From: Ruegeria lacuscaerulensis
Lineage (GTDB): Bacteria > Pseudomonadota > Alphaproteobacteria > Rhodobacterales > Rhodobacteraceae
Assembly (NCBI RefSeq): GCF_013034685.1
Contig: NZ_WQGO01000006.1
Coordinates: forward strand, 310,001-374,000
Length of the DNA stretch: 64,000 nt
Reading direction: 5' to 3'
Every line of letters starts with the position of its first letter. Within the stretch, counting starts at the first letter, position 1. The notes under the pieces were generated by a model, which was not told the origin of the DNA, did no database searches, and saw nothing but the letters and a program-made list of their open reading frames with translations. A program made the position numbers and the translations under genes. Shown in pieces: positions 1 to 64,000 of the stretch.

Positions 1-544
1 TGACATTAAGGCAAACTGGAAGTTGTTGATGGAAGGTGGAATGGAAGCTTATCACTTCCGGGTCGCCCACAAGAACACGATAGGTCCCTATTTCCCCGAC
101 AATCTGCTGACCTACCAGATGTTCGGTCCGCATATGCGCGCAATTCTGCCTCGGATTTCAATGCCAGATATGCGCGATACGCCCGAAGACAAGTGGGAAA
201 TACGATGGGATGCCAATATGGTGTATACCTTGATGTCAAACTCTCAGCTTTTAGTGCAACAGGACCATGTTATGTGGTTCCATTTCGAACCCATTGCCCA
301 TGACTTGACCCATGTCCGAATGGCAACGCTGGTTCCACGTGCCTTGCCAGATACGGAGGAGATGCAAGCACATTGGGACAAGAACCAAAAAATCACAGTG
401 ACAGCATTGATGGAGGATTTCGAATTGGGCGAAGAAATCCAATCCGGCTTTGCCTCGCGCGGCAACCCAAGCCATCTATTCGGACGTTTCGAAGGCGCGC
501 TACACCGATTTAACGCGAGCGTCGAAGAAATGCTTGCAGGCTAA
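1..544 (+). CDS. Rieske-type aromatic ring-hydroxylating oxygenase, alpha subunit, C-terminal part (5' end outside window)
   Basis: Reading frame 2 is open from the window edge to the stop at 544, so the gene starts upstream and only the catalytic C-terminal domain is present. The sequence NWK..MEGGMEAYHFRVAH matches the mononuclear-iron site of ring-hydroxylating dioxygenases, where an acidic residue and two histidines (E..YH....H) bind Fe(II). The N-terminal Rieske 2Fe-2S domain would lie outside the window. The substrate cannot be told from this portion. The downstream gene is convergent, and the 150 bp between them show nothing I recognise. Confidence 0.8.
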   Translation, partial: DIKANWKLLMEGGMEAYHFRVAHKNTIGPYFPDNLLTYQMFGPHMRAILPRISMPDMRDTPEDKWEIRWDANMVYTLMSNSQLLVQQDHVMWFHFEPIAHDLTHVRMATLVPRALPDTEEMQAHWDKNQKITVTALMEDFELGEEIQSGFASRGNPSHLFGRFEGALHRFNASVEEMLAG

Positions 545-694
545 AAACCTTTGACCTTCTTGTTAGCGGCCTGGAAACTCACAGCTACACGGGCTTTGTG
601 CAGTCGTTCGCTGCGGAATGGCGCAGTTTTGTCAATTGAAGGTCCGCTAAGGGCTCGAACCGGACGCTCCTGGCGTCGCAGAAAATGCCCTTGC

Positions 695-1522
695 CTATTT
701 CGTCGCCGCCCAAAACGTCCCCGGATGCATGATGATATCGAAATGCTGCAAGCCCTTTTGCAGATCGAAATTGACTGAATGCCCACCCTTGCGCAGCAGT
801 TCAGCATAGTCCCGGCTTTGGCGAATGAATTCGGGTGTGTCTCGTTCGCCGACGGTTACTCGATAGCGCGGGCCGGGTGCTGGGAGGTGCAGGATGGGGG
901 ACAGGTCGTGCACTTCGACAGGGGTTAGTTGCAGAGGATCGTTGACAGGCGTCAGGCTGATCGGCTCCAGATCGTACACCCCGCTGATCAGGATCACATC
1001 GCGCACGCGCAGTCCGGCGCGGGCCAGCGCGTCAGCTGAGGTGGCCATGACCATCGCTGCCAGATGCGCCCCGGCGCTGTGACCAGACAGAGTGATGCGC
1101 GCAGGGTCAAACCCCAGATTACCGGCGTTTGCGGCCAGCCATAGCAGGGCGGTGCGGCATTCTTCGATCATGTCGCCGATCCGCGCATCGGGGGCCAGAG
1201 TGTAGTTGAGGGTGGCAAAGGATTGCTCGGCCTCGATCATCGCCGGGGCCACCATGGCGGATTCACGCTGGCTGAGCGCCTGCCAATAGCCGCCGTGGAT
1301 GAACACATGCAACGGTGCGCCTGTGCCTTTTGCGGGGAAGAAATCCAGCACCTGCGTGGGGCTATCACCGTACGCGAGGTTCTCATGACAGTCCAATTGC
1401 GCCCGGTGCTGCGCGCTGAGCGCGGCCCAGCTTTCGACATAGGGCGTTAGGTCGCCGCCAATCATCGAGCGGGGGGAATATTCCTGATCCAGTTCGGCCT
1501 GTGTGAAACCTCGGTACAGCAT
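695..1522 (-). CDS. Alpha/beta hydrolase, probable arylformamidase (kynurenine formamidase)
   Basis: The 275-residue alpha/beta-hydrolase has an oxyanion-hole motif HGGYW (residues 76-80) and a nucleophile elbow GHSAGAH with Ser149. An Asp and a C-terminal His (LQHFD) complete a plausible triad. The gene begins 4 bases after the stop of tryptophan 2,3-dioxygenase, so the two are almost certainly co-translated. That context favours hydrolysis of N-formylkynurenine to kynurenine and formate, the second step of tryptophan breakdown. It belongs to the hydrolase type of formamidase, not to the metal-dependent KynB cyclase family. A generic esterase role is the alternative. Confidence 0.75.
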   Translation of the reverse strand: MLYRGFTQAELDQEYSPRSMIGGDLTPYVESWAALSAQHRAQLDCHENLAYGDSPTQVLDFFPAKGTGAPLHVFIHGGYWQALSQRESAMVAPAMIEAEQSFATLNYTLAPDARIGDMIEECRTALLWLAANAGNLGFDPARITLSGHSAGAHLAAMVMATSADALARAGLRVRDVILISGVYDLEPISLTPVNDPLQLTPVEVHDLSPILHLPAPGPRYRVTVGERDTPEFIRQSRDYAELLRKGGHSVNFDLQKGLQHFDIIMHPGTFWAATK

Positions 1523-1525
1523 GGG

Positions 1526-2407
1526 CTACTCCTGATCCGCATACATCAATTCGGTGCGTACATCGTAGAGATCATGAAAGAACCGCAAGTCCAAGGCTTT
1601 GCGCAGGAATGAAACGCCGCTGGAACCTCCGGTACCCGGTTGGTTGCCGATTACGCGCTCGACCGCGGTGACGTGGTCAAAGCGCCAGCGCTGGAACAGG
1701 GATTCAACGTCCATCAGTTTTTCGGCCAGCGCATAGAGGTCCCAATACTGCGCGGTGTTGCGGAAGACCTGTACCCACAGTTTCACAACGCGCGGATCGC
1801 CTGAATAGGGCTGCGCATAGTCTCGGTCCAGCAGGTCCTGGGGCACATCAAATCCCTGCCGGGCCAGCATAAACAGAACCTCATCATAGAGGGATGGTTT
1901 GGTCAGCGCGGCGGTCAGCATCTCCATCACTTCGAGGTCATGGGCGTGAACTTTCAGGGTCGCGGCGTCCTTGTTGCCCAGAATGAACTCGATCTGACGG
2001 TAGCCATGGCTTTGGAATCCCGATGAGCTGCCAAGGGCCTGCCGGAAGGTCATGTAATCGACTGGGGTCATGGTCAGTAGGGTTTCCCACGCGGCGATCA
2101 ACTGCCGCTGGATTGCCTTCACCCGGTCCAGATTCTTCATTGCCGGGCCGAATTCGTCCCGTTGCAGAAAGTGGCGCACCTCGACCAGTTGGTGGTGCAT
2201 CAATTTCAGCCACAGTTCGCTGACCTGATGGATGATGATGAACAGCATCTCATCGGGTTGGGCCGGGTCCTGAAAGGTCTTTTGCAAGTTCAGAAGCGTC
2301 TTGAGCTGAAGGAAGTCGCCATAGCTCTTGCGGTGGGTCTGGGTGAAATCGGTTACAAGGGATGGTTCGATCCCACGTTCCAGATATCTGTCGGTCTTGT
2401 CGCTCAT
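1526..2407 (-). CDS. kynA: Tryptophan 2,3-dioxygenase
   Basis: This 293-residue haem enzyme opens the indole ring of L-tryptophan to give N-formylkynurenine. Family signatures include FIIIHQVSELWLKLMHH near the N-terminus (distal haem-pocket histidine), RALGSSSGFQSHGYR and GTGGSSGVSFLRKAL. I place the start at 2407 because an AAGGGGG Shine-Dalgarno sequence precedes that ATG. The frame stays open 51 bases further upstream but without conserved sequence. It is directly followed by the formamidase-like hydrolase, and tdh ends 63 bp upstream on the same strand, so joint transcription with the threonine genes is possible. Confidence 0.93.
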   Translation of the reverse strand: MSDKTDRYLERGIEPSLVTDFTQTHRKSYGDFLQLKTLLNLQKTFQDPAQPDEMLFIIIHQVSELWLKLMHHQLVEVRHFLQRDEFGPAMKNLDRVKAIQRQLIAAWETLLTMTPVDYMTFRQALGSSSGFQSHGYRQIEFILGNKDAATLKVHAHDLEVMEMLTAALTKPSLYDEVLFMLARQGFDVPQDLLDRDYAQPYSGDPRVVKLWVQVFRNTAQYWDLYALAEKLMDVESLFQRWRFDHVTAVERVIGNQPGTGGSSGVSFLRKALDLRFFHDLYDVRTELMYADQE

Positions 2408-2470
2408 GACGCCCCCTTGATGCGGTATTTCGCACCTGTCTAAGGCGTCATTTTGCAACTATCCAGTGTG

Positions 2471-3514
2471 TCAGGTCCAGTCCAGCACCACCTTGCCCGA
2501 TTGGCCGGACTTCATCGCGGCGAAGCCGTCGGCAAAGTCGTCGACTTTCATCTGGTGCGTGATCACTCGGCTGACATCCAGACCGTTCTGCAGCATGGCG
2601 ATCATCTTGTACCAGGTTTCAAACATCTCACGGCCATAGACGCCTTTGATGGTGATCGCTTTGAACACGATGCGCGACCAGTCGACGGGCGATTTGCCGG
2701 GCGGAATCCCCAGCAGGGCGATCTTGCCGCCCATCACCAGTGCCTCGACCATCTGGTCCAGCGCGGCTTGCGAGCCCGACATTTCCAGCCCCACATCGAA
2801 CCCCTGCGTCATACCAAGATCCGCGATAACATCTTGCAGGTCTTCATTCGAGACATCGACGCTGCGCACGGTTGGCACCACATGTTCGGCCAGTTTCAGG
2901 CGGTCGGGGTTGATATCGGTGATCACCACATGGCGCGCACCGGCATGGCGGGCCACGGCTGCCGCCATTATGCCGATGGGGCCAGCGCCGGTGATCAGAA
3001 CATCCTCGCCCAGCAAATCAAAGCTGAGCGCGGTGTGAACGGCATTGCCCAACGGATCGAGGATAGCTCCGATCTCATCCGGGATATCATCGGGCAGCGG
3101 CACCACGTTAAAGGCGGGCAGTTTCAGGTATTGGGCAAAGGCACCCTGTTCGTTCACGCCAATTCCGCGCGTGCCTGGGTCCAGATGGAACTTGCCCGCG
3201 CGGCTTTGGCGACTGTCGTTGGTGATCAGATGCCCCTCGCCCGAGCATCTTTGACCGACTGCCAAACCGGTCACGTTGCGCCCCAATTCCACGATCTCAC
3301 CGGCGAATTCATGGCCAGTAATCATCGGAACCGGCACCGTGGCCGAGGCCCATTCATCCCAGTTCCAGATATGAATGTCGGTGCCGCAGATGCCAGTCTT
3401 GTTGATGCGGATCAGAACTTCATCCGGGCCGATCTCGGGCACCGGGGCCTGCACCATCCACAGGCCCTCTTCAGGTTTGGATTTCTCAAGCGCTTTCATG
3501 GTGTTGGGTCGCAT
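2471..3514 (-). CDS. tdh: L-threonine 3-dehydrogenase, structural-zinc cysteines replaced
   Basis: This zinc-type medium-chain dehydrogenase oxidises L-threonine to 2-amino-3-ketobutyrate with NAD+. It has the catalytic-zinc motif [23 protein letters not shown] and the Rossmann motif GAGPIG. It is 347 residues long, close to the family norm (341 in E. coli). The four-cysteine structural-zinc lobe seen in E. coli Tdh is missing: where ITCGHCRNCRGGRTHLC is expected, the sequence reads [16 protein letters not shown]. The start at 3514 has a GGAG sequence at good distance, and the upstream cysteine-synthase-like gene stops 4 bases before it, suggesting translational coupling. It acts with Kbl to turn threonine into glycine and acetyl-CoA. 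Confidence 0.94.
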
Positions 3515-3518
3515 CGGA

Positions 3519-4469
3519 TTACTCCCACAAATCGGTCGACAGGTATTTCAACCCGCTGTCACACATCACAATCGCAACGCAGCCGCCCTTTTCCGGGCCG
3601 CGCAGCAGTTCGATCGCTCCGGCAAGGTTCGCGCCCGCCGAGTAGCCCGCGAAAATGCCTTCGGTCCGGGCCAGCAACCGCGCCCCATCCCGCGCCGCGT
3701 CGCCTGACACGGACAGATGCCCGGCCAATGAGATGCCGTTCAGGTGAACCAGATCATCCATTGCGTATCCGCCGCCTTGGATTGGGTGATCGGGGTTGGT
3801 GATGGCTTCGCCAGCGATGGCCTGCGCGCCTTCGGGTTCCACGGCGTAGCAGCGCACGCTATGCGGTGCGAGAAAAGCCGCGGCCCCGGCCAGAGTACCG
3901 CCAGAGCCCGCAAAATCGCAAAAGGCCGTGACGGTGCCGCCGGATTGCTCCCAGATTTCGGGTCCAGTGCCGGTTGCGTGGGATTTGGGATTGCCGGAAT
4001 GGCCGAATTGATCGGCCCGGAAGGCGTTACGCTCGGCCGTGATGCGTTGCGCGGCCTCGTCCACCAGCGCCAAATCCGCGCCCGATACCTCGCCAGGTTT
4101 GCTGCCCTCGGCTTGCGGCACGATCACAACTTCTGCCCCAAGGGCGCGCATCATCCGCGCCCGTTCGACCGAGTTTCCGGCGCTCATCACCGCTACAAAA
4201 GGATGCCTCAGAATTCCGCAGACAATCGCCAGCCCGGTGCCCATATTGCCCGAGGTCAGCTCGACCACCGTCTGCCCCGGTGACAGGGTGCCATCCGCGC
4301 GGGCCAGTTCGATGATCGACCTTGCGGCGCGATCCTTTTTCGAGAACCCCGGCAACAGGTAATCCAGCTTGGCCAGAATGCGGCCCTCCAGACCTAGGTG
4401 CTGACAGACGCGCGACAGGTCAACAAGCGGTGTATTCCCAATCGCGTCGATGACAGAGGGCAGGATCAC
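3519..4469 (-). CDS. PLP-dependent cysteine synthase-like protein within the threonine operon
   Basis: This 316-residue fold-type II PLP enzyme resembles cysteine synthase/cystathionine beta-synthase. It has [11 protein letters not shown] at the N-terminus, the PLP-lysine segment FSKKDRAA (Lys45, where O-acetylserine sulfhydrylases have SVKDR), [10 protein letters not shown] for the substrate loop and GSGGTLAG for phosphate binding. Its first four bases overlap the end of kbl and its stop lies 4 bases before tdh, so it is built into that operon. Its position between two threonine-degrading enzymes suggests it acts on a related hydroxy-amino acid, but the substrate is not visible in the sequence. 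Ordinary cysteine synthase is the alternative. Confidence 0.75.
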
Positions 4470-5653
4470 GAAATCACTCCTAGTTCTTTGCCGACCTTGC
4501 CAAACGCGGCCAAGGCGCGGTCCAACTCGTCGCGGGTCAGCGCCGCGTTCATTTGTGTTCTGATCCGCGCCTGTCCGCGCGGGACGACCGGGAAGAAAAA
4601 GCCCGAGACATATACGCCCTCGTCAAACAGCCTGTTGGCCATGTCCTGCGCCAGCGTCGCCTCGCCCAGCATCACTGGGATGATCGGGTGTTCGCCGGGC
4701 AGCAGGTCAAAGCCCAGTTTTTCCAGACCTTCCCGCCAGTATTTGGCGTTGCCGAACAGTTGGGCGCGCAGCATGTCGCCTTGTTCGACCAGACGGATCG
4801 CTTCAAGCCCGGCGGCGACGATCGAAGGCGGCAGCGAGTTCGAGAACAGATAGGGCCGCGCCCGCTGCCGCAGCAGGTCGATCACTGGCTGCGGCCCGGC
4901 GATATAGCCGCCGATTGCCCCCCCAAGTGCCTTGCCCAAAGTTCCCGTCAGAATGTCCACATCGACGCCGAAATGATCCGGCGTGCCGGCACCGTTCGGC
5001 CCCATGAAGCCGGTGGCGTGGCAGTCATCGACCATGACGATTGCGTCATACATATCGGCCAGTTCACGGATTTTTGGCAAGTTGGCCAGATAGCCATCCA
5101 TGGAAAACACGCCGTCGGTGGCGATCATGATATGCCGCGCCCCATCCGAGCGCGCCTGTTTCAGCCACGCCTCCAGATCGTTCATATCGTTGTTCATGTA
5201 GCGATAGCGCTTGGCCTTGCACAGCCGTACCCCGTCGATGATCGAAGCGTGGTTCAGACTATCCGAGATGATGGCGTCCTCAGGACCCAGTAGCGGCTCG
5301 AACAGTCCGCCATTCGCATCGAAACAAGCTGCAAACAAGATCGCATCATCCTTGTTCAGGAACTGCGCCAGCTTCTGTTCCAGCTCGCGGTGGATGTCTT
5401 GTGTACCGCAGATGAACCGGACCGAGGCCATGCCGAACCCTTTGGGGCCCATCGCACCAACGGCGGCGTCGATCAGCGCAGGGTGATCGGCAAGACCCAG
5501 ATAGTTATTGGCGCACAAGTTTATGACCTGCTTGTCGCCCACCGTAATCTCACCGCCCTGAGGCGAGGTGATCATGCGTTCGCGTTTATACAGACCCTCG
5601 GATTCGATCTGCGAAAGCGTGTCCGTGATGTGTGATAGGAATGCATTTGCCAT
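4466..5653 (-). CDS. kbl: Glycine C-acetyltransferase (2-amino-3-ketobutyrate CoA ligase)
   Basis: This 395-residue alpha-oxoamine synthase cleaves 2-amino-3-ketobutyrate with CoA to glycine and acetyl-CoA. The PLP lysine is Lys241 in [15 protein letters not shown], with [11 protein letters not shown] and [12 protein letters not shown] before it. The start at 5653 follows GGAGG by five bases. The frame runs further upstream but loses similarity. It is first in the minus-strand operon kbl, cysteine-synthase-like, tdh. Confidence 0.95.
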
Positions 5654-5695
5654 CTGGGCCTCCATAGCTCCCCGATGTCTATCATAGCGGATGCA

Positions 5696-5729
5696 TTTCC
5701 GAAATAGAAGAATTGCAGTATTACGGAAA
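5696..5729. promoter_or_regulatory. Inverted TTTCCG / CGGAAA half-sites upstream of kbl
   Basis: TTTCCGAAAT and ATTACGGAAA face each other, with 22 bases between the TTTCCG and CGGAAA cores, 40-75 bp upstream of the kbl start. The same half-sites form a tight palindrome over the start codon of the XRE-cupin regulator at 6773-6790, so this may be a target of that regulator. This is inference from shared motifs only. Confidence 0.35.
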
Positions 5730-5847
5730 ATTTTCTTACATTGCGGATTGAAGGAAGCTTTAAGTGATAACTTTTTGCTGAACTCAATGTGATCCACTTT
5801 TTTCCACGCCGCGTATTCATTTGCATATCAACTGGGAGGGAAACGAT

Positions 5848-6165
5848 ATGACTAAGATCTCAACAGTCGCGGCATTGGCTCTGATGTTCGGTGCAACAGC
5901 GGCTTTCGCAGGGCCTGGCAAAGGCAATACCGGTGGTGGTAACAGTGGGCTTGCTCAGTCGATGGCCGGGGCTGTTTCAGGTGGCGCGGCCACGCTCGGT
6001 CGGGACTTTGGAAGCAAAGGCAAAGGCACTGCTTCGGCGGTGAGCGGCGGCGGAAATGGCGGCTGGGGCAATATTGGAAGCAGCCTCAGCAGCATTACCG
6101 GTACAGACGGTCAGGTGTCCAACCGTGGAGGAACCCGCGGCGCAAACGACCTACCCGACGAGTAA
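5848..6165 (+). CDS. Small secreted glycine-rich protein
   Basis: This 105-residue protein has a clear signal peptide (MTKISTVAALALMFGATAAFA, cleavage before GPGKGN). The mature part is rich in Gly, Ser and Ala, has no cysteine, and ends in the acidic tail DLPDE. The start at 5848 is set by GGAGGG seven bases upstream. I do not recognise the family. It stands alone between kbl and the XRE-cupin gene, each on the other strand. A periplasmic or surface location is likely; the function is unknown. Confidence 0.65.
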   Translation: MTKISTVAALALMFGATAAFAGPGKGNTGGGNSGLAQSMAGAVSGGAATLGRDFGSKGKGTASAVSGGGNGGWGNIGSSLSSITGTDGQVSNRGGTRGANDLPDE

Positions 6166-6212
6166 TAATTTATCAATCCGGACTGGCCGCCTGTTCAGGC
6201 GGCCGGTCGATC

Positions 6213-6782
6213 CTATAGACCGGTTTTCACAATTAGAAAAACGCGTGCCGGTCCATTATGTGCAATGATCGAGTGCGCAACATCCGCTGCATAACGCCCT
6301 GTGTCGCCTTGATGCAGAACCTCAGTTGCGGTGCCTGATTCAATCTCGACCGATCCGATCAAAACAGTCAAATGTTCACGAGAGCCTTTTGCATGCGGTT
6401 GGCTGATCAGTTTTCCGTCCGGCTCGAACCAGATGTCGTAAACTTCGTGCCCACCTGCATCTTCTGGCGGGGAAAGGATTCCGATCCGACAGCCATACCC
6501 CATATTGTCGATACTGGGCACATCGGACTGTTTCAGTACTTCAATTGTGTCGCCCTGAACCCCTTCATCCAGAAGCCCGGCAAAGTCTACGTTCAGCGCG
6601 CGTGTTAGGTTCCACAATGTCGCAATGGTGGGACTGCTTTCCCCGCGTTCGATCTGGCTGACCATGGAGCGGGACACGCCACTGAGGTTGGCGACGGCCT
6701 CAAGCGACAGGCCTTTGGCGCGGCGCGCTTCTTTCAGGCGGGCAGGCAGGCGTGTCAGGATATCGTCTGTGGTTTCCGTCAT
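6213..6782 (-). CDS. XRE-family transcriptional regulator with C-terminal cupin domain
   Basis: This 189-residue regulator has an N-terminal helix-turn-helix of the Cro/XRE type (LKEARRAKGLSLEAVANLSGVSRSMVSQIERGESSPT, residues 16-50). The C-terminal half is a cupin-like beta-barrel with PHAKGSREHLTVLIGS and VAHSIIAHNGPARVFLIV. Such proteins usually sense a small metabolite through the cupin. It is divergent from the thiolase gene 118 bp away, and a perfect 7-bp inverted repeat covers its own start codon, which points to autoregulation. Thiolase and the kbl operon are candidate targets. Confidence 0.85.
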   Translation of the reverse strand: MTETTDDILTRLPARLKEARRAKGLSLEAVANLSGVSRSMVSQIERGESSPTIATLWNLTRALNVDFAGLLDEGVQGDTIEVLKQSDVPSIDNMGYGCRIGILSPPEDAGGHEVYDIWFEPDGKLISQPHAKGSREHLTVLIGSVEIESGTATEVLHQGDTGRYAADVAHSIIAHNGPARVFLIVKTGL

Positions 6783-6790
6783 TACGGAAA
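6773..6790. promoter_or_regulatory. Palindrome TTTCCGTCATTACGGAAA over the regulator start codon
   Basis: TTTCCGT and ACGGAAA form a perfect 7-bp inverted repeat with a 4-base centre, and the centre contains the regulator's start codon. A protein bound here would block its own expression. Related half-sites lie upstream of kbl (5696-5729). Confidence 0.45.
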
Positions 6791-6900
6791 CTCATGCGCC
6801 TTTGGAGGAGCGATGTCAATTCTGCTTGTGACGGTACGTCGTATAGGACAGCTACGCTGCAGGACGTAATAGTGCCGCCAGACCCAAGAGGAGATGAGAT

Positions 6901-8076
6901 ATGAAAGACATCGTTATTCTGGATGGTGCCCGCACCGCGGTTGGTACGTTTGGCGGGGCACTGGCCTCGACCGCGCCGATTGATCTGGCGACCGTTGTGA
7001 CTGAGGCCGCGATGGAGAAGTCGGGCGTCGAAGGTGGTCAGATCGGCAATGTTGTGTTCGGCCATGTGATCAACACAGAACCGCGTGATATGTATCTGTC
7101 TCGGGCCGCTGCCAAACAGGCGGGAATTCCGGTCGAAACGCCTGCGATGAACGTGAACCGACTATGCGGTTCGGGTGCGCAGGCGATTGTGTCGGCAGTG
7201 CAGTCGCTGAAGTTGGGTGATGCAGATTTTGCTGTGGCCGGTGGTGCCGAAAGCATGTCGCGCAGCCCCTATATCCTACAGCAGGCGCGCTGGGGTGCAA
7301 AGATGGGTGATATCAAATCGCTGGACATGATGCTGGGTGCGCTGAACTGCCCCTTTGGCACCGGCCATATGGGTGTCACGGCTGAGAACGTCGCGGATGA
7401 GCACCAGGTCACGCGCGAGCAGATGGATGAGTTCGCCTTGGCCAGCCAGACCCGTGCTGCTGCGGCGATTGAGGCTGGGTACTTCCAGAGCCAGATCACG
7501 CCGGTTCAGGTCAAAGTCAAGCGCGACATGGTCGATTTCATGGTCGACGAGCATCCCAAGACGACCTCAATCGAGGCGCTGGCAGGTCTGCGCCCGGCGT
7601 TCAAGAAGGATGGTCGGGTGACGGCGGGCAATGCGTCGGGCATCAACGACGGTGCGGCGGCGATGGTTCTGGCCACGGCTGATGCGGCTGAAAAGGCGGG
7701 TCTGAAGCCCAAGGCGCGTATTCTAGGCTATGGCCACGCCGGTGTGCGCCCTGAGGTGATGGGTATTGGTCCGGTGCCTGCGGTGCAGAACCTGTTGGCC
7801 CGAACGGGTCTGTCGATCGAAGATTTCGATGTGATCGAAAGCAATGAAGCCTTCGCCTCGCAGGCGCTGGCGGTGAACAAGGAACTGGGTCTGGACGCGA
7901 CCAAGGTGAACCCGAACGGCGGCGCGATTGCGCTGGGCCACCCGGTGGGGGCAACCGGGGCGATCATCACGCTGAAAGCGCTGTATGAGCTGGAACGCAT
8001 CGGCGGCTCGAAAGGTCTGGTGACCATGTGTATTGGCGGCGGTCAGGGTATCGCCATTGCATTCGAACTGCTCTGA
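6901..8076 (+). CDS. phaA: Acetyl-CoA acetyltransferase (thiolase)
   Basis: This 391-residue thiolase condenses two acetyl-CoA to acetoacetyl-CoA or runs in the degradative direction. The nucleophile is Cys89 in NRLCGSGAQA, the base is the His in GGAIALGHPVGATG, and the second cysteine is in TMCIGGGQG. An AGGAGATGAGAT leader sets the start. It lies divergent from the XRE-cupin gene and far from any PHA synthase in this window, so the symbol rests on family likeness to biosynthetic thiolases. BktB- or AtoB-like use is equally possible. Confidence 0.88.
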   Translation: MKDIVILDGARTAVGTFGGALASTAPIDLATVVTEAAMEKSGVEGGQIGNVVFGHVINTEPRDMYLSRAAAKQAGIPVETPAMNVNRLCGSGAQAIVSAVQSLKLGDADFAVAGGAESMSRSPYILQQARWGAKMGDIKSLDMMLGALNCPFGTGHMGVTAENVADEHQVTREQMDEFALASQTRAAAAIEAGYFQSQITPVQVKVKRDMVDFMVDEHPKTTSIEALAGLRPAFKKDGRVTAGNASGINDGAAAMVLATADAAEKAGLKPKARILGYGHAGVRPEVMGIGPVPAVQNLLARTGLSIEDFDVIESNEAFASQALAVNKELGLDATKVNPNGGAIALGHPVGATGAIITLKALYELERIGGSKGLVTMCIGGGQGIAIAFELL

Positions 8077-8090
8077 TCTCAGACTGTGTC

Positions 8091-8160
8091 GGGGGGCTGT
8101 CTGCCCCCCTTCGCGCCTTTGGGCGCGAATCCCCCCGAGGATATTTTCAGCCAGATGAAG
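8091..8160. repeat. Two-hairpin intergenic element, probable bidirectional terminator
   Basis: GGGGGGC...GCCCCCC (8091-8109) is followed by TCGCGCC...GGCGCGA (8111-8128) and then CCGAGGATATTTTCAGCCAGATGAAG. The thiolase and ubiB genes converge here, so the hairpins probably end both transcripts. The tail resembles that at 16043-16070 (GGCGGAGGTATTTTTGAACAGAAGAAG), so both look like members of one dispersed intergenic family. Confidence 0.55.
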
Positions 8161-8172
8161 GGCGGATCGGTT

Positions 8173-9702
8173 TCAGCTGAGCACCGAAAGAATCAGCACG
8201 ATGGCCGCGCCTGCGGCGGCTCCGATCGTTGCAGGAAGCGCCGCGGACCAGAAGCGAGCAGACTTGGGGTCGTCTTTTTGGGTTTGGGCGATTAGCGCGT
8301 TTTCAACCAGCGCAGGCAGACGAGGGCCGAAACGGGCAAGGACCAGTGCAGTTTTGCTGAAATCGCGCAGGGCGGCACGGGGGCCGATGGATTTCTTGAT
8401 GTAGTCCTCGACCACGGGGCGGGCGACTTCCCAGATGTTGACCTGCGGGTCGAGCGAACGGGCCACGCCTTCGACGACGACCATTGTACGTTGCAGCAGG
8501 ATAAGTTCGGTGCGGGTTTCCATGCCGAAGCGTTCGGTGACTTCGAACAGGTAATTCAGCAGGCGGCCCATCGAGATATGGGTGGCGTCCATGCCGAAGA
8601 TGGGCTCTCCGACTGCGCGCAGGGCGCGGGCGAACTCGTCGACATCTTGATTGGCGGGGACATAGCCCGCTTCGAAATGCACCTCGGCAACCCGTTTGTA
8701 GTCGCGGCGAATGAAGCCAAAGAGGATTTCGGCGTAAACCCGGCGGGTATATTCGTCGATATGCCCCATGATGCCGTAGTCATAGGCGATGATGTCGCCA
8801 TTGGCCGCGACCTTGAGGTTGCCTTGATGCATGTCGGCGTGGAAATAGCCATCTCGAAGGGCATGCAACAGGAAAAGCCGCAGGACGCGTTCGCCCAGAT
8901 CGCGACGGTTATGATTGGCGGCGTCCAAGGCGTCATTGTCGCCCAACGGGATACCGTCCGCCCAGCTAAGGGTCATGACCCGGCGCGCCGAGAGCGACCA
9001 AACCACCGGAGGCAGCCAGAACCCGGAATCATCTTTGGTGTTGGCCGCGTATTCCGAGGCTGCGGCGCTTTCCAGACGCAGGTCCAGTTCGCCCCGCACG
9101 ACACCGTCGAAATGTTCGATCACCTCCATTGGGCGCAAGCGGCGTGCACCGGGGGCGAACAGCTGCACGATGCGGGCGGCGAAATAGAAGGCGTCCACAT
9201 CCTTGCGGAAGGCGCGTTCGATGCCGGGGCGCAGGACTTTGACGGCGACATTCTCACCGTTACTAGTTAGCTTGGCCTTGTGAACCTGCGCGATGGAAGC
9301 CGCGGCGATGGGTTCGCTGAATTCCGAAAACACCTCATCCACGGGTTGGCCCAGTTCTTTGGCGACTTCGGCCATAGCTTCATCGCGGGAAAATGGGGGC
9401 AGTTTGTCTTGCAGCACGCGCAATTGGGCGGCCAGTTCATTGCCGACCACGTCGGGGCGGGTCGAAAGCACCTGACCGAATTTGATATAAGCCGGACCCA
9501 GCGCCGTCAGGGCGCGGGTGGCGGGCGGCATGTCCGGATCGCCCTTGTAGCCCAGCCATTGAAACGGTTTGCCCAAAGTGTGGGCAAGGATGCGAAGGGG
9601 TTTGGGGGCTTCGAACGCGTCCAGAACCACATTCATGGCGCCTGTGCGCTCCAGCGTGGCGCCTGTGCGGATCAGGCGGATGATGTTGTGAGGGCCGCGC
9701 AT
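8173..9702 (-). CDS. ubiB: UbiB, atypical kinase-like ubiquinone biosynthesis protein
   Basis: This 509-residue member of the ABC1/ADCK family has the KxGQ motif in YIKFGQVLSTRPD, the alanine-rich loop in IAAASIAQVHKAKL, the HADMHQGNL catalytic loop and YDYGIMG as the metal-binding DxG-type motif. A C-terminal hydrophobic segment (PATIGAAAGAAIVLILSVL) anchors it in the inner membrane. It is needed for aerobic ubiquinone synthesis. Its ATG directly abuts the ubiE stop codon with no gap, so the two are translationally coupled. Confidence 0.93.
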   Translation of the reverse strand: MRGPHNIIRLIRTGATLERTGAMNVVLDAFEAPKPLRILAHTLGKPFQWLGYKGDPDMPPATRALTALGPAYIKFGQVLSTRPDVVGNELAAQLRVLQDKLPPFSRDEAMAEVAKELGQPVDEVFSEFSEPIAAASIAQVHKAKLTSNGENVAVKVLRPGIERAFRKDVDAFYFAARIVQLFAPGARRLRPMEVIEHFDGVVRGELDLRLESAAASEYAANTKDDSGFWLPPVVWSLSARRVMTLSWADGIPLGDNDALDAANHNRRDLGERVLRLFLLHALRDGYFHADMHQGNLKVAANGDIIAYDYGIMGHIDEYTRRVYAEILFGFIRRDYKRVAEVHFEAGYVPANQDVDEFARALRAVGEPIFGMDATHISMGRLLNYLFEVTERFGMETRTELILLQRTMVVVEGVARSLDPQVNIWEVARPVVEDYIKKSIGPRAALRDFSKTALVLARFGPRLPALVENALIAQTQKDDPKSARFWSAALPATIGAAAGAAIVLILSVLS

Positions 9703-10455
9703 TTAGATCTTCCAACCGGAATGCAGCGCGGCGATACCCATGCTGAGATTGCGGTATTTGGCGTTTTCGAACCCGGCCGCGCGGACCATGCCCAGAAACG
9801 TTTCCTGATCGGGGAATTTGCGGATCGACTCGACCAGATATTGATAACTGTCGTAGTCATTGGCGATCAGCTTGCCCATGCGCGGGATGACGTTGAAGCT
9901 GTAGAGGTCATAGAGCATTTGCAGCCCGTCATTCGGCAACTGGCTGAACTCCAGTACCATCAGGCGGCCGCCGGGTTTCAGCACACGGTAGGCTTCGTTC
10001 AGTGCCTCTTGCGGGCGGGTCACGTTTCTGATGCCGAAGGAAATTGTGTAGACGTCGAAGGTGTTGTCCTCGAAGGGCAGGGACATGGCGTCGCCCACCA
10101 CCCAGTTCAGGCTGTCGGCCATCTGATCTGCTTCGGCGCGTTGGCGGCCTTCGACCAGCATCGGCTCGGTCAGGTCCAGAACGGTGGCGTGGCCGTGCCC
10201 CGCCCGCTTGAGGAAACGAAAGGAAATGTCTCCGGTACCGCCCGCGACATCCAGAAGGCGCTGACCGGGGCGCGGAGCCAGCCAGTCCATCATCGCGTCT
10301 TTCCAGACCCGATGGATCCCCATCGACATGACATCGTTCATCACGTCATATTTCGAGGCAACCGAGTTGAACACGCCTTGCACACGCCCGGCCTTTTCAG
10401 CCTCGCGTACGGTTTCGAACCCGAAATGAGTGGTCTTGTCGCTGTTGTCGGACAT
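9703..10455 (-). CDS. ubiE: UbiE, demethylmenaquinone/2-polyprenyl-6-methoxy-1,4-benzoquinol methyltransferase
   Basis: This 250-residue SAM-dependent C-methyltransferase of ubiquinone synthesis shows [25 protein letters not shown], the SAM-binding [13 protein letters not shown], and [26 protein letters not shown] start it at 10455 ([16 protein letters not shown]), where family similarity begins. The frame is open for another 258 bases upstream, but that stretch runs into mutM on the other strand. It is followed without gap by ubiB and is divergent from mutM. Confidence 0.95.
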
Positions 10456-10541
10456 AAGCCTTGCCGTTCGTCGAATTTCGCCTCTGTTATAGGGCCATAA
10501 GAGGCGGGCACAATGCGGCCCTTTGGAATAGGAGCCATCTA

Positions 10542-11393
10542 ATGCCCGAATTGCCCGAGGTCGAGACAGTAAGACGCGGTTTGACCCCGGCGATGGAGGG
10601 GGTGGTGATCGAACGCGCCGATGTGAACCGTCCCGATCTGCGCTGGCCCTTCCCCGACCGTATGGCCGAGCGGCTGACAGGGCAGCGGATAGATCGGTTG
10701 CGGCGGCGGTCAAAATACATTCTGGCCGATCTTTCCAGCGGCGAGACCTTGCTGATTCATCTGGGCATGTCGGGGCGGATGACGGTCTCGGGCGATCCGT
10801 TGGGTCAGTTCGTGCATGATCATCCTGCGGCGCAAAAACATGACCATGTGGTCTTTCACATGGCTAATGGTGCGCGCGTCACCTTTAACGACCCGCGCCG
10901 GTTCGGGGCGATGGACCTGTTGCCCACCGCGAATGCCGAGGCGCATAAGCTGCTCTCGGTTCTGGGGCCGGAACCCTTGGGCAATGACTTTCACGAGCAG
11001 CACCTGATTGATGCGTTCATGGGCAAGAACACCCCTGTCAAATCCGCACTGCTGGATCAGGGAATCGTTGCCGGATTAGGGAATATCTATGTCTGCGAGG
11101 CGCTTTATCGCGGCAGAGTGTCGCCACGTCGCAAAGCTGGGAAAATTTCGACGCCGCGTGTTGCAGCACTGGTCCCGATTATCCGGCAGGTCCTGCAAGA
11201 TGCCATTCAGGCTGGCGGGTCGTCCCTGCGTGATTTCCGCCAAGCCGATGGAGAACTTGGATATTTTCAGCACAGCTTTGATGTCTACGGGCGCGAAGGC
11301 GAACCCTGCCGCACCGAAGGCTGCGGCGCGCCGATCAAGAGAATCACCCAGTCCGGTCGCTCATCCTTCTATTGCGCGCAATGCCAAAGATAA
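10542..11393 (+). CDS. mutM: Formamidopyrimidine-DNA glycosylase
   Basis: This 283-residue DNA glycosylase/AP lyase excises 8-oxoguanine and ring-opened purines. The mature N-terminus [13 protein letters not shown] supplies catalytic Pro and Glu right after Met1, which fixes the start at 10542. The C-terminal zinc finger (CRTEGCG...FYCAQCQR) and the helix-two-turns-helix segment ([20 protein letters not shown]) are intact. It is divergent from ubiE. Confidence 0.95.
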
Positions 11394-11459
11394 CTTGATC
11401 CAGCTTTTGCGCGTGATAATGAATCGTATCTGAACGGAACAACCGGAAGCTTACACCTC

Positions 11460-12236
11460 ATGGCTTTTGAGACGATCATCGTCGAAATCGAAGACCACGT
11501 CGCTCTTATCAAGCTGGACAGACCCGATGCCCTGAACGCGCTGAATTCGCAGCTTATCGGCGAATTGTGCGCGGCATTGGAAGATGCCGATAGCAATGAC
11601 AAGGTGCGCTGCATCGTCATCACCGGCTCGGACAAGGCATTTGCTGCAGGCGCGGACATCAAGGAAATGTCCATGATGAGCTTTGTCGACGTCTACACTA
11701 CGAATCTGTTTGCGGATCTGAACGACAGCATGACGGCCATCCGCAAGCCGATCATTGCAGCCGTGGCAGGCTATGCGTTGGGCGGTGGGTGTGAACTGGC
11801 GATGCTATGCGATTTCATCATCGCCGCGGACAGCGCCAAGTTCGGCCAGCCCGAGATCAATCTGGGCGTGATCGCAGGTTTGGGCGGCAGCCAGCGACTG
11901 ACCCGCTTCGTAGGCAAGTCCAAGTCGATGGACATGAACCTGACCGGTCGGTTCATGGACGCGGACGAGGCGGAACGCGCCGGTCTTGTCAGCCGCGTGG
12001 TGCCGGCCAAGAAACTTCTGGAAGAGGCGATGGCCGCCGCGCAGAAGATTGCCGAGAAATCTCAGCTGAGTGCAATGGCCGCGAAAGAGGCGGTCAACCG
12101 CAGCTACGAACTGACGCTGAGCGAGGGGATGCTGTTCGAACGCCGCGTCTTTCATTCGATGTTTGCGACAGAAGACCAGAAAGAAGGTATGGCTGCGTTC
12201 CTCGAAAAACGGGCCGCGCAATTCCGCGACAAGTAA
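11460..12236 (+). CDS. Enoyl-CoA hydratase
   Basis: This 258-residue crotonase-fold enzyme hydrates trans-2-enoyl-CoA. Family features are [11 protein letters not shown] (oxyanion loop), [12 protein letters not shown] and [19 protein letters not shown], which hold the two catalytic glutamates. It stands alone between mutM and rpsT with its own terminator. Sequence alone does not separate fatty-acid from phenylacetate or short-chain use. Confidence 0.9.
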
Positions 12237-12256
12237 GCTTGCGGCAGATCGAATCA

Positions 12257-12278
12257 GGCGGGCAGGGCCCGCCTTTTT
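12257..12278 (+). terminator. Rho-independent terminator of the enoyl-CoA hydratase gene
   Basis: GGCGGGC AGG GCCCGCC followed by TTTTT is a 7-bp perfect stem with a 3-base loop and a U-tract, 20 bases after the stop codon. Confidence 0.9.
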
Positions 12279-12460
12279 CATGCCTGATATCCGGGTGCAA
12301 GAATCTGCTTGGCAAACCCCGGCAGTTTGGATAGTAACCGCCGCTATACATGCGCGTGCGGCCCGCTTGGCCCGACTCACACTCGTGATTTCTGATCCGG
12401 TGCGGATAATTCCGTGGCGCGCAACCCTAGATAACCGTACCGAACAAAGGTCAGAGACAC

Positions 12461-12724
12461 ATGGCTAACTCGCCTCAGGCAAAGAAACGCGCTCGTCAGA
12501 ACGAAAAGCGTTTTGCAATCAACAAAGCGCGCCGTTCGCGCATCCGCACCTACCTGCGTAAAGTCGAAGAAGCGATTGCTTCCGGCGACAAAGACGCAGC
12601 AACCGCCGCCCTGCGCGCGGCCCAGCCCGAACTGATGCGCGGCGTCACCAAAGGCGTTTTCCACAAGAACACTGCATCGCGCAAAATGTCGCGTCTGTCG
12701 GCCCGCGTCAAAGCGCTGGGCTGA
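12461..12724 (+). CDS. rpsT: 30S ribosomal protein S20
   Basis: This 87-residue very basic protein starts [18 protein letters not shown] and has the S20 core [12 protein letters not shown] and [21 protein letters not shown]. It binds the 5' domain of 16S rRNA. It precedes dnaA and has its own promoter region and terminator. Confidence 0.97.
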
Positions 12725-12742
12725 GTCGCACAGTGACCGCTG

Positions 12743-12757
12743 GTGACCTTAGGTCAC
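12743..12757. promoter_or_regulatory. Palindrome GTGACCTTAGGTCAC after rpsT
   Basis: This is a 7-bp perfect inverted repeat around one central base, 19 bases after the rpsT stop and before its terminator. It lacks a U-tract, so it is more like a protein-binding site or RNA processing stem than a terminator. The role is unknown. Confidence 0.3.
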
Positions 12758-12778
12758 GTAAGCAAGACTGATCTATTT

Positions 12779-12809
12779 AAAGGGCGTCGCGCAGTGCGGC
12801 GCCCTTTCT
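12779..12809 (+). terminator. rpsT terminator
   Basis: AAAGGGCG and CGCCCTTT pair around an inner CGC/GCG stem, followed by TTTCTG. It is a strong GC-rich hairpin with a short U-tract, about 55 bases after rpsT. Confidence 0.8.
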
Positions 12810-13284
12810 GCTGTTGCCAGAATACCGCGTCCTCACGAAACCGAGAGATTCTTTCGCCCCCAGACCCGAGTCAATATCAGAGTTTCGTTGCCCCGAGCGT
12901 CACCCTCTTGCTACCACTGTTTTAGCGATTCACTCGCTTGGGGGGACAGGCTGTTTCACCGACCGGACTGACGGGCATCAGGATGGTCAGGGAACGATTG
13001 TCGGCAACCGGTTGCACCGGATTGCCGGTCTGCTGTGGGACTTGGCGCACCAAGAACCTAGGCCCTGTCGAAAATTGAGATTGCGAGCCACGACCCGGTT
13101 TTCGGGGCGATCCGGTTATGGAACGTCTGCGAAATTGGTCTGTGCAGGCTTTCTGGGACGAAGGCGCCGAACTTTGCGGGTTCGGCGGGTGGGTATCCTT
13201 TTGCGAGTGAGCGTCAGAACCGGGCAACCGGACACATTAATAAGGCCGACAGGCCAATAAAGAATGGGATGCGTGAGGCGCTGA
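12810..13284 (+). other. Non-coding region upstream of dnaA
   Basis: These 475 bases hold the dnaA promoter and leader. I looked for DnaA boxes (TTATCCACA and one-base variants) and AT-rich unwinding repeats and saw none convincing, so I do not call a replication origin here. The stretch just before dnaA, AATAAAGAATGGG, includes a possible -10 box. No coding sequence is convincing in any frame. Confidence 0.5.
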
Positions 13285-14670
13285 ATGACACAAGAGAAAT
13301 GGGGACTACTGCAAAACAATTTGCTCAAGGCAATCGGCAAGAACAATTACACGACCTGGATTGAACCTCTGCAATTCCAAGAAGTTCAGGATGGCGTTGC
13401 GGTGTTCTCGGTGCCGACGAACTTTATGGGCAATTACGTCAGCCAGAATTTTGCCGACCTGATTCTGTATGAGATGAATACATCCGGGGAATCCGTTCAG
13501 CGTCTGGCCTTTCGGGTCGCGGCCAACTCGCCTGCGCGCCCTTCGGTCGAAGCTACACCTGCGGTCGAAGTCCCGCAGGATGAGCCTCTGTCGCAGCAGG
13601 CCGCCGTCGGAAATGAGGCGCTTGAGTCCCTGCAGGCTGCTCCGCTGGATACCCGATTTACCTTTGATACGTTTGTTGTCGGCAAACCCAACGAATTGGC
13701 CCATGCCGCCGCGCGCCGCGTGTCCGAAGGCGGTCCGGTGACCTTCAACCCGCTGGTTCTGTATGGTGGTGTTGGTCTGGGTAAAACCCACCTGATGCAC
13801 GCCATCGCGTGGGAATTGAAGACCAAGCGCCCCGATCTGAACGTGCTGTACCTGTCCGCAGAACAGTTCATGTATCGTTTCGTTCAGGCCCTGCGCGAGC
13901 GCCGTATGATGGATTTCAAACACCTGTTCCGCTCGGTCGACGTGCTGATGGTGGACGACGTGCAGTTCATCGCGGGCAAGGATTCCACGCAGGAAGAGTT
14001 CTTTCACACCTTCAACGCGCTGGTGGACCAGAACAAACAGATCATCATCTCGGCCGACCGTGCACCGGGTGAGATCAAGGATCTGGAAGACCGTGTCAAA
14101 TCGCGCCTGCAATGTGGTCTGGTTGTGGATCTGCATCCCACTGACTATGAGCTGCGTCTGGGCATTTTGCAGAACAAGGTACAGCACTATAGCGCCACCT
14201 ATTCCGACCTGCAGATCGCTGATGGCGTGCTGGAATTTCTGGCCCACCGCATCTCGACCAATGTGCGGGTGCTGGAAGGTGCGCTGACCCGTCTGTTTGC
14301 TTTTGCCTCGCTGGTAGGTCGCGAGATCGATATGGAACTGACGCAGGATTGTCTGGCTGACGTGCTGCGTGCCTCAGAGCGCAAGATCACCGTCGAGGAG
14401 ATTCAGCGCAAAGTGTCCGAATACTACAACATCCGTCTGTCGGATATCATCGGCCCCAAGCGCTTGCGGTCTTATGCTCGCCCGCGTCAGGTGGCGATGT
14501 ACCTGTGCAAGCAGTTGACCAGCCGCTCGCTGCCCGAGATCGGGCGTCGGTTTGGCGGGCGCGACCATACCACCGTTATGCATGGTGTGAAGCGCATCGA
14601 AGAGCTGAAGACCACCGACGGTCAAATCGCCGAAGACGTGGAAATGCTGCGCCGCGCTCTGGAGGCGTAG
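13285..14670 (+). CDS. dnaA: Chromosomal replication initiator DnaA
   Basis: This 461-residue initiator has N-terminal domain I (W..LLQNNLLKAIGKNNYTTWIEPL), a variable linker, the AAA+ domain III with Walker A GGVGLGKTHLMHAI, Walker B VDVLMVDDVQFI and the arginine-finger region, and domain IV with the DNA-binding signature GGRDHTTVMHGVKRI. It binds DnaA boxes and opens the origin. dnaN and recF follow in the usual order. Confidence 0.98.
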   Translation: MTQEKWGLLQNNLLKAIGKNNYTTWIEPLQFQEVQDGVAVFSVPTNFMGNYVSQNFADLILYEMNTSGESVQRLAFRVAANSPARPSVEATPAVEVPQDEPLSQQAAVGNEALESLQAAPLDTRFTFDTFVVGKPNELAHAAARRVSEGGPVTFNPLVLYGGVGLGKTHLMHAIAWELKTKRPDLNVLYLSAEQFMYRFVQALRERRMMDFKHLFRSVDVLMVDDVQFIAGKDSTQEEFFHTFNALVDQNKQIIISADRAPGEIKDLEDRVKSRLQCGLVVDLHPTDYELRLGILQNKVQHYSATYSDLQIADGVLEFLAHRISTNVRVLEGALTRLFAFASLVGREIDMELTQDCLADVLRASERKITVEEIQRKVSEYYNIRLSDIIGPKRLRSYARPRQVAMYLCKQLTSRSLPEIGRRFGGRDHTTVMHGVKRIEELKTTDGQIAEDVEMLRRALEA

Positions 14671-14691
14671 GACGTATCTTCAGAAAACAGG

Positions 14692-14727
14692 AAAACGCCC
14701 CGGAGCCTGACATCCGGGGCGTTTTCT
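14692..14727 (+). terminator. dnaA terminator
   Basis: AAAACGCCCCGG (14692-14703) pairs perfectly with CCGGGGCGTTTT (14714-14725) around a 10-base loop. The A- and T-rich flanks make it usable in both directions. It lies 22 bases after the dnaA stop, so dnaN needs its own promoter in the 170 bases that follow. Confidence 0.9.
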
Positions 14728-14898
14728 TGTGCGATAAACTCCACGGTTGATTGGGAACTGTGCCCAAGCGGCCACGTGGCCCTTGACCCTTTGGGCAATC
14801 CGACTCAGAAATCCATAAAAAATCCTTGTGCCTCAGGGTGGAACCGCTAACGTGCCAGTCCCGCCCCTATCGGCACGCAAGTCAGAGGAATTGAGGGT

Positions 14899-16020
14899 AT
14901 GAAGATCAGCATCGAACGCGGCACCCTTCTCAAGGCCGTTTCGCAGGCCCAATCCGTTGTGGAGCGTCGCAACACCATTCCGATACTGGCCAATGTGCTG
15001 ATCGAGGCCGAAGGTGACCAGGCAATGTTCCGTGCCACCGATCTGGATATCGAGGTGGTCGATAAGGCCCCTGCGCAGGTAGAACGCGCGGGCGCGACCA
15101 CAGTGGCCGCCACCACCTTGCATGAAATTGTGCGGAAACTGCCCGATGGCGCGCTGGTTACGCTGACAGCTGACAGCGCCGCAGGGCGTCTGACGGTCGA
15201 AGCCGGGCGGTCGAACTTCTCGCTGGCGACGCTGCCGAAAGAGGATTTCCCGGTGATGGCGTCCTCGGAATATCAATCGAACTTTACAGCCTCTGCGGCG
15301 CTGCTGCGGCGGCTGTTCGACAAGTCGAAATTTGCAATCTCGACGGAAGAGACGCGCTATTATCTGAACGGCGTCTATATGCATGTGGCCGATGGGTCAG
15401 ATGGCGGCAAGGTGCTGCGCTGTGTGGCCACCGATGGGCATCGTCTGGCGCGCATCGATGCGGACTTGCCTGATGGGGCGGCAGACATGCCGGGCGTGAT
15501 CGTACCACGTAAAACCGTAGGTGAGCTGCGCAAGCTGCTGGACGATGACGAGATGGACATCGCTGTCTCGGTCAGCGAGACGAAAGTGCGTTTTGCTACT
15601 CCCGATATCACGCTGACTTCCAAGGTGATCGACGGCACCTTCCCCGACTACACTCGTGTTATTCCGCAAGGCAACACGCGCCAGTTGGAAGTGGATGCCG
15701 CCGAGTTCGCTCAGGCTGTGGACCGGGTGGCGACCGTCTCGTCCGAACGCTCGCGCGCGGTGAAGTTGCAGTTGGATGCGGATAAACTGGTTTTGTCGGT
15801 CAATGCGCCCGATAGCGGTGCGGCTGAGGAAGAACTGGCCGTGGCATATGGCGATGAGCGGCTGGAGATCGGGTTCAACGCGAAATACCTGCTGGAGATT
15901 GCGTCTCAGGTGGATCGCGAGAATGCGGTGTTCCTGTTCAATTCGGCCGGTGATCCAACCCTGATGCGCGAGGGCAATGACCAAAGCGCGGTTTATGTTG
16001 TCATGCCGATGCGCGTCTAG
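14899..16020 (+). CDS. dnaN: DNA polymerase III beta sliding clamp
   Basis: This 373-residue beta clamp consists of three repeated subdomains. It begins MKISIERGTLLKAVSQAQSVVERR and ends AVYVVMPMRV, the usual C-terminus of the family. It encircles DNA and tethers polymerase III. It is preceded by GAGGAATTGAGGGT, a reasonable ribosome-binding site. Confidence 0.98.
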   Translation: MKISIERGTLLKAVSQAQSVVERRNTIPILANVLIEAEGDQAMFRATDLDIEVVDKAPAQVERAGATTVAATTLHEIVRKLPDGALVTLTADSAAGRLTVEAGRSNFSLATLPKEDFPVMASSEYQSNFTASAALLRRLFDKSKFAISTEETRYYLNGVYMHVADGSDGGKVLRCVATDGHRLARIDADLPDGAADMPGVIVPRKTVGELRKLLDDDEMDIAVSVSETKVRFATPDITLTSKVIDGTFPDYTRVIPQGNTRQLEVDAAEFAQAVDRVATVSSERSRAVKLQLDADKLVLSVNAPDSGAAEEELAVAYGDERLEIGFNAKYLLEIASQVDRENAVFLFNSAGDPTLMREGNDQSAVYVVMPMRV

Positions 16021-16070
16021 TCGCGCTGGCGCGCGATGCCTCCGGCGGAGGTATTTTTGAACAGAAGAAG
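16021..16070. repeat. Intergenic hairpin element between dnaN and recF
   Basis: TCGCGC...GCGCGA is followed by GCCTCCGGCGGAGG and the tail TATTTTTGAACAGAAGAAG. The arrangement and tail match the element at 8111-8160, suggesting a dispersed family. The recF ribosome-binding site (GGAGGGG) follows immediately. Confidence 0.5.
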
Positions 16071-16079
16071 GGAGGGGTC

Positions 16080-17174
16080 ATGGGATTGGCCCTGACCGAG
16101 CTTACGGTCTCGCATTTTAGGTCTCATAAGCTGGCGCGTTTGTCTCTGGATGGGCGGCCGGTGGCGATCCATGGGCCGAACGGGGCCGGGAAGACCAATA
16201 TTCTGGAAGCGGTGTCGTTGTTTTCTCCCGGTCGCGGGATGCGGCGGGCGAGTGCCGCTGAGATGACGCGGCGGCCCGAGGCGCTGGGGTGGAAGTTATC
16301 TGGTTTGCTGAAGGCGCGGGGGCAGGCCTATGAGATCGAGACATGGTCCGAAGGCGGCGCTGCGCGGCAGGTTCGGATTGATGACAAGGCGGCCAGTCAG
16401 ATTGATCTGGGCAAGCTGGCGCGGGTGGTCTGGCTGATCCCGTCGATGGATCGGCTGTGGATCGAAGGGGCTGAGGGACGACGGCGGTTTCTGGATCGTA
16501 TCGCGCTGAGTTTCGATCCCACTCATGCCGAGGCTTCGCTGGCCTATGAGAAATCCATGCGCGAACGCAACCGCCTGCTGAAAGAGCAGGTGCGGGATGC
16601 CCATTGGTATGCCGCGCTGGAAGGGCAGATGGCCGAGACCGGGCATCGCATCCATGCGACGCGTTTGGCGGCCTTAGAGCATTTGCGCGGGGCGCAGGAG
16701 CAAGCTGAAACCGCGTTTCCTTCGGCTGATCTGGAATTGGTGCAGTCTGAGGGCGCGATGCCGGGTACGGTTGAGGATCTGCGTGAGGCGCTGAATGAAA
16801 GCCGGTTTCGCGATCTAGCGGCGGGGCGGACCTTGGTGGGGCCGCATCGATCGGACCTGTACGGTGTGTTCACGGCCAAGGGCGTTCCGGCCAAGGATTG
16901 CTCGACCGGAGAGCAAAAGGCCCTGCTGGTCTCGCTGATCCTGTCGAATGCGCGGGCGCTGGCGGGGATGGTGGGTGCACCGCCGATTGTGCTGCTGGAT
17001 GAGGTGGCCGCCCATCTGGATGCCGGACGGCGGGCCGCGCTCTATGACGAGATTTGCGCCTTGGGTGCGCAGGCCTGGATGACGGGCACCGGGCCTGAGC
17101 TGTTTGTGGAATTGGGCGACCGGGCCCAGACGCTGGTTGTGACCGAAAGCGACGGGGCCTCGGTTGTCGCTTAG
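16080..17174 (+). CDS. recF: DNA replication and repair protein RecF
   Basis: This 364-residue SMC-like ATPase has Walker A GPNGAGKTNILEAV, the ABC signature STGEQKALLVSLILSNA and Walker B PIVLLDEVAAHLD. It loads RecA at single-strand gaps with RecO and RecR. The start at 16080 follows GGAGGGG. Its end overlaps by 4 bases the end of the convergent AhpD-like gene, so here recF is not directly followed by gyrB. Confidence 0.96.
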   Translation: MGLALTELTVSHFRSHKLARLSLDGRPVAIHGPNGAGKTNILEAVSLFSPGRGMRRASAAEMTRRPEALGWKLSGLLKARGQAYEIETWSEGGAARQVRIDDKAASQIDLGKLARVVWLIPSMDRLWIEGAEGRRRFLDRIALSFDPTHAEASLAYEKSMRERNRLLKEQVRDAHWYAALEGQMAETGHRIHATRLAALEHLRGAQEQAETAFPSADLELVQSEGAMPGTVEDLREALNESRFRDLAAGRTLVGPHRSDLYGVFTAKGVPAKDCSTGEQKALLVSLILSNARALAGMVGAPPIVLLDEVAAHLDAGRRAALYDEICALGAQAWMTGTGPELFVELGDRAQTLVVTESDGASVVA

Positions 17175-17737
17175 GCAGGTTCGCTGACCTTGCGTTCCCA
17201 CAGGAAGCCGCGCATCACTTGATCGACCGGGGTTTGCGCCATGTGATTCATGTAGTTCGACATGGTTTTCTGAGCCAGACCCAGCACCACGTCCAGCACC
17301 GCGCGGTGCGAGTAACCTGCGTCAAAGAAGGCTTGCAGCTGTTCCTCGCTCGGGTTGCCGCGGCTTTGCATCACTTGCAGGGTGAAGGTGCGCAGTGCCT
17401 CAAGCTTGGCGGACGGCAGCGGGGTTTCGTTGCGCAGCGCTTCGGTGATTTCGTCCGAGACCTTCATCATCTTGGCGATGCCGGTATGGGCGGGCACGCA
17501 GTAGTGGCATTCGTTTTCCACGTTGATGGTCTGCCATACGACGGTTTTCTCGTCATTGTCGAAATCGGTTTGCAGAAACAGGTGGTGCAGCATCTGGTAA
17601 GCTTCGAGGTGCTGGGGGCTTTCGGCCATTACCTTGTGCAGGCCGGGCAGGCGCCCAAATGCGGCCTGCGACTTTTCCAGCAGCGGTTTGGACCCTTCGG
17701 GCGCTGTTTCGAGGTCATGAGAGGGGAAGTTTGCCAT
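17171..17737 (-). CDS. AhpD-like carboxymuconolactone decarboxylase-family protein
   Basis: This 188-residue alpha-helical protein contains NECHYCVPAHTGIAK, the E..C..C...H redox motif of AhpD-like peroxidase/reductase proteins. The start at 17737 follows AGGAG by seven bases. It is divergent from a TetR-type gene with two palindromic sites between them, so it is probably induced when that repressor binds an electrophile or oxidant. The exact substrate is not visible. Confidence 0.8.
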   Translation of the reverse strand: MANFPSHDLETAPEGSKPLLEKSQAAFGRLPGLHKVMAESPQHLEAYQMLHHLFLQTDFDNDEKTVVWQTINVENECHYCVPAHTGIAKMMKVSDEITEALRNETPLPSAKLEALRTFTLQVMQSRGNPSEEQLQAFFDAGYSHRAVLDVVLGLAQKTMSNYMNHMAQTPVDQVMRGFLWERKVSEPA

Positions 17738-17781
17738 GTCAAAGCTCCTGTTTCTGGCGAAGTGAATCACATTTAGGCTTT

Positions 17782-17823
17782 CTTGAGTGATCACTCAAGT
17801 ATATATTTGAGCAAACGTTCAAG
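17782..17823. promoter_or_regulatory. Tandem operators between the AhpD-like and TetR genes
   Basis: CTTGAGTGATCACTCAAG (17782-17799) is a perfect 18-base palindrome. TTTGAGCAAACGTTCAAG (17806-17823) is an imperfect second copy with TTGA/TCAA arms, centred 24 bases away. Both sit in the divergent promoter region, as expected for a TetR-type repressor controlling both genes. Confidence 0.75.
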
Positions 17824-17837
17824 AATTGGTGACGGCG

Positions 17838-18410
17838 ATGCCAAGAAAACCCTCATACGACCGGGATGCGCTGATTGCGCAGGCGCGGGATATATTCTGG
17901 CGACAGGGGTGGGCCGGCACGTCGCTGAAAGATCTAGAACGCGCGCTGAACCTGAAACCTGGCAGCTTTTATGCCGCATTCGGGTCGAAGGATGCGCTTT
18001 ATGCACTGACATTAGAGCGATACGCGCAGGACGGCGTAGCGCGTCTGATGGCGATGGCTGATGAGATGGGTCCGTTGCGGGCACTAAAAGCGCAACCGCA
18101 TTTGGTGATCGACGCGGGTGCTGTGCCGACGCATGCCTGTATGCTGGCCAAGACCTATGCGGAATTGCAGGCCAAAGGTCATGAGTTGGCGGACAAGGCG
18201 AGTGGCCACATGGTCGAGATGAAAGAGTGTTTCGCCACGCTCTTCCGTCGTGCCCAGCAAGCCGGAGAGATCGGGCCGGATCACGACCCGGATCGGCTGG
18301 CTGCACGGTATCAGTCGGACATTCTGGGCCTGCGATTGTCCGCCGAACGCAACGATGTAAATGCTGCAGAAATCGCCGCAGATATCGCGTCGGATTTGGA
18401 CCGGCTTTGA
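17838..18410 (+). CDS. TetR-family transcriptional regulator
   Basis: This protein of about 190 residues has an N-terminal helix-turn-helix (DRDALIAQARDIFWRQGWAGTSLKDLERALNLKPGSFYAAFGSKDALY). The C-terminal half is a helical ligand domain with one conspicuous cysteine (THACMLAKTYAEL), compatible with thiol sensing as in NemR-like repressors. I prefer ATG 17838; GTG 17829 is possible. It probably represses itself and the divergent AhpD-like gene. Confidence 0.85.
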   Translation: MPRKPSYDRDALIAQARDIFWRQGWAGTSLKDLERALNLKPGSFYAAFGSKDALYALTLERYAQDGVARLMAMADEMGPLRALKAQPHLVIDAGAVPTHACMLAKTYAELQAKGHELADKASGHMVEMKECFATLFRRAQQAGEIGPDHDPDRLAARYQSDILGLRLSAERNDVNAAEIAADIASDLDRL

Positions 18411-20930
<2,520 letters not shown>

Positions 20931-20935
20931 GGATG
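20931..20935. repeat. Target-site duplication GGATG, gyrB side
   Basis: GGATG lies between the gyrB stop codon and the first base of the Tn7-like element. The same five bases follow the element's other end at 56393-56397. Five-base duplications are the hallmark of Tn7-type transposition. Confidence 0.9.
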
Positions 20936-21178
20936 TGTAGGTTTGCGCATAGCACTTCGCACACCCCATAAGTTTGCGTAGTTCACCCATAGTTTTGCGC
21001 TGCGCGTTTGTCTGCATTAGCGACGAATTCAATCAGTATATGGCTTAGTCGTTGCGGTTATGGCCCTTTGCATTGCTCAATCCCGCAAAGGGCCCCCCAA
21101 AGGAACCTTGGGGTCCATGCGGCCTTTTTGCTTGGATTCTCGCGAAAGTCTGCGGTGCGCATAAAGCGAACTTAGCAA
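20936..21178 (+). repeat. gyrB-proximal end of the Tn7-like element (copy 1)
   Basis: Motif copies with CATA cores at 20948, 20967 and 20988 are spaced 19 and 21 bp. About 220 bases of this end recur at 56399-56617 with few changes. The main difference is a 24-base segment at 21111-21134, between two TTGG copies, that the second copy lacks. Both copies contain the hairpin described at 21062-21094. Confidence 0.88.
21062..21094. other. Conserved hairpin inside the transposon end
   Basis: GGCCCTTTGC pairs perfectly with GCAAAGGGCC around a 13-base loop, without a U-tract. The second copy (56525-56557) keeps a 9-bp stem. It may stop or slow transcription arriving from gyrB, whose own terminator has been displaced. 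Confidence 0.5.
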
Positions 21179-21361
21179 ATACTCGCTAACTGTGCGGAAC
21201 CGATCTTGAATCCGGGATTTCATGCTGCCGCGCGGTTCGTTGAACCTGTTGGTCGAAGCAGGTGTAAATTCCCATCCGACTTGATCCGGCTAATCTCGAG
21301 ACTTTTGCGTGGCGTCGTATTGAGAACAGACACGCGTTTGGCGACATTCCTAGATAGTGGG

Positions 21362-22309
21362 ATGACCTCCGCTGATTCCATGCCTCAATCTACGGATCGC
21401 ACCCTTGCTGGCGTAGCGCTGATGCTTGGGTTTTGCCTGACTGCTCCCTTGCTGGATGTAGCTGCAAAACTCGCATCGGCCAGCGTGCCAGTTGGGCAGA
21501 TAACAGCTGCTCGCTTTGTGGTGCAGTGCGCGCTGATGTCACCGTTTGTCTGGATGATGGGACTTTCACTACGTGTGGCGCGCGGTGAATTGCTGGTACT
21601 TGTATTCCGTTCTTTACTCTTACTGTTCGCGACCTTTTGCTTCATTGCGGCAATCCGAGTAATGCCTCTTGCCGATGCGTTGGCAATTGTGTTTGTAGCG
21701 CCGTTTATTGTCCTGTTGGTCGGTAAGTTTTATCTTGGTGAAGATGTCGGCTCTCGTCGTGTCGGGGCAGCTCTTGTGGGGTTTGTTGGTGTTTTGTTCG
21801 TCATCCAACCTAGTTTCGCGGCTTTTGGCGCCGTCGCGCTAATTCCGCTTGGTACGGCAGTCGCTTTCGCTTTCTACATTCTTGTGACGCGGGGATTGTC
21901 GCGTCGGATGCACCCCGTGGCGCTTCAATTCCACACTGGCCTAATTGCGAGCTTGTTTTGTGTTCCAACCTTAATAGTTGCGCAAGGTTCTGGCTCTGAG
22001 CTGTTCGATCCCGTTTGGCCGACAGACGTCGCGTTGTTGTGGCTTTTCGGAGCTGGTTTTTTTGCGACCGTGAGCCATATGATGATGACATATGCGCTTT
22101 CCTTTGCCCCTTCTGCCACACTGGCTCCTCTCCAGTACTTTGAGCTGCCCGTAGCGACCCTGTTCGGCTATCTTGTTTTCAATGACTTTCCGAACATGCT
22201 TAGCCTGATTGGTATTGGCATCATCATCGGTGCAGGGCTGTACATGATACATCGAGAAAGGGTGGTAGCCAGACAGTTGGTCACAGAGCGCCCAGCACCT
22301 CCAATCTAA
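21362..22309 (+). CDS. DMT-superfamily (EamA) transporter
   Basis: This 315-residue membrane protein has about ten hydrophobic segments arranged as two EamA repeats (ALMLGFCLTAPLLDVAAKL at the start, LSLIGIGIIIGAGLYMIH at the end). Such carriers export metabolites across the inner membrane. I start at the ATG 21362; the frame is open 156 bases further up without family likeness. It is the first gene inside the element, 180 bases after the end repeat. The substrate is unknown. Confidence 0.82.
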   Translation: MTSADSMPQSTDRTLAGVALMLGFCLTAPLLDVAAKLASASVPVGQITAARFVVQCALMSPFVWMMGLSLRVARGELLVLVFRSLLLLFATFCFIAAIRVMPLADALAIVFVAPFIVLLVGKFYLGEDVGSRRVGAALVGFVGVLFVIQPSFAAFGAVALIPLGTAVAFAFYILVTRGLSRRMHPVALQFHTGLIASLFCVPTLIVAQGSGSELFDPVWPTDVALLWLFGAGFFATVSHMMMTYALSFAPSATLAPLQYFELPVATLFGYLVFNDFPNMLSLIGIGIIIGAGLYMIHRERVVARQLVTERPAPPI

Positions 22310-22400
22310 GTCCACACGCAATCGCGGCCTTTACAAATACGCATCATACACTAGTCCAGCTGCCGATATGGTGGAGCTTAGGATTGGGGCCGATAAGTTT

Positions 22401-23597
22401 TCAGGAGACTAAATTCCTGTTCTTCCAAATTGAAACGCGCAGCTCATCGCGCTTTTCGTATTCGGCCAGAGCTTCGCTGATCTCCCTATCCACCAGATCC
22501 TCTCGATCTTCGCCAAGATCTGTCATGCGCATGGTGAACCAAGCTGTCATGCCTCCTGGTGGCAAAGTGGCAAAGCGAGGAAAGACGGGATCTCTTTCTC
22601 CTGCTTGCCATGAGGCGGGCAGGGACGGATCAAGAACAAGGCCGCGCGCCAGTCCTGCCGCATCCACAGCCCTCGAAAGAATGGCTGCCTCGGCCTCCTC
22701 CTTCCTTTTGAATCCGCCTGTAGCCATAAGGGGGATTGACGTCAGTTGACGCGCGGCTTGGGCAAACTCGACATAGTAAGGACCTTTGCTTGAACGGTCT
22801 GAACTGGAAGGCGCACCAGGAAAATAGGTGCCTCCGCTGATGTCCAAAAGGTCAACACCCTTCCCCTCAAGTTCAGCTACAATCTTAAGGGCCTCCTCCT
22901 CAACCAGACCTCCATCAAGCTGATCGGTTGCATTGAGTTTTACCGCAACCACAAAGTCGGACGGAACCACCGCTCTGACGGCTTCAACCGTTTCGATTAG
23001 CAATCGCATTCGCGCCTGAATTGAACCACCGTAGGCATCCGTTCGATGATTGAAGAGTGGGGATAGAAACTGGCTCAGAAGAAATCCATGTGCGGCATGA
23101 ATTTGCACTCCGCCAAAGCCCAACTCGACCGAACGCAACGCAGTTTTGGCAAAACAACCCGGAACCGCTTGGATCTCGGCAAAGGACATGGCTTTGCTAC
23201 GGAAATCAGGGAATTCAATTTCGCTTGGCCCCTTGGGTTCGCCGATAGGCAGATGCGTTAGTGCCCCAGCGTGTCCGAGTTGCAACCAGAGTTGCGCTCC
23301 ATTTGCTGAGCCGCGTCGAGCGAGTTCGCGATACGACGCCTCATTGGCCTTTTCATCCAGAACCAGATTGCCAGGTTTCTCTGGGTAACTTGGATCACCT
23401 TGAACTTCCCCTATGATCGAAGCTGCCACGCCACCTTCGGCCCAACGTTCATAAAGCCGCATCTGTGCCAAGGTCGGGTTGCCCTGGCCATCCCCCAAGG
23501 AATCCGACATGGCCGACTTGATGATGCGATTCTTCAGAACGCGTCCGTTTGGAAGCGTCAGCGGCGTGAAGAGGGTTGGGCTCGGTGCGGTACGCAA
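22401..23597 (-). CDS. NADH:flavin oxidoreductase of the Old Yellow Enzyme family
   Basis: This FMN-dependent TIM-barrel enzyme of about 398 residues has KNRIIKSAMSD, LQLGHAGAL, the substrate/FMN loop IHAAHGFLLSQFLSP and FNHRTDAYGGS, all typical of the family. The best start is TTG 23597, five bases after AGGAGG; the frame is open 51 bases further upstream without such a site. It is divergent from a LysR regulator with a palindrome between them, so it is probably an inducible enone or xenobiotic reductase. Confidence 0.85.
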   Translation of the reverse strand: MRTAPSPTLFTPLTLPNGRVLKNRIIKSAMSDSLGDGQGNPTLAQMRLYERWAEGGVAASIIGEVQGDPSYPEKPGNLVLDEKANEASYRELARRGSANGAQLWLQLGHAGALTHLPIGEPKGPSEIEFPDFRSKAMSFAEIQAVPGCFAKTALRSVELGFGGVQIHAAHGFLLSQFLSPLFNHRTDAYGGSIQARMRLLIETVEAVRAVVPSDFVVAVKLNATDQLDGGLVEEEALKIVAELEGKGVDLLDISGGTYFPGAPSSSDRSSKGPYYVEFAQAARQLTSIPLMATGGFKRKEEAEAAILSRAVDAAGLARGLVLDPSLPASWQAGERDPVFPRFATLPPGGMTAWFTMRMTDLGEDREDLVDREISEALAEYEKRDELRVSIWKNRNLVS

Positions 23598-23610
23598 AGC
23601 ATGCCTCCTT

Positions 23611-23639
23611 GGGGTATCTATCAAAATTTGAGATACCCC
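23611..23639. promoter_or_regulatory. LysR-type operator GGGGTATCT-N11-AGATACCCC
   Basis: A perfect 9-bp inverted repeat with an 11-base spacer lies between the divergent oxidoreductase and LysR genes, just before the oxidoreductase ribosome-binding site. A weaker relative (TTGGGTATCCTAGAT) lies about 20 bases further towards the regulator. Confidence 0.7.
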
Positions 23640-23701
23640 GGATGACATCGGATGTTTATTGGGTATCCTAGATCAGATTTTGATAGTTTTAGGATCAAGT
23701 A

Positions 23702-24598
23702 GTGCAGAAAACAGAGCTGGAAATCCTCCTGGCCGTTGTTGATCACGGTAGTTTCTCTGCCGCAGCCAGAGCAATGGGGTATACCCCGTCTGCCGTTGGC
23801 AAGAGGGTGCATCAGCTGGAGGAGCGGTTGAAGGTGCCGCTTCTTGTCCGCTCGACCCGGCGCATGGCTTTGACCGATGCAGGCCGACGATATGTAGAAG
23901 AAGCACGGGACCTTTTTGCCCGTCTGACAGCGCTGGAAGAGGATATTTCCGATGATGCCTATACCTTGCGTGGCACGATACGCCTGACAAGTTCGGCCGC
24001 ACTTGGTCGCCTACACGTCGTGCCTATGGTCATTGAATTCATGGAGCGCTACCCGGAAGTCGAGATTGAGTTACTATTGACGGATAAAGTCATCGACCTG
24101 ATCGGCGATGGCTTTGATCTGGGCGTTCGCAGTGGCGTCTTACCCGACTCTTCCCTTGTCGCCCGTAAGCTGATGAGCAATCCACGAGTCCCATGCGCAG
24201 CGCCTGCGTATCTTGAACAGCACGGTTTCCCTGAAAGGCCCGAAGATCTTTCGGCGCATAGATGTCTGCGTCTGGGGCATGAAAGGCAAATTTCGGATTG
24301 GGGATTTACCCAACATCAAGGTGGCCATTCTCGGCTTGGTAGTGGATTCTCATGCAACAGCCTCGAAGCACTTCATGCGGCATGTTGCGCCGGACGTGGC
24401 ATCGCCTGGCTGCCAGAGTTCCTCACGTCAAACGATCTTCTGAACGGGCGCCTGATGCCTTTGCTAGAGGATTACTTAGCGTTGGACTCCGGCGGCGGCG
24501 TTTTCGTTCTGCGCCCGGAGACGAATTTTTTGCCGCATAGGGTGCGCACTTTTATTGACTTCCTGGCAGACCGTTTCGCTAAGGTCGGATCAAATTGA
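23702..24598 (+). CDS. LysR-family transcriptional regulator
   Basis: This 298-residue regulator has an N-terminal winged helix (LEILLAVVDHGSFSAAARAMGYTPSAVGKRVHQLEERLKVPLLVRSTRR) and a C-terminal substrate-binding domain like that of CrgA-type regulators. It starts with GTG after AGGA. It is divergent from the Old Yellow Enzyme gene, its probable target. Confidence 0.88.
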   Translation: MQKTELEILLAVVDHGSFSAAARAMGYTPSAVGKRVHQLEERLKVPLLVRSTRRMALTDAGRRYVEEARDLFARLTALEEDISDDAYTLRGTIRLTSSAALGRLHVVPMVIEFMERYPEVEIELLLTDKVIDLIGDGFDLGVRSGVLPDSSLVARKLMSNPRVPCAAPAYLEQHGFPERPEDLSAHRCLRLGHERQISDWGFTQHQGGHSRLGSGFSCNSLEALHAACCAGRGIAWLPEFLTSNDLLNGRLMPLLEDYLALDSGGGVFVLRPETNFLPHRVRTFIDFLADRFAKVGSN

Positions 24599-24829
24599 GC
24601 GGCGGAATGTGCTGTACTTCAGCATCTGGCGAAGTCTGCACGACGGCGGATCCTACATACTTAGGATCGGACATCGGTGACATGCGCAGTGGAAGATTGC
24701 TCTCGGCCCGGCACTCGGATCGGGAATGTCCTCCACGGGATGCCACCAACCGCTCTTCAATAGCGCAGAGAACGGCTGGAGAGAGCCCAAAGCGGACGGC
24801 TTGGACGCAGTTGAAAAAAATCATGGGCT

Positions 24830-25675
24830 TCAAAACTGCGTATTAAAGCCTGCGAAAATCTGCCACTTTGCTTGCCCAGAACCTCTGCTCGCGACGGAGT
24901 ACTGCGGTTCGACAAAGACGTTGTAGGTGATCTCTTTCTTGCCAAAAACTTGCCCAACACCTAAGCCGATTGGCACATTATAGCTGTCTGTTTCGAAGTC
25001 GTATGTCATTATCGGAGCCGACCTTAAGTATGTTCCTCCGCCGAGTTGATAGAACAGGAACGGTTGAAAAGCTCCGATATTCACGTCTTTTGCATCACTG
25101 TCACCTGCAAAACTTGCTTGCCACGTGAGCAGGTAACCGTATTGGAACTTCGGAGACGACGCATTGAACAACACATTTGCAATGCCAGCTGACCATTTCT
25201 TTGATCCCGACCCGTCTGTCGAGCCAGTCGGAGCTGTTAATTGTGGGCCGACACCAAAGCTTAACGCCGGATTTCCGGTATTGATCAGGTAAGCAGCAAA
25301 CACATTTAGGTCACCAACACCTGTCGATTTTTCGTCCGGCCCGGGGAATGAATTGACGGGTAGAGAAGCCCTCAAAATCCAATTGGATCCCCCCAAACTC
25401 ACCGGTTGCGCATATCTTAGCCAAAACTGGTTACCTGTCTGATCCGTTCCTGAAATATCGCCTATGTAGTAGTTTTGCACATTGATGGCCTTGAAGTTTG
25501 CCAGGGGATTATTCGCTTGGGCTGCGGCTGATGCCGCGTCGTTCTCTTGTGCCGCTACTCGGTTACCTGGTGCTGTTGACACGCCCAGAACGATGAAAAA
25601 ACTTATGCAAAACCCGTTCAGTAAATCTCGGGTCGAAGCTAAAGTTGTGGAAGGCATCTTCGGGGTAGTGCCCAA
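24830..25675 (-). CDS. Probable outer-membrane beta-barrel protein
   Basis: This protein of about 281 residues has a signal peptide ([15 protein letters not shown]...RVAA, cleavage near QENDA). The mature part has many alternating polar/hydrophobic strands ([36 protein letters not shown]) and ends in Phe, as outer-membrane barrels do. TTG 25675 is the best start, seven bases after AAGGAG. It lies downstream of the HAD and arylsulfatase genes on the same strand and may form a porin for their substrates or products. The exact family was not recognised. Confidence 0.65.
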
Positions 25676-25805
25676 TTTGCTTCTCCTTGGCGAAGTCAAC
25701 ATCATCACTATGAACTGCGTAATCGGGCGACTACGCGGGTTGGCGACATACGATTGAGGCAACAAAGAGCGCCTTGCGAGTTTACTTCAGGGCTAGTCAA
25801 TAGGA

Positions 25806-26804
25806 TCATTCCGACCCGTCTGCCCGGATCTTGTTCCAATCCTTTGCCATATCCACCACCACCCAACCTTCCTGAGACGCAAGCGGCATCACTTTGTCAG
25901 TGTGTTTGTCATAGGCGAACTCCCGATCTGCGTCGGTGTGATGCACCAGTATGGACATTCCACCGCCCAAAGCTGTGTTTTGCAGCATCTGTTGATCACC
26001 GTTTGAGTTTCCCGCTGCAAATATGGGTGTGCGGCCGATAACCTTTTTGATCAGGCGAGGTTTTCCGTCCCAGTTGTTCAAGTGATCGACGTGATAGGTT
26101 CGTACAAACTGCGGCTCGCCGTTTTCGATTACGAATTCTTCTCGCACGGAGGTGCCGAACACGCGCTCTGGGGGAATGCCGTAAAGGTCCTCGGCGACAA
26201 CCCTTAAGAATGCACCCTCATCAGCGGTGATAATGTAAACGAGGAACTCGTTGGCCTCTAAATAGCGTATCAATTCCAACATCGGTTGGTAGATCAGACC
26301 CTCTATGCCAACGCCGAGTTCCGGGTGCTTGAAGTTCGCTGTGAAATCTTTCGCCCAACTGGCATAGGTTTCAGCAGACATTCCGCCAAAAGGGGCAGCA
26401 AACAACTGGCTGGCCAGACTTTCATACTCAGAATTGCTATAAAGTTGTTCAAAATAGGAAGCATCTTTTTCGGCCACCGACTTCCACGGCTCGCGTTTCG
26501 TCAGCGTTTCATCGGCCTCAATTTGTCGTTTGATTTCCGAAAAGATTCCATATGCATGTATATACATTGGTTTTTCGGTCCATAGCGTTCCGTCATTGTC
26601 AAAGACGGCAAAGCGCTGTTCCGCAGGGACGAATGTGTCAGAGGTCGGTTCAGTTGTCTTTTTAATAAACGAGACTATTGCCTGTTTGGCGCCCGCGTCG
26701 TTCCACGATGCAAGTGGTTCGGCAATCGTTTTCGAACAAAAAGCAGCCGCAAGCGCTGAAACAAAAACAAATACATAGACTGGGTTACGAGAACGCGTCT
26801 TCAT
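25806..26804 (-). CDS. Exported HAD-superfamily phosphatase-like protein
   Basis: This 332-residue protein has an N-terminal signal sequence (VYVFVFVSALAAAFCSKTIA). HAD motif I is FAVFDNDGTLW with both aspartates, motif II lies near VYIITADEG, and motif III/IV is IFAAGNSNGDQQML. It is thus a periplasmic phosphohydrolase related to phosphoserine-phosphatase-like HADs. The start at 26804 is preceded by GGAG. It follows the arylsulfatase by 70 bases. Confidence 0.78.
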   Translation of the reverse strand: MKTRSRNPVYVFVFVSALAAAFCSKTIAEPLASWNDAGAKQAIVSFIKKTTEPTSDTFVPAEQRFAVFDNDGTLWTEKPMYIHAYGIFSEIKRQIEADETLTKREPWKSVAEKDASYFEQLYSNSEYESLASQLFAAPFGGMSAETYASWAKDFTANFKHPELGVGIEGLIYQPMLELIRYLEANEFLVYIITADEGAFLRVVAEDLYGIPPERVFGTSVREEFVIENGEPQFVRTYHVDHLNNWDGKPRLIKKVIGRTPIFAAGNSNGDQQMLQNTALGGGMSILVHHTDADREFAYDKHTDKVMPLASQEGWVVVDMAKDWNKIRADGSE

Positions 26805-26874
26805 CCGAAACTCCGAAAAGTAGCTTCTGTTGTCTTGCGAGTACGGGACGAACGATGCGCCCCGTACTATTTTT

Positions 26875-28521
26875 TTAGTTTCCTGTTGGCAGACCAATCT
26901 TGAAGCCTTGCTTGTTTAGTTGGTCGCGTACGACTTCAAACCGGTGGTATTCGCTCAGAGTAATTGGACCGGAATAAGACTCGCTTTGAACCGGGCGCGG
27001 TGGATATTCGATGTAGGTTTTGACCACCCGCTCCAGCTCACCCATCAGCGTAGGAACAGTCCAAGTGTTCTCACGACCGGTTGTCATGAAGATGTCGTAG
27101 CGCTCCATCGGGTCTTCCCAAAGGTTAAAAACCTGCGGCACGGTCGCGACGTACTTCTGAGGGCCACGCCATCCCAACTCGGCAGCCGGAGCCTCAGACC
27201 CCGCCCGTGCTCCGTTATCGCCTCTGATGTTGAACACAGCCTTCCAAGGCCCGACCCGCACCGCGCCCGGGGCGAGTTCATTTTCGGTGAAATAGGCCCA
27301 GCTATTTCGCTGCGGGTCAGCCTCACCAAAGAGGATTGGTGCCATATCGATACTGTCGAAGATAGTGGGTTGGCCATCCCGGTCGTTTTCAGGCAACTGA
27401 ACACCAGCCAGGTGAGCAAATGTAGCCATTAGATCAGTCCCGCCCGCGATGTCATGAGACTTGGAGCCGGGCTCGATTTTACCGGTCCATTTGGCGAAGA
27501 ACGGCACACGGTAAGCGCCTTCACGATCAGTTCCTTTGGTTCCGCGGAAAGGTGTCATACCAGCATCTGGATGAACATCCTGCCAGGCCCCATTGTCCAC
27601 CGTGTAGATAACAAGAGTGTTCTCTTCGATGCCAAGGTCCTTGACCTTGTTCAGAATCTGTCCGGTATGATGATCAAGTTCCACAACCTTGTCGCCGTAC
27701 TTGTTTTTGACCGCGGATTTCCCTTCGAAATCAGGGGACGGAAGATTTGGTTGGTGGTTGGCGGCCCAGTTGATCGACATAAAGAAAGGCTGTTCGAGCC
27801 CGGCCAGCCGTTCCAGCTCTGCAACTGCTTTTTCAGCACCAACCGCATCCAGCTTGGCCAAATCCGCTGTTGTCATATCGTCTATTGTCAGCACCTCAGT
27901 CGCGGGGCTTCCCGCCTCACCCTCAAACACACCGGTAGTGGATTGTTTGAAGAATTCCCGTTGCTCATCCGTCATCTGAACGTGCCAGTCCGGCAGCGCA
28001 TAGGTGTAGGCGTTGAGGTGATAGAGAAAGGTGTTCTCCATCTTGTCATAACCATGCGCTATTGGCAGAGCGTAATCAGACTCTCCCAGATGCCACTTTC
28101 CCATAAAGTATGTGTTGTAGTCGGCTTGCTTCAGAACCGAGGCGAGTGTCCACTCTGCGGCAGGCAGCCCTCCACCCTGACCCTGAAATGCAACCGTAGT
28201 CATGCCTGAACGATTTGGGTAGCGGCCGGTCTGCATTGCCGCACGACCCGGTGTGCATGAAGACTGCGCGTAGAAATCCGTGAACATCATTCCGTCCTTG
28301 GCCAATTGGTCAAGGTTTGGGGTATCCATTCCACGGGCGGCGCCTCCATGATAGGCGCCCAGATCCCAGTAACCGGTATCATCAGAGACAATAAGAATTA
28401 TGTTAGGCTTCGATCCAAAAGTCGAAAGCGATGACGGATCAAAGTCTTGTGCTTTGGTGGGGGTAGAGATCGTAACAGTAATTGCGGCAGCAAGTGCTGC
28501 CGGCAGCATTAACCTCGGCAT
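26875..28521 (-). CDS. Periplasmic arylsulfatase (formylglycine type)
   Basis: This 548-residue sulfatase has a signal peptide (MPRLMLPAALAAAITVTISTPTKAQ), metal-binding VSDDTGY (Asp47-Asp48) and the core CTPGRAAMQTGR. In that core Cys89 is the residue converted to formylglycine (CxPxR). GGGAGGA six bases upstream fixes the start. It hydrolyses sulfate esters in the periplasm and needs a formylglycine-generating enzyme from elsewhere in the genome. It heads a minus-strand set with the HAD protein and the barrel protein, which looks like a sulfated-substrate acquisition cluster. Confidence 0.9.
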   Translation of the reverse strand: MPRLMLPAALAAAITVTISTPTKAQDFDPSSLSTFGSKPNIILIVSDDTGYWDLGAYHGGAARGMDTPNLDQLAKDGMMFTDFYAQSSCTPGRAAMQTGRYPNRSGMTTVAFQGQGGGLPAAEWTLASVLKQADYNTYFMGKWHLGESDYALPIAHGYDKMENTFLYHLNAYTYALPDWHVQMTDEQREFFKQSTTGVFEGEAGSPATEVLTIDDMTTADLAKLDAVGAEKAVAELERLAGLEQPFFMSINWAANHQPNLPSPDFEGKSAVKNKYGDKVVELDHHTGQILNKVKDLGIEENTLVIYTVDNGAWQDVHPDAGMTPFRGTKGTDREGAYRVPFFAKWTGKIEPGSKSHDIAGGTDLMATFAHLAGVQLPENDRDGQPTIFDSIDMAPILFGEADPQRNSWAYFTENELAPGAVRVGPWKAVFNIRGDNGARAGSEAPAAELGWRGPQKYVATVPQVFNLWEDPMERYDIFMTTGRENTWTVPTLMGELERVVKTYIEYPPRPVQSESYSGPITLSEYHRFEVVRDQLNKQGFKIGLPTGN

Positions 28522-28802
28522 AAGTATTCCTCCCTAGGCATCGAATCATATTTTAATATTTGGATGTCTGGAAGCGTATCATAGCTGCACACGCAGTCCG
28601 AACAGCCGGATTTCTGACGCTCGAATTTCAATGTCCGTTTTGGGCCGCTGTTTGATAAACGAACAAGCCGTAAAGAACGTATTTAGCGATCAGTGTCGGT
28701 ATTGACCCTGCGTGCCGGTTTGTAGGCCACAGATTAAAATCACTGGACATAGTAAGAGCTGCTGGTGACTGTTGAAGCCAATTTCAGCGGTGGAGTTGTT
28801 TT

Positions 28803-29259
28803 GTGAAACAAATTGCACAAATGAATATGGGGTACTTGCTGCACCCGCCAGGAGATCCCCGTATTGCTGGTTTCGAGGACAACTCGGATCGTCTGAACGC
28901 TGTCGCAGATCGATCCGAAGGTTTTATCTGGCGCCTTCAAGGAGTGGGTTACGATCTCCCAGAGAACGACACAGGTCCATTGTTTGGTCGGCCACACGTC
29001 GCACTGGCGACACTATCGACCTGGCAGAGCTTTGCAGACTTGGAGCATTTTGTTCACAGGACTATCCATGGTCAGTTTCTAGATCGCCGAATGGAGTGGT
29101 TTGAGCATGTTGGTGAGCCAAGCTATGTCATCTGGCCGATCCAGGCTGGCCATATTCCGAGCCTGACGGAAGGAAAAAAGACTTCTTCGGTTGAGAACAG
29201 ATGGGCCAAGTCCGGAGGCTTATGACTTTGCAACAGGTAGAGATATGGTTGCTAGGTAA
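28803..29259 (+). pseudogene. DUF3291-family gene with a frameshift in an A6 run
   Basis: From GTG 28803 the product reads as a DUF3291 protein (MNMGYLLHPPGDPRIAGFEDNSDRLNAVADRSEGFIWRL). After the run GGAAAAAAGAC at about 29171-29181 the frame gives a foreign tail and stops at 29225. Shifting one base restores RLLRLRTDGPSPEAYDF, the usual family C-terminus, ending at 29259. The gene is therefore frameshifted near its end, truly or through a homopolymer sequencing error. The truncated product would still contain most of the domain. Function is unknown. Confidence 0.65.
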
Positions 29260-29307
29260 GCAGCTCAGCGACTACAAGCTAGCTCAACTACCCTTTGATA
29301 CTTGTAC

Positions 29308-30135
29308 TTACTCCTGAACCACTAAGTCTTCAAAACTGTTGGCTCCAGCTTCCGGTAATGTCGCAAAACGAATTCCATCAAGACCGATTTCATCTCTGAG
29401 CTTTGCCAACTGTTTCAGGTCGTAGCCGGAGTCTTGAGGAACGACCAACAGAGCCTCGGGTACAAGCCTCCTAAGGAGCCAAAGATAGCCAAGCGTATTT
29501 AAGGTGAACTGTCTTTCTACTCTTGTCCTGTGCGCTTTTATTTCGACTGCTACTTTGCGCTTTCCGTCAACTTCAATGACGTAGTCTGGATAAAGCGAAC
29601 CCAGGCTTCTTCCGTCTTTGAGTAAGGCGTTCTCGGATCCAAACATCTTGGGTCCATATTGCTTGAGGAACGAGAAAACAGTTTGGTCAAAAATTTGCGC
29701 GCGTTGAGGAGATGATAATCTTGAAAGATTTGCTTCCGAGTGTTTTTCTGCTCGCTCCTGTCGGAGCCGGTCGAACTCGGCCTTTAACTCGACTTGTCTC
29801 ATTTGTCCGCCGAAGACCTGAGGCGCGAGCCTTTCAGCAGTAGTCGGATCTAGTTCTTCTATTTTCATCAAAAACATGACCAGGGTCATACCTAGCCAAG
29901 CTGGTCTCTCTTTTTCTACGTCAGGAAATCTCTTTTTTAACCACTTGTATGCTTCGAGTGGGTTTCTCAGGGTATGAGCCCGCTTCCCTCTTAGTTCCGC
30001 TACCGAATTTAGAACCTCCGAAGACGAGCGAAGGTCATATTTTATTGGGTCTTCGACCGCTTCTGCTAGGGCCTCACCAAAGTCTATCCAATTTTCTCTT
30101 TTTGCCACGTCTTCGAGGCCGTTGCTTTTTCGCAT
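29308..30135 (-). CDS. PD-(D/E)XK nuclease-like protein divergent from tnsA
   Basis: In this 275-residue protein, YPDYVIEVDGKRKVAVEIKAHRTR near residue 205 has the PD...ExK layout of restriction-endonuclease-like nucleases. The N-terminal 150 residues are helical and unrecognised. It is divergent from the transposition operon with a 75-bp shared promoter region containing a 7-bp inverted repeat. It may be a cargo nuclease or an accessory transposition factor. It is not TnsA, which is encoded separately. Confidence 0.6.
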   Translation of the reverse strand: MRKSNGLEDVAKRENWIDFGEALAEAVEDPIKYDLRSSSEVLNSVAELRGKRAHTLRNPLEAYKWLKKRFPDVEKERPAWLGMTLVMFLMKIEELDPTTAERLAPQVFGGQMRQVELKAEFDRLRQERAEKHSEANLSRLSSPQRAQIFDQTVFSFLKQYGPKMFGSENALLKDGRSLGSLYPDYVIEVDGKRKVAVEIKAHRTRVERQFTLNTLGYLWLLRRLVPEALLVVPQDSGYDLKQLAKLRDEIGLDGIRFATLPEAGANSFEDLVVQE

Positions 30136-30148
30136 CGGTTATTTCACC

Positions 30149-30170
30149 ATTATTGTTATACGCCAATAAT
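30149..30170. promoter_or_regulatory. Inverted repeat ATTATTG-N8-CAATAAT in the tnsA divergent promoter
   Basis: A perfect 7-bp AT-rich inverted repeat lies midway between the nuclease-like gene and tnsA and overlaps the best -10-like sequence (TTATAC). It could be an operator controlling both directions. No obvious repressor gene adjoins it. Confidence 0.4.
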
Positions 30171-30210
30171 AAATTGCAGTGTGCGGCGCTGATATTGTAG
30201 GGAGAACCCT

Positions 30211-30918
30211 ATGAAAATCGACAGTAGAGCAGAAATTCCCGCGCGCCAAGCTTGGCGAAGAGGGCAAAAAAAGAAGTCCCATTTCTTGTCCGCAAGAAAA
30301 GCACAGGGCGTGATCCAGACTGAAAGTGGATTGGAGGCAAGTTTTGCATTTGGTTGCGACCTGCATCCGAAGGTTAAAGCTATCAGGCCGCAACCCTGCA
30401 CTTTCGATCTGAAATCAGGTCGTGTTTATCCAACAAAAGCGGAGCTCATCACCAAGTTCAAGGGAACGGGATACAAACCAAAACCTTACACCCCTGATTT
30501 TGAAGTCATCTGTTTTGATGGCCGGAAGCTCTTTGTGGAAGTGCGACACTCTAGATTGTTGAAGCACAATGAGAGCACGTTGCTACTGCCAAACATCTTT
30601 AGAAGCCTCGGTTTAGAGCTTCTGATCCTCACCGATCAATTTCTTGCCAGAGATTTGGTGCACAATATCCGATCTCTGCATCCCTACATTCAGAGGTCTC
30701 CGACTGATGAGTTCCTTCGCAAACTGTCTTCAATTGAAGCACAAACGTTCCGGTTGGAATTTCTCCTGCAAGAACTGGGTTGTAGCCAGATCGATGTACT
30801 AAGTTCAATCGTATTGGGCCACATCTCAGTTGATCTTAGAGCAGGCATGCTCCGACCCAAATCTGTTGGACAGTTAGCCTACGGCCAAAAGTCTCATCTG
30901 GAGATCTTTCCACTGTGA
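30211..30918 (+). CDS. tnsA: TnsA-like transposon endonuclease
   Basis: This 235-residue protein with the TnsA N-terminal nuclease fold has Glu42 in SGLEASFAFG, Asp96 in PYTPDFEV and Glu110 in LFVEVRH. In Tn7, TnsA cuts the 5' ends of the element, giving cut-and-paste transposition. Here the usual catalytic lysine position (EVK) reads Arg112, which could weaken cleavage. The gene follows GGGAGAA and overlaps tnsB by 4 bases (GTGA). Confidence 0.85.
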   Translation: MKIDSRAEIPARQAWRRGQKKKSHFLSARKAQGVIQTESGLEASFAFGCDLHPKVKAIRPQPCTFDLKSGRVYPTKAELITKFKGTGYKPKPYTPDFEVICFDGRKLFVEVRHSRLLKHNESTLLLPNIFRSLGLELLILTDQFLARDLVHNIRSLHPYIQRSPTDEFLRKLSSIEAQTFRLEFLLQELGCSQIDVLSSIVLGHISVDLRAGMLRPKSVGQLAYGQKSHLEIFPL

Positions 30919-32873
30919 CGCAGCAAGGCCCCAACTATGTCGGATGGAATGTTCTCATCGGAACGGAAGCTTTCGTGGTCAAGGAGTTTGGTCATCAAAG
31001 AGACCACGTTTTGCTTCAGGATGAACAAGGGACATACAAAGAAATTACCAATGAAGAATTCAGGACGCTTTATTCTCTCGGTGTGGTAAGCAGCCCGCAT
31101 CTTCATGGTACGACTTCCAAAAGACTGGGTACACCAGAGGAAAACAACGAAACGTGCTTTCGAGAACTGATCCTTGTCAGAGTAATTGAACTACAAAGAC
31201 AAGGATACTCGTGGGCTAAGATTAGAGACAAATTGGCAGATGAGTTCGCTGCGCATCCGCTTCATGTACATCGGAAGAAACCTTTTCCGACTGTAAGGAC
31301 CATTCAGAATTGGCGCACGCAGTACCTACTTTCAGGAAAAGCAGGTCTACGATCCAAGACACGTAATTCCGGCAATCGTACTCCGAGGTATAACGCGGAG
31401 TTCCGGGAGGTCGTTTTGGATCTTTTGGAAGAACATTTTCTTAACAACGACCTAAAAACTATCACTTGGATTGCCCGGCAAGCCAAGCGGCTGTACCGAA
31501 GGCAATGCGAATCCGAAGGCAAGGTGCCCGGTCCCTGCGGAAGAAAGTGTGTTGAAGCAATTGTTTACAGCCTGCCACATGCCGGACTTTTAAAACGGCG
31601 ACTGGGGGACGAAGAGGCAAACAGGCGCTATCTAATGGCGCTGGAGTACCAAAGAGTATCCACCCCGCTCGAAAGGGTAGAATTGGATTGCACCACGCTC
31701 GATGTTTGGTGCGTCGATGATGACGGAACCCCAATTGGCCGCCCCCACATTTGCGTAGCAATCGACTGCGCAACCGGTGTTATTCTTGGGATGCAACTCA
31801 GTTGGAGCCGTCCCGACACTGCATTGGTTTCTCGAACTGTAAAGGAAATCTTGGAGCCCAAAACACCAGCATTTTTCATGATGCACGGTGTCGAGAACGA
31901 TTTTCAGACATTCGGGACGCCTCAGCTGTTGATTACAGACCAGGGCACCGAAAACAGCGGTGACGTCTTCCATACGATCATCGATTGTTCGAGCCTGGAA
32001 TGGCGCAAGATGATCCCAGGTCGACCGGATAAAAAACCGTTCATCGAACGTTTCTTCTTGGAGCTGAGCCGGTTTGTCACTCAATTCCCTGGTGCTTCGC
32101 AAACGTCCCTCATCGGCCCGAGAGATCGGACGGACAAGGCACAAAAAGAGGCCCGCCTAACTTTGCAAGAGATTGAAACGCGACTGCAAAAATGGCGCTA
32201 CGATGTGTACTTACGCATGCCCAGGCGACGCGTACAACACGTGCTCCGAAGACTGGAATCTCCGATGCAATCTTGGCGTAGGACTTCCAAAGACTGTTTT
32301 GTACCAATGCCCCCAGATCCCCACGAACTCAGAGAGATGTTTATGGTTCAGGCTGCGACGAGAACTGTGCAACGGTACGGTATCTCCTACGGAGGAGTGA
32401 CATACCATAGCGCTGAACTCGCCAACTACTTGAAAATGGTCGGTGTACCCACGACAGTCGATATCCGCGTTGACCCGAATGACATTCGAGAAATTGCGGT
32501 TTTGGATCGCCTGAATAATGAGCATTTCTTCGTACCCGCAAAGTATGAAGAGTGCCCGGCTCTATCCTTCGATGAGTTGGCGAGGCTGCGAAAGCAAACC
32601 TTCACCCCGGAAGACGAAGAGCTTCAAGAAAAGGCGCTGATCGCTGCGATGGCTCTGCACCTCTACGAAGAAGAACCAAAGGCAAGGACAAAGACCGCAA
32701 AGTCTCGGGAGAAGGCCGCCAAAGAGGAGCGAAGACAGGAAATCTTCGCCCAATCCAAGAAAGTCATGGATAAGCACGGTCATTCAGAGCCCGCGTACAG
32801 GGTGGAAAAACCTGAGTTTGATCTGCCCAACAAACTGCCAAGTTTTGTCTCTAAAGGAGGGTGCCCGCAATGA
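30915..32873 (+). CDS. tnsB: TnsB/TniA-like DDE transposase
   Basis: This 652-residue transposase has DNA-binding helices in the first 230 residues (TVRTIQNWRTQYLLSGKAGL). The catalytic triad is Asp258 (VELDCT), Asp342 (LITDQGTEN) and Glu378 (KPFIERFF), followed by a Mu-type C-terminal domain and a charged tail. It would bind the repeated end motifs and cut and join the 3' ends. It overlaps its neighbours by 4 bases on each side. Confidence 0.93.
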   Translation: MTQQGPNYVGWNVLIGTEAFVVKEFGHQRDHVLLQDEQGTYKEITNEEFRTLYSLGVVSSPHLHGTTSKRLGTPEENNETCFRELILVRVIELQRQGYSWAKIRDKLADEFAAHPLHVHRKKPFPTVRTIQNWRTQYLLSGKAGLRSKTRNSGNRTPRYNAEFREVVLDLLEEHFLNNDLKTITWIARQAKRLYRRQCESEGKVPGPCGRKCVEAIVYSLPHAGLLKRRLGDEEANRRYLMALEYQRVSTPLERVELDCTTLDVWCVDDDGTPIGRPHICVAIDCATGVILGMQLSWSRPDTALVSRTVKEILEPKTPAFFMMHGVENDFQTFGTPQLLITDQGTENSGDVFHTIIDCSSLEWRKMIPGRPDKKPFIERFFLELSRFVTQFPGASQTSLIGPRDRTDKAQKEARLTLQEIETRLQKWRYDVYLRMPRRRVQHVLRRLESPMQSWRRTSKDCFVPMPPDPHELREMFMVQAATRTVQRYGISYGGVTYHSAELANYLKMVGVPTTVDIRVDPNDIREIAVLDRLNNEHFFVPAKYEECPALSFDELARLRKQTFTPEDEELQEKALIAAMALHLYEEEPKARTKTAKSREKAAKEERRQEIFAQSKKVMDKHGHSEPAYRVEKPEFDLPNKLPSFVSKGGCPQ

Positions 32874-33859
32874 CAGAGCGAGTGTTTGAAGTTCTGAACC
32901 AGACAATTGAACATCCGAGCTATTTGGTTGCCAAAGACAAATTGGTTGAAGCCGTCTCCATCTCTCGCAAGTTAAACGGCGCCGCAGTTTTCTTGTCCGG
33001 ACCTACACGCTGCGGAAAGACGCAACTCTTGAATGACGTTCAAGTTGAACTCGGCAAGCGACCAGATCTCAGTAGCGACCTGCTTGAGTATTCTGGTTTG
33101 AGCGGAGCAAGTGATTTTGTCATCGGAAGTATTCCGACCAAACCAAACAGCAAGACACTGCTTACAGCGATGCTGGAAGCCGTTGGGGTCAAAGCCGGAC
33201 CAACCCAAAGCGCGCATGATTTACAGGCCCGTCTGTGCTTCGCTGTGCGTGAAAAAGGTATTCGCACAATCGCGTTGGATGAATGTAGCCATTGCGCCGA
33301 ACGAGGTGCTCATCTGTCAAAACGTGGCGCAACCGACCATTTCAAATGGCTAATCGATCAAACAGGGGTCACGTTGATCCTCGCCGGTTTGCCTAAGTTT
33401 CAGGGGCTCATTGATGAAAACGAGCAATTGAGGGACAGAACGCTGTCGACTATCGAGCTGTTTCCGTATGCTTGGTCGAGTGGCGCCGATGCTACAAGCT
33501 TTGCCGCAGCGTTCTCTGAAGCTCTATGCAACATGCAAGCCGCCGGTGGCCAGTTTGACTTTGATTTCGAAGAACTGGTGGTCAGATTGTACGGCGTAAC
33601 TGGAGGTCGCGTTGGAATGCTTGTGCGCATCCTCCAAGTGGCCGCGCTCAAGATGAAGTCGACGACGCTGACATCCAAGATTATCTCGGACAGCGCAATT
33701 CAGTTGACGCAAAAGAGCCTAAACGCTGGTTACTTTTTTGGGGAGGAAGCACCTCAGAAAATCGACCTTGTTCGATCCTACATCCATGTCATGCAGGACG
33801 CTGGCTTGGATGTGACCCCAGAGTCACTCATTGACCTTGAAGCGTTAGAGGCCGCATGA
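32870..33859 (+). CDS. tnsC: TnsC/TniB-like AAA+ transposition regulator
   Basis: This 329-residue ATPase has Walker A GPTRCGKT (residues 44-51) and Walker B TIALDEC. It links the target-selecting TniQ protein to the transposase and enforces target immunity. I start at ATG 32870, whose ATGA overlaps the tnsB stop; an in-frame GTG lies 9 bases earlier. It overlaps tniQ by ATGA. Confidence 0.92.
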   Translation: MTERVFEVLNQTIEHPSYLVAKDKLVEAVSISRKLNGAAVFLSGPTRCGKTQLLNDVQVELGKRPDLSSDLLEYSGLSGASDFVIGSIPTKPNSKTLLTAMLEAVGVKAGPTQSAHDLQARLCFAVREKGIRTIALDECSHCAERGAHLSKRGATDHFKWLIDQTGVTLILAGLPKFQGLIDENEQLRDRTLSTIELFPYAWSSGADATSFAAAFSEALCNMQAAGGQFDFDFEELVVRLYGVTGGRVGMLVRILQVAALKMKSTTLTSKIISDSAIQLTQKSLNAGYFFGEEAPQKIDLVRSYIHVMQDAGLDVTPESLIDLEALEAA

Positions 33860-35652
33860 CATCGAGACGCTCTGACTTTCTGAGACCAAAAAATTCAGAA
33901 AGCCTGTTGGGCTATATTAGGCGTTTAGGGCGAGCAAAAGCACACTACTTCACGTCGGATTTTTTGGCAGAACTTGGCAATCGATACGGGCGTCAATTGG
34001 TTGATGATATCGCCGCAATTGAAGAGGAGTTGAGGGTCCCGCCCGGGACACTTGAACGTCTCGCACCTAGCTCGCCACCGAAAGATCCTAGTAGAGACTG
34101 GCAATACGAACGTCTTCACTCTGACCCAGTTTGCCCACAATGCCTCGCGGAAAAGAAACCATATCAAGCGCTATGGCGGCACTCCCTGGTAACTGCATGT
34201 CATGAACATCGATTGAGGCTGGTTGACGTTTGTCCAAATTGTTCGGAGAGATTGACACCACAGGTGGGTGGCTATCGATTGTGCAGTTGTGGATTTCCTC
34301 TTGATAACCTGCCACGCTATCAAGCTTCAGAGCACGAGTGCGATGTAGCATCCGCAATCTCAGGCACCGGTCCATTGATCCCACATGCCGAAACCAGAAC
34401 CAGACCCCCGAGCAACATCGGTAAATTCGTTCATTTCCTAGCCTCTGGGTTTCAAGCTAGCCGTACGGGTAAGTTCGGAAAAACGAAAATTCCGAAGACC
34501 GTTGAAGACGCGGTTCGACTAATGGCGCCGGTCGAATCCCTTTTGGCAAACTGGCCGCATGGTTTCGAAAATTATGTGAAAAAGCTGCTGCATGAAGGTG
34601 ATCCCGATGCAACTTCTGCTCCTGAGCGGCTGGGCAACTGGTATCAGCGCCTAATGCGGTTTCGAGAACCGGAATACGATGTGTTTAAGGACGCAGTGGC
34701 ACGTGTGATCGAGAGAGAATTCAGTGGCTTCCATCCGGGTCATTTGGCGACTACTTCATCGAGAGAGTGGTTGCCCGCAACGGAAGCGGCGCGACAACTC
34801 GGAATTTCTGCACAGCGTCTCGTTGCGGCAGTCCAGAAAAAAGAGATCGCTGGTAAGATCAGTCAACGCGGATTTGGACATAATCAAACAGTCGTTCCCA
34901 GGTTCGAAGTTCTCAACATTGCAGTAGATCGTCGGCGCTTCTGGAGCGCGGCAGAAACATGTGACTATCTGGGAGTTGGACGTACACAATTCCAATTTCT
35001 CAAAGAACTTGGTGTGGTCGGCGAAGTCCCAGTTTCAGATCGGCCACCGCTCGTGGATGGCCGGTTCCACTCGAATTCGGTAGAGGAACTTGTCTTTAAG
35101 ATTAGAGCATCGGCCACTGAATTGACGGGAGAGGCAGTTTTGTTCAAAGAGCTTACGCTTAATCGAACAACTGACAAGACGGCGCTGAAGAAGCTCATTC
35201 GTCTCATTTGTGAAGGTTCTATCGCTGCTGAATTGGAAGATCAGGATGTCCTACTCGGTGATTTCAGGTTCCAGAAATCGGACGTCGAAAAGGTTCTGCG
35301 ATCTGAGCGGCACTCGTTGGACTGGACTGCAAATGATGTCGCGAAGTTAACGGGTTGGAAGGCTCAGGCGGTGACACATTGGTGCAAGCTGGGCCTGCTC
35401 GGATCTCGCAAAGTTCCGCACGGCCCAAGCGAGTCTTTCTTGGTCAGACCACAGCAGCTTGTGATCTTTCAAAGCGAGTACATGCCCGTCGCGACACTGG
35501 CGAGGTCAAGAGGTACAACATCCCGAAAGCTACTGTCCGATTTTGAGAGCAAAGGGATTGAGACACATGGCGCGCAAATTGAAGGCAAGACGACGCGAGG
35601 GCACCTAGTAAAACTAAGTGACCTGGCTTCGCTGCTGTCTGAGGCCGCCTAG
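33856..35652 (+). CDS. tniQ: TniQ/TnsD-family target-selection protein with multiple C-terminal helix-turn-helix segments
   Basis: This 598-residue protein has a TniQ domain and zinc ligands (PVCPQC at 93-96, WRHSLVTACHEH at 107-118, VCPNC at 126-129, CSC at 143-145). The C-terminal half carries helix-turn-helix-like units at about 305-335, 362-390, 425-470, 489-520 and 543-575, each starting with an AT/A-E-A-A-type helix (LPATEAARQLGIS, WSAAETCDYLGVG, WTANDVAKLTGW). That length resembles TnsD, which reads a fixed attachment site, rather than short TniQ. The insertion right after gyrB suggests it binds the gyrB 3' end. Confidence 0.88.
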   Translation: MTSRRSDFLRPKNSESLLGYIRRLGRAKAHYFTSDFLAELGNRYGRQLVDDIAAIEEELRVPPGTLERLAPSSPPKDPSRDWQYERLHSDPVCPQCLAEKKPYQALWRHSLVTACHEHRLRLVDVCPNCSERLTPQVGGYRLCSCGFPLDNLPRYQASEHECDVASAISGTGPLIPHAETRTRPPSNIGKFVHFLASGFQASRTGKFGKTKIPKTVEDAVRLMAPVESLLANWPHGFENYVKKLLHEGDPDATSAPERLGNWYQRLMRFREPEYDVFKDAVARVIEREFSGFHPGHLATTSSREWLPATEAARQLGISAQRLVAAVQKKEIAGKISQRGFGHNQTVVPRFEVLNIAVDRRRFWSAAETCDYLGVGRTQFQFLKELGVVGEVPVSDRPPLVDGRFHSNSVEELVFKIRASATELTGEAVLFKELTLNRTTDKTALKKLIRLICEGSIAAELEDQDVLLGDFRFQKSDVEKVLRSERHSLDWTANDVAKLTGWKAQAVTHWCKLGLLGSRKVPHGPSESFLVRPQQLVIFQSEYMPVATLARSRGTTSRKLLSDFESKGIETHGAQIEGKTTRGHLVKLSDLASLLSEAA

Positions 35653-35893
35653 TGCTCGCCTGCACCATCCGAAAAGAACACCACTGAAATGCGCTGTCCA
35701 ATTGCAGGTTCAACCATGCTCATAGTAGAGACTGGTGGTACATAGTTCCGCAGAGCAGTGCTGGGGAAATGCTTATCCGTGGCGCTTTGGTTCCTAGCAG
35801 GAGAGGCGCTTAGAAGAAGCACGCACTACTACGACGACAGTCGCCATAGACTTCTTATGTCAAATATTGGTTAAGGGCGGCAGGTACGCTGTA

Positions 35894-36490
35894 CTAGCGG
35901 TCTGGGTCTGTATCGAGTTTGCCCCAGAGATCATCAACCATATCTGAGAAGCCATCATTCGAGGCCTCCTTGGGCAGTAGACCAGCTCTTCGCCGGCGTT
36001 CGACCTCGGCCATTAGTTCTTCCTCTGTGGCTGTCTCAACCACATCACATCGAAGAGCTTCAATCTCGTCCGCTGTCCACGACTCAAATTTGTCAGCGTA
36101 GAAGCCTAGGGAATACGGCTCGTCATCAGAAATCTGCTTGATCACAGCATTCCAATCTTCGCTTTGGTTCGTTTCCTTTTCGACCCTCTCATCTAGTTCG
36201 CGGATTGACTTGCGGATCATCGGCAGCAGTTCTGCCTCAACGCTTTCTTCGCCCGCGCCGGTCCCCGCAAGCCAAAGGTCTGCGATCTTGCGGACGAGCC
36301 TCCAGACCGTCTGATTTCGAGGGTGGCCTTTAATCCGGCCGCCAAGGCCTTTTTCCTGAATGCCCAGCTGTTCAGCGGCCCGTTCGCTCATTCGAATATT
36401 GTAATCAGACACGTCCGAGAGCTCTGAATCGTTCTCAGATACAGCTCGAGCGACTTCTTGATCACCGACGTAAACAACCACCTTCAACAT
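35894..36490 (-). CDS. Hypothetical protein, last gene of the eight-gene cargo operon
   Basis: This 198-residue acidic, mostly helical protein starts MLKVVVYVGDQEVARAVSENDSELSDVSDYNIRMSE, with a short beta-rich N-terminus and long charged helices later. No catalytic motif or membrane segment was seen. It begins 4 bases after the small membrane protein gene. A 241-bp gap with nothing recognisable separates its end from convergent tniQ. Function is unknown. Confidence 0.6.
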   Translation of the reverse strand: MLKVVVYVGDQEVARAVSENDSELSDVSDYNIRMSERAAEQLGIQEKGLGGRIKGHPRNQTVWRLVRKIADLWLAGTGAGEESVEAELLPMIRKSIRELDERVEKETNQSEDWNAVIKQISDDEPYSLGFYADKFESWTADEIEALRCDVVETATEEELMAEVERRRRAGLLPKEASNDGFSDMVDDLWGKLDTDPDR

Positions 36491-36494
36491 CCCG

Positions 36495-36683
36495 CTAGCC
36501 CTTCCTTCGCAGGTTCATCACCCGGTCCAGGTGGCTGTAGTCCAGATCTCGCATGATCTTCTTCACTCGCTCTGGATCGACTTCGCGATCTTTTCCAGCA
36601 GTGTGGACGATGTGTCTGACGTAGATCGTCAAAGCGACAATGATCACGGCGGATAAGATCAAGCTGAAATGCTCGGCCCCCAT
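36495..36683 (-). CDS. Small single-pass membrane protein
   Basis: This protein of about 62 residues has one strong membrane helix (FSLILSAVIIVALTIYV) and a basic C-terminal tail (RVKKIMRDLDYSHLDRVMNLRRKG). The ATG at 36683 overlaps the stop codon of the preceding gene (TGATG). Alternative GTG and TTG starts lie 3 and 6 bases upstream. Function is unknown. Confidence 0.6.
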   Translation of the reverse strand: MGAEHFSLILSAVIIVALTIYVRHIVHTAGKDREVDPERVKKIMRDLDYSHLDRVMNLRRKG

Positions 36684-37000
36684 CACCAAGTCTTCTTCCT
36701 TGGGTCTTCGATCCCGAGGTCGTCGAACACGTTGCCGCTACCATCAGTGATCTCGACATCATGGTCTTCAATCACTAGATCCCAGGTGTTCTCTTTGACC
36801 CATTCATCCCGCCATTTGGGCGCATCGGCCGGACGCTGTGCAAAATCGGCGATTTGCTCGAGAATCATTTTGCGCAATGCAAGCCAGACCTCCGGACCCT
36901 CTCTGCGACGAGCTTGCAACTCTGGGATCAAGGCATCCAGAGGAACATCCTGTAACGGGCGCCCGAAGATCTCTTCTTCTGAAAAATCATCTGTCATCAC
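36683..37000 (-). CDS. Hypothetical acidic protein of the cargo operon
   Basis: This 105-residue soluble protein (MMTDDFSEEEIFGRPLQDVPLDALIPELQARRREGPEVW...) has no recognised motif. Its first four bases overlap the end of the upstream 50-residue gene and its stop overlaps the next start, so translation is coupled on both sides. Confidence 0.55.
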   Translation of the reverse strand: MMTDDFSEEEIFGRPLQDVPLDALIPELQARRREGPEVWLALRKMILEQIADFAQRPADAPKWRDEWVKENTWDLVIEDHDVEITDGSGNVFDDLGIEDPRKKTW

Positions 37001-37149
37001 TCAACATCCTCGACACTGATCGTCAAGACTAAGATCTTGTTTGGTTTTACAGTGACTTCTTTTACTTCAATCGCTCGAAGTTGGCCGTTCACCAAAGTCT
37101 CGTAGATTACGAAAATTGGGATTTCCTCTTTTGAAGTCTCGTCACTCAT
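36997..37149 (-). CDS. Hypothetical 50-residue protein of the cargo operon
   Basis: MSDETSKEEIPIFVIYETLV... is a small beta-rich protein. The ATG at 37149 overlaps the previous gene by 8 bases and its end overlaps the next gene by 4. The chain of overlaps is the main support for it being real. Confidence 0.5.
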   Translation of the reverse strand: MSDETSKEEIPIFVIYETLVNGQLRAIEVKEVTVKPNKILVLTISVEDVE

Positions 37150-37306
37150 CTGGCTTACCCTTCGGATCAGGCACCTTTCGCGACCGGATCTCATCCGAGG
37201 TAATCGGCTTGGTAAGTTTTGCTCGACCGGCCGCAATTTCAGCCTCCCGAAGCCTAAGCAAACGCAAGGTTTGTTCATCCAGCTCAACGTCGTCGTCATC
37301 ACCCAT
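37142..37306 (-). CDS. Hypothetical 54-residue charged protein of the cargo operon
   Basis: MGDDDDVELDEQTLRLLRLR... is a short charged helical protein with an acidic N-terminus. It starts inside the last 8 bases of the 352-residue gene and overlaps the next gene by 8 bases. Function is unknown. Confidence 0.5.
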   Translation of the reverse strand: MGDDDDVELDEQTLRLLRLREAEIAAGRAKLTKPITSDEIRSRKVPDPKGKPDE

Positions 37307-38357
37307 CAGACTTCTCCCGAGTACAGTAACAGTGAGAACAGAGCACTTGAGACCTGTCGGCTGTCCGAACGATGTCACCAACGTGGCCACACTCTTCACA
37401 CGTCACACCGCATCGAAATTCCATCCAGTCAGCGTACTCCTGAATGAGATCGTTGTATCGACTGAAACCGATGGAAATCTGGCCATCCTGGCCTTTCTTA
37501 ATATCCGAGATCTGAATAGTTCCAGGGTCCAGTGCCCTGAAATCCTGACTGAAGGAAAGCTTGTGGAGTGCTTGCGAAATCATGACGAGCCAGCCCTTTC
37601 CGACAGCAGGAACAAGAGATGCGCAATCCGGAGAAACGAGGTCTGGACAGTTTTCCACAATGTCCAGCCTCAGGCTGTCGGGCCAGGATTCTTCGGCGCC
37701 CTCAAATCGCCGCCGCAGAGCATCATTGTAGCACCAGCTGCAAAGCGTCGTCACAAACCCAAGGATGCTCTGGCGTTGTGCAGAATTAGAACAACCTTCA
37801 CAGGTTTGCTCAATCTGATCGACACGCCATTGAATCTCTTCACTCGTAGCCTGGTTGCAGCCCTGGCCCTCATAGACGCGCAAGCCTCCCCATTTCTGTT
37901 TGATCTGAACGATGGGCGGGTATTCACCACCAAACAGGTCGGGCTGCTCGTCGATCAACCTTTTCACTTTCTCAAGTGCAAGCGTAAGCTGCTCCGCCCA
38001 CCCGGCACGATACTCACCAAGCTGCTTGAAGACGCTTCCATGAATATCATTCCAGTCGACAACACTGCTCATCACTGACCTCCAGGCCCGCGCCTCTTTG
38101 AGATCGTGTGAAACCTCCGCCATAGCAGTCATCATACGGTCGACCACTTCGAGGTCATTACACTCGACATGCAAACCCTCGGTCGACCATGTGACGTCAG
38201 AGACGTGCGGAGCTGGGTAGTTGTGCGCCATCACCAAACGCATCTCTTCGGCGTACCAGGCGTCAAATGAGCGGAGATCATCTGGCGCTCCATGGTCCTC
38301 GATCACACCTCGGACCTTTCCCCGGAATTCCTTCCAGCTCTTTTCGACATCATCCAT
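37299..38357 (-). CDS. Zinc-ribbon-containing hypothetical protein, paralogue of 38540-39046
   Basis: In this 352-residue protein the middle part reads WNDIHGSVFKQLG...PPIVQIKQKWGGLRVYEG...CEGC...TLCSWCYNDA, and a second zinc-ribbon-like motif near the C-terminus is TCEECGHVGDI...CSHC. The protein encoded at 38540-39046 has the same order of motifs (FNDIKQSVEENLG, FVLQIKEKIGELRIY, CERC...LCCWC, CSVCGYFGQI...CPAC). The first 130 residues are extra. These look like a duplicated family with two cysteine clusters. The QIKEK.GGLR.Y stretch recurs in uncharacterised bacterial proteins. Function is unknown. Confidence 0.6.
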   Translation of the reverse strand: MDDVEKSWKEFRGKVRGVIEDHGAPDDLRSFDAWYAEEMRLVMAHNYPAPHVSDVTWSTEGLHVECNDLEVVDRMMTAMAEVSHDLKEARAWRSVMSSVVDWNDIHGSVFKQLGEYRAGWAEQLTLALEKVKRLIDEQPDLFGGEYPPIVQIKQKWGGLRVYEGQGCNQATSEEIQWRVDQIEQTCEGCSNSAQRQSILGFVTTLCSWCYNDALRRRFEGAEESWPDSLRLDIVENCPDLVSPDCASLVPAVGKGWLVMISQALHKLSFSQDFRALDPGTIQISDIKKGQDGQISIGFSRYNDLIQEYADWMEFRCGVTCEECGHVGDIVRTADRSQVLCSHCYCTREKSDG

Positions 38358-38360
38358 CAG

Positions 38361-38540
38361 TCACATTCTCCAGAACTTGGTCTTGTTGAGATGGAAGACC
38401 CCTCTCGAGATCTGGCAAAGGGCAATCAGCGGGACATGACCGGTGGCCAGTGAGCCCGTATTCATGAGCTTCCGGGCGTAGTTCTCATCATCGTAGTCTT
38501 CCATAATCTTATTGAAGGTCACTTGTTGTTCGGCGGTCAT
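38361..38540 (-). CDS. Hypothetical 59-residue protein of the cargo operon
   Basis: MTAEQQVTFNKIMEDYDDENYARKLM... is a small protein whose ATG at 38540 overlaps the preceding stop (TGATG) and follows AAGGA. It ends 3 bases before the 352-residue gene. No motif was recognised. Confidence 0.5.
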   Translation of the reverse strand: MTAEQQVTFNKIMEDYDDENYARKLMNTGSLATGHVPLIALCQISRGVFHLNKTKFWRM

Positions 38541-39046
38541 CACCATTCCTTCTTCACGCACGCAGGGCACCGATTACGGTCATCCGTTCGGTCGATCTGA
38601 CCGAAATAGCCACAAACTGAGCAGGTCATTCGATCTCGAGTAGGCTTTTTTCGAACGCCAAAAAGCCTCTTCCTTTTCGGGTGGCGCTTGCTCGCGACAT
38701 CATGCGCGCACCAGCAACAAAGTGTCTTGTACCAGCCGTCCAGAAGTTGGGTCTCGGCACTATTCCCGCATCGTTCACAGCTGTGATTTGCACGCGCAAT
38801 CGTCGCAGCGATCATCGACTGAATTTGTCGATCATCACACCGGTGGTAGATGCGGAGCTCGCCGATTTTCTCTTTGATCTGAAGGACAAAGGGGTAGGTG
38901 GCACCCTTCAGATCGCAGTATTCCTTAACCTCTGTGAAGAGCACCGTGACCAAGCCGGACCAGCCTTCGGGTGTGCTTCCGAGGTTCTCCTCGACCGATT
39001 GCTTGATGTCGTTGAAATCAATTGCGTTCGTGACGTCGCCCGCCAT
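38540..39046 (-). CDS. First gene of the cargo operon, double zinc-ribbon protein
   Basis: This 168-residue paralogue of the 352-residue protein downstream has cysteine pairs CERCGNS...LCCWC and CSVCGYFGQI...CPAC, separated by a basic stretch (KRHPKRKRLFGVRKK). The latter suggests nucleic-acid contact. AGGAGG eight bases before ATG 39046 fixes the start. The tRNA-like gene ends only 19 bases upstream, so this reading frame starts just after the tRNA in the same transcript. Function is unknown. Confidence 0.62.
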   Translation of the reverse strand: MAGDVTNAIDFNDIKQSVEENLGSTPEGWSGLVTVLFTEVKEYCDLKGATYPFVLQIKEKIGELRIYHRCDDRQIQSMIAATIARANHSCERCGNSAETQLLDGWYKTLCCWCAHDVASKRHPKRKRLFGVRKKPTRDRMTCSVCGYFGQIDRTDDRNRCPACVKKEW

Positions 39047-39065
39047 GTCGGACACCTCCTGAGGA

Positions 39066-39159
39066 TGGTAGGAGGCGTCGGAATCGAACCGACTCGTGCA
39101 CTCTAATCTGGAGCAATTACAAGGATATAAGCCTCGCCCGCATACCAATGCTGCCTCCC
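39066..39159 (-). tRNA. Class II tRNA-like gene, anticodon loop CTTATAT (UAU), encoded CCA
   Basis: The 94-base transcript folds as follows: acceptor GGGAGGC/GCCTCCT (6 Watson-Crick pairs plus G-U), discriminator A and an encoded CCA. The T-arm GTCGG-TTCGATT-CCGAC is perfect. The anticodon stem CGAGG/CCTTG carries loop CTTATAT. The variable region is 26 bases long with a small stem (GCTC/GAGT). The D-arm is short (GCAT...ATGC) and position 8 is A instead of U. Anticodon UAU would read the isoleucine codon AUA, but long variable arms belong to Leu, Ser, Tyr and Sec tRNAs, so its charging identity is unclear. It may be an altered tRNA-Leu-like gene. Confidence 0.65.
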
Positions 39160-39621
39160 ACGGATTTCGCGTGGGTTATCGACCTCAGGCCGATATTCGA
39201 TGGCAGTGGATGCGTGTGTACGTCATGACCGCAAGCTGAACCAGTTCGCATAGCCATGTCAAGACGGCGCTTGCTGCACTTCGAAATTCACCGCGTAGTT
39301 CTGGGAACCTTCTAGCTTAGCGTGTGCCAAAAAGAATGAAGCATCCTATTTTGCGGGTCAGTACAGCGTCGAGTAGCTCTCAGACAGCGAAACGATTCGA
39401 TGCCCTGTGACCTGGACTCGAACTCAGATACTCCGTCGATAGGTCGCTCTGAGCCGACGTGCGTCTTTTGATCTGCGTCTTATGCGCTCCGTTCTGGCGA
39501 AATACAAAAGTCTTGATCTGACCAAACCTCAGCGGCAGCATTGACCTGCATCTTTCGAAAAATGGAGATACCGGTTGCAAAACCTTGCAAGTTTCAATCC
39601 ATTTAGCGTCTCGAGTCATTT
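39160..39621. other. Non-coding gap upstream of the tRNA-like gene
   Basis: These 462 bases must hold the promoter of the tRNA and cargo operon (minus) and that of the cyclase gene (plus). I see no convincing reading frame. A stretch at about 39405-39480 resembles a tRNA T-loop (GTTCGAGTCC on the minus strand), but its stems do not pair. Confidence 0.4.
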
Positions 39622-40599
39622 GTGATGATACGTTCCTCACCTGAACTGCTGGCAGTTTCGAGGCGTTGGTATGAAATACTCAGAACCAAAAAGAATACTG
39701 ACGAGTTGCAGGATTTTCTGTCGAAGGTAGATGAACTACGGTTTGTTGGGACAGGCGAAGGAGAGTTTTGGAGTGGGCAAGCAGTTCGCGATGGGGTTAG
39801 CGGCTTTTTCGCGGAGATCCCTGCTCCCGTCGTTTTCGAAGAAGTTGAAGCTGAGGCCTTCGAAAACGGAGACACGGGATGGTCATCCTTCGTCCATAAG
39901 ATTCAGTTTGTCGGCTTTGATGAAGCCGTATTTTACCGCACCGTCCTGATTTTTGTCCTGGAGGGAGCGGCTTGGAAGATCATCAATCGCCACGCTTCAG
40001 TGCCCACTCCAAATATTGAACTCGTGGGTAAGGAACAGCTAGCCATCCAAAAATTGGTTGATGCTGCGCGTGAAGATGGACCCGAGCTGGTCCAAACCGA
40101 AGGTTTGGCTTCGGTACTTTTCACTGATGTAGAAGGCAGTACAACGTTGGCGGAGGCGTTGGGCGATCAGCGTTGGTCGGTGCTGATCGAAAACCACTTC
40201 CAAGTCTTGGCGGCGATCATTGAAAAGCATCATGGCCAGTTCGTGAAATCCCTCGGAGACGGAACGTTGTCCGTCTTTCCGTCCGCGAAAGAAGCACTGA
40301 CGGCCGCTATCAAGATTCAGAAGGCCATTGCATCGGTATCCGCGGAGCCATCTTTCGATGTTCGGATTGGAATTCACACTGGTGATGTCGTGCAATCTCG
40401 TGGAGATTTTTTCGGTACGGTGGTCAACAAAGCATCACGCATAACGACCGTTGGTGCGGCAGGCGAGATACTCGTTTCAGATGCGACTCGCGCTATGGTC
40501 GGAGGACGAACCGATTTCTCTTTTTCTGAAATAGAACCCAGACTCCTGAAAGGTCTACGCGGTCACCACGTTTTGTATCGGCTGGATTGGCAAGACTAA
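39622..40599 (+). CDS. Class III adenylate/guanylate cyclase with N-terminal SnoaL-like domain
   Basis: In this 325-residue protein, residues 1-130 look like a SnoaL/NTF2-type ligand pocket. The cyclase domain has metal-binding Asp169 in LFTDVEGST and Asp213 in KSLGDGTLSVF, followed by VRIGIHTGDVV and FFGTVVNKASRI. No membrane segment is present, so it is probably a soluble, ligand-regulated cyclase. Starts GTG 39622 and ATG 39625 are both possible. Confidence 0.82.
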   Translation: MMIRSSPELLAVSRRWYEILRTKKNTDELQDFLSKVDELRFVGTGEGEFWSGQAVRDGVSGFFAEIPAPVVFEEVEAEAFENGDTGWSSFVHKIQFVGFDEAVFYRTVLIFVLEGAAWKIINRHASVPTPNIELVGKEQLAIQKLVDAAREDGPELVQTEGLASVLFTDVEGSTTLAEALGDQRWSVLIENHFQVLAAIIEKHHGQFVKSLGDGTLSVFPSAKEALTAAIKIQKAIASVSAEPSFDVRIGIHTGDVVQSRGDFFGTVVNKASRITTVGAAGEILVSDATRAMVGGRTDFSFSEIEPRLLKGLRGHHVLYRLDWQD

Positions 40600-40684
40600 G
40601 TCTTGGGGGCGCCGTAACTCCGGCAAATCGCCTAGTCTCGTAGGGGAGCAGCACCGCCAGTTGTTTTGAGGTTCGCGCCACAGC

Positions 40685-42157
40685 TCACATCGCCAGCAAT
40701 TCCTGATGAATTGCGACCATTGCCCAAGTGTCGCGCGTGCAATACGCCACAAGATCCGAATAGACCTTCTCGCGCGCTGGATCATCCGGTTCGGTCAGTG
40801 TTACGTCCTTCCAAAGGCGAGACGCGCTCGCCCCCTCTTTGATGTCCAGATCATCGTATGAAAGTTCTGGCAAAAACGCTGGAAGAACGGCCTTGATAGA
40901 GGCGCTTCCTTTGAACGCAGGATCGTTGATCACTTCATCCGCAAACGGCTTCATCAGATCTACAACGCGTGCATTTAGGCCTTCCAGGAACTCTGCATGC
41001 TCTGGATAAGTTTCCGCCATTTCCGTATTGCGCGATTTCTCGAACGGCGCATACCAAACCACTAAAGAGCCAACGTCTCCTATGTCCTCACGAAGCCTTT
41101 TCAGCAAGGCTGGCATCGGGTTACTGGCGTCTCGGTGGAGATACTCCCTGTGCTCAATTTCTCCGCCAGGCTCATGCTGGACATGCAAGGAATACTGGAA
41201 AGCCACTTGCTGATAGGGACGCGTTCCGTCCCAGGGTGGCAGCAAACTCTGAGACGTCTCGTAGTCAAAATAATAAACCGGATAGACAATCTCGCTCAGA
41301 AACCTGCTCAACTCCTGATGATCGATTGTGCGCCCACCATTCGCCGTGGCTCTCAAGTAGCGTTGCGTCGACTTGCCCAACACAAATGGATCGCTGATCT
41401 CGTCAATCTTTGTGATCCCATTTGCGATGAGTTCGGAGGCTTTTTCCGAATTCATGAACGGAAGGCGGTGGATACTGTCCTGCGCGAGAGGTGGGTCGAG
41501 TTTTTCGCGAATTTCCAGCCATTCACCGTAGGATTTAAGGCGCGCACGTTCGGGGGACGGGTCAGGCATCGTACCGCTGGCAACGACGCTCAATGCCTGA
41601 TCGATACGCGTGCGTGTTTTTTCGAGCTGCTCAGTCACCGCATCCGTGATGTCAGTGATGCTGACAAGCTCTTGCGGATTGATTTCGCCGTTTCTGACGT
41701 AATCACGGTTCACATGTGCCACTTCGCAGCGCGCAATGGGGAACCCCGCTGCCTCAAGCACGACACGCTGGAATGCGAGATCAAAAGTGTGTTCGGGCTT
41801 TGCAGAAGTCCCGCTCTTGATCTCTGTCAGAACGTACCCATCGCCGCTGCGGCTCACGATGTCGGAGATGCAAGTTATGGTTCCATCTTCATAGCGTCCC
41901 TGAGCCACGGCGTTCGCACCATCTCTCCAAGCATCCAGAGTGCGTGCAGGCAGAGCTTGGTATTCAGAAAAATCTGAAAAACCGAGGCGAACGAGATCAC
42001 CAAAAAGCTCCTCTGCATAAGGCTCAAACGCGTGCCCCTCGTCAAAGCGTGCTTGCAATGAGGGGTCAATTGGCGGCAACAGATGCCTGGCGTGTTTTTT
42101 GATCCATAGCCAGGCAGGGTGCCTGAGAAACATCATGTAATCTGATTTGGATAGCAT
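40685..42157 (-). CDS. DUF2779-family protein: RecB-like plus exonuclease-like nuclease
   Basis: In this 490-residue protein the N-terminal part has a PD-(D/E)XK layout (CISDIVSRSGDGYVLTEIKSG). The C-terminal part resembles DEDD exonucleases (VYYFDYETSQSLLPPWDG, VVWYAPFEKSRN, ARVVDLMKPF, YCTRDTWAM). That combination is typical of DUF2779 proteins. I take ATG 42157 as the start (MLSKSDYMMFLRHPAWLW). It is likely a DNA/RNA-processing cargo gene, possibly defensive; no partner gene is adjacent. Confidence 0.75.
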   Translation of the reverse strand: MLSKSDYMMFLRHPAWLWIKKHARHLLPPIDPSLQARFDEGHAFEPYAEELFGDLVRLGFSDFSEYQALPARTLDAWRDGANAVAQGRYEDGTITCISDIVSRSGDGYVLTEIKSGTSAKPEHTFDLAFQRVVLEAAGFPIARCEVAHVNRDYVRNGEINPQELVSITDITDAVTEQLEKTRTRIDQALSVVASGTMPDPSPERARLKSYGEWLEIREKLDPPLAQDSIHRLPFMNSEKASELIANGITKIDEISDPFVLGKSTQRYLRATANGGRTIDHQELSRFLSEIVYPVYYFDYETSQSLLPPWDGTRPYQQVAFQYSLHVQHEPGGEIEHREYLHRDASNPMPALLKRLREDIGDVGSLVVWYAPFEKSRNTEMAETYPEHAEFLEGLNARVVDLMKPFADEVINDPAFKGSASIKAVLPAFLPELSYDDLDIKEGASASRLWKDVTLTEPDDPAREKVYSDLVAYCTRDTWAMVAIHQELLAM

Positions 42158-42265
42158 CGTGTAATTTGCTTCCCAGAATTGATGGAACCAGTGGAAGACC
42201 ATCATGGTCAGCTATTGAGAGCAACTTTTCTTTGGTGCAGTCGGCGTCACCAATCTATCAAAGCC

Positions 42266-43042
42266 TCATGTAAATCGTACCGATAGCTCGGTGTCCATCA
42301 CGCCACTAAAACCAGCTGACCATTCTTCACCCGGAGACACTGGCCATGCGTCTGTCAAAGTACCGGTTGTAACCAGCTCGCCTCCCTGAAGCTGGTCGGC
42401 TTCGGAGAGCAGAGATACAAGATGAGCCAGGACTTCAATTGGGCCTCCAAGCGCGTTTTCACCTTTGCCGGACTCGATGGCCTCGGTGCCCTTGAACAAT
42501 GCTAGTGGCACTTCGGCCAAGCCGATCAAAACATCATGCGTCGCCGCGATTTTGTCGCCAAGAACAAGGCAGCCGTGCAATCCTTGTGCTGCGATTGAAT
42601 CTTCGACTGAGAATTTCCAGTCGGGATAAATCGATTGCACGATTTCAAACCCTGGAGCGACCCACTCCACGCAACCTGCCAACTGTTCATTGTTCATTTC
42701 AGCCGTCGGCGCATCGCCGAGGCCAAGTACGATTTCTGGCTCGATTCTCGGTTCTGAATACCTTGCCAAGTTTACCGGCTGATCAGTCGAAAACAGCCCA
42801 TCTGAGTGAACCTCTCCCCAAATGGGTTGATCCACACCATAAACAGGCCAAATCGTGCGGTTCGTGAAGCCGACTTTTCTGCCAACTCTTTCTTTGCCCA
42901 AAATCTCGCGGACACGACTAGCAATCGAATATGCGTCATCCAGCGATAACTGTCCTGCCTCTGAAGACAGTTTAGGTATCTGCCGGGCAGAGGTCAGGGC
43001 ATCAGCGATTGTCTTAGCGTTAGCTTCAATATCTCTTGTCAT
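42266..43042 (-). CDS. Hydratase of the 2-keto-4-pentenoate hydratase/FAH-like family
   Basis: This 258-residue protein has family signatures GRKVGFTNRTIWPVYGVDQPIWG, EPRIEPEIVLGLG (metal-binding acidic residues) and GFEIVQSIYPDWKF. Such enzymes hydrate 2-keto-4-pentenoate-type products of aromatic ring cleavage. No ring-cleavage genes adjoin, so its pathway here is open. ATG 43042 is the likely start. Confidence 0.8.
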   Translation of the reverse strand: MTRDIEANAKTIADALTSARQIPKLSSEAGQLSLDDAYSIASRVREILGKERVGRKVGFTNRTIWPVYGVDQPIWGEVHSDGLFSTDQPVNLARYSEPRIEPEIVLGLGDAPTAEMNNEQLAGCVEWVAPGFEIVQSIYPDWKFSVEDSIAAQGLHGCLVLGDKIAATHDVLIGLAEVPLALFKGTEAIESGKGENALGGPIEVLAHLVSLLSEADQLQGGELVTTGTLTDAWPVSPGEEWSAGFSGVMDTELSVRFT

Positions 43043-43165
43043 ATTCGCATTATACGCGCCTACGGCTGGATTGCGATGCAATCAAGGTATTGAAGAACTA
43101 GGCTCCTCAATTCACAGGTATGAAAAACGATGCTAACTATTGGCCCATTCCGTTGGAGACCTGAC

Positions 43166-43363
43166 ATGACCAAACTTCGCCTTTTTGGTATCGTCATCCT
43201 TTTCCTTGCAGCACTAAGTGGGCTTTCAGAGCACCTGTTTTATGGCGGTGTCGACCCAAACGGCGTTCTGCAAGAAAGCTTCTTTTTGCCGCTGACTTTC
43301 ATTCTCGCAGCAATTGGCGTCGTTGTGCTCGTAGTTTCGTTGTTCCAATCACCGCGTGACTGA
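43166..43363 (+). CDS. Small two-pass membrane protein
   Basis: This 65-residue protein has two hydrophobic helices (LFGIVILFLAALSGLSEHL and FILAAIGVVVLVVSLF). GGAG seven bases before ATG 43166 fixes the start. It is convergent with the 58-residue gene at 43374-43550. Function is unknown. Confidence 0.6.
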   Translation: MTKLRLFGIVILFLAALSGLSEHLFYGGVDPNGVLQESFFLPLTFILAAIGVVVLVVSLFQSPRD

Positions 43364-43373
43364 GACGCGTCCG

Positions 43374-43550
43374 TCAGTTAGAACGCTGTTCCAAAACGCA
43401 AATCGGGTAATCTCCAGGATGGCGACCTCCGCCCAAGTCTAGGCAGGCCTCCTCATATTGGTAACGTTCGACCGCACGTCCCGCTAGGAACATGCATAAC
43501 CCGACCGTCAATACGGTGAGCGCCAACAGTATCTTCGTACTCCGTGTCAT
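43374..43550 (-). CDS. Small membrane-anchored protein, 58 residues
   Basis: MTRSTKILLALTVLTVGLCM... has one N-terminal hydrophobic segment and a periplasmic-looking tail with two cysteines (EEACLDLGGGRHPGDYPICVLE) that could form a disulfide. The codon pattern and convergence with the upstream gene support it. Function is unknown. Confidence 0.55.
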   Translation of the reverse strand: MTRSTKILLALTVLTVGLCMFLAGRAVERYQYEEACLDLGGGRHPGDYPICVLEQRSN

Positions 43551-43595
43551 TGCTCAGTTTATTGTTTCATTCTCTTGGTGTCAGTCAACCAGCTT

Positions 43596-43782
43596 TCAGA
43601 TCTTGTCGAAAATTGGCAAATTCTGAAACTCAAACTTCAAATTGGTTTCGTCGAGTTTCTGAATAAGGGACGCTCCCTCGATCAGATCAATCTCGGTCCA
43701 GAAGTTTTGGCCTACTAGCTTGAGAAGGTGCGTATCGGCGGAGCGGTGAGCATCTGCATTGATCTTAGCTATCGACTCCTAA
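43596..43782 (-). pseudogene. Possible gene remnant (C-terminal fragment)
   Basis: A minus-strand frame without a usable start codon encodes a coding-like stretch (HLLKLVGQNFWTEIDLIEG and LKFEFQNLPIFDKI) ending at 43596. An upstream in-frame stop at about 43783 cuts it off. It may be the tail of a lost gene or chance. Confidence 0.3.
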
Positions 43783-44076
43783 ATCCAATGATCCATGCCT
43801 ATACTCAATGGCGCTGTTCAGCGCCCATCAAGCTAGGGAAAATCGTTTCAAGGCTTGACCTTTTGCGATTGCTTTTACGCAAAGGTGGGTATGGTCGGAA
43901 TGTAAAACCCGGCTTGTCTTGCCTCGCAGTAAATGCACGAGCAGGTCTGCATTGCGCAGACCTTCCCGTGTTGTGAGCTTGCTCATATGCCACAACAAAA
44001 AATCCAAAAAGATAAACTTTGTTTTTCAAGTCCTAAGTTGAGGTAGCTTCGCTTGTACCGCGAGAGGAGAAAGTTA
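43783..44076. other. Non-coding leader before the autotransporter gene
   Basis: These bases contain no credible gene. An AT-rich stretch (AAAAAATCCAAAAAGATAAACTTTG) about 80 bp before the start is the best promoter region. Confidence 0.4.
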
Positions 44077-46449
44077 GTGACAAACAATAGGCCGTTCCCA
44101 CTAAGTCGAATTGCTCAGCGCATCACTCTGGCGAGTTCCACATTCGTAGCTTTCGCTTTTGTAATGTCACCAACCAGTGCACAGGCCCAAAGTTCGCAAT
44201 CTTGCGTTGAAGTTGGTGCTCCCCGTCAAGAATATACTGCTGGAACAGAGACCATTCTTAGCGGGCAGACGATATCTTCTACTGTGAAAACCTGCCTGCC
44301 AATTCCAAACGGGCCCATCACGGCGCTTCTGATTGGTAATTCCACCATAACGCCTTCTGGGGAAATTGAGCTGTATGTCCCGGGGCAGAGTCAAAATCCA
44401 GACAGAGCATCGGTACTGACTTTGTTGAACGTCGATGTCGCGGCTGGGAGCGGCGACTTTGTTTCACGGGAGGCCCTGACGACGCAAATCAATGGCAAAC
44501 TACGAGTCAATATTGTGGGGACTTCGATAGGATCAGGACGGTCCATGACATTTGCGCCCGCAAATGGGAGTGATGTTGACCCAACCGAGGTATTTTTCCA
44601 ATCAGACACGCCGTTAACTTACGATAACTTGACAGTAACAAACGCGACGGAAATCGCGTTTGGTGTGATCAACATTCAGACAAGAAGCGCTCAAGCGTCT
44701 GATTTTACACTGACCAACAGTTCAATGTCGGCCACCAGCGATATTGTGATCGGTGCTGGCACAACGCTTCGGCTTGACGCATCCAGCAGCTTGACGACGC
44801 CCGGTTTTAACAACTTTGGCACGTTGGCCGGTAATGGCACCGTGAACGCATTCAATTTCAACGTGAGAAATGGCGCTGTTCTTTCACCGGGCTCCTCGAT
44901 TGGGACGTTGAATATTAATAGTGCAATTTCCTTCGATGCAGGGTCGACGATTTTGTCGGAAGTCGACCCCGCAGCGGTACAAAATGCGGATCTGGTTTCC
45001 TCAACAGACGCAGTCACTGGTATCAACAACGCCACCATACAAGTCGAAGCTGCTCGGCCCGGCCTGACAGCGCAGGACTATGCAGCCGGCAACAACTACA
45101 CGGTATTTCAAGCCTCAAGTTTTGATGGGAACTCACCCACGCTCGTTGCAGGAGGATCTCTTCCAGCGTTGTCCAATCTGACGATAGCCAACACGCCGAC
45201 CACTGATGGTCAGATTGATATCGCATTCACTGCTCAACCGGTCACAAGCTTGCCCCAGAACCCAGCAGTTACCAATTCGCCAAATGCCAGCAATCTCGCT
45301 GGCGCGGTGGCCAACACCACAAACATGTCACCTGGAACCGGTCTGACCAATGGCTCAACCTTGGGCAATGCCGTAAACACGCTTACCAATTCAGGCCTGG
45401 CTGGGTTTAACCGTGTGCACGCCGAACCCTATTCCTCGAACCTGACCGTTGGGCTGGAGCAATTAGACCTGATAACCAACACAGTGCTGAGTCACGCTGA
45501 CTGCCGCAAGTATCAAGCGGTCGGCTTCAGCAATGACGATCAACCCGTTGCATCTGGCGACATCGACTCGGCCCAAAGACCGAGCGGCGCAATCGACTGC
45601 TCTGACCGGCGCTGGTGGATCGACACAGCCTATGTGAGCGGGGACGTTGATGGAAGTAACGGCCTTGGGACATTCGACTATTCGCTGGGCACCATTTTGG
45701 TCGGAGCGGATGTCGCAAGTACCAATAGAGGTGTGGTCGGCGTTTACGCAGGCTTCGGGACATCCTCCATGGATGAACACGATCAAGTCGATCAGGACTT
45801 TTCGACCGACAGCTATCACGTGGGCGTCTATGGGCGCACAACAACCGGAACATGGGAGTTCTCTGGGCTGATCGGTTACATGTTCGGTGAAACCGACGCC
45901 AAGCGGCGAAACCCTTCTGTTGATGGCTTTACAGGAGGCGAAGCAAAGTCAGATTTGGACCAAGAGGGAATCCACGCCGGGATCCAGGCACGGAAGCTGT
46001 TTAGCCTGGACAGCGGTGCTAGGGTTTCTACGGTTTTTGGATTGAACTACGGGCGCATCCAACAAGGCTCAGGCACAGAAACCGGCGGCGGCGATTTCAA
46101 CTACTCTATTGAAAAAGCGAACGCAGAGTCTCTGGTCGCTTCCATTGGAGTTGACTACCAACGGGACGTCTTGACAGCGAATGGTTTGCTAACCCCAATC
46201 GCCTTTGCCCGGTATGAATATGACTTCTTTGCCAACAAGGACAATGAGCACGAAATCACTGTAACAAGCCCGATATTTGGCACGTTCACGCAAGTCGGTC
46301 AAAACCGAGGAGCAAACGGCTTCGTTCTTGGTCTGGGGCTAGGGTATCAGATCTCTGATCTGGCCAGACTAACGGCAGGATATGGCTATTCAGTTCGCTC
46401 CAACGGCCAAGAACATGGCCTCGGTGCAAACTTAAGCGTTCGGTTCTGA
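44077..46449 (+). CDS. Autotransporter (type Va secretion) with C-terminal beta-barrel
   Basis: In this protein of about 790 residues an extended signal peptide (RITLASSTFVAFAFVMSPTSAQAQ) is followed by a beta-helix-like passenger (repeated short Asn/Thr/Ser-rich strands, e.g. LTNSSMSATSDIVIGAGTTLRL). The last 270 residues form an autotransporter barrel ending LSVRF. The barrel inserts in the outer membrane and exposes the passenger. GTG 44077, seven bases after AGGAG, is the best start. No protease or adhesin motif was recognised in the passenger. Confidence 0.87.
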   Translation: MTNNRPFPLSRIAQRITLASSTFVAFAFVMSPTSAQAQSSQSCVEVGAPRQEYTAGTETILSGQTISSTVKTCLPIPNGPITALLIGNSTITPSGEIELYVPGQSQNPDRASVLTLLNVDVAAGSGDFVSREALTTQINGKLRVNIVGTSIGSGRSMTFAPANGSDVDPTEVFFQSDTPLTYDNLTVTNATEIAFGVINIQTRSAQASDFTLTNSSMSATSDIVIGAGTTLRLDASSSLTTPGFNNFGTLAGNGTVNAFNFNVRNGAVLSPGSSIGTLNINSAISFDAGSTILSEVDPAAVQNADLVSSTDAVTGINNATIQVEAARPGLTAQDYAAGNNYTVFQASSFDGNSPTLVAGGSLPALSNLTIANTPTTDGQIDIAFTAQPVTSLPQNPAVTNSPNASNLAGAVANTTNMSPGTGLTNGSTLGNAVNTLTNSGLAGFNRVHAEPYSSNLTVGLEQLDLITNTVLSHADCRKYQAVGFSNDDQPVASGDIDSAQRPSGAIDCSDRRWWIDTAYVSGDVDGSNGLGTFDYSLGTILVGADVASTNRGVVGVYAGFGTSSMDEHDQVDQDFSTDSYHVGVYGRTTTGTWEFSGLIGYMFGETDAKRRNPSVDGFTGGEAKSDLDQEGIHAGIQARKLFSLDSGARVSTVFGLNYGRIQQGSGTETGGGDFNYSIEKANAESLVASIGVDYQRDVLTANGLLTPIAFARYEYDFFANKDNEHEITVTSPIFGTFTQVGQNRGANGFVLGLGLGYQISDLARLTAGYGYSVRSNGQEHGLGANLSVRF

Positions 46450-46537
46450 TTAGGGCGGACCAACGAAGAGGAGTGGTAAGCTAGCTGCAACAACTTGCGG
46501 AAGCTATCGTGGCGGTGTGAACTTCATTCTCTAGCGA

Positions 46538-47470
46538 TCAAAATTTGGGGATATTAAAAACATAAAGCCGCGATTTCTTGGCATCGTCTGTCAGGATATA
46601 GAGAAGCCCTTTGGTCTCATCGAGAGCGATTCCTTCGGGATGTTTAACTTCCTTTTGTTCGCCATCTTCTGTGAACGTCAAACTGATAGACTTTACTGAC
46701 TTGGATTTTGGATTGTAGACGAAGATCTGACGGCTTTTGTCACTCACAATCCAAAGAGAACGCGAGGACCGAGACCATGCCAGGCCACTCAAATCCAGTT
46801 CATCATCATCTACACGCTCGGAGATAAAACCTGCATCGCGGGCTAAAGGAATGATCTCAATAATTTCGTCTAGCTCTGGCGATAACACCATTAACAACCT
46901 TGGTTGTCCCTCAATGCCAACGAACACCCGCCCGGATTTCGGGTCAACGGCGATGCCTTCGGGTCCTTTGTTCAAAGGGTTGCCGACGAGTAATGCAGCG
47001 GCGGTCGGGTAACCTTTAAGAGATGCGAGAGGTATTGTCGTCAGTTGAATGGGGTCAGTTGGGTGAACGACTAGGATTGATCGGTCAGTTTCTTGAAGCA
47101 CCAAAACAGACCCATCCTTTCGAGGCGCAACACCCTCCAAATCTGATCCTGCCAATCCTGGCAACTTGAAAGAGTTTCCTAATACCCCGTCGACTCCGAG
47201 TAGGTGCAGTTTAGGTTCGGCATCACTTACAGACCACAAAAAGCCTTCAGCGTTAGACATTGCCAAGCCGGAAGGCTCTGAAAATCCCTCTGATTTGTCT
47301 GCCACCTTGAATTTATCGACCAGAACCAAACCAGCACTTTCGGCGTAGGCAAAATCGGTCCAAGGCAAGAAGGCTGCCGCAACCAAGCTGGCCGTAAAAG
47401 CGAGTCGTCTAAGTTTGCAGAAACACCGTGAAATTTCAGCTTTTGACGAAAACACTCTGTTTTCTGTCAT
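46538..47470 (-). CDS. Exported SdiA-regulated/YjiK-like beta-propeller protein
   Basis: This 310-residue protein has a signal peptide (LAFTASLVAAAFLPWTDFAYA) and repeated propeller blades (EPSGLAMSNAEGFLWSVSD, GPEGIAVDPKSGRVFVGIE, DLSGLAWSRSSRSLWIVSD, HPEGIALDETKGLLYILTD). The E-G-[IL]-A pattern is typical of SdiA-regulated (YjiK-like) periplasmic proteins. Its role is unknown. It lies beside an autotransporter and the exported phosphorylation set. Confidence 0.75.
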   Translation of the reverse strand: MTENRVFSSKAEISRCFCKLRRLAFTASLVAAAFLPWTDFAYAESAGLVLVDKFKVADKSEGFSEPSGLAMSNAEGFLWSVSDAEPKLHLLGVDGVLGNSFKLPGLAGSDLEGVAPRKDGSVLVLQETDRSILVVHPTDPIQLTTIPLASLKGYPTAAALLVGNPLNKGPEGIAVDPKSGRVFVGIEGQPRLLMVLSPELDEIIEIIPLARDAGFISERVDDDELDLSGLAWSRSSRSLWIVSDKSRQIFVYNPKSKSVKSISLTFTEDGEQKEVKHPEGIALDETKGLLYILTDDAKKSRLYVFNIPKF

Positions 47471-47651
47471 TGGATTCTCTCGCGCTTGGACCACATCCCT
47501 GTATCAGCGTTCGTATCACAGTCCGGATACGATGTCCGAAGAATGCACTGTAATCTCTTTACCTGATCCCGCCTGTTGCGATTGAATTGAATAGGGCACG
47601 ATGTGCTTTTGTTAAGCGTAAGCCTTTGGCTTGAGCAGGAAGGAAGACAAG

Positions 47652-48410
47652 TTGAATACGACCCTCACACTTGTGACCGTGTTGTTGATGCTGCTGTTGC
47701 CAGGTGCTGCGGTGTCACAAGTCGACCCTGCGACGATGCTGGCCGGGGCTTCGGGGTCAGAAATCGTTATCGAACGCCGGTGGACGCAGTTTCGTGGCAA
47801 ACAGGAACTGTATTTCTTTACTCTCGATGTGATCGTCACGATCATTCTGGCTGGCTTGATCGTCTATCATCCGGTGAGACGTAAAGCCCGTAGAAGCGTC
47901 CGCGACATAGTTATGCCAAGGCTTTTCTTCCTGTATGCGCTTATCGGCATGGCGGTTGGTTTTCTGGTGGTTCAGCACGGGTCAATGATCGGGTTCGTGA
48001 TCTTTGGAATAGGAGCCCTGTTGAGGTTCCGATCAAATATGGATGACCCGGTCGACACGGTGGAAATGATTATAGTGACCGTGCTTGGGCTGGCGGTAGG
48101 GCTGGGCTTGCCCTTGATGGCCACATTGGTGGCGGTTGTATGTTGGTGTTTCATTTGGCTCGGTGGGCGAAACAAGGGCGTGGAAATTTCGCTCAAGGCT
48201 TCAGACGAAGAGCACTCATTGAAAGTCAGCGGAGCCATTGAAGCCATGGCCGCAGACGCTGGCTGGAAGCTGGTCAGAAAACACCACGTCCCCGGAAAGT
48301 CTCGCGTCTCATTGCTTTTCATCACCTCGGGAGGGCTTTCAGAAGCCCGGATAGAAGAGATGATAAACGATCTGGTCCCTGAAAAAGTTGAGCTGAAACT
48401 CAACCTCTAG
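47652..48410 (+). CDS. Membrane protein with DUF4956-like segment
   Basis: This 252-residue protein starts at TTG 47652 after GGAAG, with a signal-like N-terminus (LVTVLLMLLLPGAAVSQ) and about four membrane helices. The stretch FVIFGIGALLRFRSNMDDPVDTVEMIIVTVLGLAVGLG recalls DUF4956 proteins, which often accompany CotH-type kinases. The cytoplasmic tail is mixed alpha/beta. Its stop abuts the stop of the convergent metallophosphoesterase gene. Confidence 0.62.
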   Translation: MNTTLTLVTVLLMLLLPGAAVSQVDPATMLAGASGSEIVIERRWTQFRGKQELYFFTLDVIVTIILAGLIVYHPVRRKARRSVRDIVMPRLFFLYALIGMAVGFLVVQHGSMIGFVIFGIGALLRFRSNMDDPVDTVEMIIVTVLGLAVGLGLPLMATLVAVVCWCFIWLGGRNKGVEISLKASDEEHSLKVSGAIEAMAADAGWKLVRKHHVPGKSRVSLLFITSGGLSEARIEEMINDLVPEKVELKLNL

Positions 48411-49352
48411 TCATTTCACAAGGTCTAAGCGTTTCAGCACCGCATTCGGGGATCTGATCTCTTTCGGAAGCGACTTGAAGTTTACCGACCTTTCGAAATC
48501 GGGTCCTCGATATACTGCTATCCCAAACTCTCTGTTCGGCTGGAACGTAACATGAGTGAAGCTGTGAGGTGATCTGGCGCTATCGCCAATAAGCCGCCGC
48601 GGACCACCTCCCAAACAAGCTTGAGAGACATAAGCCACACCGTCTTTCCAACCGGGATAGAAGGCATGATGGTGGCCTGACAGATGCAGAACGACACCGC
48701 TTTCCAAATAGATTTTTTCAAGTGTCGGATCACCGATGATTTCGCGCTCGCGCTGGATCGCGAAGGGCCAAAGTGGGAGGTGACTGAAAGTGACAATCGG
48801 GTCCCCGTCTGCACCCAGTTCCTGTAGCCGGTCCTGCTGATCACCGGATAGCGGGCCCAGGGTCGTTGCATCCAGAGACGCAAACGTAATGCCCTGCATC
48901 TCAAATGCGTAGAAGAACGGGTAGTCATCCGAAACCAGGAAGTCGACGCTTGGTTTTCTCGGAGTCCATTCCTCTGCGTATATTTTTCTTTCACGCTCGA
49001 ACCCTCGGTAGGCGGAGGCATCATGGTTTCCTGGTGTGACCGCAAATGGAATGCCGGCAGCCTCTAAAGGATCTGATACGGCCTCGTGAAACGCCTTCCA
49101 CATCTCTCTGACCTGTTTGTCTGACAAGTTGGGAATGCGCTGTCCCGCGACCATATCGCCCGTCGAAATCACCAGATCTGGATCAATCTCGACTATCCGC
49201 TTAATCGCCTTGTCGACGCGGGCATCGTATTTCACCGAACCATAGCTGCCGTTCAGATCCGATATGACGATAACATCCAATGCCGCCGCTTTGCAGGCGA
49301 TCAGAGTGGTCCAAATGAACGCCGCGAAAAGCGTAGAAAGCCTACGGGTCAT
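48411..49352 (-). CDS. Exported calcineurin-like metallophosphoesterase
   Basis: In this 313-residue protein the N-terminus is a signal sequence with a possible lipobox (LIAC), so it is a periplasmic or lipid-anchored enzyme. Metal-binding motifs are VISDLN, STGDMV, GNHD, SHLPL and GHHHAF. It overlaps the end of the kinase-like gene by 11 bases, indicating joint expression. It might remove phosphates placed by that protein. Confidence 0.85.
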   Translation of the reverse strand: MTRRLSTLFAAFIWTTLIACKAAALDVIVISDLNGSYGSVKYDARVDKAIKRIVEIDPDLVISTGDMVAGQRIPNLSDKQVREMWKAFHEAVSDPLEAAGIPFAVTPGNHDASAYRGFERERKIYAEEWTPRKPSVDFLVSDDYPFFYAFEMQGITFASLDATTLGPLSGDQQDRLQELGADGDPIVTFSHLPLWPFAIQREREIIGDPTLEKIYLESGVVLHLSGHHHAFYPGWKDGVAYVSQACLGGGPRRLIGDSARSPHSFTHVTFQPNREFGIAVYRGPDFERSVNFKSLPKEIRSPNAVLKRLDLVK

Positions 49353-50775
49353 TGCAATCCACTGTCTCTACCTCGGTGTTGTTTCTCAAAAAGAATGCGA
49401 CAGGATCCAAGTCGAACATCAAATCGCCATTTGAGCAATTGTCCTGGAGAATGGACGTTGCCAGCTCGGTGTTTTTTACAACTTGTGCAATCTGCCTGTC
49501 TGACAACCCAAGGCTTTGCGATAGCCAGCCGTAGACGGGACCTTGAGATTGAAGATCACTATTCAAAGCGACCAAGCGCCGATACACGCTTGGAGAGAAG
49601 TGCCGCATTTTCTCCAGCATTTGAGTGGATTTCGCGAAGTTGGCATACTCGACCCGCCCACCAGCATCGTTGTCGTTTAGATTGCTGCGACGGATCAATA
49701 ATGCGTCGGCGGGAATATCTCCATCGTTTGGCTCATGGTGTTTGGCTTTCTTGTGCTTCAGCTTTCCGTCTTCGACCCAATACCAATAGGGTGTGAAGTC
49801 TATGTTTCCTACGCGGTCCTGCTGGCTAAAGATAAAGTCGAGGAGAACAATCTCGGTCAGTTCTTGCATCCAAAATGCCATCTGTTGGTCACTGACATCG
49901 GGACCGAGATCCTTGTTGATCATCCGGTCTTTTCGGCCTTCTTTCACGCCCTCTGCAATGGCCTCTAGCAAGGGTTTTGAAGATCGCAAAGCCAAGAAAG
50001 CGGGGGTTTCCTGAAAATCGCGGTTCTGACCTTTCCCCCAACCAGATTTGCGGGTGCCGTTGATTTCCGAGCCGTATCGATGCCCGGGACTGTCAAGCAG
50101 TACACCGTAAATTTGCGTTCGATCCGAGGTGAACAGATCATCTGTCGGTTGGTATGAGTTCGGGTCGGAATCCGCAGCTGCGAAGACCCGCCAGCCTTCA
50201 TGGTTCATGCGCCCGCCATGAGAGCCACCGGAAATCGCAAGGCCAGGTTCGGCAACCTCGGAAAAATGCGCCTGGGCGTCCATGCTGCGCCAAACAGCGA
50301 CTGGAACTTTTACAGTCGCGTCGAAATATCTGGAGAAATGATAGTAAAGCAGTGAAGACGTGGAAAAGGTTCCACTGGTGCCTTTTTGGTTCATGGTGGA
50401 CTTGAATTTAGCCACCCTGTCCTTAGCCAGATCTTTTGCCGCCTTCCCCTCTTTGCAAGCGTTTCTCTCGAATTCAGAACGGTTCCCCACGTAAGGTCCT
50501 TCCGAAATATCGTAGACTGCCATTCCTGGGCTGGTGCTCCAGGTTTTTGGGCAAATAGCAATTTCGGAGGCATAGAAATCGATCTCGCAATAGGCCGTTT
50601 CTTCCTCAAGATCGCTTTTCTTATACTCGCCCGTTGGAACTTTTTCGATCCGAATACAGCGTTCAGTAACGCCGTTGGGACTATCAAATGTCGTGGCTTC
50701 ACCGAGAACATCGTCGTTCGCCCACAAGACAGTGGGTGCAATTAAAGCAAGTGACCCCAGAAGATTGAACTTCAT
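49342..50775 (-). CDS. Secreted Fam20C/CotH-like kinase-related protein
   Basis: This 477-residue protein has a signal peptide (MKFNLLGSLALIAPTVLWA). The segment SSLLYYHFSRYFDATVKVPVAVWRSMD matches the N-lobe of HipA/Fam20-type kinases. DFIFSQQDRVGNI (Asp320, Arg321, Asn324) resembles the catalytic loop and LNDNDAGG (365-373) the metal-binding loop. Four cysteine-containing stretches suggest disulfides. It lies 19 bases after a phosphatase-like gene and overlaps a metallophosphoesterase gene. I infer a periplasmic kinase from motif order, not from a database match. Confidence 0.62.
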   Translation of the reverse strand: MKFNLLGSLALIAPTVLWANDDVLGEATTFDSPNGVTERCIRIEKVPTGEYKKSDLEEETAYCEIDFYASEIAICPKTWSTSPGMAVYDISEGPYVGNRSEFERNACKEGKAAKDLAKDRVAKFKSTMNQKGTSGTFSTSSLLYYHFSRYFDATVKVPVAVWRSMDAQAHFSEVAEPGLAISGGSHGGRMNHEGWRVFAAADSDPNSYQPTDDLFTSDRTQIYGVLLDSPGHRYGSEINGTRKSGWGKGQNRDFQETPAFLALRSSKPLLEAIAEGVKEGRKDRMINKDLGPDVSDQQMAFWMQELTEIVLLDFIFSQQDRVGNIDFTPYWYWVEDGKLKHKKAKHHEPNDGDIPADALLIRRSNLNDNDAGGRVEYANFAKSTQMLEKMRHFSPSVYRRLVALNSDLQSQGPVYGWLSQSLGLSDRQIAQVVKNTELATSILQDNCSNGDLMFDLDPVAFFLRNNTEVETVDCNDP

Positions 50776-50794
50776 TTGGATAGTCCTCCCAATA

Positions 50795-51439
50795 TCATTT
50801 GGGGCAAATCGCTGCCTGTTGCTCGTTGGAGATCTTCAATTTTGGGTCGACACTGAAGTTGGAAAATTTTGAGTCAATCCACTGGTCGCACCCGCCTGAA
50901 CAAGGGGCTCCGTTTCGGGCATCATTCCAATATTCCTTGGCCCTTTCTTCTGTCCAACCGCAAAACTGAACGAGCGCCATCGCCGACAATGCACCTGAGG
51001 AATGAACGCCCCACATGCAGTGCACCAGAACAGGGCCCTTTCCAGGGTTTTTAATCACCTCGTGTATGGACGCCATGACAGCATCGGGTCGAGAGGATCT
51101 GGCGCTCTGATAGTCAAAGGATCCGTTTCCGCAGCTGGTGCGACCGTATTCAGTGTTTTTGCCGAAGTCGGCATAAAACCCGGTTGAAAACCCTTCGCCG
51201 CACAGAGTTTCGCGTTGACCTTCACTTAGGCCAGTTCGATCCTTGTCGCCGCCCTTGAAACCGGATCGATACAACACTCCGCTTAAGACTGGGCGAAAGA
51301 AAGCGACACCATCAATGCCTCCGTCACCACCCTTTGAAAGCATTTGACTTTTGCTTGGACCGCCATTTCGACTGGTCACGTCAGAATTCGCAGCGGTTGC
51401 GAGAACACCAATGAATATGAGGGACGCCAAAAACCGCAT
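50795..51439 (-). CDS. Exported dual-specificity phosphatase-like protein, catalytic Arg replaced
   Basis: In this 214-residue protein a signal peptide (MRFLASLIFIGVLATAANS) precedes a phosphatase-like fold with VLVHCMWGVHSSG. Cys141 is in place, but the P-loop arginine of the CX5R motif is Ser147. Activity may be reduced, altered or lost. AAGGA precedes the start. It is the first of the three-gene set with the kinase-like protein and the metallophosphoesterase. Confidence 0.72.
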   Translation of the reverse strand: MRFLASLIFIGVLATAANSDVTSRNGGPSKSQMLSKGGDGGIDGVAFFRPVLSGVLYRSGFKGGDKDRTGLSEGQRETLCGEGFSTGFYADFGKNTEYGRTSCGNGSFDYQSARSSRPDAVMASIHEVIKNPGKGPVLVHCMWGVHSSGALSAMALVQFCGWTEERAKEYWNDARNGAPCSGGCDQWIDSKFSNFSVDPKLKISNEQQAAICPK

Positions 51440-51559
51440 GCCAAATCCTTTCTATTCTTGAACCTTTAATGCTCAAACTCTTGCGACCTGATAGTCTCTC
51501 GGAAAGGCTAGTTCATGACAACCATATCAAGTGGGCAAATAGCTTTCCGCTGTGAAACT

Positions 51560-51733
51560 TTAGATGGGCCACACGAGATTGATGATAACGACGACTACGA
51601 AGTAGGCTAGAACAACTTTCCAGTTCCATTGGTGCTTGTTTTCTTCGTTGATCACGCCAGCCGATTTCAATGCCAGGTTAGTGATGATTAAGGCGACAAC
51701 GATGACCGCCGCGTGTGCCAGGTCGAATTGCAA
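51560..51733 (-). CDS. Small two-pass membrane protein, 57 residues
   Basis: MQFDLAHAAVIVVALIITNL... has two membrane helices around a polar loop (NEENKHQWNWK) and ends NLVWPI. TTG 51733 follows AAGGAG by seven bases, a strong ribosome-binding site. Function is unknown. Confidence 0.6.
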   Translation of the reverse strand: MQFDLAHAAVIVVALIITNLALKSAGVINEENKHQWNWKVVLAYFVVVVIINLVWPI

Positions 51734-51775
51734 GTTTGGGCTCCTTCTCTTGGATTTGGGATTGATGGAAATTTG

Positions 51776-52081
51776 TCAGCAGTCACCTGATGGCAGCATA
51801 GCTACATCTGAGTACCTTCCCTCAGACGTCGTGATCTGAGCACATGCACCTGTATCCTTGTTAAACCAGTACGAGGTCAGCCCTTCGCTTCGGATGAGTT
51901 CAAATCCGAGACTTTGGATGCCCATTTCAGCTTGGCCCGCTCTTGCCCCTTCAAATGGCGAAAGATCGCTAGAGCTGCCCACAGTTGGTGCACTTGCATC
52001 CACCGATCCGCCACTCTCTTCGCATGCTGCAAGTGCAGAAATACATACCGCGCCGATCACCATTAGGACATTGGTTCTCAT
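51776..52081 (-). CDS. Small lipoprotein
   Basis: This 101-residue protein has a lipobox LAAC after a hydrophobic stretch. The C-terminal part (SLGFELIRSEGLTSYWFNKDTGACAQITTSEGRYSDVAMLP) looks like a compact domain with two cysteines. The first gene of a run of small exported proteins on this strand. Function is unknown. Confidence 0.7.
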   Translation of the reverse strand: MRTNVLMVIGAVCISALAACEESGGSVDASAPTVGSSSDLSPFEGARAGQAEMGIQSLGFELIRSEGLTSYWFNKDTGACAQITTSEGRYSDVAMLPSGDC

Positions 52082-52133
52082 GTGTTTTTCCTGGCTGTTT
52101 TGGGAACGTGTTCAAGGGCTTCTGGTCGATCAC

Positions 52134-52748
52134 CTATTCAATTCCGAAAATTACGTTGTAGCCGACGGAAGAGTTGCTGCGATTGATAACCTCCACAACA
52201 TGATCACCAGATTGCCAAAGCTGCCCTCGATACTCCTTGTCCGCCGACATTAATCCCAACAGTTCAGAACCATCGGGGTTACGAATAACGTAGTCTAAGG
52301 AGCCATTTCGCGGAGCAACGCGGACGTAAAGAAACTGTTCGTTTTTTGCCCCGAGAACATATTGCTGTGACGCTCCGGGCGCGAGTTCACCAACGAGTTC
52401 GGCGCCGGTGGAACCAGCATCGAATTTGACACGTTGGCTACCAGTAGACCCGGCGGCGCCTGCCATGGCTCCACCGCCATCATCCATCGCTTCGACAACC
52501 GACATCTCGCCGATGCTACCATCCTTGTACGCGATGCAGCGCCAAAGTGTTCCGCCTGCGTCTCGTAGCATGACGAGCGTGCCCGCTTCTGAGAACTCTG
52601 AGCTTTCAATCGTACCTGATTGACCGTCTGGTCCTCCAACCTGTCGCAAATGATCGATACACGCGTCGTCTGCTTCAGACATTGCAAAAGAAGCCGTGCC
52701 TGCGATTGCGAACATCGGTGCGAGGAATTTGAGTACAGCGAATTTCAT
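52134..52748 (-). CDS. Secreted protein with FSEAGT domain and C-terminal beta-sandwich
   Basis: In this 204-residue protein the signal peptide ends near TASFA. The N-terminal domain (C...SSEFSEAGTLVMLRDAGGTLWRCIAYKDGS) matches the lipoprotein at 53467-53766. The C-terminal part (YVLGAKNEQFLYVRV, DHVVEVINRSNSSVGYNVIFGIE) resembles pre-peptidase-type beta-sandwich domains. ATG 52748 follows AAGGGA. Function is unknown. Confidence 0.68.
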   Translation of the reverse strand: MKFAVLKFLAPMFAIAGTASFAMSEADDACIDHLRQVGGPDGQSGTIESSEFSEAGTLVMLRDAGGTLWRCIAYKDGSIGEMSVVEAMDDGGGAMAGAAGSTGSQRVKFDAGSTGAELVGELAPGASQQYVLGAKNEQFLYVRVAPRNGSLDYVIRNPDGSELLGLMSADKEYRGQLWQSGDHVVEVINRSNSSVGYNVIFGIE

Positions 52749-52803
52749 CAGATGGTCCCTTGCTGGCTGATCCTTAGAGTTTTGTTCCGTACAAAGCGGA
52801 ACC

Positions 52804-53103
52804 TCACTTCGCGTCTCGTAACTTTGACAGAAATTCATCGCATGCCTGCGCGCTGCCGACGATCTCGTCCGTCGTTTCAATTCCTTGCAGTGACGCCATT
52901 TCCGAATTTACGCGGTTGAGGATCTGATCCGCTTGCTCGGCGGTGATAAGGTTCTCAGCTTGTGCTCCTTTCAATGTGGTGCAGACACCGGCGGACAAGC
53001 CTGTCGCAACGCCGACACCCACCGCGGCCCCGCCACCCAAGGTCATCGCCCCAACCACGCCGAGGACGAGCCCGATCACAATTCCCAAGATTACTTTTCC
53101 CAT
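52804..53103 (-). CDS. Small exported or membrane-anchored protein
   Basis: This 99-residue protein has an N-terminal hydrophobic, glycine-rich segment (VILGIVIGLVLGVVGAMTLGGGAAVGVGVATG) followed by a helical region with two cysteines (CTTLKGAQAENLITAEQADQILNRV...CDEFLSKL). GGGAGG before ATG 53103 is a strong site. Function is unknown. Confidence 0.62.
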   Translation of the reverse strand: MGKVILGIVIGLVLGVVGAMTLGGGAAVGVGVATGLSAGVCTTLKGAQAENLITAEQADQILNRVNSEMASLQGIETTDEIVGSAQACDEFLSKLRDAK

Positions 53104-53141
53104 GTTTTCCTCCCTTTTGGTGAGAAAGAGTTCAGCCACCA

Positions 53142-53405
53142 CTACTGGCGCAATCTGCGTGCCCATCTGCAAATCAAAACCAGCGCTAACAGGTTGAGCG
53201 CCGGAGCAATCGCCGCGAACCACGGCTTGGCGGAATCCGAAAATAAGTCCGCCACAAGTATCCAAGGTAGTCCCAACGGCAGCAGGAACACTCCGGACAA
53301 AGGGTCTCGTTCCTGTCCCAACCAGCCAAATGTGCCCGTCAAGAATGCAACCAACGCCAATAGGTACATGACCGCGAATACGATGATGGTGGTTCTACAA
53401 ACCAA
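53142..53405 (-). CDS. Small integral membrane protein
   Basis: This 87-residue protein has two to three hydrophobic helices (TIIVFAVMYLLALVAFLTG, FLLPLGLPWILVADLF, IAPALNLLALVLICRWA). TTG 53405 follows GAGG. It is part of the run of small envelope genes. Function is unknown. Confidence 0.55.
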   Translation of the reverse strand: MVCRTTIIVFAVMYLLALVAFLTGTFGWLGQERDPLSGVFLLPLGLPWILVADLFSDSAKPWFAAIAPALNLLALVLICRWARRLRQ

Positions 53406-53466
53406 GTCGAGCCTCAGCTGATCAAGCCAGTGCTGCGCAGCCGTTTTCAGCTACGCAGCAGACAGG

Positions 53467-53766
53467 TCACAATGCGCCTTCGTCGCCCAGGAACTCGATA
53501 CCAGCTGTCGCGCCATCACTGTAAGCAATGCAATTCCAAGGAGCACGATCCTCGCCAACGCCGACTGTGACCTGTGTTCCCGCCTCGCTAAACGCGGATG
53601 AGAGCACCACGACTTGCGAATTGTTCGTCGTGTTAGCTACATCTCGCAAACACGCCTGCTGAGCCGGCGTGAGCTCGGCGGACGCGCTTGATGTACTCGT
53701 ATCGTCGCAGGCCGCAAGCAGTGCGAAACATGTGGCGCCTGCAATCATCACCATCTTGTTAGACAT
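53467..53766 (-). CDS. Small lipoprotein with FSEAGT domain
   Basis: This 99-residue protein has lipobox LAAC. The mature part (CLRDVANTTNNSQVVVLSSAFSEAGTQVTVGVGEDRAPWNCIAYSDG) is a paralogue of the N-terminal domain at 52134-52748, sharing C, S.FSEAGT.V and W.CIAY.DG. AGGGAG before the ATG fixes the start. Function is unknown. Confidence 0.7.
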   Translation of the reverse strand: MSNKMVMIAGATCFALLAACDDTSTSSASAELTPAQQACLRDVANTTNNSQVVVLSSAFSEAGTQVTVGVGEDRAPWNCIAYSDGATAGIEFLGDEGAL

Positions 53767-54326
53767 TTTCTTCTCCCTCTGGTTCCCTTGAAATTAGTGA
53801 AATTGGATGCGCTTGTTTGATGCTCCCGCGTCTGTGCAGCCAATTGAACATACCTTGATCCTGTGACTACCATTCCCAAAACTTGCCGCGGGGGGCTTGG
53901 TCGGCGGGAAGATATTTCGTTGACTATCGGGGCCGACAATAACGTGTGAAGGCCGAATGACGTCACTGGCAAATGCTAGAGCAAACTCTGGACAGAGGGC
54001 GAGTACGTTTAGTCTGAGCATCGCGTCCTCCCAGCGCTCAATCATTGTAAAGTGCCTTCCGACCGCCAGCACTCACTCCAGCAGTCGGAAGGGCTCGGCA
54101 CAGCGAGCAGCAACGACAATAACGGAGGTAAAATAAAGTTGTGTCGAATTCGCATGTTTGAATCTAATTTCTAATAAATCAATATTTTTTCCGCGCGTAA
54201 GTTTCTCTACGCTCTCGTACGATAGGCCTCTGCGTTCAAACAAAAAAGTAAGTGGGAGCTACGAGTGTGTTCCCCTGAGCGGCGAAGCGATTTGAGGCCG
54301 CACAAAAACAATGAAGGGATTGAAAG
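53767..54326. other. Intergenic region with a 9-bp inverted repeat
   Basis: In these 560 bases CCTTCCGAC (54055-54063) pairs perfectly with GTCGGAAGG (54084-54092) around a 20-base loop. It has no U-tract, so it could be an operator or RNA stem. A very AT-rich stretch at 54150-54200 is the probable promoter region of the DUF805 gene. A minus-strand frame at 53794-54072 exists but lacks coding character. Confidence 0.4.
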
Positions 54327-54842
54327 ATGGGATTTGGTGAAGCCGTTAAGACGTGTTTCTCGAAATACTTCCAGTTCTCCGGTCGGGCTATACGCTCAGA
54401 ATACTGGTGGTTCTTCTTGTTTGTGGTTGTCGTGAGTGCTGCCTTAGCTGTGCTGGATACGATTATATTCGGGACCAACCCCGAAACAGGCCAGGGATCT
54501 CGGGTCCTGTCCTCTGTTTTCCAGCTGGCTGTTCTCATACCTATGCTGGCCGCCGGTTGGCGAAGGCTGCATGATACAGGACGACCTGGCTGGTATTTGC
54601 TGCTGCCGATGGCGCTCAGCATTACAACGCTATTTGTTATGCTGGGTGGGGTAGCGTTCTTTTCGGTATTGGAGCAAGGGACCGAAAACCCCGATGCATT
54701 GCGAGGACCTGCGGCCGTCCTGGGCGTGACCGGTATTGTTGTTGTCTCAATCCTTCAATTGGTTCTGTCCATTCTGATGATCTGGTGGCTGACACGACCT
54801 TCCCAAGAAGGCGCAAACGAATACGGCGAACCTGTTTCCTGA
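54327..54842 (+). CDS. DUF805-family membrane protein
   Basis: In this 171-residue protein the motif FQFSGRAIRSEYWWFFLF, followed by GWRRLHDTGRPGWYLLL, is diagnostic of DUF805. About four membrane helices are visible. It is first of three plus-strand genes with the two secreted proteins downstream. Function of the family is poorly defined. Confidence 0.85.
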   Translation: MGFGEAVKTCFSKYFQFSGRAIRSEYWWFFLFVVVVSAALAVLDTIIFGTNPETGQGSRVLSSVFQLAVLIPMLAAGWRRLHDTGRPGWYLLLPMALSITTLFVMLGGVAFFSVLEQGTENPDALRGPAAVLGVTGIVVVSILQLVLSILMIWWLTRPSQEGANEYGEPVS

Positions 54843-54915
54843 TCTGGCTGTCCGGGCAATTGGCTGGAACTTCTGCTGAACGACAGTGCGAACCGTAACT
54901 CAATGGAGAGAAAAA

Positions 54916-55686
54916 ATGAGCTGCAAAACCATTTCCATTGGAATGCTACTGATGGCAGTGGCGACCACAGCATCAGCGGAGTGGTCGTTCAGCTCCGGGC
55001 CCAACCCCAATGCATTTATTCAGACAGGAAACATGACGCTGGAACTTCAGTGTGACCGTATTCGCTTTGCTCCGGCTGGATTCGAGGACAGCCAGGACAT
55101 TGCGGACAAGCAGGGGCTTTCCATTCGTTTCTTGAAGAACGGCACCACCGAAGTTGGAGCATTTCAGGTTGGCGCAGAAAACGCTGCCGTGCAGATCGTC
55201 GACAACTATCCCGTCGAGGTCAGTTTCAATAGTCAGCCGGACTATGGTTTTGTTCTGGACCAGCTTGCGGCCAATGCATCGGTTAATCTGTCGATGATTG
55301 ATCAAGATGTCAGCTACGGAATCTTTGACTTAAAAGGTTCCAGCGCGGCAATTCGGTCCCTTCGTTCCGCCTGCGATTCAGGTGCTAGCCAAGGGGCCTC
55401 CTACGAAGCACCCGAAGGCATTGTCTATTGTGGTGGCGGAGCGATAAAACGCCAAATCGAATATGTAATTCTGGACAATCCAGAGGGGGAGTGGGACGCG
55501 CGAGTAGCGGTTAACGGCGATTCGATCAGAGCCATGACGGTCTACAGTTACTTCGGAAACTCTGAGCCGCCGGCGGGATTTGTTGTCGCCCTGCTTGGGG
55601 AAGACAGGTCCGAATTTCTGATTTTTAACGAAGGCTCGGCAAACTGGCTGGAATACGGGGACTACAGGTATGAACAATGCAACTGA
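54916..55686 (+). CDS. Secreted protein of unknown function
   Basis: This 256-residue protein has a signal peptide (ISIGMLLMAVATTASA), a central beta-rich domain and four cysteines in the mature part (e.g. CDRIRFAP, YCGGGAIKRQ, terminal YEQCN). GGAGAG precedes ATG 54916. Its last 17 bases overlap the next gene, so they are translated together. Confidence 0.7.
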   Translation: MSCKTISIGMLLMAVATTASAEWSFSSGPNPNAFIQTGNMTLELQCDRIRFAPAGFEDSQDIADKQGLSIRFLKNGTTEVGAFQVGAENAAVQIVDNYPVEVSFNSQPDYGFVLDQLAANASVNLSMIDQDVSYGIFDLKGSSAAIRSLRSACDSGASQGASYEAPEGIVYCGGGAIKRQIEYVILDNPEGEWDARVAVNGDSIRAMTVYSYFGNSEPPAGFVVALLGEDRSEFLIFNEGSANWLEYGDYRYEQCN

Positions 55687-56206
55687 AGCCACCTTCCAAC
55701 CGGCTTCCCAATTGGCAAGCTACTTGAAACGTTTGGTATCTGCGATCCTGCTTGGTTCGAACCTGGTTTGGACCTCACCAGTTGTCGCGGCTGACGTTTC
55801 GCAACTTCCAACCGGTTTGCGAGCAAAGGTTGATCTGGCGATGCGGGCATGCGCGGAGTTCAACAACGGTCAGTTTGACTTAGATTGGGGCGCGGTTGAA
55901 AGGGTCGATCTCGACGGAGATCTACAACGCGACTGGGTTTTGAATGAGTCTGATTTTGCGTGTTCGAGCACCGCATCTCTTTACTGCGGAACTGGCGGAT
56001 GCATGTCGCACTTCTTGATTGAAGAGGAGGTTCAATCCTTGCTCAACCAGGGCTGGACGGTTGTTGATTTTGGGCGTCAACGCGTTGTTGTTGCGGATAT
56101 TCATGGATCCAATTGCGACGGAATAAACCCAACGCCTTGCGTCACCGCTAGTATTTGGGATGCGGACGCTAAGACGTGGCGCTCATCTGCTGGCGATTGG
56201 GAATAA
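55670..56206 (+). CDS. Secreted cysteine-rich protein
   Basis: This 178-residue protein has a signal peptide ending at PVVAA. The mature part contains VDLDGDLQRDWVLNESDFACSSTASLYCGTGGCMSHFL, where an Asp-rich turn before CGTGGC suggests a calcium-binding or disulfide-stabilised fold. It overlaps the upstream secreted-protein gene. It is the last gene before the far end of the element. Confidence 0.7.
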   Translation: MNNATEATFQPASQLASYLKRLVSAILLGSNLVWTSPVVAADVSQLPTGLRAKVDLAMRACAEFNNGQFDLDWGAVERVDLDGDLQRDWVLNESDFACSSTASLYCGTGGCMSHFLIEEEVQSLLNQGWTVVDFGRQRVVVADIHGSNCDGINPTPCVTASIWDADAKTWRSSAGDWE

Positions 56207-56264
56207 GTTGCATTTGAAAATTGCAGATAAGCCACAGCAGCTGGTTTGTTCGATAGGTTCTCCG

Positions 56265-56392
56265 TGGCACGCAAACTTATGGGCAAATCGTTCAATCTTA
56301 TGCGCAAATACCGCGCAGAGTTATGGGCAAGATTCCCAGATTTTCTTCAATGAAAACAATGTTGGGAATGCAGCGTTATGAGCGCACCTACA
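56265..56392 (-). repeat. Far end of the Tn7-like element
   Basis: Read from the tip inward the sequence starts TGTAGGTGCGCTCATAACGC. Motif copies with CATA cores (TATG on the plus strand) lie at 56377, 56322, 56299 and 56278, giving gaps of 55, 23 and 21 bp. The innermost copy shares CCCATAAGTTTGCG exactly with the second motif of the gyrB-side end, in opposite orientation. Confidence 0.87.
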
Positions 56393-56397
56393 GGATG
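56393..56397. repeat. Target-site duplication GGATG, far side
   Basis: These five bases directly follow the element's ...CCTACA tip and are identical to 20931-20935. Confidence 0.9.
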
Positions 56398-56398
56398 T

Positions 56399-56617
56399 TG
56401 TAGGTTTGCGCATAACACTTCGCGCACCCCATAAGTTTGCGTAGTTCGCCCATAGTTTTGCGCTACGCGTTTGTCTGCATTAGCGACGAATTCAATCAGT
56501 ATATGGCTTAGTCGTCGCGGTTATGGCCCTTTGCATTGCTCAATCCCACAAAGGGCCTCCCTAAGGAACCTTGGATTCTCGCGAAGGTCTGCGATGCGCA
56601 GAAAGCAGACTTTGCAT
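56399..56617 (+). repeat. gyrB-proximal type end, copy 2
   Basis: TGTAGGTTTGCGCATAACAC and CATA cores at 56411, 56430 and 56451 (spacing 19 and 21) reproduce copy 1. The similarity continues for about 220 bases with scattered substitutions and lacks the 24-base segment present in copy 1. The hairpin GGCCCTTTG/CAAAGGGCC is kept at 56525-56557. Confidence 0.88.
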
Positions 56618-56640
56618 ACCCAACCATGCGACGCGTTTCA

Positions 56641-57975
56641 TCAGTATCTGATCAGAGTATCAAGTATCGCTTGCCGCGTTGCGTCATTATTGTGGAAGAT
56701 CCTGCCGGCGAGAAACTCAGATGGAAACTCCGGCCACGTTTTGCGCATTTCGGTGATAAGTCGCTGAGCTTCTTCGGTATGTCCCAACTGATCCTGCGCA
56801 ACGGCTTGGAACAGGAGAGAAGGAGCACTTACAGGCGCACCGGCTGCGGGCGCTCCTTTAAAAGCCTCGACAACCTTCTCGTAGTTCCCGAGCATCAGTT
56901 GCGATACACCCCAAATATTTCGTGCGCCAAAGCGGCCCGATCCTGACCTTAGTCTTTCTGGATTGCTAACCTCAGCCGCAAGATCCGGAGCGTTCGCCAT
57001 GATAGCGGTGATGCCAACAAGATCCAGAATATGACCATCATTCGGCGCAAGCTCGACCGACAGTCTTGCATATTTCACAGCCTCGACCGGTTTGTTTTGG
57101 GTGGCCAGTACCCAACCATTTGCACCGTTTGCCCACGCATCGGTGGGAGATAGATCAAGCGCTCTTTCCGACATCTCGGAAGCTTGGCTAAAAAGGTCAT
57201 CTCTTTGCGCCTTGTCAGGGGACAGCATGGCCAAAGTCGCAAGGACCTGTGCCGATCCGGCATAACCGTCGGAGAGTGCGGGGTCGAGCTCTGCGGTATG
57301 CTGAAACATTCCCAGTGCTATTTGCTGGCGCTTGATATCAAAAACAGGAAAAAACATCCCTCGGGCTTGATCCGCAAGATTAGCCGCCTGAAGCCTTGTC
57401 AAAGATTGCTCACCAAGAGCAGTTCGCTCAGCCTGTTCGATAGATTGAGCTGTGGGCAAAACCACCTTGTTATCCCGAGTGAACCAAAAGCCAGCCACCG
57501 CAATCAACACTAGGCAACCCAGCCCAATTGGCAGCAGTTGCCGTAGACGTCGATGCCCGCCAAGCAGATCGCTGTCCTGAACCCTTGAGTTGTCGCCTCT
57601 TGTCGTCCTTGCTTGCGAAAACCGTGGCTTGTATCCGCCGGAATCAACAAAAATTCGAACTCCCTCACCATCCCATTGATCTTCGTAAAACTCATGTAGC
57701 AGTCGACGCAGCCGTCTGGCTTCGACGCGGACAAGATTCCGACCACCGGTGCCATCAATGCTCCGGCCGTAGACTTCGACCGCGATTGCTTTGCCGCGAA
57801 TCTGGGCGCCACGACCCGCGAGAGTCTCTTCGACCACGTAAGTAAGAAATTGCTGGAGTCGAGGCGAAGCCCGGAACACGACGCTGGAAACAACGCTCTG
57901 AAGTGCCTGTCGGACAAGCTCCGGCGATGGCGGTGCAACATCTTGATCTATCGGCAATTCATTAGCTTGGTTCAA
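56641..57975 (-). CDS. Membrane-anchored regulator with N-terminal DNA-binding-like domain and TPRs
   Basis: In this 444-residue protein, residues 20-115 (FRASPRLQQFLTYVVEETLAGRGAQIRGKAIAVEVYGR...VRVEARRLRRLLHEFY...SGGYKPRF) match the winged-helix-like domain found at the start of many alphaproteobacterial TPR and cyclase proteins. One membrane helix (LLPIGLGCLVLIAVAGFWF) follows. The C-terminal 270 residues form TPR-like repeats (ERALDLSPTDAWANGANGWVLATQNKPVEAVKYARLSVELAPND). It is probably an envelope-sensing regulator. Its target is unknown, and the divergent genes downstream of 58054 are candidates. Confidence 0.75.
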   Translation of the reverse strand: MNQANELPIDQDVAPPSPELVRQALQSVVSSVVFRASPRLQQFLTYVVEETLAGRGAQIRGKAIAVEVYGRSIDGTGGRNLVRVEARRLRRLLHEFYEDQWDGEGVRIFVDSGGYKPRFSQARTTRGDNSRVQDSDLLGGHRRLRQLLPIGLGCLVLIAVAGFWFTRDNKVVLPTAQSIEQAERTALGEQSLTRLQAANLADQARGMFFPVFDIKRQQIALGMFQHTAELDPALSDGYAGSAQVLATLAMLSPDKAQRDDLFSQASEMSERALDLSPTDAWANGANGWVLATQNKPVEAVKYARLSVELAPNDGHILDLVGITAIMANAPDLAAEVSNPERLRSGSGRFGARNIWGVSQLMLGNYEKVVEAFKGAPAAGAPVSAPSLLFQAVAQDQLGHTEEAQRLITEMRKTWPEFPSEFLAGRIFHNNDATRQAILDTLIRY

Positions 57976-58053
57976 AGCAAACTCACCCCCAACTCACGGT
58001 GACTCACTTGGCGTATATCGTCAACCGCACTCATCTTGATGTGAGAATAGATA

Positions 58054-58308
58054 GTGGGAACCGGGGATTATCCAGTGACTTGGGAACTGAGTGACGAGCT
58101 TCCAGATCTTTCCGATGCGCTTTCAGGGCGTACCGAAACGGATGCGTTGCTCAGCGAGGCAATCGAGGACCTAAGGAAAGTTACTGCGCTGTTGGATGAC
58201 ACATCGATCACAGCCACAGAACGCGCGGAATGGGCCCACATCAGATCGGAACTCGTGAACGAGCTTCGCCGGATGGTGAAGCGCAACCTTCGTAGCATTT
58301 CCAACTAA
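58054..58308 (+). CDS. Hypothetical 84-residue protein preceding the MBL gene
   Basis: This short acidic helical protein (SDELPDLSDALSGRTETDALLSEAIEDLRKVTALLDD) has a GTG start at 58054 or 58075. It ends 10 bases before the metallo-beta-lactamase-fold gene, so probably belongs to its operon. No motif was recognised. Confidence 0.5.
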   Translation: MGTGDYPVTWELSDELPDLSDALSGRTETDALLSEAIEDLRKVTALLDDTSITATERAEWAHIRSELVNELRRMVKRNLRSISN

Positions 58309-58318
58309 GGGCACAGCC

Positions 58319-59791
58319 ATGACAAAAGAAGACAACGGCAAAGAACTTAAGAACGAAAAAACCCAGAAATCTGACGACATCGAAAACCCTTCCCGGCGAC
58401 ACGTTATGCAGGGACTGGCAGCAGGTGCGGTCGCAACCGGCGCAGTTAGCTACGGTTCAGGAGCTGCACAGGCACACCCCAGCGATGGACCACTAGGCGA
58501 AAGCCTAAAAAACCCGTACGGCGGCCGGCCTGCCGGGGGTATCACTTTGCCCGAGTACTTCCGTCCCACGAAATACATGACAGGCTCGAACGCGAATTAT
58601 TTCCCGCTATCCGAGGACCTCGGGCCCGACGAAATGCGGATATCGTTCTGTGGTTCCACCCCATTTCCGCCCCGCGAAGATCAGGCTGGCACCTGTATCA
58701 TGGTCGAACTGGGTAACGGAAAGCGTTTCTTCTTCGACTTCGGCTCGGGCTGCGTCCGCAACATTATCGGGATGCAGGTTCCGGGTCAGTTGATCAACGA
58801 CATCTTCATTACGCACCTGCATGTCGATCACTATGCCGACATTCCTTACATCTACCCGTTTCGGGCTTGGTCCGGCGGGTACACACCGCTGCGCATTCAC
58901 GGTCCATCTGGTCGGACACCCGAGCTTGGTACAGCCGGAATGGTGAAAGGTATGCAGCAGATGCTCAAATGGCATCTCGAAGCTTTCGATGTTTTCCCAA
59001 TCGGCGATGGCTACGAGATCGAAGTCAATGAATTCGATTTCCGCCAAGAAGGTGGCATCGTCTATGATGAAGATGGCGTGACTATACGTTCCTGGCCGCG
59101 CAGCCATGCCAAGGACGGCGCTGTCGGATATCGGTTGGATTGGAACGGGCTTAGCTTTGTTTGGACCGGCGATGGACGTCCCGATGAACTGAGCCTTGAA
59201 TACGGAAAAGGCGTCGATGTGTTTGTGACCGAAATGTCGGGACAGGACATCGGGCAATTGATGACCTACAAATACGGTCTGCCTCAAGAGCTGTTTAACT
59301 ACACAATCGATACGCACCATACTTCTCACTACGCTGTTGGTAAGATGATGGCTGAGGCGCGCCCACGGCTTGCAATGGTGACCCACTATACGCAAGACGA
59401 GGATATCGATGCCGAAATGCTCGCGGGAATCCGAGCCCATTATGATGGGTTGTTCGCCTGGGGGTTGGATGTCGCCGTCGTCAACGTAACCAAGGATGCA
59501 ATCTGGTATCGGAAGGCGACGCTTCCCGGAAAATCTGGCTCGGTCGCGCCATTCCGCGAATTGGGCAAGATGGAAGCAGAAGGCAAGATCACGTTGCCGG
59601 ATGAAATCAAACCGCCAGCACCGCGATCATCACGTGCCGAACAGCAGGACCAGAAATACCGCGATATGGAGATTGATCCCAAGGAATACTATCCAGCTGA
59701 CGTATTCCGAGCCCCCGATCCAGAGTGGCCCAGTGATTTCGTAATCAAGGTCGATGACGTCATCCCAAACCGCAAGAAGAAGGCGGAGTAA
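58319..59791 (+). CDS. Tat-exported metallo-beta-lactamase-fold hydrolase
   Basis: In this 490-residue protein the twin-arginine signal is SRRHVMQGLAAGAVATGAVSYGSGAAQA. The metal-binding core THLHVDHYADIPY (HxHxDH) follows FDFGSG, with later histidines in RSHAKDGAVGYRLD and DTHHTSHYAVG. It would be exported folded with its metals in place. Related proteins exist next to CobW-type GTPases; I recall annotations such as guanitoxin-type MBL hydrolase for similar sequences but cannot confirm them. The substrate is unknown. Confidence 0.8.
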   Translation: MTKEDNGKELKNEKTQKSDDIENPSRRHVMQGLAAGAVATGAVSYGSGAAQAHPSDGPLGESLKNPYGGRPAGGITLPEYFRPTKYMTGSNANYFPLSEDLGPDEMRISFCGSTPFPPREDQAGTCIMVELGNGKRFFFDFGSGCVRNIIGMQVPGQLINDIFITHLHVDHYADIPYIYPFRAWSGGYTPLRIHGPSGRTPELGTAGMVKGMQQMLKWHLEAFDVFPIGDGYEIEVNEFDFRQEGGIVYDEDGVTIRSWPRSHAKDGAVGYRLDWNGLSFVWTGDGRPDELSLEYGKGVDVFVTEMSGQDIGQLMTYKYGLPQELFNYTIDTHHTSHYAVGKMMAEARPRLAMVTHYTQDEDIDAEMLAGIRAHYDGLFAWGLDVAVVNVTKDAIWYRKATLPGKSGSVAPFRELGKMEAEGKITLPDEIKPPAPRSSRAEQQDQKYRDMEIDPKEYYPADVFRAPDPEWPSDFVIKVDDVIPNRKKKAE

Positions 59792-59795
59792 CGAC

Positions 59796-60776
59796 ATGAT
59801 CGAGTTTGGGTCGTCATCTGCAATCCCCGTAACGATTCTTACCGGCTTTCTCGGAGCCGGTAAGACAACACTTTTGAACCGCATCCTGACAGGCAATCAC
59901 GGGTTGCGGGTTGCGGTTCTGGTGAATGACTTTGGATCAATAAATGTTGACGCCGACTTGGTGGTCGGTCTCGAGGATGATGTGATGAGTTTGGCAAATG
60001 GCTGCGTTTGCTGCTCGATCCGAGATGACCTGATCGAAACGGTAGAAGCCGTTCTCGCCCGGCCCGAGAAACCGGAATACATCGTCCTTGAAGCAAGCGG
60101 AGTGTCGGACCCGTCATCAATTGCAATGACATTCACCGATCAGAAGTTTCGGGACATGATCCGCTTGGACAGCCTTATGTGCCTGGTCGATGCTGAACAG
60201 CTCTTTTCTGCGCCGGAACAAATGGAACTGAAGCTCCGTCAAATCGCGTTCTCGGACATGGTTATTTTGAACAAGGTCGACCTCGTCGACAGGGCGGCTG
60301 TTCAAAGGGTGCACGATTGGCTCGGGTCTCGCTTCCGTCGGTATCGTCTTGTCGAAGCTGTCAATGCGGATGTCCCACTGGATATTCTTCTTTCTGTTGG
60401 CCGCTTTGCCGCCGAACAGCTCGAAACAGAAATACCCGATCATCACAAGCATGGACCGGATTGTGGTTGCCACCATTCTGATCACTCGGAAAGCTTCTCA
60501 ACAACTATGATGAAAGCTGAAAGCCCGATAAGCTTGTCTTCCCTTCGGAGCGCAATTCGAAAGCTTCCTGGCGACGTTTATCGCCTGAAGGGCTTTGTTT
60601 TTAGCGAGGAGGATCCAGATCATCGCATTCTTGTACAGGTTGTCGGAAAACGCATGGACATCGCAAGGGATGGCGCATGGGGCCACCGAAAACCCGAAAC
60701 AAGGCTTGTTGCAATAGGTGCACCCGGAGCTCTTTCGGAATACGAGCTTTCCGATACGTTGTTAGCAAGCGCATAG
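59796..60776 (+). CDS. CobW/COG0523-family metallochaperone GTPase
   Basis: This 326-residue protein has Walker A GFLGAGKTT, the metal-binding GCVCCSI motif, the NKVD guanine motif and a histidine/cysteine-rich loop (DHHKHGPDCGCHHSDH). A C-terminal CobW_C domain is also present. Such GTPases deliver zinc or other metals to target enzymes. It starts 4 bases after the MBL-fold gene, preceded by GGAG, so the natural client is that metalloenzyme before Tat export. Confidence 0.87.
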   Translation: MIEFGSSSAIPVTILTGFLGAGKTTLLNRILTGNHGLRVAVLVNDFGSINVDADLVVGLEDDVMSLANGCVCCSIRDDLIETVEAVLARPEKPEYIVLEASGVSDPSSIAMTFTDQKFRDMIRLDSLMCLVDAEQLFSAPEQMELKLRQIAFSDMVILNKVDLVDRAAVQRVHDWLGSRFRRYRLVEAVNADVPLDILLSVGRFAAEQLETEIPDHHKHGPDCGCHHSDHSESFSTTMMKAESPISLSSLRSAIRKLPGDVYRLKGFVFSEEDPDHRILVQVVGKRMDIARDGAWGHRKPETRLVAIGAPGALSEYELSDTLLASA

Positions 60777-60860
60777 AGGCAAGTTCGACAAAATTTGTTT
60801 GCGTGTGTTTCTTGAATTCCAACACGTAACAGCTCGAAAGCCCGCAACGCCGAGGACCAA

Positions 60861-61799
60861 ATGTGGAGAAATACCCTATTGCTTAAGCAGTTTAGGAAAT
60901 GGAGCCAAGCGATCAGATTGCTTGCACTTGCCACTGCGATTGCCTTGTCGGGAACGGCTGTGCGCGCGCAGGACGTCTCAAGTCGAGAACTTGAAGATAC
61001 AACCTCAAACCTCGGACTACCGAGCTCAGCTGGAGGACAAGATGCCGAGTTGCTTTCCGCGTTCCACGGGCTTGAGGCGTTGCCCCGCGTAGCAAATCTC
61101 ATTTGCAGAGGTTCCAGGGGCAAAGACGGGATGCCTGTCATCTTTTCAACCGAGGTAGATCTGGAAACTTTGCAGGCTGGTGACTTCAGAGTCGCAACAA
61201 AGTCAGGCCAGATCGGAACAATGCATTGCGCGTCAGTGTTGCCTGCTACTGATCCCGGTGAATTGCGCACGGTGCTTCTCATCGGGGATTTTGGGAACGC
61301 CTCCGAGGATGCACCGGTTGCAGTCGAAGTTATTGGACATCTTCATTCCATCGATGGAACACTTGATTTTCGCGGTGCCACTGTCGCCGTGACTCCGCTG
61401 GAAGACGGCCCCTCAATGATCTTTGCCGAGGTTGTCGAGGATTGGACTTTGGTCGGAAATTTGGGGCCACATCGAACCAGAGGAAGCCTTTGTCCAAGTG
61501 ACAACATCGTACAGGCCATTAGGGTAACCTGGGCGGGTGGCGTTACGCTGGCGAACGGCAAGGAACCTGGCGATGTGGAACGTGATCTGTACAGTATCAT
61601 CGTAGAGGCCGAAGAAGGATCTCAACGCACAGTTACGCCCGCCGCGCTTGCCGATCTGGGTGACGGGGACAATAACCACATGCTCTGCCTTGATACAAAG
61701 GATCGACCTATCTCGGTGTCTTTCCCGGCTGGTATTCTGACAGACCCGAATGATGATCTGAACCCTGAAACCAGCGTATTTGTCTCAAAACCCAATTAA
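60861..61799 (+). CDS. Secreted protein of unknown function
   Basis: This 312-residue protein has a signal peptide (LLALATAIALSGTAVRAQ). Three cysteines occur (LICRGSRGKDGMPVIFSTEVD, GTMHCASV, RGSLCPSD) and the mature chain is beta-rich with the stretch NLICRGSRGKDGMPVIF. It follows the CobW gene by 84 bases and may belong to the same transcript. Function is unknown. Confidence 0.68.
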   Translation: MWRNTLLLKQFRKWSQAIRLLALATAIALSGTAVRAQDVSSRELEDTTSNLGLPSSAGGQDAELLSAFHGLEALPRVANLICRGSRGKDGMPVIFSTEVDLETLQAGDFRVATKSGQIGTMHCASVLPATDPGELRTVLLIGDFGNASEDAPVAVEVIGHLHSIDGTLDFRGATVAVTPLEDGPSMIFAEVVEDWTLVGNLGPHRTRGSLCPSDNIVQAIRVTWAGGVTLANGKEPGDVERDLYSIIVEAEEGSQRTVTPAALADLGDGDNNHMLCLDTKDRPISVSFPAGILTDPNDDLNPETSVFVSKPN

Positions 61800-61973
61800 C
61801 AAACTGCTTTAAGGTTTGTTCGAATGGACTTTTAGCCGAAAATGCCCGGCCGGGCCGGTTGCGGGTATTGCAGCGGTAAATGCGAATGAACGGACTTGTT
61901 CGCCTCTCGGACATTGCAAACTCGGTTTTGAAGGTCCGCTTTGGGCTGATAGTTCTACTCTCGGGGTTCGCGC

Positions 61974-61997
61974 AAAAAAGGCCGCTCGAAAGCGGCC
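61974..61997 (-). terminator. Terminator of the tyrosine recombinase gene
   Basis: On the minus strand GGCCGC TTTCGA GCGGCC is followed by TTTTTT, seven bases after the recombinase stop codon. Confidence 0.9.
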
Positions 61998-62004
61998 TGA
62001 TGGA

Positions 62005-62637
62005 TCACACCTCGGTGGCTTCCGCGATGGCGAGTGCGTCTTCGATGTCTACACCCAGGTAACGCACTGTACTGTCCATCTTGGTGTGACCAAGCAATAG
62101 CTGCACTGCTCGCAAGTTACCTGTTCTACGATAAATCTGCGCCACTTTTGTGCGTCGCATTGAATGGGTCCCATATTGGCTGGGATCAAGCCCAATCGAA
62201 GCGACCCATGACTGAACCAACCTCGCGTACTGACGAGTAGAAATATGCAGCCGATGCTGAAAACGCCCTGGCCACAAGTACTCGGATCTTTTCATCGCAG
62301 GTTGTTTCAGCCAATTCAAAAGCGAGTTTCGCGTACCACTACTAGTTTCAAAACGAACGGGTATCTTTGTCTTGCTTTGGTTGACAGACGCGCGTTCCTT
62401 TACTTGTCCAGCGGCAAATACATCTACAACTTTAAGGCGACCAAGATCGCAACCACGGAGCTTACTATCTATTGCTAAATTGAAGAGTGCTAAGTTCCTA
62501 TGATCTTCTGAAATTTCTAAGCGAACGCGTATTGCCCAGACATGCCTTGGCAAAAGCGGGCGCTTCTGGCCAATAACCCGACCTTTGTTCCACGCAGATC
62601 GGCCAACTCGAATGACGGGTAGATTTAAAGCTTGCAT
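62005..62637 (-). CDS. Stand-alone tyrosine recombinase/integrase-like protein
   Basis: This 210-residue protein corresponds to a catalytic domain without a separate arm-binding domain. Catalytic residues are Arg in IDSKLRGCDL, His-x-x-Arg in GTHSMRRTKVAQ and Tyr in STVRYLGV, with the usual LLGHTK. Such short integrases are common in alphaproteobacterial accessory regions. No attachment-site pair was found around it, so its role in this element is open. Confidence 0.82.
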   Translation of the reverse strand: MQALNLPVIRVGRSAWNKGRVIGQKRPLLPRHVWAIRVRLEISEDHRNLALFNLAIDSKLRGCDLGRLKVVDVFAAGQVKERASVNQSKTKIPVRFETSSGTRNSLLNWLKQPAMKRSEYLWPGRFQHRLHISTRQYARLVQSWVASIGLDPSQYGTHSMRRTKVAQIYRRTGNLRAVQLLLGHTKMDSTVRYLGVDIEDALAIAEATEV

Positions 62638-62845
62638 GACGAATACTCCACACCGCCACGCACCACCTCATCGCCCACACAGTGTCAGCGTCTATTGGTT
62701 ACCATGCTTGGTCTCCGTCATGAAAAATCTGACTTTGTCGAAGCCTGACCGGCGCCTCAAATATGCGATTTGGTATAGGGCGAATAGCAGAACTATGGAT
62801 TCAATAGATCAGGATGGATAATCTTGGGTCTAGGGGAGAACGGGA

Positions 62846-64000
62846 GTGGAACGCCGCCTTACCACTATCTTGAGTATTGACGTCGTGGGCTACTCGCGAC
62901 TGATGGAACGCGATGAGGCAGCGACGCTGGCAGCACTAAAGTCGCATCGGTCTGAACTCATTGACCCCTTTGCGGCGAGTTATGGTGGCAAGACGATCAA
63001 ATTGATAGGTGATGGTGCTCTACTGGAGTTCGAAAGCACCGTACAGGCAATGAAATTTGCCGTTTCTGTTCAAAACGAAATGCTCTCTCGAAATTCGGAC
63101 GTTCCAGAAAGCGAACGAATTGTGTTTCGGATCGGCATCAATATCGGAGATGTGATTGCCGAGGATGGAGACATTTATGGTGATGGCGTCAATGTCGCCG
63201 CTCGACTTGAAGGCTTGGCTGAGCCTGGAGGTATTTGCATTCACCGCAGCGTAAGGGACCAGGTACAGGACAAGCTGGATCTGAATTTCGAGGATCTGGG
63301 TGAGACCGAAGTCAAAAACATAGGGAGACCAGTCCGAGCCTTCGAAATCGTTCTGGATGACAAGGCCAAGGCTTTGGCTTTATCAAAACCAATTGCGCAT
63401 ACGAAACCAACGATATCCAAGTGGGTGCCAACTCTAATCGGTGCAGCATGCATCTGTTTGGTGCTGGTTTCGGTCGTATGGTGGCGATCCAGAGATGCGG
63501 CACCCCTGACCGAACAAGAGGAGTTTGCGCTTGCCATCCCAGACGAACCGTCCATCGTCGTTTTGCCCTTTGAGAACCGCTCAAAAATTGAAGAGGTCGG
63601 CTATCTGGCAGAAGGTTTTGGAGCAGCAATCACGACGCAGCTTTCGAAGTTTCCACAGCTATTTGTGATTGCTGGTTCTACTTCGATTACCTTTGCGGAC
63701 AGCTTGGCCAAACCGCGAGAAATAGGTCGAGAGCTCGGTGTGCGATATGTTCTGTCAGGTAGCGTTCAGAGCGTTGGCGAGAATATTTCGATTAACTCAA
63801 CACTGATAGAGACAGAGTCGGGGCACGCTCTATGGTCGGAACAATATGACGTTGGCGTCGAAGAATTGTTTTCCGCTCAGGCCGACCTTATTCGGGAAAT
63901 CGCATCCACCCTAAAAATTGTAGTTGAGGAAGAAGAAATCGCTTCGCTTAGGAAACGGCCAACCGATGATCTAGAAGCGTATGAACTTTTTCTGAGGGCT
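62846..64000 (+). CDS. Class III adenylate cyclase with FlgO/TolB-like domain (3' end outside window)
   Basis: The frame is open from GTG 62846 (seven bases after GGGGAG) to the window edge. The cyclase domain has SIDVVGYSRLMERDEAATL, IKLIGDGALLEF and FRIGINIGDVIAEDGDIYGDGVNVAARL, with both metal-binding aspartates present. A membrane helix (LIGAACICLVLVSVVWW) follows, then a FlgO/TolB-like domain (SIVVLPFENRS...GYLAEGFGAAITTQLSKFPQLFVI). TPR repeats are usual after this and would lie outside. The likely product is cAMP. Confidence 0.85.
   Translation, partial: MERRLTTILSIDVVGYSRLMERDEAATLAALKSHRSELIDPFAASYGGKTIKLIGDGALLEFESTVQAMKFAVSVQNEMLSRNSDVPESERIVFRIGINIGDVIAEDGDIYGDGVNVAARLEGLAEPGGICIHRSVRDQVQDKLDLNFEDLGETEVKNIGRPVRAFEIVLDDKAKALALSKPIAHTKPTISKWVPTLIGAACICLVLVSVVWWRSRDAAPLTEQEEFALAIPDEPSIVVLPFENRSKIEEVGYLAEGFGAAITTQLSKFPQLFVIAGSTSITFADSLAKPREIGRELGVRYVLSGSVQSVGENISINSTLIETESGHALWSEQYDVGVEELFSAQADLIREIASTLKIVVEEEEIASLRKRPTDDLEAYELFLRA

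Follow-up and report, generated by a model that had tools for sequence, protein, structure and literature searches.

The window, i.e. the whole 64-kb stretch analysed here from a contig of Ruegeria lacuscaerulensis, carries gyrB, a complete Tn7-like transposon (designated E1) and the beginning of a second element (E2). Its relevant features are the following.

18444..20930, + strand: gyrB (Pfam DNA_gyraseB etc.); its 3' coding end is the putative attachment (TniQ-binding) site
20931..20935, no strand: target-site duplication copy 1, GGATG, read directly
20936..56392, + strand: E1, complete Tn7-like transposon of 35,457 bp (tips, duplications, Pfam)
20936..21000, + strand: gyrB-proximal end, TGTAGG tip and three TnsB-like sites (up to 3 mismatches)
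30211..30918, + strand: tnsA, 235 aa, matching its family weakly; E42 and D96 invariant in all 9 sequences compared, that of E1 among them
30915..32873, + strand: tnsB, 652 aa, DDE transposase (Pfam Mu-transpos_C; D258, D342, E378)
32861..33859, + strand: tnsC, 332 aa, TniB-type AAA+ ATPase (Pfam TniB)
33856..35652, + strand: tniQ, 598 aa, long TnsD-like form, putative gyrB reader (Pfam TniQ)
35320..35711, + strand: shared 3' cassette, the last ~111 tniQ codons and ~59 bp after the stop (DNA identity)
56277..56392, - strand: gyrB-distal end with four TnsB-like sites and the tip, which reads TGTAGG on the - strand
56393..56398, no strand: target-site duplication copy 2, GGATG, plus one T (GGATGT)
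56399..64000, + strand: E2, probably an older neighbour, with a left end at 56399 followed by cargo

Anatomy of the element behind gyrB

The gyrB stop codon TAG occupies 20928-20930 and is directly followed by GGATG. The left tip TGTAGGTTTGCGCATA begins at 20936, after this GGATG, and the far end ...TATGAGCGCACCTACA closes at 56392, where GGATG returns at 56393-56397. The first-pass annotation had read the locus as a complete Tn7-like transposon 5 bp past the gyrB stop, with inverted tips at 20936 and 56392, identical GGATG flanks, repeated motifs in both ends and an internal tnsA-tnsB-tnsC-tniQ operon, and all of these points were borne out, TGTAGG being present in both tips in inverted orientation. 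A 5-bp target-site duplication, a mark of Tn7-like elements, was found on each side of E1 and is repeated in other genomes. The adjoining gene is gyrB and not glmS, beside which glmS-type Tn7 inserts. The motif TGTAGGTKYGC occurs without mismatch three times in the 64 kb, namely at both E1 tips and at the left end at 56399. Tolerating one mismatch gives five matches where chance alone predicts 2.85, and the tip motif by itself therefore proves nothing.

TnsB-like sites were scanned as TTGCSCATAA with up to 3 mismatches, and were found at 8, 27, and 48 bp in the left end and at 8, 63, 86, and 107 bp in the right end. Together with the TGT...ACA tips, this asymmetric set (3 versus 4 at up to 3 mismatches) is of the Tn7 type. 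The same lax scan gave extra matches, one forward (117) and three on the opposite strand in the left end, and one on the opposite strand in the right end. At up to 2 mismatches, one site remains on the left and three on the right, compared with an average of 0.14 per 160 bp across the window; three such sites were reached by 1 of 399 window segments. These sites are presumably bound by TnsB.

The four overlapping frames of the operon are all open, intact from 30211 to 35652, and supported by Pfam. TnsA matches NCBIfam TnsA_like weakly (2.7e-5, 23.8 bits against a cut-off of 110), but the gene is in place; a sequence search of solved proteins gave no TnsA. The TnsB residues D258, D342, and E378 are invariant in 7 sequences including that of E1, as are K53 and D140/E141 of TnsC in 7 sequences. 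In TniQ, the Pfam TniQ domain covers residues 8-122 and a weak HTH_17 match covers 308-335; solved TniQ proteins align with the N-terminal part, and an alignment-based model (pLDDT 45) was too poor for use. TnsA/TnsB, TnsC, and TniQ/TnsD, the core set of a Tn7-like element, accordingly share one operon, TnsA being recognised weakly. In a plasmid search, the closest relative of E1 TniQ had only 25% identity (5 records), and the E1 left end gave no match.

Stacked elements and recurrence at the gyrB 3' end

From 56393 the sequence reads GGATG-T-TGTAGGTTTGCGCATAAC, which is another left end, 84% identical to that of E1 over ~245 bp. Because this second left end begins at 56399, position 56397 is a junction between two elements and not the point where native DNA resumes, and the E1 region as a single element was ruled out. 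From 56399 to the end of the contig, which lies 8.7 kb beyond the window, E2 showed neither a right-end tip nor a tns gene. GGATGT also marks a third junction, on contig C16. E1 is the element nearest gyrB in a stack of three or more. Since stacked elements have left ends 84% alike, they show, as far as sequence can, that target immunity is not absolute between relatives.

Head-to-tail junctions were collected across genomes with the pattern CTACA-N4..6-TGTAGG, and the strand-doubled list was collapsed by hand into 16 distinct junctions, R. lacuscaerulensis included. Twelve of the 16 repeat at least 4 contiguous gyrB-side bases of their own genome, in either orientation, and nine repeat all five, G073 doing so only when inverted. 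As counted by the script, 12 of 27 rows matched, against a mean of 0.58 and a maximum of 4 in a control with the sites of other genomes. The four junctions without gyrB-side bases are TCGAGT in G295, GATTT in G309 and G313, and GATCT in G359. A 17th junction, TTGT in G338, omitted by the script and with its site unassigned, does not match the TTATTT of that genome. CTACA followed by the genome's own 5-bp gyrB-side sequence occurred downstream in 6 of 71 genomes, whereas 200 permutations of the 5-mers among genomes averaged 0.6 and never exceeded 3 (G073 was entered twice in this count). The match in G295 was rejected as spurious, having no CCTACA tip and, by eye, no TnsB-like repeat. Among nine right ends with TnsB-like sites in the fetched arrays, five were followed by gyrB-side bases and four were not; the matching ones lie ~46.4 and 78.1 kb from gyrB in G295, ~24.6 and 61.6 kb in G351, and in G317 (4 bases).

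The survey pattern consisted of the gyrB C-terminal codons followed by TGTAGG within 2-8 bp, with the reversed pattern as control. Within the genus, 37 of 54 genomes have the tip (control 0), and in a family sample it was present in 36 of 394 genomes, or 35 of 393 genera (control 0). An order-level sample, which overlapped these two, gave 45 of 292, all assigned to that family, again with no control match. In the 71 occupied genomes (G073 counted once), the gap from stop to tip is 5 bp in 56, 6 bp in 14, and 4 bp in one, and many different sequences follow the tip. In the last 120 bp of their gyrB genes, non-wobble positions are mostly invariant and wobble positions variable, the last codons being fixed by the selection pattern. 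Related tns operons stand behind gyrB in G192, G295, G298, and G355, and operons with a stop-split gene in G336 (tnsB) and G315 (tnsC); that of G353 has no visible tniQ, and that of G073 is broken and inverted. The gene tnsA points along gyrB in 9 of 10 loci, the opposite case being G073, and insertion is thus of the Tn7-like kind, at a near-fixed distance (4-6 bp in 71 genomes) and in one orientation.

The same end type occurs at the same spot in most genomes of the genus and in some other genera of the family, often in several stacked elements, so mobile DNA seems to dock at the gyrB end. This agrees with the attachment site proposed in the first-pass annotation, and the search it suggested in other Rhodobacteraceae found the tip in 34 of 392 other genera. 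For the empty-site comparison it called for, no empty site was found within the species or genus, and the check was therefore confined to the family. There, a search of 61 genomes listed gyrB loci for 28 genera other than this one, of which 22 have no TGTAG tip, five have the tip, and one has a decayed TATAGG. The same ends at unrelated loci, which it had counted against a gyrB site, exist to some extent, as some own-type ends lie on contigs that may or may not be at gyrB (G355:C4, G351:C1:3104267, G309:C4, and others). No shared native neighbour behind gyrB was found in 24 congeners and the 9 remaining pattern-less genomes. Two genomes (G302, G360) have no tip, yet carry genes matching E1 cargo by eye. 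A block starting from a tRNA-like sequence in G302, G348, and G356 may be native; its start distances differ. In the literature searched, no paper was found that names gyrB as a Tn7-type site.

Tns genes are sparse at occupied sites. No tns match was present at 60 of the 71 in the fetched stretches (20 of the 71 stretches are shorter than 5 kb), a gyrB-type tniQ stands behind gyrB in only 6 of 37 matching genus genomes, and of the 35 occupied genomes outside the genus, 20 gave no TniQ match with Pfam. Owing to these figures, the maker of most occupied sites is not visible; such sites have probably decayed or been filled in trans.

Target reading and its alternatives

The comparisons establish, at the level of DNA sequence, the anatomy of E1, its duplications, the near-fixed spacing, the recurrence in many genera, the arrays, and a cassette shared by two lineages. 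E1 is considered a TniQ-directed Tn7-like transposon that reads the gyrB 3' end, inserts 4-6 bp past the stop, and stacks into arrays (probability roughly 0.88). The long, TnsD-like TniQ would recognise the conserved 3' coding end of gyrB, presumably by binding this DNA itself, and would guide TnsC and TnsAB, which would then integrate the element in a single orientation, usually 5 but at times 4 or 6 bp beyond the stop. Transposition would duplicate five bp and is probably of the cut-and-paste type. Insertion would keep gyrB intact, and the site would therefore stay usable; later elements would enter between gyrB and earlier ones, leaving the newest nearest gyrB and the arrays separated by the same 5-6 bp. 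E1 itself may well be active. Counting against this reading are the occupied sites without a tns match, the junctions and right ends that lack gyrB-side bases, the own-type ends on other contigs, the lack of an empty site in the species, and the gyrB-located TniQs of G298 and G192, which do not carry the shared cassette.

The hotspot might instead be due to a factor other than TniQ, such as a CRISPR guide, replication near the origin, or tolerance behind an essential gene. The array does adjoin dnaA-dnaN-recF and hence a likely replication origin, most occupied sites lack a tns match as described above, and Tn7 relatives with replication-linked and guide-RNA pathways are described in PMC11406308. 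However, the gap is 4-6 bp in all 71 genomes though 2-8 bp was allowed, and orientation agrees at nine of ten tnsA loci; tolerance and replication are disfavoured because either would scatter insertions. As for a guide, E1 has no direct repeats of at least 20 bp within 120 bp, and PADLOC found no cas effector among 10 E1 cargo proteins, giving only weak Cas4 matches of a DUF2779 protein. The CRISPR array and cas effector typical of a CAST were thus not found inside E1, as far as its repeats and these 10 proteins go, and another factor is regarded as improbable. It is more improbable still, to the point of being barely credible, that TGTAGG is a native structure, e.g. a terminator hairpin, mimicking a transposon tip. 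Very short inverted structures do stand at the spot (by eye; 36 bp in G340, 34 bp in G308, and 62 bp in G245), but the 22 tipless genera outside the genus, some with plain hairpin terminators by eye, the several different TnsB-like repeat families seen by eye after the tips, and the tns genes behind tips at loci with tns matches argue against it.

The cassette at the tniQ 3' end is 88-91% identical in DNA to those of G336, G295, and G315, in which the rest of tniQ has diverged strongly. Between E1 and G336, dN is 0.028 and dS 0.48 over codons 488-598, compared with a dN of 0.55 and saturated dS over codons 1-480. Orphan copies exist as a 117-aa fragment in G366 and, with a stop, in G359:C25. 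A TniQ profile was built from the gyrB-located copies, whose high scores are true by construction, so only the low scores of other loci are informative: 26 of 27 reach at most 41 bits, with G346:C23 at 546. A tentative proposal, held at somewhat less than even odds, is that the C-terminal ~111 residues are a portable gyrB-reading module swapped between two deeply diverged lineages, and that the spot behind gyrB is a main gateway for large accessory-gene arrays beside the origin in Rhodobacteraceae. The cassette dN/dS of ~0.04-0.09 (E1 versus G355, G336, G315, and G295), against 0.16 for the rest of tniQ in the sister pair E1/G355, is lower, and the protein is therefore unusually constrained, as expected for a reader of a fixed target. 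Near-identity could, however, be a mere by-product of homologous recombination, silent on target reading, for which the chance also falls a little short of one half. Such elements do stand in tandem in one array, the identity extends for ~59 bp into the non-coding DNA that follows the tniQ stop, and the gyrB-located TniQs of G298 and G192 have no cassette and retain their own divergent C-termini (dN 0.36 and 0.62).

Significance and relation to known systems

If gyrB is a new class of attachment site, Tn7-like elements have a wider range of targets than was known. The gyrB site would explain why, in a widespread bacterial family, the island locus next to the likely origin varies so much: one conserved site gathers mobile cargo, which in one genome extends over at least 78 kb. 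The tniQ cassette common to the two lineages offers a natural experiment on DNA reading by TnsD-type proteins, useful for site-specific insertion tools; if the module proposal is true, target specificity can pass between natural transposons as a cassette. Additionally, in Ruegeria and related bacteria, the position behind gyrB is a possible neutral site for insertions.

Tn7 uses TnsABCD and the glmS attachment site, with several TnsB sites per end, a 5-bp duplication, and one orientation. E1 shares with it TnsA, TnsB with DDE residues, the AAA+ TnsC, TnsD/TniQ, the several TnsB sites per end, the 5-bp duplication, and one-orientation insertion past a conserved gene. It differs in its target, gyrB instead of glmS, and in its TnsB, whose sequence match to solved I-F3 type TnsB (E 2e-34) is closer than that to Tn7 TnsB (E 7e-9). 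The gyrB paralog parE is already known as a Tn7-type site. Likened by description, the parE-type system also has TniQ/TnsD steering insertion beside a type II topoisomerase B-subunit gene, whereas E1 has no CRISPR-like repeats, a single TniQ, gyrB and not parE as its gene, and a host in Rhodobacteraceae. Other Tn7-like attachment-site classes, including Tn6022/comM and tRNA, appear in PMC10293859; as described there, they likewise combine a dedicated selector protein with a conserved chromosomal site, but the genes are others, and Tn6022 uses a separate selector, TnsF.

Stacked elements behind gyrB

The region comprises the following features:
13285-18410: dnaA, dnaN, a recF-like gene and a TetR gene, directly upstream of gyrB
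18444-20930, + strand: gyrB
20936-56392: E1, a complete Tn7-like element
28803-29225: small cargo protein of E1
30211-35652: tnsA-tnsB-tnsC-tniQ operon of E1, open throughout
39066-39159: 94-base tRNA-Ile(tat) called by ARAGORN in the E1 cargo

The first-pass annotation described an insertion 5 bp after the gyrB stop codon, with inverted tips, flanking GGATG, repeated motifs in both ends and an internal tns operon, all of which was borne out. E1 opens with a TGTAGG tip 5 bases past gyrB and is flanked by GGATG on both sides. TnsB-like sites at up to 3 mismatches number 3 in one end and 4 in the other, with 1 extra forward and 4 opposite-strand matches in the same scan, and drop to 1 and 3 at 2 mismatches.

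The right-hand GGATG is followed by one T and a second left end at 56399, 84% identical to that of E1. Moreover, contig C16 of the same genome carries a further right end, then GGATGT, then a left end whose tip is decayed. Each of the three left-end copies found in this genome thus lies either at gyrB or after this GGATGT sequence. Most simply, elements would have inserted here three times in succession, the youngest adjoining gyrB; the order of the outer elements (contig C30 versus C16) is only presumed, since the intervening DNA is not assembled. Such arrays extend the first-pass annotation, which saw a single element. Given dnaA, dnaN and the recF-like gene just upstream of gyrB, the array likely adjoins the replication origin. 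A second, different TniQ gene lies elsewhere in this genome (C23, 12539-12934).

The E1 cargo includes a DUF2779 protein and NCBIfam resemblances to an EamA-type transporter, OYE-type oxidoreductase, LysR regulator, arylsulfatase, autotransporter and nucleotide cyclase, these six all under curated cut-offs. Clustered short repeats were looked for in E1 and none was found. The tRNA call overlaps reading frames, has no Rfam match at gathering score, and is probably a relic or false call. The small cargo protein has a close homolog (by eye) beside the C16 right end (fetched stretch L006, 7999-8457), which suggests cargo common to stacked elements.

The post-gyrB spot in relatives

A TGTAGG tip behind gyrB was sought with a pattern that joins the final gyrB codons to TGTAGG across 2-8 bp. 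It occurred in 37/54 genomes of the genus, 36/394 of the family sample (35/393 genera) and 45/292 of an order-level sample overlapping both; the reversed pattern, used as control, gave 0 in all three. Across 71 genomes, the gap from stop to tip was 5 in 56, 6 in 14 and 4 in one. Occupancy in the genus is probably at least 42/54, because five of the 17 patternless genomes (G296, G338, G343, G344, G346) show variant tips with TnsB-like repeats by eye. G192, with a gyrB ending LDI, likewise escapes the pattern, yet has the tip at +5. When 61 genomes of the family were searched, the best 30 gyrB loci by DNA match were the window's, one congener's and those of 28 other genera; among these 28 the tip was present in five (G025, G047, G038, G002, G056), decayed to TATAGG in one (G044) and absent in 22. 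Inverted structures of two fused tips (by eye) lie behind gyrB in G340, G308 and G245 (36, 34 and 62 bp; L118, L143, L163), the 34-bp form recurring in G309:C7 (L264); these may be remnants left by lost elements, or relics resembling terminators.

Junctions were scanned in fetched DNA as right tip, 4-6 bp and left tip, with strand-doubled rows collapsed by hand. Sixteen distinct junctions were obtained in genomes with known gyrB-side sequence (the bases between gyrB stop and tip): 12 carry at least 4 contiguous bases of their own gyrB-side sequence, nine of them all five (one, in G073, in inverted form only), and four do not repeat it. One more junction, in G338, was left out of this count and also mismatches, which would bring the total to five. 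In fetched arrays, gyrB-side bases stand behind 5/9 right ends with TnsB-like sites, the most distant lying ~78 kb away from gyrB in G295 and ~62 kb in G351. G295 also has an own-type left end at ~117 kb, where the junction bases differ. GATTT or GATCT junctions mismatching their own gyrB sites occur in G313:C16, G313:C42, G309:C25 and G359:C32 (L237, L257, L240, L242), with nearly the same right end across the three genomes, and may mean that the unit is composite or that a second target exists. Behind gyrB in G073 (L016, L017), both the tns operon and the array junction run opposite to gyrB and the tniQ matches lack the middle of the gene, consistent with inversion between array ends.

Own-family tnsABC-tniQ operons lie behind gyrB in G192, G295, G298 and G355. 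A stop codon splits tnsB in G336 and tnsC in G315, the G353 operon has no visible tniQ, that of G073 is broken, and fragments occur in G366, G350 and G301. No tns match was found within the fetched stretch at 60/71 occupied sites (20/71 stretches being <5 kb), nor any TniQ by Pfam in 20/35 occupied genomes from other genera; the elements may have decayed once inserted, or may have been moved in trans.

A shared tniQ cassette

Against the E1 TniQ, the lineage of G336, G315 and G295 is ~33-56% identical per 60-residue window over residues 1-480, with saturated synonymous sites, whereas residues 488-598 are ~94-96% identical (dS 0.41-0.48, dN ~0.03). The shared DNA block spans 392 bp and ends ~59 bp past the stop. 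This disparity suggests that two lineages recombined and that purifying selection was strong thereafter. The cassette, an addition to the first-pass annotation, is read as the likely gyrB-recognising part of TniQ, which fits a suggestion in PMC10293859 that the C-terminal regions of TnsD help to recognise the attachment site. The divergent C-termini of the gyrB-located TniQs of G298 and G192 (61% and 43% identical) speak against a general rule of a shared cassette. TniQ gave 43 matches in 29/54 genus genomes, and 26/27 loci with TniQs away from gyrB scored 41 bits or less when compared with a profile built from the gyrB-located copies themselves. The TniQ of G346:C23 (546 bits) and that of G311:C15 (outside the profile-scored loci; 44% match to the cassette) may or may not lie in gyrB arrays. 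The boldest reading, that the cassette is a portable gyrB-reading module exchanged between diverged lineages, making target specificity swappable, and that the post-gyrB spot is a main gateway for large accessory-gene arrays beside the replication origin in Rhodobacteraceae, is tentatively put at about 0.4, and not higher because exchange is seen in two lineages only.

Relation to known elements

Titles and abstract starts in the literature searched revealed no Tn7-like element at gyrB; a gyrB class in survey supplementary tables is possible. Term searches found neither gyrB nor gyrase in the main text of PMC10293859, PMC11406308, PMC8649781 and PMC3478194; PMC11406308 names parE-targeting TnsD, and PMC12452197 uses gyrB as a phylogenetic marker. 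TnsB residues D258, D342 and E378 and the TnsC Walker residues are invariant among seven sequences each, including those of E1. E1 belongs to a familiar class of transposon, and its attachment site appears to be new. Among solved proteins its TnsB matches that of I-F3 (2e-34) more strongly than that of Tn7 (7e-9).
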